Assembly (NCBI RefSeq): GCF_035046485.1
Contig: NC_085136.1
Span: 156,422,452 to 156,486,451 of the forward strand
Source: Aedes albopictus
Taxonomy: Eukaryota; Arthropoda; Insecta; Diptera; Culicidae
Length of the DNA: 64,000 bases
Direction of reading: 5' to 3'
The notes beneath the pieces are model-generated. The model did no database searches. It saw only the letters and a list, made by a program, of their open reading frames with translations, and was not told the DNA's origin. Positions 1 to 64,000 of the stretch are shown here, piece by piece. Every line of letters begins with the position of its first letter. The stretch's first letter is position 1. Position numbers and translations under genes: made by a program.

Positions 1-1556
1 GGATAAATTCTTGATGAATTCTTGGAAAAATTGCTGTATATTTTTGGAAGAATTCCTGAAGATTTCTTGGAAGAATTCCTGAAGAATTCTTGGAAGAATC
101 CCTGAAGAATTCTTGGAAGAATTCCTGAAGAATTCTTGGAAGAATTTCTAATGAATTCTTAGAATAATTCCTAATGAATTTTTGGAAGAGTTCCTGGTGC
201 ATTGTTGGAACAATTCCGTAGGGACTCTTGGAAGAATTCCCGAGGAATTTTTGGAAGCATTCCTGAAGAATTCTTGGGAGAATTCCTGAAGAATTCTTGG
301 AAAAACTCTTGAAAAATTCCAAAAGAATTCTTGGAAGAATTGTTGGAAGAATTATTCGAAGAATTCCTGAAGAATTCTTGGAAGAATTATTCGAAGAATT
401 CCTGAAGAATTCTTGGAAGAATTATTGGAAGAATTCCTGAAGAATTCTTGGAAGAATTCCTGAAGAATTCTTGGATGAATTCCTAAAGAATTCTTGGAAG
501 AATTCCTTAGGGACTCTTGGAAGAATTCCCGAGGATTTTTTTCTTGGAAGAATTCGTGAAGAATTCTTGAAAGAATACCTGAAAATCTTGGATAAATTCT
601 TGGAAAAATTGCTGTATATTTTTGGAAGAATTCCTGAAGATTTCTTGGAAGAATTCCTGAAGAATTCTTGGAAGAATCCCTGAAGAATTCTTGGAAGAAT
701 TCCTGAAGAATTCTTGGAAGAATTTCTAATGAATTCTTAGAATAATTCCTAATGAATTTTTGGAAGAGTTCCTGGTGCATTGTTGGAACAATTCCTTAGG
801 GACTCTTGGAATAATTCCCGAGGAATTTTTGGAAGCATTCCTGAAGAATTCTTGGGAGAATTCCTGAAGAATTCTTGGAAAAACTCTTGAAAAATTCCAA
901 AAGAATTCTTGGAAGAATTGTTGGAAGAATTATTCGAAGAATTCCTGAAGAATTCTTGGAAGAATTATTCGAAGAATTCCTGAAGAATTCTTGGAAGAAT
1001 TATTGGAAGAATTCCTGAAGAATTCCTGGAAGAAATCCAGAAGAATTCCCAAAGAATTCTTGAGAATTTGAGAAGAATTCTTGGGAGAATTTTAGAAGAA
1101 TTCTTGGGAGAATTCCAGAAAATTTATTGGAAGAATTCTAGGGAGAATCCCGGAAGAACACTTGGGAGAATTCCAGAAGAATTCTTGTAAGAATTCCAGA
1201 AGAATTCTTGGAAGAATTCCAGAAGATTTTTTGAACGAATTCCAGGAGAATTCTTGGAAGAATTCCAGAGAAATTTTTGGAAGAATTTCAGAAGAATTCC
1301 TGTGGAGCTCTTGGAAAAATTCCTAATGAATTCTTGGAAAAACTCTTGAAGAACTCCAGAAGAATCCTTGTAAAGTTTTTGGAAGAATTCCTGAAGAATA
1401 CTTGGAAAAACTCTTCTTCAAGAATTCTTCCAACAATTTTTCAAGAATTTTTCAAGAATTCTTACAAAAATTCGTCAGGATTCATCAGAAATCCTTCAAG
1501 AATTTATCAGGAGTTCTTTCATGAATTCTTTTCGCAATCTTCGTATGAACTTTTCT
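1..1556. repeat. GAATTC-rich degenerate minisatellite with a 578-bp higher-order duplication
   Basis: Near-continuous repetition of a unit like GAATTCTTGGAAGAATTCC. A longer block is duplicated in tandem: the segment beginning TTGGAAAAATTGCTGTATA at 22 recurs at 600, and GTTGGAAGAATTATTCGAA at 342 recurs at 920, giving an offset of 578 bp. The orientation of the motif flips near 1415-1420, after which the reverse complement (TTCCAAGAATT type) runs to 1556. Open frames here, rich in E, F, K, L and N on one strand and S, R and I on the other, are by-products of the repeat. Confidence 0.9.
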
Positions 1557-2505
1557 AAGGCGGTTTTTTGATTCAACCACCTTTCATTATTCCCATATGT
1601 AACAAGGAAAACAAACGCTGTGGCAAGCCCATATTCAGCTAACAACTCCTGCAACTATAACAACGACCACCAGCGCGCCGTGACACCTTCGACAGCAACG
1701 ACTATAACTTGCTCCACACCGTCGTCGTCGTCAAACAAACCCACCCCATAGGCGCAAGGTAAACGCGAATCTCCATACCTAGCCGAGAAGCTGGCGCCAT
1801 CTGACACAGTTCAACAAGTCCCCACGACGCCGTTGTCGTCGCGTCGTAAATAAACTAAATCGAACCGGCGCGCGGCAGAGCTCGGTATCCTACCTACCCA
1901 ATAGTGCAACGTAGACGTAGAGCTAGTAACCGACGCGACGCGGCAGACGGACGGATGAAGCCATAATATTTGTACCCTTAGGAAAGCGAATATTATGAAT
2001 AACTAAGCGCGCCAAACTCCGAACCACAGTAATTTGTTAATCAGATGTGATCTTTTTCTAAGGTGGACGTCGTAAAATTTTATGGCTCTTCTTCATCGGA
2101 GCAGCAACCAGGAAGGTTCGCATCCACCGGTCCAAAAATGGCTAAATTAATAGCGACAAAAACATATGTGCGTGAATCACGAAAATTAAATGATTTTCCG
2201 TAGATAATGAGGATGCACTGTGGAGCATGGGATCGGTTCGAATGCAAATGCAGAGGAACTTTGTGGCTGTTAAGCGGCGAAGGTCACCACAACTTCCTGG
2301 CAGTAAAATCGAGTTGTTCCATTATGGAATTTTAATGGAAGTTGGAACATGTGCAGCTTGGAAAATAGTCGTGAGATGATTGCCTACTAATGTAAAATTT
2401 TTGACGCTTTGCTTAGTTTCCTTAGAAGAAGTTGTACTAATTTTGCAGACTTTTTCTTTGCTTTATGATGAATTTATAATAAAATACTGCAAGAGTTAAT
2501 TACTG
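1557..2505. other. Unique spacer between two minisatellite blocks
   Basis: About 950 bp of mixed composition with a GC-rich part (about 1650-1950, several CGTCGT runs) and then AT-rich sequence. I see no supportable gene, RNA or mobile-element end. It separates two blocks of the same minisatellite, so it may be older unique sequence into which the repeat spread. Confidence 0.5.
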
Positions 2506-3720
2506 TACATTATCAGGAATTCATCAAGAAGATTTGTAAGCACCTTTCACGATTTTCTCAGGAATTCTTCCAAAAATTGTTCAGGAGTCCTTTCAATATC
2601 TCTTCAGGAGTTCTTCCATGATTTTTTTTCGAGAATTCTTCTACGAATTTTATCAAGAATTCGTCAGGAATTCTTTCAAGAATGCTTCAGGATTTCTTCC
2701 AAGAATTCTTCCAGGAATTTCTCCAAGAATTAATTAGGAATTTTTCCAAGAATTCTTCAGGAATTCTTCTAAGAATTCTTCAGGAATTCTTCTAAGAATT
2801 CACCAGGAATTCTTCTAAGAATTCTTCTGGAATTCTTCTAAGAATTCTTCTGGAATTCTTCTAAGAATTCTTCAGGAATTCTTCCAAGAATTCTTCAGGA
2901 ATTCTTCCAAGAATTCTTCAGGAATTCTTCCAAGAATTCTTCAGGAATTCTTCTAAGAATTCTTCAGAAATTCTTCTAAGAATTCTTCGGGAATTCTTCT
3001 TAGAGTTCTTCAGGAATTATTCTAAGAATTCTTCAGGAGTTCTTATAAAAATTCTTCAGAATTTCATGCAAAAATTTCTTCCAAAAAGTCTTCAGGAATT
3101 CTTCCAAGAAATCTTCAGGAATTCTTCCAATAATTCTTCCAAGATTTTTTTAAAGAATGCTTCCAAGATTTCTTCCAAGAATTTTTCTAAGATTTTTTCC
3201 AAGAATTCTTCCAAAAAATTTTCCAAGTATTCTTCCATGATTTTTTCCAAGAATACTTTCAAATTTTCTTCAAAGAATTCTCCCACGAATTTTTCCAAGA
3301 ATTTTCCAAGAATTCCTCCCAGAATTTTTCCAAGAATTCGTGTGGAATTCTTCCAAGAATTCATCAGGAATTCTTCCAAGAACTCATAAGGAATTCTTCC
3401 AAGAATTCGCTAGGAATTCTTCTAAGAATTCGCCAGGAATTCTCCCAAGAATTCGCCAGGAATTCTTCCAAGAATTTGTCAAGAATTCTTCCGGGAATTC
3501 GCCAGAAATTTTTCCATGAATTTTACAGGATTTTTTCTTAGAAGTCTTCAGGATTTCTTCTAAGTCTTCAGGAATTCTTCCAAGAGTACATCAGGAGTTC
3601 TTCCAAGAATTTTCCCAAAAGTTGTTTTGGAAGAATATTTTAGGAATTGTTCCAGTAATTGTCCAGTGATTATTCCAAGAATTATCAGAGATTCTACTAT
3701 CAATTTGTTTTAGCACCTCT
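2506..3720. repeat. GAATTC minisatellite, reverse-complement orientation
   Basis: Same family as the block at 1-1418 but on the other strand: units read TTCAGGAATTCTTCCAAGAA. The central part (2750-3030) is the most regular, with near-identical units of about 24 bp. Both flanks decay into variants. With the first block it forms a long imperfect inverted arrangement around 1557-2505. Confidence 0.9.
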
Positions 3721-3790
3721 ACCAAAATAGCACCAATATTGAATTTTCAAAAATATACTGAAGGCTTATACCGTGTTCCAATACTCTTGA

Positions 3791-3793
3791 TTA
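3791..3793. other. Possible left target-site duplication (TTA)
   Basis: TTA directly before CACTGCTCGACA. The same triplet follows the opposite element end at 26422-26424. Three bases match by chance fairly often, so this is only supportive. Confidence 0.35.
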
Positions 3794-4235
3794 CACTGCT
3801 CGACAAAAAATGAGAAAAGTTCACGCTATGGAATGAAATTAAAAGTAACAGGGGTTTGGGACCCCAGAAGTGTCATAGTGAAGGAATTTTTGAAAAATAA
3901 TGGACCGCGGCCCCACAGTTCAAAACCGAAATTTGTATGGGGAACTAGGGGTGTTCATTTCTGTAGGACAATCCTTAACCAGCCGGGACTTTGTGGCTTC
4001 AAATGGCTCGTTCTCCGAAACTAGGCCACCAAATTACAATCGGTTTGAAGCATCATCAAGGGGAAGAGTATATCTAAAGAATGATATGGTGGGGATCCCC
4101 CCTGACCCTCCCCCTTTTTGCTGCGGGCGGATCTAAGTGTGACATGATACATAATTTTCGCACATCATAATAATTTCGACTGGAAACAGTGTTTTTGAAT
4201 CGCTGTTAGTGACAAATCATTATATAAATGTTGTT
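3794..4235 (+). repeat. Left terminal inverted repeat, non-satellite part
   Basis: About 440 bp matching 25985-26421 in reverse complement. A 78-codon frame within it (3900-4136) encodes a peptide identical to one in the opposite arm. This is a sign of nucleotide near-identity rather than of coding. The outermost 25 bp match only loosely, with about 10 bp extra in this arm. From GTTCACGCTATGG inward the match is almost exact. Confidence 0.8.
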
Positions 4236-6580
4236 CCGGACCTGATGAGGCCATTTGGTTGGCACGGGTTATCCGGTGGCCACGGAACAGGTTCTGGGGA
4301 CCACAGGGTCTCAGGCGGAAATGGCCAATTTTTTATTTCAAAAGAACACCATCATGCGACAACTCAAAATTTGCAAAATTCCGTGTGTAATCCAATAGAA
4401 CCAAAAATTATAGATTTACCCAATGCTGGACACCCGGTGGCCATGGAACAGGTTCAGGGGACCCCAGGGTATCTGGCAGAAATGGTCAATTTTCGATGAT
4501 AAAAGAACCCCATCATGCGACACCTCAAAATTTGCATAATTCCGTGTGTAATCCAGTAGAACCAAAAATTATAGTTTAACCCAATGCTGGGCCCCCGGTG
4601 GACACGGAACAAGTTCTGGGGACCACAGGGTCTCCGACAGAAATGGCCAATTTTTGATTCCAAAATAACCCCATCATGCGACACCTCAAAATTTGCACAA
4701 TTCCGTGTGTAGTCTAGAAGAACCAAAAATTTTAGTTTTACCCAACGCTGGGCACCCGGAGGCCACGGAACAGGTTCAGGGGACCCCAGGGTATCTGGCA
4801 GAAATGGTCAATTTTCGATGATGAAAGAACCCCATCATGCGACACCTCAAAATTTGCATAATTCCGTGTGTAATCCAATAGAACCAAAAATTATAGATTT
4901 ACCCAATGCTGGACACCCGGTGGCCATGAAACAGGTTCAGGGGACCCCAGGGTATCTGGCAGAAATGGTCAATTTTTGATGATAAAAGAACCCCATCATG
5001 CGACACCTCAAAATTTGCATAATTCCGTGTGTAATCCAGTAGAACCAAAAATTATAGTTTTACCCAATGCTGGGTAAATGCCCCCCCCCCCCCGGTGGAC
5101 ACGGAACAAGTTCTGGGGACCACAGGGTCTCCGACAGAAATGGCCAATTTTTGATTCCAAAATAACCCCATCATGCGACACCTCAAAATTTGCACAATTC
5201 CGTGTGTAGTCTAGTAGAACCAGAAATTATAGTTTTACCCAACGCTGGGCACCCGGAGGCCACGGAACAGGTTCAGGGGACCCCAGGGTAACTGGCAGAA
5301 ATGGTCAATTTTCGATGATGAAAGAACCCCATCATGCGACACCTCAAAATTTGCACAATTCCGTGTGTAATCCAATAGAACCAAAAATTATAGATTTACC
5401 CAATGCTGGACACCCGGTGGCCACGGAACAGGTTCAGGGGACCCCAGGGTATCTGGCAGAAATGGTCAATTTTCGATGATAAAAGAACCCCGTCATGCGA
5501 CACCTCAAAATTTGCATAATTCCGTGTGTAATCCAGTAGAACCAAAAATTATTGTTCTACCCAATGCTGGGCACCCGGTGGCCACGGAACAGGTTCAGGG
5601 GACCACAGGGTATCTGACAGAAATGGTCAATTTTCGATGGTGAAAGAGCCCCATCATGCGACACCTCAAAATTTGCACAATTCCGTGTGTAATCCAATAG
5701 AACCAAAAACTATAGTTTTACCCAATGCTGGGCACCCGGTGGACACGGAACAAGTTCTGGGGACCACAGGGTCTCCGACAGAAATGGCCAATTTTTGATT
5801 CCAAAAGAATCCCATCATGCGACACCTCAAAATTTGCACAATTCCGTGTGTAGTCTAGTAGAACCAGAAATTATAGTTTTACCCAACGCTGGGCACCCGG
5901 AGGCCACGGAACAGGTTCAGGGGACCCCAGGGTAACTGGCAGAAATGGTCAATTTTCGATGATGAAAGAACCCCATCATGCGACACCTCAAAATTTGCAC
6001 AATTCCGTGTGTAATCCAATAGAACCAAAAATTATAGATTTACCCAATGCTGGACACCCGGTGGCCACGGAACAGGTTCAGGGGACCCCAGGGTATCTGG
6101 CAGAAATGGTCAATTTTCGATGATAAAAGAACCCCGTCATGCGACACCTCAAAATTTGCATAATTCCGTGTGTAATCCAGTAGAACCAAAAATTATTGTT
6201 CTACCCAATGCTGGGCACCCGGTGGCCACGGAACAGGTTCAGGGGACCACAGGGTATCTGACAGAAATGGTCAATTTTCGATGGTGAAAGAGCCCCATCA
6301 TGCGACACCTCAAAATTTGCACAATTCCGTGTGTAATCCAATAGAACCAAAAACTATAGTTTTACCCAATGCTGGGCACCCGGTGGACACGGAACAAGTT
6401 CTGGGGACCACAGGGTCTCCGACAGAAATGGCCAATTTTTGATTCCAAAAGAATCCCATCATGCGACACCTCAAAATTTGCACAATTCCGTGTGTAGTCT
6501 AGTAAAACCAGAAATTATAGTTTTACCCAACGCTGGGCACCCGGAGGCCACGGAACTCCACAGGATCTCTGGCAGAAATG
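4236..6580 (+). repeat. Left-arm 161-bp satellite array (four-monomer higher-order repeat inside)
   Basis: Fourteen tandem copies of a 161-bp unit, recognisable by CTCAAAATTTGCA at about 160-161-bp spacing. Four monomer types can be told apart by their variable part: GGACACGGAACAAGTTCTGG, GGAGGCCACGG with GGTAACTGG, GGTGGCCACGG with GGTATCTGG, and a variant with GGTATCTGACAG. From about 5220 to 6510 these occur as a four-monomer block of about 643 bp repeated twice. A C-run insertion (5080-5093) lengthens one unit by about 15 bp. The array ends abruptly in a truncated unit. Confidence 0.9.
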
Positions 6581-6916
6581 TCTTGTCCCTTGTGATTAAG
6601 GGTTAAAACAAGCTTATCAACTTTCCACTTTAATTTAGTTGTCTCTCAACCGATTCTTCTTTTTTCAAGTATGCAATTTAAATAGTATCTGGGATTGTAA
6701 GTATAATGAAATTGAATTCTACCTTATATTTTTAAGATCTATTTTCAGAAAATACTGTATCTTCCTATAAATATTTTAAAATCAGTATGCCTTCAAGAAA
6801 AGCATCTCCCGGATACATCATAGTATATGAACAGTCTTCTTGAATTTATCCTCAAGGTGTATTCGCTTCTTTTAAGTTTTTAAAAAACATAAAATAAATT
6901 CACAAAATACCGTATC

Positions 6917-6955
<39 letters not shown>

Positions 6956-8277
6956 TCAAAAGTTGGAATTTATATACGAGAAGTTCATTGGAACGTCACC
7001 ACAAACACCAAACACGCCAAACGGAATCCTCTCTAAAATGTATTCAAGATCTAAATATTCATTCTAAGCTTTAAAGTTTCATGTAACAAAACTCTGATTT
7101 TCTGTGAGAAAATCTACGGAAGATCAAGTGTGTAAGTGTTTGCATTGTCCACTTAGAATCCGTACGCGCTGCATATTTTCTAGTGACACGCTTAGTTTAC
7201 TCATAAACTATTCCTCTTTTAATGGTGAAAATTTCACCGGTTTTCGTACAACGAATCAAAAGATATACCAGAATGAAAATAAGACGAACAAAAAAATCTA
7301 GCACAAACGCCTTGAAAATTCAACATTTTCAAGCGCGACTATAGCAAAAAGCTTAAATATCGCCAAAACTATCATTTGTTACGCGCTCAAATGTTATTGA
7401 TCATGACATGAGAAGATGTCCCCTGCCGATTGGAGTTCGTGTTCATGGAGAAATTTACTACGAATATCATGGCATGGCGGGTAGTCCTCCTTTGGACACC
7501 GTTTTAGTAACAACATGATGATCAACTCAAAATTGTACAAGATCTAAAGCCTCAGAAATCACTAGCAATTTTTAAAACACCGCAAAGGACCAAAGAAGAT
7601 TTGGCTTGGATTCGAAAGTTGTCACTACAGTCGAAAGATTTTCAGAGGCAACGCAAAAATTGAGTAGTGTTTTTCAAAATAACTCTTTCATAGTCTCCAA
7701 TATACTACATCCATTCAAACGCCCCCATTTCCATAACTGAAAAAAATACTGGTCAAAACGATTAGGAATCTAAGAAAGACAGGAAAACCGACTCCGGACA
7801 CTGCACTATAAAATATGTTTCCAAAAAAGCTTGATACTACAAATTTTACAGTTAGACAACTTTTGAAGGAAGTTTACATTAGTAAAATTAAAAAATAAAA
7901 GTAATAATTTTAATGATATTTTTTCATGAAGGCGCTCTAAAATATGCATGTTTTGAAAGGTTGACATTTTCACAAGCCAGTTTATTCCAGAGATATTCGT
8001 GATTCCGTGTGTACGGATTCTAAATGGACATGATTTATGTTAAGGAGCATCCATTTAGTACGTCATGCACAATTTAGGACTTTTAGCCACTCTCCCCCAT
8101 TCGTGCGAGGTTTTCGTATATTTGATATATTTTCCGAGCCCACCCTCCCCCTTATAAGCGTGACGTACTTTATGGATCCCCCCTTTCTTCTTCTATTTCC
8201 TTCCATTACTAATATCATCACTAAATGTGCTGCGATTGTTTCCTACGACGGATGTCACACAATTATGCAGCAATAAT
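6581..8277. other. AT-rich interior of the giant element, no gene seen
   Basis: No frame here has family resemblance. It holds a 34-bp TA microsatellite at 6920-6953 and otherwise AT-rich sequence with scattered stops. A frame at 8037-8276 has no recognisable motif. Confidence 0.5.
6920..6953. repeat. (TA)n microsatellite
   Basis: Uninterrupted TA dinucleotides, about 17 units. Confidence 0.9.
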
Positions 8278-8279
8278 TA

Positions 8280-8417
8280 CCGTAAAACTGGGTAACATTG
8301 ATTAGCGGTGTAACTCACCTTGATTTTTGTCGTGGAATGTTCAAGATTTGATTTTTCCTGAAGAATAGTCAAGGTGATCAAAGGTTCCCCGCTGATCAAT
8401 GTTACCCCGTTTTACGG
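8280..8417. mobile_element. Palindromic MITE with TA target duplication
   Basis: Terminal inverted repeats of about 30 bp: CCGTAAAACTGGGTAACATT at the left, and the reverse complement of AATGTTACCCCGTTTTACGG at the right. TA flanks both ends (8278-8279 and 8418-8419). Only 138 bp and non-coding. TA duplication is typical of Tc1/mariner-type mobilisation. Confidence 0.75.
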
Positions 8418-8463
8418 TACTTCTCCCTATCAAGAATTCGATATAGATGGTAGAGAATAATGC

Positions 8464-8757
8464 GATAGGGTAGGTGTTCCAATATTCGCTGCCCCCAAGC
8501 AATTCTTATGGAGGGTGGTGAATACTGGAGCAGGAGTGGCAATACTGATTTATGGAGCTAAAATTTTATGAAAACTTTTTTATTCTTAATTTTTTTGAGT
8601 AAACTTAAAGCATCCAAAGCATCCAGCGTTTTCATATCATTTGGATGTGTTTTACTTTACAAAAAAATCATTCATATCGATCTATACAGCGAAAGGCTGA
8701 ATAATACAGGGTGGCGAATACTGCTACATGGCGAATTCTCGAACACCAACCCTATAT
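8464..8757. mobile_element. Possible MITE with ATAGGGTNGGTGTTC ends
   Basis: The left end reads ATAGGGTAGGTGTTC, and the right end is the reverse complement of a close variant (GAACACCAACCCTAT). Internal segments with GAATACTG also recur. A weak 124-codon frame (8568-8942) overlaps it and has no recognisable motif. No clear target duplication. Confidence 0.35.
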
Positions 8758-8759
8758 GG

Positions 8760-10600
8760 AATCATGCGATAGTGTGTGATAATGGCTTACGAGTAGATCA
8801 ACAATGCAACACCGCACTGCCTAGTGCTATTCGAATCTTTGTCTCAGTCGGACTCGTGGTCGTGATTCTTCGCGCCGATAACAAAGTTACGGTTGTTTTT
8901 ATTTCACAGTGCAAAAAATACGCGAATATTTTAAAGTTTTGATCATTTTCTTTAACATTAAATTAATTCAAGCGTGTCGATATCATAAAAAGTTTATTTT
9001 TTACAGAAAAAGATACAATTATTTTTAAAAGCTTAATCTCGGTTTATTTCTACCGAGATTTAGACAGCCGAACAGTACTCCGAAAGAATGAAAATGTTAC
9101 TGGACATGGCCAACTTTCATCTAAAGAAAATAATTTTTGTCTAAAACAAAATTCCGTTGTAAACTTTTAAAACTCAAATATGGTTTTGTTGCATTTGATA
9201 CTTTGGGCTGTTTGGTTGATGCTCAGGAACCAATGATAAAATTTTGTTTACTTTCGATAGCCTAAAAAATGTTGCGCAGTGTTTGTTATGAATTATTTTG
9301 GCTGATTACTTCTAATATTCCATGTCGTTTTAGCTGTTCTAAGTGCGTCGCTAATATAAAAAGTATTCGAAAAGAACGCTGAAATCAAACGTTGAACACA
9401 AAACGTTACTGCGTCCGAATAAAAAAACAGATATTTTTTTAATTGATTTCTAGTTCAAAAAAATTGTGTTTTAATAGTGAATTGTACAAAACAACATAAA
9501 AACACAATGCATGCCTGGTTTGGAATCTAGGAACAGATAGAAAATACTAAAATTTCTTACAAAACAACATTTTTGCACATTTTTCCAAACCTGCTTTTCA
9601 GAAACAACTCGAGAATTAAAATTCGAATTGTTATGACTTACAGAATACCATTTAAATCCAATCAGCAACTGAAGTTCTACATTTTAAGACTGAATTATTA
9701 AACACAAAAAAGTAGATTTATCACCCCACTTACGATTTGATTTGTTTTTATTGTTAAGTAAAGTTAAGTAAACCAGTTTATATAAGAAAAAAGCTTTTAT
9801 ATGGATTGTATCGTAAAATAATTAGCAATGTTTATGACGTTATATCTCAACACTGAATTAAATAAGTCTTTTTATTTCGGTTCTACTAGCAAATCTTTAC
9901 GATTTAGTTAAATATGAGTCCAACATTTCTTTATTTTAGAATCTTAAGTATTATTGAAGTATGGATAGATTAATGCATGTCACAAAATAAAAATCTGATC
10001 AAAATTCGGTTTCTTAAAATATTTCCTCGCAATTAAATAGTTTGTAGCGAGTAAAATTTGTAATGAAAAAAATGTGGAAAAAACATCTTGTTGGGGATTA
10101 CGCACACTTTATATATTACATAACACCGGTTTTCGAAATAGATATTTTCTATACAAAAAACATCATCAACTTATTATCGGACTGTAAAAAAAGCGTAAAT
10201 TTAGTTCTTTGCTATAACTACTCCTCTATTATGTACATCGAATAATAAAAAAAGGTTTTTTCGCTTTGTATAATTTTAATTGACATCAACGTGATTAGAT
10301 GGAACACCATCAAACTGAATACCTGAAAAATGCGTTATTTTCAGTGATTCGAAATACTTTAAAATTCAGAGGAAATTGTCCTTGGTGATCGTGAGAATTG
10401 TACCTATGTATGTATTTGCTTAATGAGCCGGATTTTTGTTTTTTCTTATACTTGCTTCCACATTTTTTTTGCAAATTAATTTTTTTGTGCCGAATTTTTA
10501 AAACATGTGTTTAGTTTTCGAGCAAAGCTCAAGTAAAATGACTATTTCTAGAAAGTTGCAGTTCGATTTCTTTTTCAATGATTTATACTATATTTCTAAA
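8760..10600. other. AT-rich stretch, no feature
   Basis: Strongly AT-rich with homopolymer runs and only short frames. There is a short hairpin at about 9035-9063 (AATCTCGG and CCGAGATT). I see no gene, RNA or element end. Confidence 0.4.
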
Positions 10601-10606
10601 CATCAA

Positions 10607-10740
10607 ATTACTATTTTTGGGTATTTGGCATCTCAGTCTGATTTGGTCAATCAAAAACAACTATATGTTTTCTTAGTCCGACGTTTCGGTTCTTAAGGTC
10701 CAATAAATCAGACTGAGATGCCAAAAACCCAAAAATATTA
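10607..10740. repeat. Inverted repeat / small palindromic element
   Basis: The segment from about 10610 (TTTTTGGGTATTTGGCATCT, then CAGTCTGATT) returns as its reverse complement at 10705-10738. The arms are about 35 bp around a loop of about 60 bp. Confidence 0.6.
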
Positions 10741-10762
10741 TCCAACGTACAGTCGATCATCC

Positions 10763-10889
10763 AGTTAACCGTTCAGCTATCGCGCGATCAGCCGTCCTCT
10801 GCAGCACCGCGCTGTTGCTGTGTACAACGAACGAGCTTTTTTAAGCGAGTTTTACACAATACAACAGCGCGATCAGCGAAAGGTTAAAC
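10763..10889. repeat. Imperfect palindrome upstream of the gene
   Basis: The left part has GTTAACCGTTCAG, CGCGCGATCAGC and CGCTGTTG. The right part has CAACAGCGCGATCAGC and GGTTAAAC, in inverted order. Probably a short MITE. It lies about 200 bp upstream of the start codon at 11086, so an effect on expression is possible but unsupported. Confidence 0.45.
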
Positions 10890-11085
10890 ATCAAATTACT
10901 TGTATGTTGAACCTAATCTTTTGAAGCCGTTTTCATCATTGCTAATAACTTTTCGATACAGTCCTTATACGAATGCTTTGCTCGGCAAAATTACAGTTTC
11001 TGTTTCTGAATCAGTAGTTGTACTTGAGTTCAAGTGTGCTTAGTAATAAGAATCCAAAGTGCCTAGAACTGAAATACAAAAAAAA

Positions 11086-11293
11086 ATGTCATCGACCGAA
11101 TGTCTCCACTCACCTGACTCATTTTGCTACGTCTGTGGAGAGTTTATAAGCTCCCGTGTGAAAAAGTGTTCAATTTCTGATGGAGCTAAATTAAGACAAG
11201 CATACCAAGAATATTTTGGCCTGGAAATCAAAAACCAAGACAAATATTGGGTTCCACATTTCGTTTGTCAGAGTTGTGCTGTTGGATTGCTTA
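11086..11293 (+). CDS. Exon 1: first zinc-binding domain
   Basis: Encodes residues 1-69 plus one base. It contains FCYVCG and WVPHFVCQSC, a treble-clef-like CxxC...CxxC arrangement. The donor is GTAGGT at 11294. A second possible GT at 11298 would give the wrong phase for the next exon. Confidence 0.7.
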
Positions 11294-14200
11294 GTAGGTT
11301 TTAGATAAATTGACAATTTTATTAGTAACAATATTTCAAACGCGCGTAATTTGTTGGAGTTCTGATAAACCGAACTATTTGCCATTTTGAATAATTTCCA
11401 CTGTTTTTATCCGTAAATTGCCGGAAAACAATTTCCGTATGTGTTGTGGGTACGAATTTCTTCTACAGAATGTTAGTAATATAGTTCACAATTAATTGGG
11501 ATGAACAACTTTCTTATCAGTTAGGTCTAGTATGTTTGCCACCATCGATGGTTTTCATATGGTAAATAGTTCGGTTTAGCAGAACCCTGACCAATTGCTT
11601 TTGAAAACAACTCTATTTTAAAGCCGTAGGTCGTACTTTAGCCCTACTATACAATTCACTATTTGAAAAGTAGAGATGCTTTCAGCCATCTAAATAATGA
11701 ATTTATTTAAAAATTCTTTCTACTAGAATTAGTATAAACCTCTTTTATATAGTGGCTATGGATTTTAGGTAGGACTGAAATACGACTTGACAGAAAAGGC
11801 CGTCTTCAAAAGCAATTATGCCCTGTTGAAATTTTGATACCGCATTTGAGCTTTCTAGCTTATTTTTCAATAGAAACAAAAAAAAATATAATATGTTTTC
11901 TCTTCAAAGAACCAGCAAAAGATAGATCAGCAAGGTTGAAATTTGACAGGCCAAGAATTTGGAGTCAGCCAACTAGCCATCAAAATGACTGTTATTTTTG
12001 TTTGGCAAAAATCTTTCGCGGGAGGAACTTAAATATTTATCCAAATATTCCTTCATCACAAGCTCCAACCCTGTATGCTGGACCAAGCGGATCTGGTCTA
12101 AGTCGCACAAATGTCTCTGCAACTGGTGATGCTCGAAGGGTTTCAACTTCAGATATGGAAGAACAACAAGTGGCAGCAGCTGAACAGATCGTCGATCATA
12201 CTTCAGAAAACGTTGCATCAAGTGTTAATCAGAAATTACGGCCTGTTGACAATGGCAAACCAGAGGTAAATTACTAAATGTGCTTGAAAAGCTTTAGCTA
12301 AATTTCTGTTCACTTTTTCAGATGCTTTGGCGATCTGATGACTGCAATCATCATCCAGATGATTTTTGTTACATTTGTGGTTACTTTATTACCAGGACAA
12401 CAACCAAACATACATTGCGAAAAGATACCAAGTTATATGAAGCATACAAGCAATATTTCAACATCGAAGTCGAACATCAAGATAAACAGTGGGTGCCACA
12501 TTATGCCTGTCATAATTGCACAAGACGGTTGCATGGTACAGTATTTAATTTAGAATGATTTTTTTATCTATACAATACTGCCATTCTAAGCGTATCTGTA
12601 CCATGTTGTTTTTCAACGAGGTTGACCCATTCGCTCTAACAAAAACAATATTTTAAAATCAATGTCAGAAAGATACATAACGTTATTGTGCTATATTAAG
12701 CTATGAAACCTGATGAAAACAAAAATCCAATTAATTTTAAATGGCTTTGTAACTGAGAAAAATGCTACTTGCATTGAATTCAACATAGTTCAGATATGCT
12801 TAAAAGGGCAGAATAGACGTTCTATAACTTATTCATATGTTTACGTTTTACTGCTTTTTCTAACAAATGGTTGTGTCAGAAATCTGTTTTTATTTCACTC
12901 GAAAAATTTCTGGTATTTGAACCAAAAACAAAACAGTAGTTGGGTCTATGATGATGAATGGACCAATTTCGTTGATTCCAACACTTAGTCATAATAGAAG
13001 CCTCTTTTATATATAAAGTAGCCAATTTTATACAGCCAAGTTGTGATTCGCTGAAAGCTTTACTCATCTAATTTTCAAAAAACGACATAGAAGCATGAAA
13101 TAACTAGCACATTTATTTTATAAATTAACTTTTATGAGCAAAAGATTCTGATCTTGGTGGACCATTGCTGCTTATGGTTGGACCAAATAAATGATCATGG
13201 ATGAACCAACGAAACATGAAGACATTTTTTCGACTAACCTTTTCTTATTCCTTGTGAATCGCAGCGAAAATTGGACTTCAGGTCAGCATTGTCGTTCCGA
13301 AACGAATCGGTGTTGCAAGAAGTGATAACCAATTAATGTACGAGGCTTTCGGTTGGCCAAACGATCGGTAGCGGGCCGCAGATACCGCGCACGGAATCCG
13401 GATATGATATTAAAATGATGAAACTTCGGGAGCCTCGGTGTACTGGGCGAATTTCAGGACGAGCAGCTATCCATACGGTCGGGGCGCGATGGCAAAGGCT
13501 CTGTTATTTGATATAATGTACGTAGAGATCAAATATTTGCAATTTCAAAACTCTTCCACTTCATTTTGAGACCGACGAACGTTTTGAAATTGACATCGCG
13601 CGCAAAGAAAACTGTAAACAAACTAAGCCGGACCTAGTAACCAACGGTGTAATGGTTTGGTCCAACCAAGATTACACCGTTTCGGTATTTTCATAAATAA
13701 ACTGCATTCAAAAATATTTCGGGGAAACGGTCCATTCGGGGAAACGGTTCATTCGGGGAATCGTTTTTCGAGGGAAAAACTTTCGGAGAAACTTCTTTCG
13801 GGGTACTGGTTTTCGGACAAATTTCGGTCAACCGCCAAAGAAGGTTAGATATTTTTGCAATAGAATAACGAAAAAAGATCAGGAAATGAAAAAGAATTTC
13901 TATGTTCTCGATGCTACAAACTGAGCATTTTTGGTGCTCCACTAGGGCTTCTAGAAAGCCTTTCTAAAACCATTAATAATTTAAATATTTGGCGGTAATT
14001 TAATTAAAACCGATGTGATTTCAATGAAGAAAGAGTCATATTTTGTCATTAGTGAGAGTGTAGTTTGAGTTTTTAAGAAAACAATACATTATTTTGGGTT
14101 TTCAAAATTGGTCCAACCATGATCAGTTTTTGGACTGGCCCATTCATCATCATCTACCCTACTTCTAATGTATTTTCCAACAATACCACAAAGAAGTCAA

Positions 14201-17200
14201 GATGCATGCTCTCGGTTTTTACAAGGCAGCCATTTTTTTAATTCTCTCATATATGTCTTTATTTTTTTTTTAAGATAATTTTTAATCTTTCACAGAAATG
14301 TCTTCTTGAGTGCTACTAGAGAATTGTTGAGGAATTCTTCCTGAGATTTCTTAGAAAATTTTACATACTTAGTTTCGACTGTATACACTTTGAAGATGAA
14401 TGCAATTGAATTCCTAAAGTAACTTTGATGTTCTGCACACCGCAAATTTTTAGCTGCCTTGTATTTGATTGGGCCGATTTTTTGGTTGTGATAAGTTTCA
14501 GGTAAAGCTAACTTCCATCCTAAACTCAGCAAAATTAATTGAAAGGCAACCCAGAGATTTCGGTGGGTGTAAAGTGATTGCCACTGGAGTTCCGAAGAAA
14601 ACCACCAGGGTGATGTTTCAATGAAAGAGAATTATTGTATGAAAGAGGAATAAAATGAAATGTAACATGGGTCATTCCATACCAAATCGACAAATCGATT
14701 GGCACATGATATTCCAAGTAATGTTCAAAGTAATTTCAGCAGGTCGGAAATGGCTTATAATGGCCTCAGCTCGATTTGTAACACTCGGAGATTATCCGTT
14801 CAACCTACACACTATTTTTAAATTTTGATTATTTTTGAAAAAAATCCGTAAATCGCATTACGTATTTACTGATTTCTGATCAGCCAGGAATCATACCGCT
14901 TATCTTTTTATGTCTCTAAAAAGGTTTTTCTGTGTAGAATCTGATAAAAATAATCTCAATATGGTTTTCCTGACATTTCTCTCAAATTTATACGTTTTAA
15001 TCCGATTTTGATAGATATCTCAAGAACACCCCTTTTATTTCTCGATTTTTCAATTTTAAAAGATTTTTCTGAGAGTTTCCCACTTTTTTCGCTTATTTGT
15101 ACAGAGTAAAATAAGTATAACCTTCGTGGGATATTGTAAAAGTTGGGTTTCGAGTTATCAGAAAAATTAGCTCCTATTGAATAATATTCAGTTGTTTACT
15201 TATAATAGTCATTTATTGCGTTTAACTGTTTCAAAATCAGAATCCCTTACATATATAGATGACAGTAGTCTAAAAAACAGACCAATAAATAAAAAACAAT
15301 ATAAATATAAATATTTTCATCATGAAGAAATCTTCGTTATTAGAGAAAAGTTATAGGATCAGCGTACCATTAAAAATCTTACGCGCCTAAATTTATCCTA
15401 ACCGTAAACAGACTGTTACGGCACCGATTAATTCAGTTCATTTTAACATCATGGGTGCTCACTCCTGAAAAAAAGTACAAAAAAGACAAAACAACAGTTG
15501 AAACTTTGCCTTCAGTAGGACTAAACTGGGAGCACCATGTTGAAAGGTAGGAACTGTACCGTGTAGGCACCAAACTCTGCGCAAAACCCACTAAGCTCAA
15601 AAGTTTTTCTTCCAATACAAATTGTTTAAGAGTTCCAAAATTAACTAAATTTTCTCCCAATTACTGTTTTTTCTAGTTGACGTTACATCTAAAAATAGTG
15701 CTGAAAAGCATGAAGTCTGATGAATATTTGTCTATAATCAACTAAAAATTGACCAAAATGTCACTTAAGCCACTATGTATCTGGGGGCCCCTCAATTGAA
15801 ACAGATAGTTCACAATACTGACTTTTATTTCTACTTTATCTACGGTAGAACTATAAGCACAACATCTTATTATTGTTTATCATTGTTCTATCTATGCCAG
15901 TTCATTATAGGAGTCCGTTGGGACTGTTCAGCGATTACAGGCAGTGTAGCTCAGAGGAGAATCAATGTACAATTACGACTAGAGCGTTTGTTCGAATGGT
16001 TGGGTGGAGGATGGAAAACATTTCTTTATGGTGATTTCAAAGACTAAACATTTGTCATGTATTAGAGTGAATTTTTGATAAGATCTAGAGTCTAGACCAA
16101 CAGGTGCTCCTCTCACATGTTGGTCTAGTAAGTTGAAAATTCAATCCCACAACAATATCAAACTTGTTTAGGGTAGTATATTAATTATATTGATTAAATG
16201 TTTATGTAATTTAGTTTTTTTACTATTACGAATGATATGCTCGATAGGTGATATAATATATGTAATACATGACGATAATAATATTAACCAATGAATGTCA
16301 TACTGTAGGTTCACATTTCCCTAAATACTCGAAGCACTACTTTAAAATTGTCTATCGTTGTTAATACAAATATTACTCTGTACAAAGAAGCGGAAAAGAT
16401 GGGAAACTGTCAAAAAAATCTTTTAAAATTAAAAAATCGACAAAAAAGAGGGGTGTTTTTGAGAAATCTTTCAAAATAGGATTAAAACACATAAATGATA
16501 GATAAATTTCAAGAAATCCGTGTTGTGATTATTTCTATCAGATTCTACGCAGAAAAAGCTTTTTAGGGACATAAAAAGATAAACAGAGTGACTTCTGGCT
16601 GACCAGATATGAGTGAATGCATATTGCGTTTTACGAGATTTTTTCAAAAATAATTAAAAATTCAAATTTTGTTGTGGATTGAACGAATGATCTCCGAGTG
16701 TTAGAAATCGAGCTGAGAGTTTTTTAAGGCAGGCTCTATTCAACTAGAATATATAAATTAGTATTTGAAAGATTAGTGGCAAAAACATATGAAAAATTTG
16801 TCGATTTGACATGGAATGACCCACATTTTATTTGGATGAATACAAAATGTATCAAGTATCGTAAAACTTTAGTATGGTAAAACATGTATTTTCAACGCAA
16901 TATGGTATATCAAGATAAGCACTTCAGGTTTGAAATATTTTTGGGAGAAAAGGTATTATTTATTAGTCATTTTAGAAATTTGTAAAACTTAAATCTTCTC
17001 TGAGCAGCATTACCATTTTTTAAATATTTCTATGTGTTGTATTATAGATTTACTCAGGAAAGAATGAAAACTATTTCATACTTGCCATAACAAAATCTTG
17101 TACAATTTTTATACCATCAAAAACTGTTAGCAGAATGTTTATGTTATATTTACTATTTATTGATTCCTTTTAAATTCTCAATTATTCAAATACAAATATT

Positions 17201-18755
17201 CAAACAAATTTCAGGTTGGTACCAAGGAGAAAACAGATTAATGGAATTTGCTGTGCCTCGGATTTGGCATTCACCTTCAAATCATCAAACCGACTGTTAT
17301 TTTTGTGTTGTGAATTTGGCTAGTGGTCAAAAAAAGTCAACTTACCCTGATATCCCTTCATCACGTGCGCCAATTCCACATTCCGCTGAACGCCCCATAC
17401 CTCAACGTACCTGTGAAACGGCTGTTAGTACCACTACAATATCGACAGTTAGTGGAAGTTCTGTCCCAAGTAGTGAGTCTTTACAACTTCAAGGAGGAGT
17501 GCTCAATATTCCACATTATCCGAATCAAACGGAAATAAATGATTTGATTCGTGACCTTGCACTCCCTAAAAACAAAAGCGAATTATTGTTATCTAGGCTG
17601 AAGCAATGGAGTTTGCTGGATGAATCCGTCAGAATAACATCCCAGAGAACTCGCGATGAAGAGTTTTCCTCCTATTACACCAGCGAAGATGGAATTTGCT
17701 TTTGTAGAGATATCGAGGGTGGGTATTTCTATCTATTCGGATGACAACAGCATCAAAACGAAGAAAACTGTATCTCTTTTTTTGCAGGTCTATTTTCTGA
17801 AATCGGCATTCCATTGATTGTAAGAGACTGGCGGCTCTTTATTGATGGCTCTTCAAAAAGTTTGAAGGTTGTGCTACTGCACAACCGCGTAAAAAGCGAG
17901 CAGTACCCATCTCTACCCATTGCACACTCCATTCTCCTGAAAGAAAGTTATGCCACAACAAAATTGTTATTCAACAAAATTCAGTATGAAAAATTTGGTT
18001 GGGAGGTAATAGGCGACTTTAAAATGATTGGTTTCCTAATTGGATTACAAGGAGGGTATACTAAATTCCCTTGTTTCCTGTGCCTGTGGGACAGCAGAGA
18101 CACAGAGAACCACTATAAAATTAAAAATTGGGAAATCAGAGCCCAATACAAAATCGGCGAAAAAAATGTTAAAAACGATCCAGTAGTGAACATGGAAAAA
18201 ATTTTAATGCCACCTCTTCATATAAAACTTGGTTTGATTAAGCAATTCGTGAAAGCATTGAATAAGGATTCGGAATCATTTAAGTTTATAACAAAACTGT
18301 TTCCGAAACTTTCCGAGGCAAAAATAACTGCCGGTGTTTTTACAGGACCACAAGTAAAAAAACTTATAAAATCGGAATCGTTTCCGAAATTATTGAATGA
18401 GAAAGAAAAGGCAGCCTGGAAAAGCTTTCGAGATATAGTTCAAGGATTTTTAGGGAATAATCGTGATCCAAGATATGAGGCCATAGTACATGAACTGATG
18501 AAAAATTTTGAAACCATGGGGTGTCGAATGTCACTAAAGGTGCACATTCTTCATTCTCATTTGGATAAATTTAAAGAAAATATGGGTGTATACTCAGAGG
18601 AACAAGGCGAACGTTTTCATCAAGATATAAAACATATGGAGCAACGATATCAGTGCCAAGCAACATCGAAAATGATGGGTGATTATGTGTGGAGTCTCAT
18701 GCGAGACACAACAACGGAGTATACGCGTCAACCTATTTCGAAATTGCATTTTTAA
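11086..18755 (+). CDS. DDE/RNase H-like transposase-type protein with duplicated zinc-binding N-terminal module (five exons)
   Basis: The coding model joins 11086-11293, 11910-12265, 12322-12535, 17215-17718 and 17788-18755. The phases agree at every junction and the total is 2250 nt, giving 749 residues and a TAA stop. The start is the ATG after an A-run, since the same frame upstream has only a GTG and then stops. Residues 14-64 hold CxxC...HxxCxxC (C14, C17, H58, C61, C64), and residues 84-100 hold PRIW...H...DCYFC. This whole module repeats at C204-C254 and 274-290. The C-terminal part has the motifs DWRLFIDGSSKSLK (D447), GDF (D504), PCFLC...H (523-536) and EEQGERFHQD (E702), which fit an RNase H-fold DDE catalytic core with an insertion. 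I know this as an abundant uncharacterised family in insects and cnidarians. The transposase role is inferred from motifs and from the inverted repeats around it. AATAAA follows at 18781. No frameshift or stop was found. Confidence 0.75.
11584..11832. mobile_element. MITE-like inverted repeat inside intron 1
   Basis: CAATTGCTTTTGAAAACA near the left end pairs with TCTTCAAAAGCAATTATG near the right end, and the inner arms (CGTACTTTAGCCCTAC and GTAGGACTGAAATACG) also pair imperfectly. About 250 bp, non-coding, wholly inside the 616-bp intron (11294-11909). Confidence 0.55.
11910..12265 (+). CDS. Exon 2: second half of module 1 and linker
   Basis: Starts after the acceptor CTTCAAAG. An alternative acceptor six bases on (ACCAG) keeps phase and would drop two residues. 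It carries PRIWSQPTSHQNDCYFC and YPNIPSSQAP, then a Ser/Thr/Gln-rich linker that is probably unstructured. It ends in phase 0 at GAG before the donor GTAAAT. Confidence 0.7.
12322..12535 (+). CDS. Exon 3: duplicated zinc-binding domain
   Basis: Follows a 56-bp intron (12266-12321) ending TTTTTCAG. FCYICGYF and WVPHYACHNC parallel exon 1 closely, including the shared spacing from the first CxxC to the WVPH motif. It ends one base into a Gly codon at the donor GTACAG, where a 4.68-kb intron begins. Confidence 0.72.
12934..14160. repeat. Long, weakly paired inverted repeat in intron 3
   Basis: GGGTCTATGATGATGAATGG at the left is mirrored by the reverse complement of CCCATTCATCATCATCTACCC at the right. 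GGTTGGACCAAA (about 13180) is mirrored by TTGGTCCAACC (14107). Inside are a GC-richer unknown piece (13260-13510) and a short run of TTCGGGGAAACGG-like units (13730-13830). Probably a decayed foldback element. Confidence 0.4.
14669..16822. mobile_element. 2.15-kb foldback element with ACAT target duplication, in intron 3
   Basis: The ends GGGTCATTCCATACCAAATC and (reverse complement) GATTTGACATGGAATGACCC form inverted repeats. These extend, diverged, for about 440 bp on each side and share internal blocks such as CTCGGAGAT, GATAAAAAG and CAGATTCTAC. ACAT lies directly outside both ends (14665-14668 and 16823-16826). The core (about 15110-16385) is AT-rich and I recognise no transposase in it, so it is probably non-autonomous. 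Confidence 0.7.
17215..17718 (+). CDS. Exon 4: second module end, linker and start of the core domain
   Basis: Begins after AAATTTCAG and completes a Gly codon with exon 3. It contains PRIWHSPSNHQTDCYFC and YPDIPSSRAP, matching exon 2, then a Ser/Thr-rich linker. A leucine-rich stretch (LPKNKSELLLSRLKQWSLL) follows, and the exon ends at CFCRDIEG. The donor is GTGGGT at 17719. Confidence 0.75.
17788..18755 (+). CDS. Exon 5: DDE-like catalytic domain
   Basis: Follows a 69-bp intron. It carries both aspartate motifs, the CxxC...H motif between the second Asp and the helical insertion, and the GERFHQD glutamate motif. Asp-to-Asp spacing is 57 residues and Asp-to-Glu 198, consistent with an insertion-bearing DDE fold. 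It ends in LHF and TAA. The frame is fully open, the best single piece of coding evidence in the window. Confidence 0.82.
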
Positions 18756-18780
18756 GTATATTATAGTATGTTATTTTTCA

Positions 18781-18786
18781 AATAAA
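18781..18786 (+). promoter_or_regulatory. Polyadenylation signal AATAAA
   Basis: Canonical hexamer 26 bp after the stop codon of the five-exon gene, followed by AT-rich sequence. Confidence 0.5.
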
Positions 18787-18876
18787 AATGTGTGCAAAAT
18801 GTGTATATTCGAAATATATTTCCTAAAATGTCTCATTCGCATCCAAATAGCTACATTACTGGGAAGAAATCACTTA

Positions 18877-18878
<2 letters not shown>

Positions 18879-18916
<38 letters not shown>

Positions 18917-18947
18917 GCCAAGGGCTGAAAATCTCGATAATAAAGAA

Positions 18948-18990
<43 letters not shown>
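18879..18990. repeat. Two TA microsatellite tracts
   Basis: TA runs at about 18879-18915 and 18957-18990, separated by about 40 bp. The second abuts the end of a palindromic MITE. Confidence 0.85.
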
Positions 18991-19914
18991 CAGGGGGTAG
19001 ACAAAATGTTTGAGATAGGCAAATTTTATTCGTCTCAAAAAATTTTCAATGAGCTATAACTTTTTGGTTATTATGGTTCATCAAAAATTCTCAAATTTTC
19101 ACTGCGATTTGTCCCAGCTAAACTATAATTTGTACAAAATTGGGCTTTGCCGGCTAACCCTACATTAAGTTAGAGCAATTTCAGCAAAATGCTTCTTTTC
19201 TGAGAGCTATTTTTAAAAGTGTTATATCTCAGGGTATAGTTAACGTAATTTAACGAAACTTTGAACATTCATTATTAATATCTTGATCTTTGAAAAACAT
19301 TTGACTCAACTGAATTTTTTACACAAGAAGGAAAGTTAAAGCGATTGAAATATTTTTTTCAATATATACAACCAAAGCAAAATTTTTGACATCGTATGAA
19401 AATTTATGAAAGTGATTTTTGTTTACTTGAAAAGCCTCCAATACATCTTAATATAAATATATTTGAAACGTAAGTAACAAAACGGCCATCCATAATATAG
19501 AAAAGGTAATGCAAATATGTCAAAATCGTATAATGTTTAGAAATTCTCACTTGAAAATTAAATCCGCTTTAACTTTCTTTCTTATAAAAAAAATTCAGAT
19601 AAGTCAAATGTTTTTCAAAGACCAATAAATTAGTAATGAATGTTCAAAATTTCGTTAAATTACGTTAACTGTACCTTGAGATATAACACTTTTAAAAACA
19701 GCTCTCAGAAAAGAAGCATTTTGCTGAAATTGCTCTTACTCAATGTAGGGTTAACCAACAAAACCCAAACCTGTACAAATTATAGTTTACTAGCTGGACA
19801 AATTGCAGTGAAAATTTGAGAATTTTTGATAAACTACGCAAAAAGTTACAGTTCATTGAACATTATTTGAGACAAAAAAATTTTGCCTATCCCAAACATT
19901 TTGTCTACCCCCTG
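18991..19914. mobile_element. 0.92-kb palindromic MITE with CAGGGGGTAGACAAAATG ends (copy 1)
   Basis: Left end CAGGGGGTAGACAAAATG, and the right end is its reverse complement (CATTTTGTCTACCCCCTG). The inverted arms extend several hundred bp on each side, for example around CTCAAATTTTCACTGC. Both ends lie in TA tracts, consistent with a TA target. No coding capacity. Confidence 0.8.

Positions 19915-19999
<85 letters not shown>
19915..19999. repeat. (TA)n microsatellite
   Basis: About 80 bp of nearly pure TA next to the MITE. Frames of alternating Ile/Tyr here are artefacts. Confidence 0.9.
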
Positions 20000-20003
<4 letters not shown>

Positions 20004-20384
20004 TTGGACACCGTCTAAGATATTCCTATCAAACAGTGAATATTGCTTCTTATTCTATTCTTAAATATAGTTTTGCTAATACTAAAATCATACATATAAT
20101 AATCACAATTAAATAAGGCCGGAACAAATATCATTTTCTTCTTTTGTCACTTTGCTGTTTGACTCGTCAAGGGGGGGACAATAATAAATAAATGGATTTT
20201 GTGAGAAAATACCCGAACAATTAGGCAAAATCACAAAACTCATCGGATTTGTTAAGGAATTTTGTGAGTAGCCCAGATTTCGTAAAAAAAAATTTCATTT
20301 TCGTTAAAATTTTATTTTTGCCCCCCTCTCAAAAATGTGAAATCTGGTCAAAATTTTGCGAGGGGGGGGGGGGGGGTGACATTA

Positions 20385-20775
20385 GAAGAAATGGAAATTT
20401 GTTCCAGCCTAATCGACAACATTCTACAAACGGGTTAAAAAAGCTCCTATGGCCGTCATTTGGTAATCTTAAAAAATCATGCTCTCTCAATGTCCTGGAT
20501 GGAGCATGAATGTTCAGCATTGCCAATAGAGGACTACATTCTATATTTCCTTGCAGCAAATCAAAAATAAATAATATACGTAACATTTCACTTCTTTCGC
20601 TCAAAGTTTCTAGATTGATCAGCCTACATCTGTTTGCATAAGGCGGTAAGCCAATGGAATCATTCCAGGTAGAGATCGCATCGCATATCTAATGAATCTT
20701 CTTTGGACACTTTCGAGTATAATTTGTCTAGGAGCCCAAATTTGAATGGCATATTCCAATATACTTCTAACTAGG
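20385..20775 (-). pseudogene. Jockey-type non-LTR retrotransposon, reverse transcriptase C-terminal fragment
   Basis: Minus-strand translation from about 20775 gives LVRSILEYAIQIWAPRQIIL and then VQRRFIRYAMRSLPGM, the region after the RT catalytic motifs in jockey-clade elements. Several in-frame stops and probable frameshifts follow. The 5' side is cut off at a TA tract. It lies inside the giant element, so it is a later insertion or an old passenger. Confidence 0.6.
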
Positions 20776-20776
20776 G

Positions 20777-20787
20777 ATATATATATA

Positions 20788-20830
<43 letters not shown>

Positions 20831-20850
20831 TTATTTATTTATTTATCTAG
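20777..20850. repeat. TA / TATT simple repeat
   Basis: TA dinucleotides followed by a few TTTA units, directly at the truncated end of the jockey fragment. Confidence 0.8.
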
Positions 20851-22707
20851 ATCTCTATAGGAATAAGGAAGTTAAAGGAGAATTGTTAAAAAAATTTTTA
20901 CGAACAATCTTGGATCTTTAAAGAAACTATGATGAAATTCCTGTAAACATCAATGAAAAAACATAGAATAGAGGTATCATGAAATACTTTTTTGGTATAA
21001 CCGGTAGAAGCAATGCGTGAATGGTTCTCTGGAATAATATCGAATGTTTCATCTCGGAAGAACTTTAGAATAAAATAGAGAAGTTCCATGCAAAAAATCG
21101 ACAACTGTTACAGGATTCCATGAACTAAAGAAACCCTAAAGGGGGATATCTGGATGAATTTATGAAAGATATTCTGGAGTTTCTAATCAAGTAGTTTTTG
21201 AAGGGCCTTTCAATGTAATGAAGAGAAACTCTGGCGTTTAGTGTAATGTGATTGGTTTCAATTACTGTTTTCAGAAAAATGATACTGTCGCTAATCGCCT
21301 GGCGACCCAAGCCCCCGGTTTGTTTCCCGGACTTTGTGCACTTCTCGGTGATTGCAAAGGCAGCGAAGAAAGACCTTCGAATCCAGGCAGAGTTCATGGT
21401 CGAACAACCAACGAAAATATAATATTTGTGAGGTTCATTGTAAAAATACGGTATTGTGTGATAAACCTTTTTTCAGGAAACAAAAAATTTAAAACCATCT
21501 GCACACATTTCCCACATTTTCAGAATATCAGACTAATATTCATATGAACTTCCGAGCTTTATGAAGAATTAATTAAAATGCGGTAGTTTATTGGATTTGT
21601 TTACCTTAGATCAAAAATAAAGATTTTTATGATACGGTAAAGAGTGCATATGAGTTAGTTTTGAGAAACACATTTTTTACGATTGATTTGAACTTACGGA
21701 ATTACGTGAATTTGTTTCATGAAAATTCGAAGTTTTGATCATAAATATAGATTATAAAAATATTTTGAATAAGCTTGTGTAGTTTGTTAATTATCATACG
21801 AATATTGCGAATTTGTTTCATAAAACAGATAGATTTTGATAATATTTTGTTTTGAGGTTGGTCTTCTTAGGAATTCCTCATAGAAAACCAGATTTTGTAA
21901 ATTTGTTTGGAATTTCTGAATAGCAATTCATGAAGCTTAAGGTAACATGCTGTGCCATTGAACTTTAATACAAATCAATGATTTTTATGCTTGTTTCTAA
22001 TAGTTTGCCTCGCATTTTTGAAATAGTAAAAAAAACGGTTAATTCGGCATTCACGTTGCTGAAAAAGTATCATCATACCAAGTTAGCATATAGAATGGTA
22101 CTCCAACCCAATATTTGCAACAGGTTTGTAAGAACAATATGTTTTGCTTTCTTGTACTCGTAGATGAGGTTCATACGTTAGCATACCACAAAATTTAACG
22201 GGATTTTTAGCAGAGACTGAAATGTATCAGAAAGACGAGAAAACATTTTCCATGGTAATTTTTGTTCAAATTGCAAGCCAGTAACGTCTCCTACTGAATT
22301 ACCTAAACCTCTTTTTACGTCCATCATTGGCTGATTGATAAAAAATCTGTCGCTAATAGAATAGGCAAACTCAAAACTTATACATTTCTTTGACACATCT
22401 ACATATTCAAGAGAAGTGTTAAAACATATAAAAGTTTTGTTAAAACAAGCCATTGTTTTAATGGCAGAATTTTGTATCGTTCAGCCAATGATGAACGTAT
22501 AAAAAGGTGAAAGTATACTTATTGAACTTCCCGTAAAAATAGAAAGAGAAAATCGATGAAAAGAAATCGATCATTGCAGACACGTCGTTATGAAACTTAA
22601 CGCGAGATATATATTTGGAGCTTAGATTGATATTCCTAAGAATTTCTCACAGAAAACCAAATATTTAAAAATTTCTTCGAGAGATATGGAATTTTTTCTT
22701 TTCTGCT
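20851..22707. other. AT-rich interior with two unexplained frames
   Basis: Contains a GC-richer, exon-like piece at about 21277-21428. It also holds a minus-strand 91-codon frame at 22178-22453, beginning MACFNKTFICFN, whose frame continues with stops to about 21980. Neither matches a family I recognise. The rest is AT-rich. Confidence 0.4.
21277..21428 (+). other. Exon-like open segment of unknown identity
   Basis: Preceded by TGTTTTCAG (acceptor-like) and followed by GTGAGG (donor-like), with about 150 bp open in one frame and GC content well above its surroundings. A second frame gives a 48-codon reading from an ATG. I do not recognise either product. It could be a captured exon, or chance. 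Confidence 0.2.
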
Positions 22708-25700
22708 TGAGACCCTGTGGTCCCCAGAACTTGTTCCGTGTCCACCGGGTGCCCAGCATTGGGTGAAACTATAATTTTTGGTTCTATTGGATTACACACG
22801 GAATTGTGCAAATTTTGAGGTGTCGCAGGTTCTTTTATCATAGAAAATTGAGCTGTTGGAAATTGTAGACTAATTTCCTTCCGTGCCTAATGAGTTCCGA
22901 GTTCCCTTTAACCATCTAAATGTACGGAGTCAGTTGAAATTACGAGAACATGTAGTGTAAGAGTTTAATGTAACGAACTACAGTATTAGAAGGGTTAGGA
23001 GAGCCGCGTCTCGGAGAATTCAGGCATGAGAGTATAATGTAAGTAATAAGCTAAGTAAAATGTGAATTATTGAAATAAAATACCAATTCTTTGCAGTCTC
23101 GAAACCGTTAGCTGCTGTCGAGAGGTTTGATTACATTCCGAGAAAGTTGCGTCCCTAACATGACCATTTCTGCCAGATACCCTGTGGTCCCCTGAACCTG
23201 TTCCGTGGCCACCGGGTGCCCAGCATTGGGTAAAACTATAATTTTTGGTTCTATTGGATTACACACGGAATTATGCAAATTTTGAGGTGTCGCATGATGG
23301 GGTTCTTTCATCATCGAAAATTGACCATTTCTGCCAGATACCCTGGGGTCCCCTGAACCTGTTCCGTGGCCTCCGGGTGCCCAGCGTTGGGTAAAACTAA
23401 AATTTTTGGTTCTACTAGACTACACACGGAATTGTGCAAATTTTGAGGTGTCGCATGATGGGGTTATTTTGGAATCAAAAATTGGCCATTTCTGTCGGAG
23501 ACCCTGTGGTCCTCAGAACTTGTTCCGTGTCCACCGGGTGCCCAGCATTGGGTAAAACTATAATTTTTGGTTCTATTGGATTACACACGGAATTATGCAA
23601 ATTTTGAGGTGTCGCATGATGGGGTTCTTTTATCATCGAAAATTTACCATTTCTGCCAGATACCCTGGGGTCCCCTGAACCTGTTCCATGGCCACCGGGT
23701 GTCCAGCATTGGGTAAATCTATAATTTTTGGTTCTATTGGATTACACACGGAATTATGCAAATTTTGAGGTGTCGCATGATGGGGTTCTTTTATCATCGA
23801 AAATTGACCATTTCTGCCAGATACCCTGGGGTCCCCTGAACCTGTTCCATGGCCACCGGGTGTCCAGCATTGGGTAAATCTATAATTTTTGGTTCTATTG
23901 GATTACACACGGAATTATGCAAATTTTGAGGTGTCGCATGATGGGGTTCTTTCATCATCGAAAATTGACCATTTCTGCCAGATACCCTGGGGTCCCCTGA
24001 ACCTGTTCCGTGGCCTCCGGGTGCCCAGCGTTGGGTAAAACTAAAATTTTTGGTTCTTCTAGACTACACACGGAATTGTGCAAATTTTGAGGTGTCGCAT
24101 GATGGGGTTATTTTGGAATCAAAAATTGGCCATTTCTGTCGGAGACCCTGTGGTCCCCAGAACTTGTTCCGTGTCCACCGGGTGCCCAGCATTGGGTAAA
24201 ACTATAATTTTTGGTTCTACTGGATTACACACGGAATTATGCAAATTTTGAGGTGTCGCATGATGGGGTTCTTTTATCATCGAAAATTGACCATTTCTGC
24301 CAGATACCCTGGGGTCCCCTGAACCTGTTTCATGGCCACCGGGTGTCCAGCATTGGGTAAATCTATAATTTTTGGTTCTATTGGATTACACACGGAATTA
24401 TGCAAATTTTGAGGTGTCGCATGATGGGGTTCTTTCATCATCGAAAATTGACCATTTCTGCCAGATACCCTGGGGTCCCCTGAACCTGTTCCGTGGCCTC
24501 CGGGTGCCCAGCGTTGGGTAAAACTAAAATTTTTGGTTCTTCTAGACTACACACGGAATTGTGCAAATTTTGAGGTGTCGCATGATGGGGTTATTTTGGA
24601 ATCAAAAATTGGCCATTTCTGTCGGAGACCCTGTGGTCCCCAGAACTTGTTCCGTGTCCACCGGGTGCCCAGCATTGGGTAAAACTATAATTTTTGGTTC
24701 TACTGGATTACACACGGAATTATGCAAATTTTGAGGTGTCGCATGATGGGGTTCTTTTATCATCGAAAATTGACCATTTCTGCCAGATACCCTGGGGTCC
24801 CCTGAACCTGTTTCATGGCCACCGGGTGTCCAGCATTGGGTAAATCTATAATTTTTGGTTCTATTGGATTACACACGGAATTATGCAAATTTTGAGGTGT
24901 CGCATGATGGGGTTCTTTCATCATCGAAAATTGACCATTTCTGCCAGATACCCTGGGGTCCCCTGAACCTGTTCCGTGGCCTCCGGGTGCCCAGCGTTGG
25001 GTAAAACTAAAATTTTTGGTTCTACTAGACTACACACGGAATTGTGCAAATTTTGAGGTGTCGCATGATGGGGTTATTTTGGAATCAAAAATTGGCCATT
25101 TCTGTCGGAGACCCTGTGGTCCCCAGAACTTGTTCCGTGTCCACCGGGTGCCCAGCATTGGGTAAAACTATAATTTTTGGTTCTACTGGATTACACACGG
25201 AATTATGCAAATTTTGAGGTGTCGCATGATGGGGTTCTTTTATCATCAAAAATTGACCATTTCTGCCAGATACCCTGGGGTCCCCTGAACCTGTTTCATG
25301 GCCACCGGGTGTCCAGCATTGGGTAAATCTATAATTTTTGGTTCTATTGGATTACACACGGAATTATGCAAATTTTGAGGTGTCGCATGATGGGGTTCTT
25401 TCATCATCGAAAATTGACCATTTCTGCCAGATACCCTGGGGTCCCCTGAACCTGTTCCGTGGCCTCCGGGTGCCCAGCGTTGGGTAAAACTAAAATTTTT
25501 GGTTCTTCTAGACTACACACGGAATTGTGCAAATTTTGAGGTGTCGCATGATGGGGCTATTTTGGAATCAAAAATTGGCCATTTCTGTCGGAGACCCTGT
25601 GGTCCCCAGAACTTGTTCCGTGTCCACCGGGGGCCCAGCATTGGGTTAAACTATAATTTTTGGTTCTACTGGATTACACACGGAATTATGCAAATTTTGA

Positions 25701-25984
25701 GGTGTCGCATGATGGGGTTCTTTTATCATCGAAAATTGACCATTTCTGCCAGATACCCTGGGGTCCCCTGAACCTGTTCCATGGCCACCGGGTGTCCAGC
25801 ATTGGGTAAATCTATAATTTTTGGTTCTATTGGATTACACACGGAATTTTGCAAATTTTGAGTTGTCGCATGATGGTGTTCTTTTGAAATAAAAAATTGG
25901 CCATTTCCGCCTGAGACCCTGTGGTCCCCAGAACCTGTTCCGTGGCCACCGGATAACCCGTGCCAACCAAATGGCCTCATCAGG
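22708..25984 (-). repeat. Right-arm 161-bp satellite array (three-monomer higher-order repeat inside)
   Basis: About nineteen units of the same satellite as the left arm, inverted. Between about 23980 and 25480 the variants recur as a three-monomer block of about 482 bp: GGCCTCCGGGTGCCCAGCG appears near 24011, 24494, 24977 and 25459. The outer eight or so units match the left arm unit for unit. The inner order differs. The array is interrupted by a solo LTR. Confidence 0.9.
22854..23160. mobile_element. Probable solo LTR inserted in the satellite
   Basis: About 307 bp of unrelated sequence interrupts a satellite unit. It begins TGTTGG and ends CCTAACA, an imperfect short inverted repeat of LTR type (TG...CA). 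It carries AATAAA about 85 bp before its end. The satellite resumes immediately after. A clean target duplication is not visible (TTGA/GC on the left, TGAC on the right). Confidence 0.6.
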
Positions 25985-26421
25985 TCCGGAACAACATTTA
26001 TATAATGATTTGTCACTAACAGCGATTCAAAAACACTGTTTCCAGTCGAAATTATTATGATGTGCGAAAATTATGTATCATGTCACACTTAGATCCGCCC
26101 GCAGCAAAAAGGGGGAGGGTCAGGGGGGATCCCCACCATATCATTCTTTAGATATACTCTTCCCCTTGATGATGCTTCAAACCGATTGTAATTTGGTGGC
26201 CTAGTTTCGGAGAACGAGCCATTTGAAGCCACAAAGTCCCGGCTGGTTAAGGATTGTCCTACAGAAATGAACACCCCTAGTTCCCCATACAAATTTCGGT
26301 TTTGAACTGTGGGGCCGCGGTCCATTATTTTTCAAAAATTCCTTCACTATGACACTTCTGGGGTCCCAAACCCCTGTTACTTTTAATTTCATCCCATAGC
26401 GTGAACCACTGTTGAACGGTG
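25985..26421 (-). repeat. Right terminal inverted repeat, non-satellite part
   Basis: Reverse complement of 3794-4235. The only differences seen are in the outermost 25 bp and a single A/G change at the GCTATGG/CCATAGC position. Near-identity of the two ends argues for recent movement or for gene conversion. Confidence 0.8.
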
Positions 26422-27892
26422 TTATATTAAATCTAGCATCTATTGCTAAGAATTGATGTATAAGAGCAATATCCAATTCTGTTGATTACGTTTGAAAAAG
26501 TCAATGATCGCAAATGATGAAAAAACTGGAATAATCATAATTTCATCTGATTAAAGCCACCTAATAAAATCGATAACGACTTAGATTCCATAGCAAACCA
26601 GCTTGGACAGTAAACGGCGCAGGCAGTGAAAGAATCGTTTTCTTCCCGAGATTATCGCGAGACTTAACGCTGATTAACGGTGCACTTGAAACTAGCCGCT
26701 AATGTGCGAATGTTATAAATCTCAAAAGTTCCATTTCAAAATCACTCCGACCGGCGGCTTGCCGACGTTCCGCAAGCTGTTTGTATTTTAATCGCTTCAT
26801 TTATGTCCTCGAGGCAGTCCCGGCACCTTAACAAGGTGATAAATTTCCCAAATATCTCCGTTGAATTGGAACGGAGCACTCGCCTCTCCATTCTTAGAAG
26901 TGTAATAAATTACGATGACCCCGGCCGAGCACTTAGGATTGTGCCTAAATACCTTGCACTACTGGGGCGAAGGGCCGCTCCGGCGGCTATGCTGGACAGA
27001 GGGCAGGGGGACGAAGAGAAATGATTCAATTAATTTCCCATCTTTATTTTGAAATTCATTTAGCTTTATTATTATTTCTAGCTTTATTTCGACCGGTTAC
27101 GTCTTGAGTGGAAAATCGGACAAAATGAACCAGAAAAAAATTGCTTAAAACAACGTCCAACAACCGGCGAGAATGAAAAGAAATGACCTCTGATTCGGGA
27201 TGCCCCGTGCAAGGCCATAACCGTAAGGTGCGAGAAACCAGGGAAAAAAGAGTCCGGGTTAAATTAAGATATCTTGCCTCATCGCATGGTGTCCTCTTGG
27301 TTGGCAGCTGTCCTGGACCGACCCGGGCCCGGGCACTCCGAAAGCGTATACTTTATTCAATTTGATTTTTATTTCGGTGCAACGGCAGCAACGCAGCAGC
27401 ATCCTAAGAGAAACACAAAAAAAACGACAAGGAGGAACCATTTTCCTTCGTCTTTATTTCTTTGAGATGATACCGAAAACCTAGCATCTTCTTTTGGCTT
27501 CCCAAATGTTTACACATATATTCACCCCAAGTCGGCTCGTTTGGCTCATTCGCTCTGGTTAAGCATCATTTCACTACCTCTCGCCGGCGCGGTGACGACG
27601 CCGCCGTGCTGCTGTGACTCCACACTGCAGTGCAACCCGGTATGAATGATGGGGAAAAGTGTGAAAGGTTCAAGAGATGATTGTGGCATCAAATGTGTAG
27701 ATGTTTTGTTTTGATATCCAGATTTGATCTGTTTTATTACCCGTGTGGTTTAATACTTATAATCGTAATTATGTACACGAAAAGTCGTATATTGACAATA
27801 ACAGTATCATATACGTACAATATTGTACACAATGATAGATTGCTAAGTATTCATTGCGCACACTTTTGTGTGGATTCAATCGCATTTTCATG
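26422..27892. other. Unique, partly GC-richer sequence, no gene assigned
   Basis: 26580-27650 has balanced composition with GC-rich pockets (for example 26930-27010 and 27290-27350), and short frames occur in all directions. None has a recognisable domain. It may be intronic or regulatory sequence of a gene outside the window. Confidence 0.4.
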
Positions 27893-27894
27893 TA

Positions 27895-28828
27895 CAGGGG
27901 ATAGACAAAATGATCGGGACAGGCAAAATTTTCCCTTCTCAAAAAAATTTCAAATAGCTGTAACTTTTCGAAAAGTACATCAAATATTCTCAAATTTTCA
28001 CTGTAAGTTCATTAACTATTTTTGTATCAGTGGACAACATTTGGAAAAGATCGAACTATTTTGCACGAAGTTATAACGATTCTAAAAATTCTAAAAAAAA
28101 AATAGAATTTTCCGATAGCCAACTTTGAGCTGTTATATCTCCGGATTCAATGAACCGAATGCAATGAAATTTTGACCATTCATGACTTGTATAATGAGCT
28201 TTGAAAAACTTTTGACACAACTTAAAATTTTTAACACGGAAGAAAATTATAACGATTAGATTATTTTTCTAATGAAACACCAAATTTTCTTAAATTTCAA
28301 CATCGTTTCAAAATTCAAGATACTAATTATAGTTCATTTAAATTCCCTCCGATTGTCTAGAATACATATATGTTTTGAAAGAAAGTAACAACATAGGAGG
28401 CAATTCATTGAAAAAGTAATGGGATGCATATTAAAAATAGACCATTTTACTAAAAAAAAATCATAAAATTATTGAAATTGCTATAACTTTTTCTCTTGTT
28501 AATAATTTAAAGTTGAGTCAAACGTTTTTCAGAGCTCATTATATAAGTCATAAATGGACAAAATTTCATTGCATTCGGTTCATTGAATCCGGAGATATAA
28601 CAGCTCAAAGTTGGCTATCGGATAATTCTACCTTTTTCTGAAATGCTTATAACTTCGTGCAGAATAGCCCGATGTTTTCCAAATTTTGTCTACTCATACA
28701 GAACTAGTTGATCGACTTACAGTAAAAATTTGAGAATATTTGATGCACTTTTCGAAAAGTTACAGCTAATTGGACATTTTTTGAATAATTAAAATTTTGC
28801 CTGTCCCGATCATTTTGTCTATCCCCTG
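27895..28828. mobile_element. 0.93-kb palindromic MITE with CAGGGGATAGACAAAATG ends (copy 2)
   Basis: Same family as 18991-19914: CAGGGGATAGACAAAATG and its reverse complement at the ends, with TA on both sides (27893-27894 and 28829-28830). Arms of more than 300 bp pair, for example GAACCGAATGCAATGAAATT with its inverse near 28570. Clearly diverged from copy 1. Confidence 0.85.
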
Positions 28829-28931
28829 TAGTTCTTGTCAAACCAAATCTGTGTTCATGAGTTAATTCGTACCGACTTTTCGAACCCTCTAAGCAAAATA
28901 CCCTCTATGAATGAGTTTAATCAGTTTTGTA

Positions 28932-29106
28932 CCTTTTAATTCTGCCCTCCTTTGCTTATCCTTTGACAGATACGCGTATTTCGACTACCACTTGTAATCT
29001 TCCTCAGTGTCAGTTATTCACCTTTATCCAGTTAGTGGATAACTGACACTGAGGAAGATTACAACAGAAGATTACAGGATAGAGAAAAGAGGGCGGAATT
29101 AAAAGG
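28932..29106. mobile_element. Palindromic MITE, TA-flanked
   Basis: CCTTTTAATTCTGCCCTC and GAGGGCGGAATTAAAAGG form the ends, with TA at 28930-28931 and 29107-29108. The centre is a near-perfect hairpin built on AATCTTCCTCAGTGTCAGTT. Confidence 0.7.
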
Positions 29107-29108
29107 TA

Positions 29109-29745
29109 CAATCAGAGTTGTTAATAGTCATCGGATCTGAAGAAGAATCACTGACGACAACAGATAATAAAAAGTTTGTGTCACTGAACCAGCAGCGCTT
29201 GAATATTTTCGTTCAAACATCGTCAGTCAGTTTGCTAGTCGCGACGAAAAAGTTTTGCCGTTTCTCTTTGTCGGCATTTTCGTTGAAGTGCTTTCACCGA
29301 ACAGGACAGACGAACGAACAATCAGCATCACGAGGATGGCTGACCAGAAAAAAAAAATGCAAAAAAGAAACCTCAATTGATGCGGAATTGAATCAAAAAC
29401 CTTCGGATTGGCAGCGCACCGAGCATACCAACAGACCTAATTCAGCAGCTCGAAAAGGTGGAGGCTAACTCATCAATAAAAAGCGTGACGGGTTCGCCTT
29501 TTGTCTGCAATGAGATACCATGTGACGATTACATGTTCGGTTTTCGTCGTTGCAGAAGAAAACAAAAGAGAATGACGAAAACTATAGCTCCCTGTTTTAT
29601 TTTCTGTTCATCCTCGTCGTGGTTTCTTTGTCGGTCGCTGATGATGATGCAAGTGATGATTTATTTGCTGACGAACTTTTTTTAGTTTTTCGTCGTTGGT
29701 CAGTGACGAAACTGATGGTTACCAACTCTGAGTACAATAAACTGA
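29109..29745. mobile_element. Possible MITE with diverged TCAGAGTTG ends
   Basis: TCAGAGTTGTTAATAGTCATC at the left resembles the reverse complement of GATGGTTACCAACTCTGA at the right. The interior has repeated GACGAAAA/TTTTCGTC tracts. No target duplication identified. Frames here (29118-29810) look like chance. Confidence 0.3.
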
Positions 29746-29747
29746 TC

Positions 29748-29942
29748 ACACCCGATTCTTTTTTTTTTTTTTGCACGGGTCTAGTTTTTGCTATAACTCA
29801 GTCATTTTAACCGATTCTCGTGAAATTTGGTACACTGATAGTACTAGCCGTGCCTACATGTGTACAAAATTTCATGAAAATCAGTAAAAAATTGACTGAG
29901 TTATAGCAAAAACCAGACCCGTGCATAAAAAGAATCGGGTGT
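29748..29942. mobile_element. 195-bp palindromic MITE with ACACCCGATTCT ends
   Basis: ACACCCGATTCT at the left and AGAATCGGGTGT at the right. The arms continue through TGCACGGGTCTAGTTTTTGC and TATAACTCAGTCA, paired with their inverses. Non-coding. Confidence 0.7.
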
Positions 29943-29949
29943 ACACTCA

Positions 29950-32417
29950 TTCGTATTTTTTGAGCACTATATACGATTTATGTGTGCATAATTGTATCGT
30001 ATGAAGTCGTATAGCAAAAATTGCAACTGTATCAAACTAACAATCAACTAGTGTGGGAACCGAGTCGCAACCCATGATTTTTGACTTTTTACGAACCATC
30101 CGCGAATCCACCACCAACGCTGGAGGCTGCTATAATCTGCCACGGCAACCGTGAAGCGTTCAAGCGATTACTTTACCCAGCTTACTAGAGTGCTACTTCT
30201 TTGGCGTTTCATCGTCGTCGTCGTTGGTTGTGGTCCATTCGGCGGCCGAGGATGTTCCTCCGGACGGCCGGGACGGCCGGGAGATGTTGTTGATGCTACA
30301 CCTCGATATTGCAGCAACTGGATCCTTGTCTGGATCCGATTTTATCTTTTGAAATTTATATATTTGGGAAATCTCTTTTCACCGCGCGCGTTGGTTCTGG
30401 TGCTGATGCTGCCTGCTGCATTGAGCCAGACAGCTTAGCGCTCGTATTTCTTTTGCACGCTTTCCGGTGAACCAGTCCGGAGAGCAGCAGTTATTTCGCA
30501 AACAGTTTCGAAATATATTGGCACGCTTCTGGAATATCCCTCTGGTGCTGGTGCTGCTGGTAGTGCTATTTTTCGCCCGTCTGAGCTGCTGAAATGGCTG
30601 GCTTCAGCTTCAAAGTGCAGCCCGGAATGTTCTTGTAAAGTGATACCATGTTGCAGTATCACCATTACCAAGAACAGATTTACCCTTTCGTCAATCCTCT
30701 CCTTAAAATTTCATAACAGGCACGGCTAGTGTTGTATATAACTAGCTGAACATGCAAGTTCAGGCCGCCCCGGTTCGCCTAGCGAAGAGTCCTCGATCGA
30801 CGTCGAGCGTTGGCCGGGACCGCACTGAAAAGAAGCAAATCGTTTTATGGCTTCCTCTTCGTTTCACTTATGACAGCTTTGCGTGAACAGGATGCTCCGA
30901 TAAAGATTAAACTTCCATGAAGTTGGAAAAAATCGTAGACAAGCAAACAGTTTCATGTCCGCAAACGGGTACTAAATGTTGGAACATACAGATAGTTGAC
31001 AGTGATATTTTGCCTCTCATTTCTAGGTTATAGTTTCAAGCTGTTCTGTATTTATCTTTTAGCTTCTGCTTCCACATTTTGGTTAATTTTCTGTTTTTTT
31101 TTGTTTAAACATCTCCCTTTAAGATTTCAACTTTTAGTTTTGATTACTAACTTTTAGCATCCGGTTTCTTGCTTCTAGCCATTTTTAGCGTTAGCTTTTT
31201 GCTACAAGATACTAGCCCCTAGTTATTAATTTCTAGCTAATAGTTTCCAGTTGTTATCTTCCAGGTTCTGGATCTCAGCATCGAGCTACTCGTTCCTAGC
31301 TATTAGCTTTTGGTTTCTAAATATTACTTGCAGTGAATTTGTTGTTCAGTGCGAAAACAAACAGTGAGCGTGTGCACGGCTAGGTTCTAAAGACTGCTTG
31401 TTGAGAGTTTGTTGTTCGGCGTAAAAAAAAACAATGAACCTGACAGTATTTAGCTTTGACTTCCATCTACAGAATAAACTTTTTCAAAGCACCCTGTACA
31501 AACGTATATGTTTCGAAATTTCAAAGCTTATTTTTAACGAACCGGTCCCTTTCTAGATGGAAAGGAGCACAAAAAAATCCAGAATTCAATAATTAGATCA
31601 AATTTCCAACCAATCGACATCGAACGATAAACAGATAGTGCAGTAGTTGCAGAGGGCAATCAAACGGACACACATGCTTATAAACGCATCCAAACTGCGC
31701 CAGATTCATTCCAGACATGAAACAAAATTTAAAGTCCCTTTTGGAACCGAAACAGCGCAAAACAAATCCAACGATTTTAAAAGAGCACTTTGCCTTTTCT
31801 GAGTGTGTGTGTGTGTGTGTGTGTGGGAATCCCATGAATGAACACGACGACGACCCGAGAAGGATGGCCGACTATCAATATCTTAATCACGGTAGTTTTA
31901 TCTATACCTGTTCGCCGGAGGATCGAGTTTTGGAAAATATGTATACTTTTATGACTTTTTCGAAAATCAACCGAAAGTGATACAGCCAGAATAACCATTC
32001 CGGAGACGGACGAACGGACGATGGGAAAATGGAGCAATACGTTACTGGTTTTATCTAAATTGAATGAGAGTCCACTTCATTATGTGGACCAATTTCAGAT
32101 AGTGGCCGAAGGGAACCGGTTCAACGGGGCCAGGTGGAGGAAAGTGCTTTGCTCTTAATCGCTTCTGTTTTTTTTTTGTACGACCTTTGCGCAATGATTA
32201 TTTAGAGTTTGGGAAGGGGATAGGGCTATTTGGTAATCAATATTGACAATGTACAGTTTAAATCGTTTTCAGTTTAATGAAGCTAGGCATTGGCTAGAAC
32301 TGATTTTATAAGTAAAGTTGGCATATTCACATGATAGTGATTGATATGTATATATTATATGTATTTTTTTCAAATGAGACCAGTCTTGAAGAATGTTAAA
32401 AATGTCGAAAACGCAAA
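29950..32417. other. Mixed unique sequence with degenerate TAGCTT-type repeat, no gene assigned
   Basis: 30100-30680 is GC-richer and has a minus-strand frame (30435-30671) with only faint resemblance to a histone fold. 31020-31330 is a degenerate repeat around TTCTAGCTATTAGCTTTTAG. Near 31330-31440 a unit of about 75 bp (TTTGTTGTTCAGTGCGAAAA) is duplicated. A short GT run lies at 31803-31825. Confidence 0.4.
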
Positions 32418-32823
32418 ATGATTATTGTTCGTTTTCAAGAGAAATATTTTACCATTAAGCTTCACCAATCTGAAGTAATCCAAAAATGTTCACAGAAAGA
32501 TACTCTTATCAATCGCTGCAGAAATTATTCCAGAATCTATTCATTAGCATTATCAATGTTTTTAACGGGTTTCCAGTTCTTTCAGGTACTATTTCAAAGA
32601 TTCAATCAAAAATTCATTTTTTTTGTCAATTTCTCCAGTGGTTCTGTAAAGAATTTCTTCCGAGATTTTCTCCTAATTTTTTAAGAGGTATCTGCAGTTA
32701 TTCTTCCAAGGATTCCTGCAGAAAATCTTCCAGGAATCCCTCAGAAATATATTAAGGTGTCTCTTTAACCCTTCCGTTATGAACCCCCCCTAACGAGAGT
32801 GCAAAAAAACACTCTTTTCGCTA
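32418..32823. repeat. Decayed GGAATTCC-type minisatellite edge
   Basis: Loose TTCCAGGAATCC and TTCTTCCGAGATTTT units without clear periodicity. Overlapping frames are artefacts. Confidence 0.45.
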
Positions 32824-33018
32824 AGGTACACCGGGGCAAGTTGAAACGGGTGGGGCAAGATGAAACAGCGGGTTAACATGAAGTTTTTTAATGATGATAA
32901 ACAGTTTAATCGCCATAACACATAGTTTTTTATTCAAACCATCTTTTAACGAAGGATAAATTTTCAAATATTGATATCTATTTAAAAACTTCGTGTTTCA
33001 ACTTGCCCCGGTGTACCT
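32824..33018. mobile_element. 195-bp MITE with AGGTACACCGGGGCAAGTTG ends
   Basis: The ends AGGTACACCGGGGCAAGTTG and CAACTTGCCCCGGTGTACCT are perfect inverted repeats of 20 bp or more, flanked by TA (32822-32823 and 33019-33020). A second GGGGCAAGATGAAAC lies inside the left arm. Confidence 0.85.
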
Positions 33019-33059
33019 TATAACTTTTTTGAGAAGTCCCTAAAAAATGACCACGTGGT

Positions 33060-36504
<3,445 letters not shown>

Positions 36505-36691
36505 CATAGGTTCCCAAACTTTCAGGTGCGCGACCCCCTTTTGCCAGCAGATCTACTTGTCGCGACCCACCATAGAAATTCCCTAATTTGTTGTCTCTTA
36601 CAGTAAACATATTCTACTGTCCCTCGTGACCCCCTGGATAAAGGCCGGTGACCTTCCTGGGGGGTCGCGACCCACAGTTTGGGAAACCATG
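36505..36691. mobile_element. hAT-type MITE with 8-bp target duplication
   Basis: Terminal inverted repeats CATAGGTTCCCAAACTTT and (reverse complement) CATGGTTTCCCAAACTGT, followed by GCGACCC blocks. The flanks TCTTAAAG (36497-36504) and TCTTATAG (36692-36699) match at 7 of 8 positions. The TTCCCAAA...GGTCGCGACCC signature is typical of non-autonomous hAT elements. Confidence 0.8.
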
Positions 36692-36699
36692 TCTTATAG

Positions 36700-37700
36700 T
36701 ATCTGTAGAAGAATTATTGTAGTTATCCTTAGCGGAAAAGCCGGATAATTTTCTGAGATAATACATGGAGGGATATTCGAAGGAAATCCTGAAGGAATCT
36801 GTATGAACTCCTGCAGGATTTTGTTTCGAGGAAGTTTTGCCAGAAACACTGAAAGTAGGAATGCAACAATCTTTGGAGGAATGCCTGAAGGATTTGCTGG
36901 GTGAATCCTTGACGAAATGGATTGGACAAATTCATGTGCGAATTTTCAATTTCCCTGGAGCAATTGTTGCCAAAATACCCGATGAACTAAAACGAATGCC
37001 TGAACGAATTTTGGAAGAAATATCTGGAAAGTTTTCTTTAGAACGAACTAAAACATTTTATTAAAGAATCTTTCAAGGAATGTTATGAAAATTATGATGG
37101 AATCACTGGAGAATTTCACGATGTTTTTTTTTAAAGAATCTTAGGAAAAATTTCTAAAGTAATTCCCGATGGAGTTTCGAAAGGAACCTATAGAAATCTA
37201 CCTAGAATGATTGCTGGAGAAATTTCTTAAGAAATTCATCAGGGAATCTCTGAAGGAAGCCCTGAAGAAATTTCTTAAAGCATCTCTGGAAGAATTTTTG
37301 GAAAAAACCGCCTGATGGGTTTATAAAACAAACCATGGTAGATCCTATGATCAAATTTCGAGTTATTTCTGAAGAAACCTATGGGTTAATTAGGGGAAAA
37401 AATCATAGAATGTTGAAGATTTTCTAAAAAAAAATACTTAGAAAAATGTCTTGCAGCACCTTCGATGTTCTCAAAGAATCGCTGAAAGCATTTCTGGAGC
37501 ATTTCTCGTACGGTTTCCTGAATAAATCGTAGGAGAAATTTTAATTTGAGATTTTTCTTAAGAAATTTCTGAAAAACTTTTGGAATTCCAAAGGATAGTG
37601 AAATCGTGAAAGGCTTTTCGAAAGGAATTTCTGGAGGATTTTTGTGGAACAATATCGGGAAATCCAGAGAATGTTATATAAAAAAATCCTAGATTAATGC
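36700..37700. repeat. Degenerate GGAATTTCTGGAG minisatellite
   Basis: Loose units such as GAAGGAATCTGTATGAA and GGAGAATTTCTTAAGAAATT. Highly diverged, with no intact period. Confidence 0.5.
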
Positions 37701-40430
37701 ATGGGGCAATCTTTAGAAAAGTTTGGAGAATTCTGAAGAAATCTAGGAATGTAAACCGTGTATTTAATGCAGTTCATTGCATTGTGCGTCAAGATGGAGA
37801 AATGATGGACAAAAAAGTGATTTCTTATTGTTGGATTTTTAAAAATGATGAAATACTCTTCTTGATTTTTGCTTCTACCATAGATAAGAAAGTACGCATA
37901 ATTAAAAAGTTAAAATAATTATTTTGTACTGCAAATTTTGTCAATGTCACCTCCTCCAAGATTTTACAATAAAATTTACCAAAAATATTGAATTTCCGAT
38001 CGATTTCGAATATAATTCACTGAAGGATTTTGCCGTTATTGGAACTAGCGTCGCCTAGCGTAAGAATTTTGGTAGTCCCATTCGTATAAAATAACTTCGT
38101 AAAAACACTTGTTTTTAACTAATCGGGACAATAAGATATCCAATGAACAATGATTATAGTTGGTTGAAGGTTCAAGTCTATTTTAGCATAGTATTTAGTT
38201 TCATTTGGAAACTATTATATGAAATAAGAATGTAGATATTGAATATCCTCAAGGTGATAACAAAAAACTTGAAAAATAGGATAGAGGCTTTTTCAAACTT
38301 TCTAGCAATATGTGACTAAATTATCTTGAACATTATATCAAATAACAGTACAGAAAGTTCTTGGAAGCATCTTTCTTCAAAATCAATTTTTTGTCTCCCG
38401 CTTCGCTCCCGCCAATCATCTCATTTTACCCGCAAAATCAATCTAAACTATACCACCTCAAAAGAGTGCGCGCCTGTCAAAAAATGATGGACCGTAACCA
38501 GAACCCCCCGAAAAAAGCAAACCAAACCAAAGAAAGGAATGCACATCTGCTGTAGGCCCGAACGTCCGAGCGCCGAGCAAAAAAAGGTCAGCTCTCATCA
38601 GCATCATAATCACCGTCGTCGTCGTCACCATTCGCATCACTTTTCCTGGGGCTTCCTTGGCTCTCCTTCAACTGTGCACGGAGGTATCTGGTTGTTTTCG
38701 AGGTTTACCGCAGACGAGATGTAATTCAATCTCACTCTTCGATTAACTTTTACCCACTATCCTCGCACTCTTGTGCGAGAAGCATCTCGTCGTCGTCGAC
38801 CTTCGATGTGTGTCAGAGTCAGCAGCTTCAGCGCTAAGTGATCCTCCGCAAGTTGTCCCCTGACAGCCAGACTTAGGGTGGTCGTCGGTGGCGCGCTGAA
38901 TGCGGCAAAAAGATTGACTCGGTATCACTTTTTTTGTTATTCCGCAACTCTTCTAAACATCATCGATGCCTGTCAGTAACCACCACACCGCTGGCTGGTT
39001 GCTATCTTGTAATCCTCTCCTAACCAAAGTCAGCAAAGGCCCGAGCTGGAATACGCCCAGCTCTGGGACAGAAATACGCAGTGCGGTTGGGCTTGTGTGC
39101 CCGATGTTGCTGCTGCTGCATCACTCTCTCTCGTCTGCCGGTGCTGACCCGAGCGAGGCGGGCCTGATGGGATGTTGTTTTAATTCGATCGCATGATTGA
39201 AGCCCTCTCATGGTCGGTCGGAGACAAAAACCGCAAACTTTTCGAAACAAGACTTGCCTCTTCGTGTACGATTATCGGCATGCTCACCGCAGCTCAGCCC
39301 GGCCGGGTTAGGAAAAGTTCTGGTTCCTACCAAGCCAGAGCCAGAGGTATTCGAGACGGTTTTTTTTTTTGTTCATCGGCCGACCGAGAGCGGCAAGGGC
39401 CCGTCAGAAATGCTGCAGAAGCAGCAAAGATTGAACACCTCTGGTTAGAGTCTGGAATAATTTCCAAAACCGCAGCTTCTTCGTCAGTTTCCATCGAGGG
39501 GGCCCCTGCCTGCCTGGTCGGAGTGTTGAAATCGGAGCTACGACTGGCAGTGCGAGGGCAACGAGGGACCGATGAAGCCAACTCAGATTTTCTGCAGTTG
39601 CGAGAACCGAGTTTGGGGTTTTTGCCTTCTCCAACGGTTTCCGTAGCTTTACAAAAGGATTGCGAAAGGAGCGATGCTTATGTATAGAGAAGATTTTGCT
39701 ATGACCGCAAGAACCACTACCGGTATTCTGTCTCGGGAGTCGAGCGCTCATCCGGGAAGTCGACAGACACAGGGTGGTGCATTTCTAGGAAGTTTAATTA
39801 CTGCTCATAACGGTTTAGCAGGGTTGATGGTTACATGATTCCTTGGGTGCTTAAAGTGTGGCAGCGGAGATAGTACTTATCGTCATTAGTTGTACGGGGG
39901 TTGATTACTCATCGATGCAAGGAAGCTTGCGCAGCAGCGTTCATGCAAATTATTCGTATGATGAACTTTAATGAATGGATAAGCAGAATTATCTATTCAT
40001 TGGAGTTGTTGAAGGGACACGTTCCCACACTAATGTTAACCGTTGAGTCTATACGGAAGCTAACAGACAAAGTTTGAAATAACGAACAATTGACTCAACA
40101 TGCGAGTTATGGTTTAAAACAAATAACTATGATTGATCTATCAGTCAAGTTCGATATTCGTCAGCTAGGGGGCGTTTGTATAAATGATCAAGCCATTTTG
40201 TGTTAAAGACTTGATTAGCTAGGAGGATGTCGACTCTAGCATACACATTAACCCTCGAGCGATCGTGCTGTTGTATTTTGTACAACACGATGAAAAAATC
40301 TAGCTTCTTGTTTTCAACATAAGCGTGCTTCTGACGCAGGTAGTCAATCACGCGAGTTACGGAAAGTTAAGGCAAATTACGTTGAATTGCTTGGGTAACA
40401 CACGAAGTACAAAGACGCGCACTAACAAAC
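37701..40430. other. AT-rich then GC-richer unique sequence, no gene assigned
   Basis: 37700-38340 is AT-rich. 38350-39780 is GC-richer with many overlapping frames on both strands (longest 39193-39687, 164 codons), none with recognisable domains. CGTCGT and CAGCAG runs are frequent, a style common in mosquito intronic and regulatory DNA. Nothing further seen to 40430. Confidence 0.4.
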
Positions 40431-40658
40431 CTAACAGCTTTGCAGGGTTATTATCAAGCATTCTCACTACATCGCTTTGATCAGTCTAGTGTATTTTCTG
40501 GAAAACCGTTCTTGTCTATGATTTTACATAGCTCTGTGCGGTCGATACTATCGTACGCCGCTTTGAAGTCGATGAACAGGTTGGTCCGTTGTCGAGGGCC
40601 TGTCGACGAAACCGGCTTAATGATTTCCCACGAATTCCTCCACTTCAGGTGAATGACT
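40431..40658 (-). pseudogene. RTE-like retrotransposon, RT palm fragment
   Basis: Minus-strand translation gives LFIDFKAAYDSIDRTELCKI and then NGFPENTL, the motif-A region of the RTE-like RT often annotated in insects as craniofacial development protein 2-like. It is the downstream piece of one broken element: the frame continues across a MITE into 40957-41421. Stops and indels are present. Confidence 0.65.
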
Positions 40659-40659
40659 A

Positions 40660-40954
40660 CACAGAAAAAAATATGTAATTAAAATTCAGCGAGAAATCAT
40701 GGACATAAAGGGAATGCTAGAGTTAGTGCACTTTTACATGAGATATAATGTAAAATTACAGTACCATCGTGTAAATTTCCGCCAACCATCGCGTAAACCA
40801 TCAGGGACTCCAACCGGTTACGTGACTATTAGCGGAAATTTACACGAACGTAACGTAATTTTACATGATATCTCATGTAAATATGCACTAACTCTAGCAT
40901 TCCCTTTTTGTGCATGATTTTTCGCTGAATTTTACATGAATATTTTTTTCTGTG
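40660..40954. mobile_element. 295-bp palindromic MITE inserted in the RTE copy
   Basis: CACAGAAAAAAATA and its inverse TATTTTTTTCTGTG at the ends, TA on both sides (40658-40659 and 40955-40956), and long paired arms (for example TTTACATGAGATATAATGTA, and CTAGAGTTAGTGCA with its inverse near 40885). Confidence 0.85.
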
Positions 40955-40956
40955 TA

Positions 40957-41421
40957 CGAAAGATGATCAGCGATAGCACTTCGTAGGGACATTCAGAACT
41001 GTGATCGCTCTGAAGTTCTCAAACTCCAAGTTGTCACCTTTCTTGTGGCCGCTACCTTCCACTTCTCCGATAACTGTTCGGTCTCCCCGATCCGGACTAT
41101 TAATCGGTGCAGGCAGATGACCAACCTACCCGGGCCCATCTTGATGAGTGCAGCTTCGATATCATCTTTACCAGCTTACTTACTGTTCTTGAGCTGCTGG
41201 ATAGCATTCTTAACTTCCCTCAACGTGAGAGTGGACTAATTGTTGTTCCCTGCTGCACTGACTCAGTCATCTATCCTGCACCATCGGTCCTCCATGTCTG
41301 CGCTCCCCGTACCATTCAGGTGTTCGTCGTAGTGCTGCTTCCACCTGTTGATTACCCCACGTCCATCGATTAAGATGCTGCTGCCCTTATCCGACTCACG
41401 GCACGAAACATTTGCGAAATG
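40957..41421 (-). pseudogene. RTE-like retrotransposon, RT upstream fragment
   Basis: Reads LVICLHRLIVRIGETEQLSE and KWKVAA in one frame, then GDNLEFENFRAITVLNVPT in another. This is the finger region that precedes motif A in the same family. Frameshifted and with stops. Confidence 0.65.
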
Positions 41422-41430
41422 CGATGAGCT

Positions 41431-41863
41431 TTTTTTTATTCTTAATCACTTAACCTAGTTTACTGCTCTATTGTCCACTAGAGCACTACGTGAGCGATTT
41501 CAATTGACAGCTGTACCTACAGAATTGTACAGAGCCTAGATGTATTCTATTATACTTTATCTAACTGGTTGCCTTTCTGTTGCTTTCACTTTTCTACTCT
41601 ACATAGTAGAATGATGAGCACAAGGATGATTGGTGGCCGTTGTTCCTTTCCAGTCCGATTGGGGGGTCAATTATGAGTAGCAATTCCCCGATGTCCAGGT
41701 ATCCGGGTCCGTTTGAGCCATGGGGCTCAGAAGAGGGTCAGTGTCAGCCGCTCTCGGTGAAGAGCAGCTGACGAAAAATTGCAAATGCCGGGGCTGGGAA
41801 TCAAACCCATGACCATTCGCATATGAAGCGGACGTTTGACCAACTACGCCACGGGCCCCGGCC
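41431..41863 (-). mobile_element. tRNA-derived SINE, about 430 bp
   Basis: On the minus strand the head reads GCCCGTGGCGTAGTTGGTC (A box) and later GGGTTTGATTCCC (B box), with a GCCGGGG/CCCCGGC acceptor-like pairing. A long non-tRNA body follows and ends in an A-rich tail (AATAAAAAAAA). CGATGAGCTTTT (41422 on) and CGGTGAGCTTTT (41865 on) flank it as an imperfect target duplication. It splits the RTE copy. Confidence 0.75.
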
Positions 41864-42045
41864 TCGGTGAGCTTTTGTGTAGAACTTATGCGTTTCTTGT
41901 GCACGGCAGAGCAGCTCTATATGTTCGCACTTCGCATCTTCCAGACGGTACTTTTTCTCTAGTTGCGAGTTCTTTTATATCGTTCCACGTTCTGCCGAGT
42001 TCCGTGCTGCAGTATGACCGCCCTCACTGCGTTCTTTTCCACACT
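41864..42045 (-). pseudogene. RTE-like retrotransposon, linker fragment
   Basis: The translation contains KRTQ, then STELGRTWNDIKELATREK. It resembles the endonuclease-RT linker of the same family (AVILQHGTRQNVERYKELRT type). It lies between the SINE and the jockey fragment. Confidence 0.5.
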
Positions 42046-43231
42046 TATTTTACATTTTACATTTTACATTTATTTTGGAACAATCATCGAACTTCGAGGT
42101 CTACATGATTACTTAACCTAACCTAACTCTAATACAGTTAATGCAAGCGAGAACGAAGTAGCCTATTCTTGAACACATTCACAGACAAGTTAAAATCAAA
42201 CAGATGATACACTTGATTAAAGACACTACACATGGAACGAATTGGCTCATTTCGTCCGTAAAGAGTACGGCGGAAAGGTAGGTGCAAAAAATCCCGACCC
42301 CGTAGCGGTCTTTCAACAGCATACATTCCAGTCATTGCTAAAATCTTTGGAGCATCAACTTCACATAACAAGACCTTTGCGACGAAGATAGCCTTTTGGT
42401 CATGTCGCCTTTTGAACAACGGTTCCTTCCCTAAAAGCTGACAGCGATCAGCATAAGGAGGAAGTTCGTAACTATTTGTCCAAGGAAGAAATCTCAAAGC
42501 ATATCTGACAAATTTGGATTGGACAGCTTCTATCCTTGTAATCCAGTTGTTAGCATGTGGGCTCCACACAACTGAGTTTGTATCCAGTATGGAGCGGACA
42601 AGTGCATAATAAAGTGCTCTCAAACAGTACGGGTCGCGAAATTGGTTAGCAACACGCATGATAAACCCTAGCTTCTTATTAGCCTTTGCAATAATGTGGA
42701 GATAATGATTCTGGAAAGTCAACTTTTTGTCAAGAATTACGCCTAAGTCCCTAATTTCTGTTACTCTCGTCAATTGCTGATTATGTATGCTATACGGAAA
42801 TTCAATGTCAGTTTTCTTACGGCTAAAACTTATCACTGAACATTTAGAAATACTAACAATTAGAAGGTTACGAACACACCATGAAGCAAACGAGTCAAGT
42901 AAATATTGTAGCTGGTGACAGTCTTCTACAGAACGTATTCGAAGGTACAGTTTCAAATCATCAGCCTATACTAGTTTACAGCCTCGAGGGAGTAAACAAC
43001 ACACGTCGTTGAAGAATATTGCAAATAAGAGGGGGCCTAAATTGCTGCCTTGGGGAACTCCTGAATTGTTGCAAAAAGTATGTGATTCTGTGCCACCTAT
43101 TTTAACAGATAACTTGCGGTTGCATAGATACGATTCTAGCCAAATAACAAGATCTTGCGATACTCCAAGACGATCCAGTTTGGCTAAAAGTATCCGGTGA
43201 GTTATTGATGAACTAATAGTTTCTTCGGCTC
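42046..43231 (-). pseudogene. Jockey-clade reverse transcriptase, 3' part, with stop at the catalytic motif
   Basis: One frame runs from about 43230 to the stop near 42138: an RT middle region (LLAKLDRLGVSQDLVIWLES), then GVPQGSNLGPLLFAIFFNDV, then the catalytic motif, then about 272 codons of RT C-terminus (DLGVILDKKLTF, LVRSILDTNSVVWSP). The Tyr of the YADD box is a TAG stop (42966-42968), so this copy is dead although the rest is open. The 3' end carries repeats of about 7 bp (TGTAAAA, 42042-42075), a typical non-LTR tail. 5'-truncated and inserted in the RTE copy, same strand. Confidence 0.8.
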
Positions 43232-43720
43232 CGTTTCACATACCCAACATTGATGATGGTTGCTTTCATCATACTCCAGTAGTCCTCGAGAAGAGCTCCG
43301 TCCGGCAACGCTGCCTCGAGATTCTGCGCGTATGCGGTAGCGACCTCGGGTTGCTTTAGTCACTCCAGACAAAACCGAGAAGGCCGACGGTACCGTACGT
43401 TGTTAATCAGTTTTGGCGCATTTTTACCATTACAAGATAGTTGACGACCATAATGTCGGCCGGAGAAGTACCATCCGTCAGACAGGACGTTGTCTATTTG
43501 GGATTCCGTCCGTGGATACTGAACATTCCAACTGTCGCGTCGGTCTAAATTCCGTCTCCTGGCCAACCAAAGCTCGCCGTAAGAAAGGCCTTCAGAGACC
43601 TCGAAGCTAGTTAAACAGCTCAGAACTTCAACAAGATGCCAAAGGCATCTCGTGTTGAAATTTGACAGATTTTCCCCAATTTCTCGATGGTGTAAAAGCA
43701 GTTTATTCAAATTCGACCCA
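43232..43720 (-). pseudogene. RTE-like retrotransposon, endonuclease C-terminal fragment
   Basis: Contains TESQIDNVLSDGWYFSGRHY, then NNVRYRRPSRFCLE, then LKQPEVATAYAQNLEAALPD. These match the end of the apurinic-type endonuclease and the following linker of the family (QIDHVLIDGRHFSD type). With three downstream pieces it makes one element of about 3.3 kb carrying three later insertions. Confidence 0.7.
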
Positions 43721-46114
43721 CTCGGTCCAACGAGGAAGGAAAGAACAAACTACTCCAAACACCCAGACCATTATTCATGCAATCATGAATGCTAAACATT
43801 GCGGCACCACCTCTCTAATGGAAAGGGACGAACGAGAGACCTAATGAAATTTATCACAATTAACAGGCACCCGCCGCCGCAATCAGTCGACACCTGGTCG
43901 TAGTTTGTCAGCAGCAGTGTAATCTGTCAGAAGGCTCGATGCTTTGTAAAAATCATTGTCGCTTGTCAGTGGACCACATAGAAAATCATATTTCACCTCG
44001 CAGCCAGCCATGTCCTCCAACCACCAACCACACCGAGATCTCTTTATCGTCGTCGTCGTGACCGAAACTTTCGTGACATTTTTGACATTCTTTTCGGCTC
44101 CGATGCGACACTGTGGCCGCACCACACTGGTCGTCCGCGTGCGGTTCATACTTTTCGGCTGTCCCTAACCTTGTCGGTAGCAGAAACAGCAGAGCAAAGG
44201 TGGACCTTTCAGGTAGTTGCCTCCGGAACGTAGTTGGAAGCGTCACCCCCGAGTCAGCCCAACGCAGCCAGCGCCGCACGGCAGCACCATACTTGGGGTA
44301 GGCGGGCGGCTTGTAGGTATTATTACTACTGGAAACCATTGGAAAGGTGGCGCTTGATGGCAATTGTCCACTCTCGCGAGGGACTGACGCACGACGTAAA
44401 AAAGCAATTTGCTGTTTGTGCTGCGCTGCGCTGGTACCTCTGTATGTACCTCTCTTCTGTGTGTACCGGCGATGTCGGTGACGGCGACGGCGATGAAGAC
44501 TGGGTCCTCGTTGGCTAGCTCTGCTGGCTGTATACCTACTCGTATAACCAAACGTTGTCGGTTGTTGGTTTAAAGTGGAAATGGCAAAAAACACATTTTT
44601 CCATGCGCCCACGTCAGGTGGACGCACAAAGCCGAAGCCGTACTGAGGCGTACGTACTTTGACTGAGTTCGCACTTTGGCTTTACAATAATACCGTAGGG
44701 TGGTGGTTCTCAATCACTTCGGTGGGTGTTCCTTTGATAAAAGTTTAATAAATAAAGTTGTTACACGAGGACGTTGATTCATAGTCGTTAATGGTGCTAG
44801 TGGTCGAAGTTTTAGATAAAAAAAAAATGCGGATGAGTATGTATATAGGCGTAATTACAGCAGAAGTACGTACAGTTATTTGGAGAAATCCAAGAAAGGG
44901 ACTACGAATGAGCCCTAGTTAGAAGAAAAAGAAAAGGATTAATCATCCAACTTCTGGGGAAATTATGTTGACTTTTTTGTTCAAAATAAAGATTGTTTTG
45001 ATCTTTCAGAAATGTGACTGAGGTTATGTACCTACAGTTATGAGTTGGCCTCGTAGTCTTAAGGAGAATGTAAAACGCCACCCGACGGACGTTTCGGTCC
45101 GATTGGGACCTTTTTCAAAGGTTCAAACTTAATGGTGGTTAATGGTGTTGCTTTACTTAAGAAAAGTCACGCGTACGTTTTGGTATCGTTTTAGTCTGAT
45201 CAAATGTGGCCATAAAACCATTAAGATTGAACCCTTGAAATGGGACCGAAACGTCGGGAATAATCAAACTACAAGGCTTTACCACCGACAAAAAGACGTA
45301 ACACTTGCGAATTTTCCATCGACCACGCTTTTAACGATCATTTTAAAACTTCTTTGTTGTGGCTTTCACAACCAGAGGCGCGCGCATCGTTTTTCTTCGC
45401 ATTTGACGTTTCACACTAGCGCCTTCTGTTGACGATATTGCACAACGCAGTGTTTCGTGAAATATTTCCACCAGGTGATGATAGTGTGAAGTGGGCGATG
45501 GATTTTCACGAAAATTGTTCTAGGTGTTACGTCTATTTGTATGTGGCTTTACCATAACAAGAGATGATTTTGGTCAGAGCTCTTGGAACAATTGTCCATA
45601 AAACATTGAAGTTTTGTCGATAGATGCCACTCCATTATAGCTAGATTCGCTACAATCGCACATATAATCAATCAAAGAACAACTTGTTACTAACTGACAT
45701 CGTCAGTATGTGAGTGTCAGTGGCCTTTTATTGGCGATGGCTGGGCAGTGTGCACATTTGATTATACATGAGTGGCATATATAGAGAAGCGAGAGAGAAG
45801 TAGATGAAAAATAGGAAGTAGGAGAAACGGAACAGCCAAGGAATTGAACTGCCTACATACGAATCAGAACGAACACAGATAAGCCCGACTCGCAGTGTTG
45901 AAACCATATTGATGGGAATCTATTCTCGACCAACACAGAATGTCAGCAATCGTTCAGCGCGGAACTGATTGATTCAGTCGTCTTACCGATCTTTTCTCTG
46001 CACTAGGCGAAAAAGTAATCTCATGAATATGCGGAATAAAAGAAGTTTTTATTATGTGTACAAATTAGTGAAAAAACGCGGTATTGAGTGAGTGATTCCC
46101 ATGCTTGCCTTCTG
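43721..46114. other. GC-richer then AT-rich unique sequence, no gene assigned
   Basis: A 213-codon minus frame (43986-44627) overlaps frames on the other strand and is rich in Arg, Ser and Pro. I take it as chance in GC-rich DNA. Near 45070-45260, ACGTTTCGGTCC and GGGACCGAAACGT form an inverted pair, a possible MITE. Nothing else supported. Confidence 0.4.
45065..45290. repeat. Inverted-repeat element with GACGTTTCGGTCC arms
   Basis: GACGTTTCGGTCCGATTGGG with CCTTTTTCAAAGGTTCAA, and in inverse TTGAACCCTTGAAATGGGAC then CGAAACGTC. Boundaries are uncertain. Confidence 0.45.
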
Positions 46115-46116
46115 TA

Positions 46117-46511
46117 CACTCAGCCAAATAACCTTAAGATTTCCATAAGGCCCAACTTATGAAACGGCCTTTAAATAATTCATAATGATTCGGATGAATC
46201 TCATAAGGTCACTCTATGAAGTAAAATCGTCTCACAGCTTGGTTTTTATTCATGTTTAGCAACATGGTATTCTCAAGCGTCGGTAGCCGTGTGGATAAAA
46301 CACGGGCTCTGTGATCCCGACGATCATGGATCGAATCCAGTCTGCATCATGTTAAGATGTTTTTGTTCTTTTCATAAGTCTATCTGATGAAATTTTTCAC
46401 AGCAAGCACGATCAATTTTCATAAGGTATTCTTTAGTCATCCATAAGAAATATTTATAGCAAATTTTCATAAGGTATCTCGATGAATTTCGCTAGTTTTT
46501 TTCGCTGAGTG
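46117..46511. mobile_element. 395-bp TIR element with internal tRNA-like module (A)
   Basis: The ends CACTCAGC and GCTGAGTG are flanked by TA (46115-46116 and 46512-46513). Both arms carry several CTTATGAAAA/TTTTCATAAG units. The core at about 46277-46350 is tRNA-like. Confidence 0.7.
46277..46350 (+). other. tRNA-like sequence inside element A (not a functional tRNA gene)
   Basis: TAGCCGTGTGG fits the polymerase III A box (TRGYNNARNNG) except at one position, and GGATCGAATCC fits the B box. CGGG/CCCG pairing sits at the anticodon-stem position. The acceptor arms do not pair, so a working tRNA is unlikely. Confidence 0.5.
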
Positions 46512-46514
46512 TAG

Positions 46515-47150
46515 AAGTTTAAAATAAATGGATAACTAGGTACTGGAAATTGTACGTGTTAATGATGAAATCTGCATGTTTCAACCCTTCTTGTGTATTA
46601 GGGTCATTTTTGACTCAAACCATGCTCTACGTCAGTGAGCTGTTGCCAACGTAATGCATAAGAAAGGTTAAACCCATTTCCTACCACCTTCATATTTATA
46701 AAATGATATTTTCGGTGAATACCTAAAGAATTACACAATTTTTAGGCATCCTTCACAAAATTAAAATTTTATATTGGGTGGCAGTTCACTTCAGACTTGA
46801 CTCGCCAGGTAGGACAATTGGTGCTACAAAGACGACATCTTATCACATTAATAGACAAAGTTCAAGCATTCTTAAAGGTATGAAGTGAAAAATTTGTGCA
46901 TTTTGTGCCATTGTGCAATTTATGTAACATTATTCCAACGAAAATATACAATTTTTAAGTTTGCAGCGAAAATATTCATCTGGCAACGTTAAAGTTTGCT
47001 GATGTTTTTGTCAAACTTTTCGAGGTCATGTTGACAAGTGTTTTCCAAGGATTCAAGGCTAGATAGTTCTAGTCTCCTCCAAAGATTTTCTTTTCTTCTT
47101 ATTTATTCAATCATGCAATTCTTCCGGGATTTTATAAAAAATGACTATTA
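46515..47150. other. AT-rich unique sequence, no feature
   Basis: No gene, RNA or element end seen. Confidence 0.35.
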
Positions 47151-47154
47151 TAGC

Positions 47155-47505
47155 ATGATTCCGTTCCGGGTCATTGGGCCGATTTCCGTTTAGCCGAACG
47201 CCATTTGACCTAAAGGGTCATTTGGCCGAACACCGTTTGGCCTATACAAGAATTATAAATTTAAGTGATCGTGGCACTGTTTCACACATTAGTATAAATC
47301 TTATGAACAGCTTATGATTTGAAAAGGGACAAATCTCTGATAAAGAATTGGCCGCTATAACGCCAAATAATCCCCTGTATGATAAAACAAGACAGAATGC
47401 CTACAAAAATGTCAAATAGATTCTTAAAACTCTTTTGTGCATCATTCGGCCAAATGGCTTCGGTCAAATGACAATCGGCCAAATGGCCGGACACCGCATG
47501 ATTCC
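47155..47505. mobile_element. Inverted-repeat element with subterminal CATTTGGCCGAA units
   Basis: The left side has several GGCCGAACGCCATTTGACC-type units (47165-47245). The right side has the complement (GGCCAAATGGC, GTCAAATGACAATCGGCC; 47450-47500). The centre is AT-rich. Resembles MITEs with short subterminal repeats. Confidence 0.5.
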
Positions 47506-47509
47506 TTGA

Positions 47510-48640
47510 GATATTTTTATTCTTTTTGGAATTTCTCCCCTGGGACTCCATTAGGGATTCCTCCGGGGGGTTTTGTTTTTGATATTTGTCCAGAATCTCC
47601 CCCCAATTTGCATTCAAGGGTTTTGTAAGGATCCCCATGAGATTTTTTCCGGAACTGCCAAACATGGTTTCCTGGCTTTTAACTGCAGTTTAATCAACTT
47701 TTCATCTCTGGATTACCTTAGAAGATTTTCTCAAAGCATTTCTCTTTGGATTCATCCAGAGGTCCCTCCACAGACCATCGGAACTCTTCCATGGAGCAAA
47801 TCCAGAGAATTCTTTAGGACATATCTAGAAATTATTTCATGGGTTTTCTCCGGAATTTCTGCGGAGATTTCACGCAGGTTTCACTTTCAAGATTCTTTCA
47901 GAGGTCTCAGCCGGAGTTTCTCCCAAGTTTACTATGGGAGTTGCTCATGTTACTCCACCACGAGTTTCTTTTGAAATTCCTTGCGTACCACCAGGATTTC
48001 TTCAAGAATTTTCCATAAGTTATACTTGGAATTTCTTGGAAGATTCATTAAGAGAACAGTTTCGAATATTCTCCACATATTTTTCTTGCAATATCTTTAG
48101 GGATTCTTCCAGGATTTCAATCAGAGAGTTCACAAAGAGTTTTTTTTGCAGTAACTCTTACAGGAATTTAACGGAGGATTATGCCTCGCAGAAATCCTTC
48201 GAGGATTTTTTTTTCAGAAATTGCACCAGGAATTCATCGAAAAGTTCATTTAGGAATCACTTTTGAGTTTTCTCAAGAGATTCCCCCAGTAATGTCTACC
48301 AGGATACTTTCCAGGATTCCTCCAGGATTTTTACAGGAATTCTTACAGCAACGTCTTGAAGAATCCTGCCTCCTAGGATATCTTCGCATTTTTTTTTTGA
48401 AAATTCTATAAGCAATTAATTCAGAGTTTCCTCCAGAGATTCCACCTGCATATCCTGGAATCTTCTCAGGGGTGTTTACAAAGATTTTATCTAGAATCCT
48501 ACTAGTAGTTCATTTTGATATTCCTCAGTCAAATTTTTCCGGGATACGTCCTGGAATTTCTCTGCGCATTCAACCGGAGATGCCTTCTGATTATTTCCCC
48601 TGATTCCACAAAAGATTCTGCCATACATTCCTTCAAAGTT
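47510..48640. repeat. Degenerate TTCCAGGATTTCTTC minisatellite
   Basis: Loose units such as GATTCTTCCAGGATTTC and GAATTCTTACAG. Same general family as 33060-35522, further decayed. The several frames over it are artefacts. Confidence 0.6.
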
Positions 48641-48766
48641 TTTACTCCACAGATGCAAAAGGGAAACAGAGAAGAGTATACTTGTTAGGGAAAAAAGAAT
48701 GAGCATGAGCATTGGTGACCGTAGACTTCGTAGTTGCTACTCCGTGATTGACTAGAGCTGACTAGT

Positions 48767-49040
48767 GGGCTTCGTGGTCGAGCGGTTAGCGGCGTCAGTC
48801 GTTTAGGTGTCTCGCAAGCCTCGGAGTGTGGGTTCGATTCCCGCTCCAGTCGGGGAAAACTTTTCGTCAAATGGAATATTCTCCACTGGGCCACTGGGTG
48901 TTATTATGTGTTGTCCGTTGTCGAATGTTTGTACTGTTCAGTCTGTAAAGGCCGTTGTTGTAAGCAATAGAACCACCGCAGAGGAGGAGCACTGCCTCTC
49001 TGTGGTGCGCCAATTAAACGTGAAGTAGTAAGCAGAAAGT
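48767..49040 (+). mobile_element. tRNA-derived SINE (Ser/Leu-like head)
   Basis: The head has A box TGGTCGAGCGG and B box GGTTCGATTCC, separated by a long variable region as in class II tRNAs. A body of about 190 bp without tRNA resemblance follows. The 3' border and target duplication are not clear. Distinct from the SINE at 63346. Confidence 0.7.
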
Positions 49041-49216
49041 AGTTCGTCTTCCTCTTGTCTCCGGGGAGAAAAAATCACACAACGTAGGAGCCTAATTCAC
49101 CGCTGGACGAAACATTGGTCGAAGACGGTGTAATTGTCTTTAAAAAATAGCTAGCGGAATTTCACAGAGATCCAATAGATGGGGCTTGAGATTAGCACAC
49201 CTTCTTCAATGTACAC

Positions 49217-50202
49217 TAGCGTGGTTCAAAAAATCGTTTTTGCTCCACACCGCTTATTCGATTCCAAACCAGATTATATGCCTTCTCCCAAAATTTGAGC
49301 TCATTTGGATGAAAATTGAGACTGCACAAGCCCTTCAAAGTTTGTATGAGAATTACTATGGGAAAACGATGTTTTTCATTCAATCCACCGTAGCATTACC
49401 CCAAGTGCCCCAGTGGGTTAGTTGACCCTTGGTAATCCTAGGCTACTTTATCAGCTACAACTTTGCCGAAGACCGCATTCAAATCGGACGCTTCATTAAT
49501 TAGGGTATTAGTTCCCTTATTAAGCATGTGGCTCCCATTTTCATCCTACGAAAAACAAAGGATTGAAGCGCTGTTTGTTTTGTTTCTTATTTTTGTATTT
49601 TTTGTTAGAAGTGAGCACCCATGAAAACAAAAAGAACGGAATCAATCGGTGCCGTAATCGCTTGTTCTCGAATAGGATGAATATGGGAGCGTGAGATTAC
49701 TGATGGCACACATACCCTAGTTACCGATTTTAATCCAGCATCGAAATCTTTGCTCATGATGGTTAAACTATTCGGTGGGCATCACTGCATTTTGCAGTGA
49801 AACATAGTAGCCATGATTTCAGTGTGCTATCTTTGGCGCCATGTGCAGCAATGTTGCCTGCTGGGAAGCTATAGGATCACTGTTAAAGTTTGCCCAGTTG
49901 GATGCAAATCGATAACTAATTAATGAGGCGTCCGATTTGAATGCGGTCTTCGGCAAAGTTATAGCTGATAAAGTAGCCTAGGATTACCAAGGGTCAACTA
50001 ACCCACTGAGGCACTTGGGGAAATGCTACGGTGGATTGAATGAAAAACATCGGTTTCCCATAGTAATTCCCATACAAACTTAGAAGGGCTTGTGCAGTCT
50101 CAATTTTCATCCAAATGAGCTCAAATTTTGGGAGAAGGCATATAATCTGGTTAGGAATCGAATAAGCGGTGTGGAGCAAAAACGATTTTTTGAACCACGC
50201 TA
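49217..50202. mobile_element. 986-bp foldback hAT-type element with perfect 8-bp target duplication
   Basis: Begins TAGCGTGGTTCAAAAAATCG and ends with the reverse complement. The inverted arms are about 290 bp each and nearly identical (49217-49505 against 49914-50202). ATGTACAC occurs at 49209-49216 and at 50203-50210, directly outside. TAGCG ends and an 8-bp duplication fit the hAT superfamily. Two mirrored frames in the arms (79 and 61 codons) are artefacts of the palindrome. No transposase. Confidence 0.88.
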
Positions 50203-50210
50203 ATGTACAC

Positions 50211-52185
50211 GTTCCGAGAACTCAAAGTTTAATAGGTCAATAACGGCGCCGGCCACGTCCTTACGGTCAACCGGGGAAGGGAAGGAATGTTAGTTGGACA
50301 ACCGTTGCCTAGAGATTGTATATACTACTGTGCCCTCCACAGTTGTCACGGGAAGGAGTTTTTGTTAGTTGGGAAGGATTGGTAGTAACATAAATCAGGA
50401 TTTACTTTGGTAAGCGTTGCAATCTCTGTAACCATGAGAATATACAAAACATATATTTACAGAATTGTGACAGTTTACAGTTTGGAGGAATGGTGAGACC
50501 TTGAAAATTCTTAATAGGAATTTAGAGAAAGTCTTATGGAACAAAAGATATCTTGCGTCATCTCGCAATTAAGAGGGCTGGTGTTAGTTGTTAGGGAAAA
50601 AAGAATGGAGAAAAAGTGGGGTGAAGGTAATAGAATATGTCAACATTTAAGTTCATTTAGGAATCACTTTTGATTACCAGGTAATGTCTTTCCAAGTTCG
50701 GAATTATCTTCCTAGATATAGAAAATCCCTAACAATCGGTTTCAGTTTGGAAACCGCTGCCAGCGTCAACCTCCATGCAACCGAATCTTAGCCCGGGGGT
50801 GCCCAACCATCGCCATCGAGAGGAATAACTGACAGGCCAGGTTAATGAAATTACTTAGCAAATTGGTGTAGTTTCCATATCGTTTCGTGGCGAGGACTGC
50901 GGTGTCCGCGACGACGGCGGCAGTGGTGGCGATCGTGTCAATTTGAATTATCTAAACACAGACGGGCTATATTTGGACGCTGAGGGGCGCTTGCGTTAGC
51001 TCGATTGGCATTCTTCGGGCGCGCATTGTGGTACCTACATAAATACACGATGACGACGGGGAAGCTCGTGCCTCATTGTAAACATCGGAGCAAGGTACTT
51101 AAGGCCGGAATGGCTCCGATAAGATTACCGCGCTGAACAAAGTGAACTATTCCAAAAATGTTGCCTTCAATCATCTTTCGGCCGCACACACGAGGAAGTA
51201 TTATCGGTTTCACCAATTTATGGCTGCCGTCGAGCAGCAGGGAAACTGTTTGTTGTCTTCCTGTCCGGCTCGCACCGTGGCCGCCGCCGTGGCTCTCAAA
51301 CAAGTGCGTCCAAATCCAGGAAACACGAAAGATGCTGAACCGAAAATCCGGAGCAAGTCTCGCTGGGGTCTTAATAGGGAGTTTTAATTTATGCAACCGA
51401 AAGCTTTCCACACGAACGTTAAAAATCTATGAACAAGTTTTTTTTAGAGAAATGTGCTCCAAAATGACTGCAGAGCGAGAGAAGCATCCAGGGGGGCTTC
51501 GCATTAATAGCATATGTTTCCGCTATAAATTTCATGCCCCAGGTTGTGTTGTGAACGCACTTGAGCAATAAGTGTATGCAGCAGCAGCAGCTTCCACGGA
51601 GAGTCAACGAGTGAGTGTGCTTTCTTTCCTCCTATGCGGTCGGTGTGCTGAAAAACTGCTGGTTTCTGCTGGTGGACAATCCTGCTCTCCATCCGGTTGT
51701 CGCCCTGGTTTCGATTTGATGGAAACGACAGCGGAGGAAAATGTGCGCAAAATAAGATCAGAATCTATACGTACCTTTGTAGCACAGGCTGCTACCGGTC
51801 GGTCAGCAGCAGCAGCAGCACGGACCGGTGCGGTGGTGAGGCGAATGATGGCTGCGCGCGGTAGGAGATTAAACGACAACGCGGCGTTGGGTGACCTAGT
51901 TCGGAGATTTTTTAGGTGAAGCTGTCTCGAATCTCGATCAGATCCGATTGGTTGGTGCTAGATGATTCCGTTTCACGGTCGGCGGTAGTTAGTAAAAATG
52001 TTTGAATGCGATAGCTGGTCTTGAATTTGTTCCGCTGTGCTGCTATGTAGGGATTACCGAGTGACATATTTAAGCGTGAGAGGTTCAATATTGACATCTC
52101 AAGGGGTGTCGATAATGGAATTGACCTGTCACGGCCGTTTATGACCTTCACTACATTTTTTGTGAATGTGAATTGAAGGGGTAAG
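50211..52185. other. Unique, GC-richer sequence, no gene assigned
   Basis: 50750-51920 has several overlapping frames on both strands (longest 137 codons) and CAGCAG/GCCGCC runs, but no recognisable domain. Could be regulatory or intronic DNA of an outlying gene. Confidence 0.4.
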
Positions 52186-52189
52186 AAGA

Positions 52190-53840
52190 GACATGCTTTC
52201 ATGACAGACACCAAATGCTTTCCGGGCGACATCCTTCAACGTGAAATACTCGCAGGCTATAAAGTCGCTGCGAGTCACAGCCGTATAAAGCAACCGGAAG
52301 GATCAGTGTCCTGTGCAAAGCAAATTTTGTCTTCGTCTGACAACTTCGGGACTTCAGCTAATTACGGAGTCCGTAGAAAGTCTCATTCAGATCTACAAGA
52401 CGTGTCTCTTCATGTATCGCAGATCCGTCGTAGCTCGGCGTTCACGAAAACCAGCTTGGTATTTACCAGCAGAAACTTAGTAATTGGAGTGCTCAAGCCT
52501 GTGTCCTTTTTTGAAATAGGACTCTGCAGACAGCAGTTTGTTTACCTTCTTCTCATATACTCAAAAGAACATGGTGACGCATTTAATGCAGCTGCTCACT
52601 ACCTATTTCCAAAGTTCAACTGATAGTTTGTCTTTTCCATCAGCCTTATTGTTGTTCAGCTTCTCGATAGATTTTTTACCTCATCGGGGCTCCACAGCTT
52701 CTCTATCGTCATTTATACTTTATCTGTTCGTCGACGCACTAACGTTTTCTTCATTTAATGAAGCTCTCTCTACCTAGCAGCTGCCATAGTGTCATCTGTC
52801 AGCAAACTATTGGTCATTGCACATGACGGGAGACGGCACTGGCTTTCTCCACACGCCATTGATATTTTCGTAAATTTTCCGCATATCATTTTGTTCCATA
52901 CTGTTATCCTACTTGGTAATGCCACTCTCTTCATACTGCTGCTTTTTTTGCGGTGAATTATTTCTCAGCTGCTCTCGCTTCCTGTTACCGCTCTCTATTC
53001 TGACGGGTACTAGGCACTAACATCCGGCTTCTGGAAACGTTCTTCCTATTCGTCACCTTTTGGAACTTCTCATAGACCCAACCGTTTCTGGGTCGTCGTT
53101 AAGCTGTACCTATCTCTTCCCGCGCTGCTGTACTCACTGCTCCGTGGATAGATTCTCACAGATTGCTAAGGTGTCGTCTACGTTGATTCTCCTCACTCGC
53201 TCATCCAGCTTCTGACGGAACTGATATGTCACATCTTCTGCTGAGATGCGCTGGATACTGAAATACAGAGTTCGCTACGGTTACTAACCATGCTCGAATC
53301 ATACTGATATCAAGATAGTGATCAGAGTCGATGATTGGTCCTCTGGAGTCCTCACGTCGATGACATCCGAGAAATGCCGGCCGCCCACTAGGACATGAAC
53401 TATTTTGTTGCAAGTATCGCTATTAGGTTGCATCCAGATGAAAAGCTGATGATCTTGATGGCCATCCGTCTAGCTGTAGTGGAAGCCACTAGTCTCCGAT
53501 GAAGGCTCTCCTTACTATCTATCAGACGGGGAAAGCCCTCTCTTCCGACCTGAGTGCTAGCGTCCCCGATAAAAATGTTCACGTCATGCTTTCGGCACGC
53601 TCCGTAAGTTTTATCGAAACATTCGTAAAACACATCCTCAGAAACGTTTCTTCCTTATTGCCGCCGCTATGGTAGATGTTGTATTTGAAGGAAGTGTTGG
53701 AAACGGGAGTCATTGTCTTGAATTCTGGTTCACCAGATCTAAGTCAACGCGCCTCCAGAATCGTGGCTACGCTTACTCTAAGAGTCTGCAGTTCATGAGC
53801 CAAAAGGCTCACTCATCTGAGTTCCTTTAAATTCATGACA
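52190..53840 (-). pseudogene. RTE-like non-LTR retrotransposon, endonuclease and start of RT, decayed
   Basis: Minus-strand translation in order: WNVMNLKELR, LLAHELQTLRVSVATILEAR and NTSFKYNIYHSGG (endonuclease N-terminus), DVFYECFDKTYGACRKHDVN then IFIGDASTQVGREGFPRLI (catalytic region), DSDHYLDISMIRA (the SDH motif region), and EKLNNNKADGKDKLSVELW (linker before the RT). Many stops and frameshifts. Same family as the broken copy at 40431-43720, but it preserves the complementary 5' half. Confidence 0.75.
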
Positions 53841-53844
53841 TTCC

Positions 53845-56610
53845 ATGTATACTGAACTTCCGATCATAGTCTTCCTCCCTATCATTGCCGGCTCGGTTGC
53901 CGAATGGTTCGTACATCTGCTATCTTACCGGGGTTGCACTATCTGCATCTATCGGGTGGGATTGCTCCCTTATGTTTATCTGACGCAAAAAAGCATTTCA
54001 TACTCTTCCGTCGAATACCAGAATAGACGCTGTTTGAGCCAGACTTCGTTGATGAACAGATGCTCGAAATGTATCACCTCAATCAAGCTCAAAAGGACTA
54101 GGCTGATGTCATGGAAACAAAGCATATAGTTCTTAGCGTGCGGTCGTTGGAATCACATTGACAAGAGGAAGCATGAGGTAGGAACTGGTAACAACCAGAA
54201 CTGCACTGGACGTCCTACGCGTACGCTACTATCAGGTTGCCGACTCATCATTTTACAGAGCTGATTTCGAAGAAAAACCTGCAACAAAAAGGTTTCAATA
54301 AATCTCAGCTCGTCTGTAGGTAGACATAATATCAATCAACAATTATTGAAATCTCTCCCAAATCTGGCACTAACTCGGAAAGCCCCTACTACTCTGGGTC
54401 AACGCGCTCGGTGTCGATTACACGATCACGTACTCCCGTGCCAGTCCCATTCAACCTGTGTCTCGCCGCAGCAACATCTCACGTGCCAGTAGTATCTCAC
54501 GCCAACCATGAATCACAAAGACCCAATTGCTCATAACTTAACCGAAAGCGCAAGCACAAGCCGAAGTAAAATTTTGAATTCAAATCGCACCCAGCACTCA
54601 CTCACGTGAGCAGCGCACCACCGCACCGCAATGTCAACCGATTATGATAGTGTGTTTATGGGCGAGAACGGGTGGCGGTGCGGCGGAGGCGGTGTCGAGG
54701 TGCATAAAGTGACATTCCACGAGGAAAGCCTAGGACTGCTGCTGCAGCCGCCGCCCGTTTCTTCGAGTCTTTTGTTGGCCTGGCTGTAGTAACGGCAGTC
54801 GGGGGCAATGTAATGGTTGGACGGTGGTACAGCGGAGTTTCGTGCTGTAAAGTCATTCCCTTTGTTCGGGCGTCTGTTTTTAGAAATTGGAGCACTTACT
54901 TCTCTGTTGTTCATTCGTTTGCCGTGTGGAAGGACCACATCTTCCCTACAACAACCATGCGGCCGCCCCATAGATAAGAAGCACTCGCATGCAGGTAGGA
55001 GCTTTTGCTCGCACTACTCCCACACTCACTCGTTGCATATTAGATTATACTCCTGGGTGGCGTAGTGCCATATTTATGATGTACTTACATCATAATTCTT
55101 GAGCTGATTTCTTTCAGTGCCTGGCTCGGCACTCCGGCTGGCGGCCATAAACGGATTGCTGCGAGACCAACTCGAGTCTCGTCGTCCTACGCTCGCCACC
55201 ACCGCACACCGGCTTGAGCTGGAGTCAGGATGCTACTCCTTCATATATTGGATGATGGTACTTTACTCGGCGCTGTACGTAAATCCCTAAAGAGTGTTGC
55301 AAGTTTATTTGCGCTTTCTCACAAATGGGCTTAGCCTAAGCACATACCAACACATGAATATGATAATTTTAACGTGTGGCTTTTCTTGAGCTGAGTCTCA
55401 CGTTGACGTTGCAACTCGGACAGAATACCAATATTGTTCTGGCACGTGAGACAAGTGTCCGAACAAAACACCAAGGGAAGACGTCTCGTGTTGAACATTT
55501 TCTGCTGGACCGCAAGGCATTGGCCAACGCTTTTGATTAACATTTCGTCCGACGCTCATCACCGGACAACCTTCACTTTAGCCCGGAGGGGAAAGCTACA
55601 GCTATATACACAGTATCATTTCCAGCGTCGTTAAAGCTCCAGCCAGGCACATCTACATTTTTCTGTTTCTTCAAATTCACATTTCCCTCTCGCTGCTTGT
55701 CTGTGCTGGACACTCCAAGGGGTCTGTTTTGTCATTTTATTTTGAGGACAGGAAGATTTAATTGTCAGCATCCGGAAATTAACTTGTTGACGCTTTTTGA
55801 AAAATTGCCTTTTAATATCTCGCGTCCGTGGCGCGTCATATCTTCGGCAAGCTTTGTCAACCATCGTCGTTGAACGTCGCTAACGACGACGACGACGAAG
55901 ACGCTGATGTTGATGACGATGATGATGGCAATGAGTGAAATATACGGAGCACCACCGCAAACGCAGCGCAGAGAATTCCCCGGTCCACAGGGTTCCCCGG
56001 GGCTACACAGACGAAATATCAACTTCAAAAGATTTTGTTACGCAGCCACAGCAGCAGCAAGCGCTGCTGCTTCGCCTCTATATACCTGTGTGGAGCCCCC
56101 GTGATACTTTCGTTTTGAAATTATCTCTCGTTTTTTGTCCCCCTATAGTAGCGGGTCCCAACGCAGTTCGAAGGTTCCAGTTTTCGGAATTTAAACGAAA
56201 CACCTGCCGATATTTTTTTTCGGACTGTACCTTTTCGTCATCAATCGGAATTGAGAATTGAAAGGCACCACCGACCGGGTAGCCACCGCAGTGAGGCCAG
56301 GCAAGGCAGGCTTTCGAAAGGTCACTCTCGGCGCGCTTGAGTGTGGTGTTCAATTTCTTGTTTAATAACATGAGCTCCCCTCTTTGCTTGATTTATCGGC
56401 CGGATAGGGCCAGGGCGACGCGACGGATGGAGGGAATATAAGAGTATTAATTTTTTGCGCAGCCTCCAGTACATAGCGGAGTCAAATGAACGCAACGAGA
56501 GGTGAAATGAGGCCGTGTGTCTCTGGAAAATGTGACCATGGGCGTATCGAGGGGGTTGTGTTAATTAATTCTACAACTAGGATGGATAACAACAGTCATT
56601 ATTGTGGAAA
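53845..56610. other. Unique, partly GC-rich sequence, no gene assigned
   Basis: 54600-56400 is GC-richer with dense short frames on both strands and CGACGA/CAGCAG runs. No recognisable domain, RNA or element end was found. 53845-54600 may include decayed retroelement sequence upstream of the RTE copy, but I could not confirm it. Confidence 0.4.
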
Positions 56611-56614
56611 CGGC

Positions 56615-57115
56615 AATCTCGCAAGAATTCCTTTTATGAGTTTAGCAAGAATTCTTTCAAAGATTTCCCCAAAGTATTCAATAAGAATAATTCCTTCCCA
56701 TATACTTCATAGAAATTTTCTCCACAATTACCTTCAGAGACACCTTAAGAAATTTATTCAGGAATTCTTTCAAGAATTATATTTTTTTCTCGGAATTTTT
56801 AAAGATATCAATTTTTTTTAGGATTTCCTGGAATCGTTTCAGCGAGAATTATCCCAGAAATTCTACCAGGTATCCCTTGAGAATGAATTCCACCCATATG
56901 TACCTTTGGAAGTTTCTCCAGAAATTCTTTTAGAAATTCCTCCAGATTTTTTTCTTGAGTTCTATTCTAAATTTTCGCGAAAAAAATCTCAAAAAAATAA
57001 TCTTGAAACTAGTCCACGGTTTTCTCAAGAATTTACGCCTGACTTTTCTTCAGCGAATCTTTAATAATATATATATGGATTGCTACAGAAGTTCGTGAAT
57101 GTAAGTATTCTTCAA
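56615..57115. repeat. Degenerate GGAATTCC-type minisatellite
   Basis: Units such as GCAAGAATTCCTTTTATGAG and CCAGAAATTCTTTTAGAAAT. Strongly decayed. Confidence 0.5.
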
Positions 57116-57136
57116 ACATTTTGGAGGGTATTCCTC

Positions 57137-57690
57137 CACACAGCAAAAAAATATGAAAGTTAAGCAACACGTAAATTGAATATTAACTGAAATTTGCAGC
57201 AAAAAAGTGTAAATCACCAACATTGAACGTCAGCCGAGCAGCCCGCTGCTGGTCGGACGGTTTGTTTACAGATTTTAAAGCATATTCGCTTTAAATTTAC
57301 AAGCATCTGCTATAAAGCATGCCAGCCACTCTCCGTCATCAGCTAAACGAACGGCTCCTCGCAGCTGTGGCGGTTTCCCCGTTGTCTCTCTCAGTACTCT
57401 CTGCAGCAGCCGGAGCATGTCGGGAATGCGTGCATTATGGTAGAAGCAGTTTGACTTTGACTGTCTGCTCTTCAACAAGCTGAGATAGCCGAGACAGCTC
57501 GGGCGTGCTATTCACACCCCAAGGATCTGAGTTCAATTCTCGCTCGGAGTTCAATTTTTCTTTATATTTTCTAACAGATATCTGCAATGTAATTTTAAGA
57601 TCACATAAAAATTTCCATCATATCTAACGGGGTCCTTTTGTTACATTCGATCCGTCATAATTTTACAGGTTTTTTTTTTCGAACTGTGTG
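57137..57690. mobile_element. Possible TIR element with internal tRNA-like module (B)
   Basis: CACACAGCAAAAAAA at the left and TTTTTTTTTTCGAACTGTGTG at the right share only a short inverted match (CACACAG plus the A/T tract). The core contains a tRNA-like segment at about 57479-57552. A clear target duplication is missing. Confidence 0.4.
57479..57552 (+). other. tRNA-like sequence inside element B
   Basis: TAGCCGAGACAG resembles an A box and GAGTTCAATTCTC a B box, at tRNA spacing. The acceptor stem does not pair, so not a functional tRNA gene. Confidence 0.45.
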
Positions 57691-57699
57691 AATAAACCC

Positions 57700-57965
57700 T
57701 AGGCAATCCCGATTGTAGGTGTACCTGCAGGAACTACTGGAGAGACCTGTGAGGGACTTCCAGAAGAATCTATCGCGACTTTTTTTGAGAAATTGTTGAA
57801 TGAGTGCCTGAGAGAGTTCCTGAAGGAACTTCTGAAGAAATTTCAACAATCATAGCTGAATAAACTCCTTGAAAAAAAATCTGGATTTCTAAAGGAAAAC
57901 CCTAGAGGAATTCTTTAGAAATTTGCAGAATTATCTCGGTAGAACTATTAGAGGAAATTCTGATA
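57700..57965. repeat. Degenerate minisatellite
   Basis: Loose GAGAGTTCCTGAAGGAACTT and CTAGAGGAATTCTTTAGAAA units. Confidence 0.45.
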
Positions 57966-57974
57966 ACATTCCTG

Positions 57975-58418
57975 CACACCTAGAAAAAATCATGTAATTT
58001 TAGGTGTCCTGAACCTGATATATACGAGCGTCTTCAAAGACACAAATTTAGAGGTCAAAACATGTAAATTTACGTCTCCTAGGACTTATTTTTTCTTAGC
58101 GTCTAGCAATCGCTAGAACCGATCTGATAAATAAAACATATAAAAGTAAAATAGTAATATGCCTGGGATTCGAACTCAGGATCTGCTGATTGTGAGCCAC
58201 AACTCTTACCTCTCGGCTATTTCACCGAGTTGGAAGGTGGCAGATGAATGTGATACTGATTCTACGTTTCTGGTGAAGTGGATTTGTTGACATCTAACGC
58301 AACCAACCAGGACTTACATGACGCGCGTAAAATTGAGTCCAATTTGTGATTCAGTCTTGAAAATGTTTACGTTCATTGATGTTTCTGTCCCGTGCAAATT
58401 TCAGAATTTTTAGGTGTG
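57975..58418. mobile_element. Probable TIR element with internal tRNA-like module (C)
   Basis: CACACCTAGAAAAAAT at the left and ATTTTTAGGTGTG at the right form the ends. The core contains a minus-strand tRNA-like segment. Direct sub-repeats (CATGTAATTTTAGGTGTCC and CATGTAAATTTACGTCTCC) lie near the left end. Confidence 0.5.
58158..58232 (-). other. tRNA-like sequence inside element C
   Basis: On the minus strand TAGCCGAGAGG fits the A box exactly, and GAGTTCGAATCCC fits the B box with a paired T stem (CCTG/CAGG). The anticodon and acceptor stems are broken. CAC falls at the anticodon position (Val-like), uncertain. Confidence 0.55.
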
Positions 58419-58734
58419 TATATAAAAATAAGTTTGAAGTCTCTTTGAGGCAACAAAACTCAAGAACGGATGAACCGATCAGCTTGACTCTTGCACGGTT
58501 CGGTTCGTATTCGTGTTGGCTGTGTTTATATGTACAAAAAGCTACGAAAATCAACTAGAAAATTAAGAAAATTGGTAAATTACTGATTTTCGTGAGCAGG
58601 GAAGGAAATCAACACGATCGAAATAAAACCAATCTAGAGTGCGGTGACGTTATGAGCTCAACAGTTGTCAAACCACCACAGCTTGGCAAGACAACGTTTG
58701 CCGGGACAGCTAGTTTTTAATAAAAAAAAATAAA

Positions 58735-60250
58735 GAGGTTTCTTGAAAAGTTTCCTCAGACATTCAGTCCTCCAGAGATAACCTTTGTCCAGAAATCCCA
58801 CAAGAAAAGTTGTATGATTTGCTTCTGGAAATCCCCAAAGGTATCAGTAAAAGTTTTGTTTTAAGAGAATCCTTCAGGTATTCTATCAAGTATACCTCCA
58901 GTATTTTTATTGCAATTTTTAGAAAAGCTTCTGTCAATTTTTGTATCAAAATAACTGGTCGGGTTTTAGTTTCCGTATGCCACAGTTGCGTTAGTGGATA
59001 ATCGATCGAAACGTATGAAAACTAAAACCTGACCAGTTACTTTGACGCTAAAATGGACACTTTCCTGCTTGAATCAGTGAAAGTAATAATAAAATAATCT
59101 CTGCAGGATTTCCAGGATGATTCCCTGGAGCATTTAATGGATACATTCCCACGGGATATTTCTTGAGAATTTCTAGAGCAGTTCCTGAATAAATTTCTGG
59201 TGAATTTCTTGATGATATACAAATTTCTGAAGGAGTCTGTGAAAGATTTTCTTTTGCATAAAGAAAGAAATGTCCTTCAATTGTAAAAAAGTATATTTAG
59301 AAAAAAAAATCAAAAGCGGAATTTTCGAAGGAACTCATGAAAATCATCACAAAAATTTCCAAATTTTAACAAATCCTAGTGAAATTTCTTGAAAAATTCT
59401 CGAGGCAATAGTTGAAGAAAACGCTGAAAATCCCTAGAAGTATTTCTGAAAAAAAATCGTTGGAGGAATTTCTGAAAGAAACCTTGATAGACTACGAAAC
59501 CAAATTCTTGTGGTTATTTTTGAAGCAATCTTTGGAGAAATTTAAGAAAAAATCCGTACAAGTTGGCTTAAAGGAGTTCTAGAATAAATTCCTTGTAAAA
59601 TGTCGTTAAGAATTTCCAGGAAAATTTCTAAAACAAGTCCTGGCACAACTTTGGAAAATTTTTTGAAGGAGCTGGTGGAATATTTTTCAAAGAAATCCTT
59701 GGTGCAATCTCCAGGAAAATTTCTCAAATAATCACTCACAGAACTTCGAAAACAATTTTTGAAATAGCTGGTGGATTTTTTTAAGAAATCCTTGGTGCAA
59801 TTTCTTGAGAAATGCCGAACTTTAAATTTTCCTATGAAACCCGTTGATGATTTCTTGAGCAAATTCTCGTACGAATTTTCGAAAGAATCCGTGGAGGATC
59901 TTCAGAGGAAGCCCTGCCAGAGGAAATCTTGTAGAAATTCATGGGAGATCCTCTATGAGAAACTCTGAAAGAAAATCCTGAGCAATTTCTCAGGGAATCC
60001 GAGGAAGATGTTCTGAAAAAAAAATCAAAAGGGATATGTGGAAGATTTTCTGAAAAGGATTTCTGGAGGATTTTCTAAAGAAATTAATGGATGAATTTCG
60101 AAAGGAATCAAAGGATGGAGTTCTTACACTAATTTCAGAAGAACATATTTGTTTAAATATGGAAGTTTGGATTTTTGTCGAAACCAAAATTTCTAGATTT
60201 TGCTCGAAATGAGAGATTTGCGATAACTTCAAAAATCTTGCGTACATCAG
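58735..60250. repeat. Degenerate GAAATTTCTGGAGG minisatellite
   Basis: Loose units on both strands (TTTCTGAAGGAGTCTGTGAA, CCAGGAAAATTTCT). It includes a near-perfect inverted pair at 58951-59040. Short frames are artefacts. Confidence 0.55.
58951..59040. repeat. 90-bp palindrome
   Basis: AACTGGTCGGGTTTTAGTTT and AAACTAAAACCTGACCAGTT, with paired inner bases (CGTATG, CGTATGA region). A compact hairpin, possibly a tiny MITE. Confidence 0.65.
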
Positions 60251-63200
60251 TCTAGTTTATAAAGAAGTTAAATAATAAGTTTCACTGGACACTCTTATCC
60301 AGTTAAAATTTAAAATCAAACTGTGCACTAAAACCTGAGATTCAGAGCTTCAAACTTGGACCTTTTGTATGAAAATCAACCAATGCGTACTTTATTCTAT
60401 CCAGTACTGCAACGAAAGTTCGAATAACACATTTCCAATTGAAGTGTAAGAGTCATACTCCAAAAAATAATGGCGGAACTACTTTTAAAAACACCCTACT
60501 GCAAACTGTCTCGGAAACTTCTATAAAACAAAAAAGTAGATAATAGAAAGTTTTGAAAAAAAAATCGAGCGAGTTTTATGAAAAAAAGAGCCCTACAGTC
60601 TATGTATTGCCTATCGAAGACTATGTGTAACTTCGTAGTGAAATTCGTAGTTGATTTTCAAGGATGGTATTCTGAATGGAACGTGCCAGAACTTCTATAA
60701 ATATCGTTTTGAAGAAAAAATAAAAAAAATAAAAGAATTGTCCATAAAATTTCTTGCACAAATTTCTGGAGCATTCCTACAGTTCTTAAGGGTGGCATTT
60801 TTTTTTTTTGCTAGAATGAAGAGTTTTGTATAATATATCTTGGAAAGGTTTTTTTTATTTTTATTTTTTTATTTTTTTTTTTGTCTTGGTATTATTACAA
60901 TGCTTCGCCTCTAGGCTAGATCATCTCCATGACTCTACATTCTTTTCAAAGGAAGAATCAACATTTTGTAAGCTTATCGGGAATGGGAGTGTTCGATCCC
61001 TGGTCCTACGCTTGGAAAGCATGCATGTAATCCATCACAACAGGATCGCTTAACGAAGCAAAGTGAAAACTTTTTTTTTTAAGTCCATAGGAAAGCTTCT
61101 TGAAACACTACAGGAACATCGCCTGCATCGTGGTTGATTTTTGAGGACAGTATTTTTTCATAGTTTGTAGTAGAACTTATGAAAACTAGGGACATTTCTG
61201 CAGTTACTTTTGCAGTTTCTAGACACTGATGGTGTTTTTTTTCTTGCTATACTTTTTTTTATCCCGATGTTAATATTTCTTTGGATGTATTTTAAAGGAT
61301 TTTTTAAATTTTTAGAAAAGATTGTTACGTGGTTAAATGCAAATATTGTTAAAAAATTCCAAGCGGATTTTTGGTAGAATTCAAGAAAATTTAGAGAAAA
61401 ATAATAAACTCCTGGAAGAGATAGGAATTCTTGGAAAACAGCATAATTTGTTAAATTTTTAAAAGAAGTGCTTTTCAAATATTTTATTCAAGAAATTCCA
61501 ATTGAATTGGACTGCGCATGCTTAAAAATTCCCCTTAAATAATTTGATTGACCTTTCAGCAATGATCAAAAACTCTGTATTGTTTTGCAAAACTCTGTTA
61601 TGTATCGCAATTATTTTTCTATTTTTAAAAGGAAGATTTTGTTTCTCTATTTTACCAAAGTTTTTCTAAAATTCATTCAGCCGAACAATTTTAATATTGT
61701 ACTAGGAAACTTTTCAATCAGGTTCAATCAGGAATGAAATGTTCCATAATTTTTAACTTCGTTTACCCTGATAAAACCCTAGAATTCTCAGGGAGCTCTG
61801 AAGTGAAACATGGATTTTTTGTTGGAAATTAATTCAATAATAATTTCAACGTCCAAGTTTTTGGAAATTTCATGGGAGTTTCTGAACGCATTCAAGAAGA
61901 AAATGTGTACAAGTTTTCATCTGTGAACTTCTTAGAAAGCATTTCCGTAAGACTTTTGCAGGTATTGCTGGAGAAATTCTTGAAAGAGTTTCTAGGGTTC
62001 ATTAAAGAAAATCGGCGTTCATAAGATTTTTTTATGGAATTCCTAATTACCCTTCTGACATAATTTCTAAAAAAGTGTTTTGTTGCCCAATTATGGGCGA
62101 AACGATTTGTCAAGTCTAAAGCTTCGAAAGCTTTTTGAACCATGGCTGGAAAGAGGATTGGTAAGGTGAAATTACTAAATAAATTTAAAAAAAAACTAGG
62201 ACAAAATATCTGGCGTAATTTCTAGTGGAACCCATTAAAGTTTCCCTACAGATTTTTTTGATGGGCTTTCTGAAATAAACTTAGGTTTCATCTGAAGAAT
62301 CTGAAAAAATACCAAAGAAGTTTCTGCAACAATGTCTTAAACTTCTGAATAAAATTTTGGAATTTGGAGTGCGTAGTCTCAATTAATTTCTGAAATTTTC
62401 AAATATTCAGATTAACCCTCCTCTAGGGTGTTATGTTAGATGCATCACAATGGCATAGACCACGTTTGGCGTGCCTGTCTGAGCCACATTAAGTTTCTCT
62501 GTAAAGTTTCGAATCGAAGTTGCAATGAAAATGTTTAAAAAATAAAATAAAAATATATCCAATTGTGAATTCGGCCGTCTTGGTGGCAGCGTGGTATTAT
62601 AGTTGTTTATTGTTTATTATTTTCCGGTGTACCTACGGGTGAGTTTGTTCCATATTTTATGAATTTAAAAAGAATCATATTTATATTCAAACAATGTTTT
62701 GGGTAACTAAAATGACAGATATGGAATGTTTATTTGGTGTTTTGCTGTTTTGCAGCTCCTTTGTGCAGCTCTTAATCAGTCTACAGCTCCAAAAACTCTA
62801 GAAACACCGCATTAATTGTATCACCGAGTAAAGGTGACTCTCAGATATCCCATTTTTCAGCATTACCACGAACAACTACCCTTCCCGTGCTGGTTGTGGG
62901 GATACAGAGATCTCTTAGGGAATGACCACAAGGTTGAAGCCCCTCTTTAAAATCAAATCAAGTTGTATGTGCACCAATCACGGAGGAGAAACCTTCGACA
63001 TGTACAGTCGGCCTAGGCTTAGCTAAGCTAACAATTTCGATTGAAATTCGTTTTCTCATTCTTATGCACTGTATATGAAGTTCTAAAACTCAAAACAAAT
63101 TATGGGAAGTATTTTTTTGTTAATAAGTAGACATCTTGAATAAAAAAAATTATCTTGGAAATTGTCAAAAGGGCTTTGGAAGGAAAATACTCATTTTGAC

Positions 63201-63275
63201 ATGAGAATGTCTTGATTTCTAATTAACTCAACGTACATGTGCACAGAATGACAAATTATAAAAAAAAAAAAACAA
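60251..63275. other. AT-rich sequence, no feature supported
   Basis: T- and A-homopolymer runs (for example 60848-60885), short frames without motifs, and a few loose GGAATTC-like units. No gene, RNA or element end seen. Confidence 0.4.
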
Positions 63276-63279
63276 TAGC

Positions 63280-63345
63280 TCAGGTGAGATTTGAACTCAC
63301 GGCCCTTGCATGCCAGACGAGTGATTTATCAACTAAGCTATCGAA
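63280..63345 (-). other. tRNA-like relic interrupted by a SINE
   Basis: On the minus strand TAGCTTAGTTG (A box) and GAGTTCAAATCTC (B box) with a good T stem (GTGAG/CTCAC). The 5' acceptor end coincides with the target duplication of the neighbouring SINE, and the acceptor strands do not pair. It may be a tRNA pseudogene or the head of another SINE. Confidence 0.5.
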
Positions 63346-63604
63346 GGGGTTTCCAGTTAGCCTAGTGGCTAAGGCTATGGATCGCCAATCCGGAGACGGC
63401 GGGTTCGATTCCCGTTCCGGTCAGGAAAATTTTCTCGACTCCCTGGGCATAGTTTATTATAGTACTTGCCTCACAATATACAAATTCATACAATGGCAGG
63501 CAAAGAAAGCTCTTTAATTAATAACTGTGGAAGTGCTCAAAGAACACTAAGTTGAAGCGAGGCAAGCCACGTCCCAGTGGTGACGTCGACCCATAAAGAA
63601 GAAG
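63346..63604 (+). mobile_element. Feilai-type tRNA-derived SINE with 11-bp target duplication
   Basis: A box TAGCCTAGTGG and B box GGTTCGATTCC, followed by the body CTCGACTCCCTGGGCATAG, then TACTTGCCTCACAATATAC and ATGGCAGGCAAAGAAAGC, and an AAGAAGAAG tail. AAGCTATCGAA flanks it at 63335-63345 and 63605-63615. The body matches the Aedes SINE family Feilai as I remember it. Appears full length. Confidence 0.85.
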
Positions 63605-63615
63605 AAGCTATCGAA

Positions 63616-64000
63616 AAAGCTGTTGAAAAAGAGAAATAGATATGTACCAAGAAGAGGAGCAATGTGGCACACAAATTGTGTAAAAATATACTATTTCCAA
63701 AGTACATCTCAAGCACCATCCGCCCCTGACCAGAGATGGAAAATGATGAAGATTACAGCTGAGCAGACACAAACCAAAACAAACATACTCGTGAAGCACC
63801 GGGGCCCGAAAATACTCGCACTTCTTTATTCGTGAGTAAACGAAGCTGGCAAGCACTCGCATGTGATTCGCGAAGCTTCGTGAGTTTTTTGCATTTTGAC
63901 GAAAAACGCATTTTAACGACTAGCAGTGCTGCTTTTCAGGAACAATAAAGCATAAAGCCTTAGTTTATGTTGGATAATCACAGGATTTGCTATTATAATC
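63616..64000. other. Unique sequence to the window end
   Basis: No gene or element end seen. Short frames on both strands have no motifs. Confidence 0.35.

Follow-up and report, generated by a model that had tools for sequence, protein, structure and literature searches.

A giant, probably autonomous Chapaev3 transposon of Aedes albopictus with satellite arms and a core found in both orientations

Two inverted and nearly identical ends lying about 22.6 kb apart, with satellite DNA in both arms and a gene between them, raise the question of whether such a long stretch of mosquito DNA is a single mobile element, and of which kind. It lies in a window of 64,000 nucleotides from Aedes albopictus (the window being the whole stretch of DNA that was analysed), in which an initial annotation had proposed one transposon carrying its own satellite. 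Our analysis makes it very likely that this is a giant, probably autonomous, cut-and-paste transposon of the Chapaev3 family, with satellite arms and a core that probably flips. The copy in the window, called here E2, extends from 3794, where its first bases are CACTG, to 26421, where its last are GGTG, and is flanked on both sides by the target-site duplication TTA (3791-3793 and 26422-26424). The inverted ends are borne out by exact tips and by a match of 1256 nt between the arms (3819-5074 against 25151-26406, 100% complementarity when rounded), with further satellite matches of up to 1468 nt at 90-94%. Outside the two ends, no inverted similarity was found (3.8 kb compared with 4.6 kb, no match at E 1e-3).

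On the forward strand, E2 starts with the terminal inverted repeat proper (3794-3969), which is present in 17 copies and is about 85% similar in a family of MITEs. Its outermost part is the left (L) terminus (3794-3819), made of the 12-bp tip CACTGCTCGACA and the outer 14 bp of a 20-bp spacer; MITEs exist with the same tip and spacer length. These are followed by the head of a satellite-bearing dispersed repeat, found in both arms (3970-4272), by the left satellite array (4273-6556, period 161, 14.1 copies according to TRF), and by the core (6557-23160), which includes a 311-bp LTR-like insert at the boundary between arm and core (22850-23160, common to eight of the ten copies read). On the reverse strand lie the inverted right satellite array (23161-25952, period 161, 17.3 copies, with 483, i.e. 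three times 161, as a better-fitting period in TRF) and the right (R) end (25953-26421), which comprises head and terminal inverted repeat, with the 12-bp tip CACCGTTCAACA and a 10-bp spacer inward of it. The 161-bp arrays noticed earlier in both arms are thus confirmed by TRF. The description of the ends as inverted copies of each other holds for the arms and not for the outermost tips: the outermost 26 bp on the left correspond to 16 bp on the right, and the ends are no mirror images. In each of the nine fully read copies, left bases 27-480 match right bases 17-470 at all but one or two of 454 positions. The end asymmetry has been kept at the tips while the remaining arm sequence stayed almost identical.

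If this is a transposon, similar inverted pairs should exist elsewhere. A search of the genome with the first 442 bases of the element, in which the best 40 of 1337 first-look candidates were scored, yielded 17 left ends, 16 right ends in inverted orientation and seven diverged matches. Of the at least 17 copies in the Ae. albopictus genome, 16 have an inverted partner, which is not a chance result; the remaining one, E14, is represented by a left end only and enters a gap of 500 N. The pairs span 19.9-24.8 kb in 13 of 16 cases, the shorter ones being E16 (16.9 kb), E6 (12.9 kb) and E17 (5.3 kb). The last exon of the transposase gene (321 aa) occurs 14 times in full length and at 100% identity, 13 times on chromosomes inside elements and once on a small contig; it is broken in two in E10 and E16, and was not found in E17. 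The ends do not, therefore, always occur without the gene, which is present, whole or broken, inside 15 of the 16 pairs. The core is equally private to the element: for a 4.5-kb piece of it (7000-11500; best 40 of 3378 candidates), matches of at least 99% lie inside elements only (15 of the 17 copies have all or some of it), and the remaining matches are short and 69-76% identical. This piece was not found in E16.

Did these copies arrive by transposition? The three base pairs flanking the element are equal in all 15 pairs with both tips readable (E12, whose right tip is damaged, is left out): TAA in six, TTA in four, and CAA, AAA, TAG, TAT and ATA in one each. All 15 pairs have CAC...GTG termini, with CACCG in place of CACTG at the left tip of E6. 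The base before the duplication is A in 14 of 15 cases and the base after it is T in 14 of 15, and the duplication is strictly TWA in ten of the 15, a bias that is strong but not absolute. For these 15 copies, the flanks were joined and set against the window and loci read from the genome; two of them matched across the junction. The empty paralogous site of E5 (in L035) is 86% identical across the junction and has a single 3-bp unit against two; for E10, three empty-site matches at 84-89% (in L037 and L040) cross the junction, extending only 25 bp to the left of it. The joined flanks of E6 showed similarity on both sides and none across the junction. The near-identity of copies over 20 kb might also suggest that one locus has spread by segmental duplication, with no transposition at all, but identity ends at the tips, 3-bp duplications are present in 15 of 15 pairs, and two copies have empty paralogous sites, leaving this explanation a practically negligible probability. 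Transposition of one giant, probably autonomous element, as initially proposed, agrees with these data together with the 17 dispersed copies and their private core, and insertion would duplicate 3 bp and favour TWA targets between A and T.

Among seven copies, 19 of the 21 pairs of cores differ by 4-11 substitutions over 13.5-15.1 kb, and the other two, with 20 and 34 substitutions, probably reflect an artefact of alignment in repeats. E6, which is outside this set, stands further apart, with 14 substitutions over 6.1 kb when compared with E3. Since core pairs differ by so few substitutions, the spread of the element is recent, as judged from sequence divergence. Autonomy does not extend to every copy, because E6 and E17 are devoid of parts of the core, the 4.5-kb core piece was not found in E16, the last exon is broken in E10 and E16, and exon 2 of E14 contains a gap.

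The open five-exon DDE-like gene noted between the arms stands up to closer analysis. All of its exons are on the forward strand: exon 1 (11086-11293) codes for a first zinc domain and would be spliced from the donor GTAGGT to the putative acceptor TCTCTTCAAAG of exon 2 (11910-12265); exon 3 (12322-12535) codes for a second zinc domain, which gives the best zf-AD match; exon 4 (17215-17718) follows, and exon 5 (17788-18755) contains the catalytic core (D, D, C(2)C, LH, H(4)H, E) and the stop. The resulting model is a protein of 749 aa with no internal stop, 561 aa of which are coded from exon 3 on. The Ae. albopictus protein P0001 (LOC115265503) supports the joins between exons 2, 3, 4 and 5; it begins in exon 2, and its C-terminus is unlike that of our model. 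The join between exons 1 and 2 is proposed here. All five exons are present in seven of the ten copies read (E1, E2, E3, E4, E5, E7, E8), no exon having more than one mismatch, while E6 lacks exons 1-3, E17 has none, and E14 has exons 1-3 only before its 500-N gap, with a further gap in exon 2.

The two tandem N-terminal zinc domains are zf-AD-like and share 42% identity over 125 aa. In Pfam, the full 749-aa protein matches zf-AD only (E 4.5e-09, 36.9 bits for a cut-off of 28, in two stretches), a match that was missed by exon-wise scans. The zf-AD domain is not specific to transposons. No match at E 0.01 was obtained for five other ORFs of the window. A search of gene predictions with the first zinc domain (residues 1-185) returned seven proteins of 533-566 aa, the best being P0001, and no other two-domain protein, since such lengths are too short for two zinc domains plus the core. 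The C(2)C, LH and H(4)H columns are invariant or at least 90% conserved in 42 aligned proteins that are 45-82% identical to P0004, and the predicted fold is of the RAG1/Transib type, the structure being that of P0004, a 53%-identical relative, and not of the window protein itself. A weak RAG1_imp_bd match (E 0.23) occurs in two of the 42 relatives. A divergent paralogue (C2:489795148; L050, 3 kb read) showed no recognisable ends. Viral contigs were also searched for relatives whose ends could be read, and none of the 46 pattern matches was confirmed as one.

To which family does the element belong? The initial annotation had pointed to Foldback/Galileo or CACTA elements, a kinship that transposase and target duplication replace with Chapaev3. 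Long tandem-repeat arms are indeed known from Galileo (PMC4168063) and Tetris (PMC4079207), as far as the available parts of these accounts go, but membership in a Foldback/Galileo type, i.e. long repetitive inverted arms belonging to the P superfamily, is very improbable, as the full 749-aa protein has no THAP or P-type Pfam match and the predicted fold of its relative is closer to RAG1/Transib. A strict CACTA/EnSpm element (Tnp2/Transposase_21) is slightly less improbable: it would share the CACT ends, the 3-bp duplication and the subterminal repeats, and the C(2)C and H motifs are common to the whole CMCT clade (PMC12730594, in its accessible part). However, the A/T-flanked target bias and LH/H(4)H fit Chapaev3 as portrayed in the accessible part of PMC4079192, neither the full protein nor four ORFs of the window match Transposase_21, and this family is absent among 25 of the 28 Pfam families listed for the 42 relatives. 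Because ends, target bias, the C(2)C/LH/H(4)H motifs and the RAG1/Transib-type predicted fold all agree, we place the element in Chapaev3, within the CMCT clade, as a variant of this family and no new kind of system. N-RAG-TP, reportedly from Panchin and Moroz, was weighed among the rejected candidates. ATon, abundant in Aedes aegypti, was ruled out, as it inserts at AT dinucleotides according to the available part of PMC3422177.

In the part of PMC4079192 that was accessible, Chapaev3 elements (Garfield_BM, Merrow, Conan) likewise have ends of the form CAC...GTG, duplications of 3 bp that are of TWA type and lie between A and T, a transposase of about 560 aa (matched here by the part coded from exon 3) that carries C(2)C, LH and H(4)H, and derived MITEs. 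Duplications there are TWA in all examined cases, preceded by A and followed by T, and the ten of 15 observed here run against a simple fit. The same source gives 2,289 bp for Garfield_BM, so that our element, at about 22 kb, is roughly ten times larger; it also assigns two exons to Garfield and Merrow and a single one to most other Chapaev3, against five here, where the duplicated N-terminal zinc domain, the satellite arms and two flipped cores are further differences. Oversized elements of the same broad clade are known in Chondrus crispus, whose enlarged CACTA reach 16-20 kb and, in the available text of PMC6431247, have 4-5 ORFs instead of 1-2, whereas the extra length here consists of satellite arms, introns and core with no other recognised genes. 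Chapaev elements have been reported in three culicine mosquitoes including Ae. albopictus (PMC7728395, available in part), and a fragment or consensus of the giant element may therefore already sit in a TE library. Our search of the literature, outside Repbase and most subscription journals, found no description of it.

The two ends differ in a regular manner. Read inward, the L end is CACTGCTCGACA, 20 bp and CTATGG in 17 of 17 copies (one with CACCG), and the R end is CACCGTTCAACA, 10 bp and CTATGG in all 15 that are readable. The same design is found in the MITE family, whose members measure 426-438 bp and have ends 85% similar to those of the giant element. MITE left ends have at least 609 genome matches at three mismatches or fewer, against 0 for the control. 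Seven MITEs were read, five complete and two devoid of the R end; in all five complete ones the duplication is 3 bp long (TWA in four) and the spacers measure 20 and 10 bp. Compared with the giant element, the MITEs have different bases at about 8 of the 20 and 7 of the 10 spacer positions. As the spacer bases have diverged while their lengths stayed, this comparison suggests a constraint on spacer length, the plain alternative being common descent without selection.

A RAG1-type enzyme assembles human antibody genes, and the transposase of the giant element is a distant cousin of it. Similarities to RAG1, Transib and ProtoRAG, as far as the accessible parts of the sources go (PMC4411706, PMC8355894, PMC8289069), include the predicted transposase fold, the CAC tips, unequal spacers, and perhaps a zinc domain N-terminal to the core, comparable to the 'Chapa' domain of PMC4411706. 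The duplications are 3-bp and AT-rich here (15/15), and 5-bp and GC-biased there; the tip is CACYGYTCRACA here, and CACAGTG or CACTATG there; and spacers are 20/10 here against 12/23 or 27/31, the likeness lying in spacer counts only. No equivalent of the nonamer was identified in the ends of the giant element.

In the proposed mechanism, the 749-aa transposase would bind the unlike L (20-bp spacer) and R (10-bp spacer) ends and cut them, probably via a hairpin on the flanking DNA, as in RAG1/Transib. E12 bears on this step: its R end has lost the last 11 bp and has AATTA in their place, which makes a perfect 22-bp palindrome (ACCACTAATTA/TAATTAGTGGT) centred exactly on the cleavage site, where a TAA that matches the left duplication starts. 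This single case is the trace expected from a flank hairpin opened off-centre and rejoined via the 6-bp ACCACT. We would tentatively entertain the possibility that a RAG1-fold transposase, with N-terminal zinc domains of a type that the literature ties to RAG1, uses length-coded pairing of a 20-bp-spacer with a 10-bp-spacer end, one helical turn apart, together with flank hairpins. If true, asymmetric ends comparable to 12/23 would characterise the RAG1/Transib/Chapaev clade more widely, and this could be tested in an element that is young and has intact copies. Recently spread, apparently intact and from a RAG1-related clade, the giant element of this vector mosquito may serve as a natural system for asking whether unequal spacers and flank hairpins are found outside RAG, ProtoRAG and Transib.

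Where does the satellite come from? Arm bases 177-460 are also found elsewhere at 82-86% identity. In five of the seven diverged matches, which were read, similarity starts at one common point, TTAACCCTTAACC with small variations; the sequence preceding it differs among all five, and 161-bp units come next in four. Because these matches share a start point and have unlike preceding sequence, the 161-bp satellite and a 290-bp head are also borne by an older dispersed repeat, distinct from the element and ending differently. The arms resemble a true terminal repeat of 176 bp to which a copy of the dispersed repeat has been attached, and the long satellite arms would have been built from the latter, the probable direction of capture being from the older repeat to the element. 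The claim that the element carries its own satellite thus stands in part: the arms do contain it, but units and head also occur in the older repeat and would not be the element's own invention. When units are counted through an exact 22-base satellite match, the left arms of ten copies have 4 to 21 of them and the right arms of nine copies 8 to 19 (that of E14 is lost in the gap). Since these counts vary while cores are nearly identical, the arrays resize quickly, probably by unequal exchange. In the available descriptions, Tetris of Drosophila virilis also has inverted arms made of an outer domain and variable tandem repeats, of 220 bp, that form satellite-like arrays too, and unlike the present element, whose gene is internal and intact, it is apparently non-autonomous, with its transposase not found (PMC4079207); in Drosophila Galileo, long, variable and repetitive inverted arms adjoin the transposase gene, with the difference that it belongs to the P superfamily and that its nearly complete D. 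willistoni copy measures 4,386 bp (PMC4168063, accessible in part). A transposon that carries and resizes satellite DNA bears on how satellites are dispersed.

The core is not oriented identically in all copies. The unique core of E2 aligns with that of E3 in reverse only (99.88% over 13 kb), and so does the readable core part of E14. Relative to the L and R ends, gene and core point one way in 14 of the 16 orientable copies, and the other way in E2 and E14. We suggest that recombination between the inverted arms occasionally flips the core, leaving the ends unmoved, and that the copy in the window would be a flipped one. As such a flip is internal to the element, matched TTA duplications are expected around E2, and these are kept. 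As the main alternative, the long and almost identical inverted arms might have caused assembly errors, all the more so with the 500-N gap of E14. We regard such errors as unlikely, if far from negligible, as the path from unique flank to unique core through the arm is about 3-4 kb, a distance that long reads span, and the left arrays of E2 and E14 differ (13 and 21 units by exact 22-mer). The presence of both core orientations between inverted arms also bears on the way in which large inverted-repeat elements may be misread in assemblies. In E1, about 2.6 kb from one end of the core is present a second time, in inverted orientation.

We found that a 311-bp LTR-like sequence (22850-23160), which breaks up a satellite unit of the giant Chapaev3 element, is common to eight of the ten element copies read, and was therefore probably inserted before the element spread. 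Directly past the transposase gene there is also an AT-rich palindromic insert (18879-20003), whose two arms of about 470 bp each are about 85% alike, and which is perhaps a nested MITE. In one genomic copy, E1 (C1:75848822-75873665 of the searched genome, G000), about 2.6 kb of one core end is present again, inverted and adjoining the right arm, and this duplicate creates a long internal palindrome.

Genome-wide, the tips of the element are shared with a family of MITEs of 426-438 bp (loci L051-L057), at least 609 left ends of which are present when matches with up to three mismatches are counted. At four loci (C2:489795148, C3:445168485, C3:280167313, and C1:212230833) the genome also holds diverged transposase relatives with 49-52% identity, some of which contain long open frames. 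At the first of these, the single locus where we looked for transposon ends, we could not find any. The loci L033-L037 represent an older dispersed repeat related to the arms of the element, with a 290-bp head that starts near TTAACCCTTAACC. Four of the five contain 161-bp units, which in places pass into a GAATTCCT-type minisatellite.

Within the window, two open frames, both on the minus strand (42138-42965 and 20329-20834), resemble by eye fragments of the reverse transcriptases of non-LTR elements; a Pfam scan of these two stretches (E 0.01) gave no matches. To the left of the element, a 23-bp minisatellite of the GAATTCTT type forms two arrays (6-1530 and 2558-3611), which run in mutually opposite orientation as judged from their consensus units, and an almost perfect TG repeat of 286 bp occupies 35523-35808.
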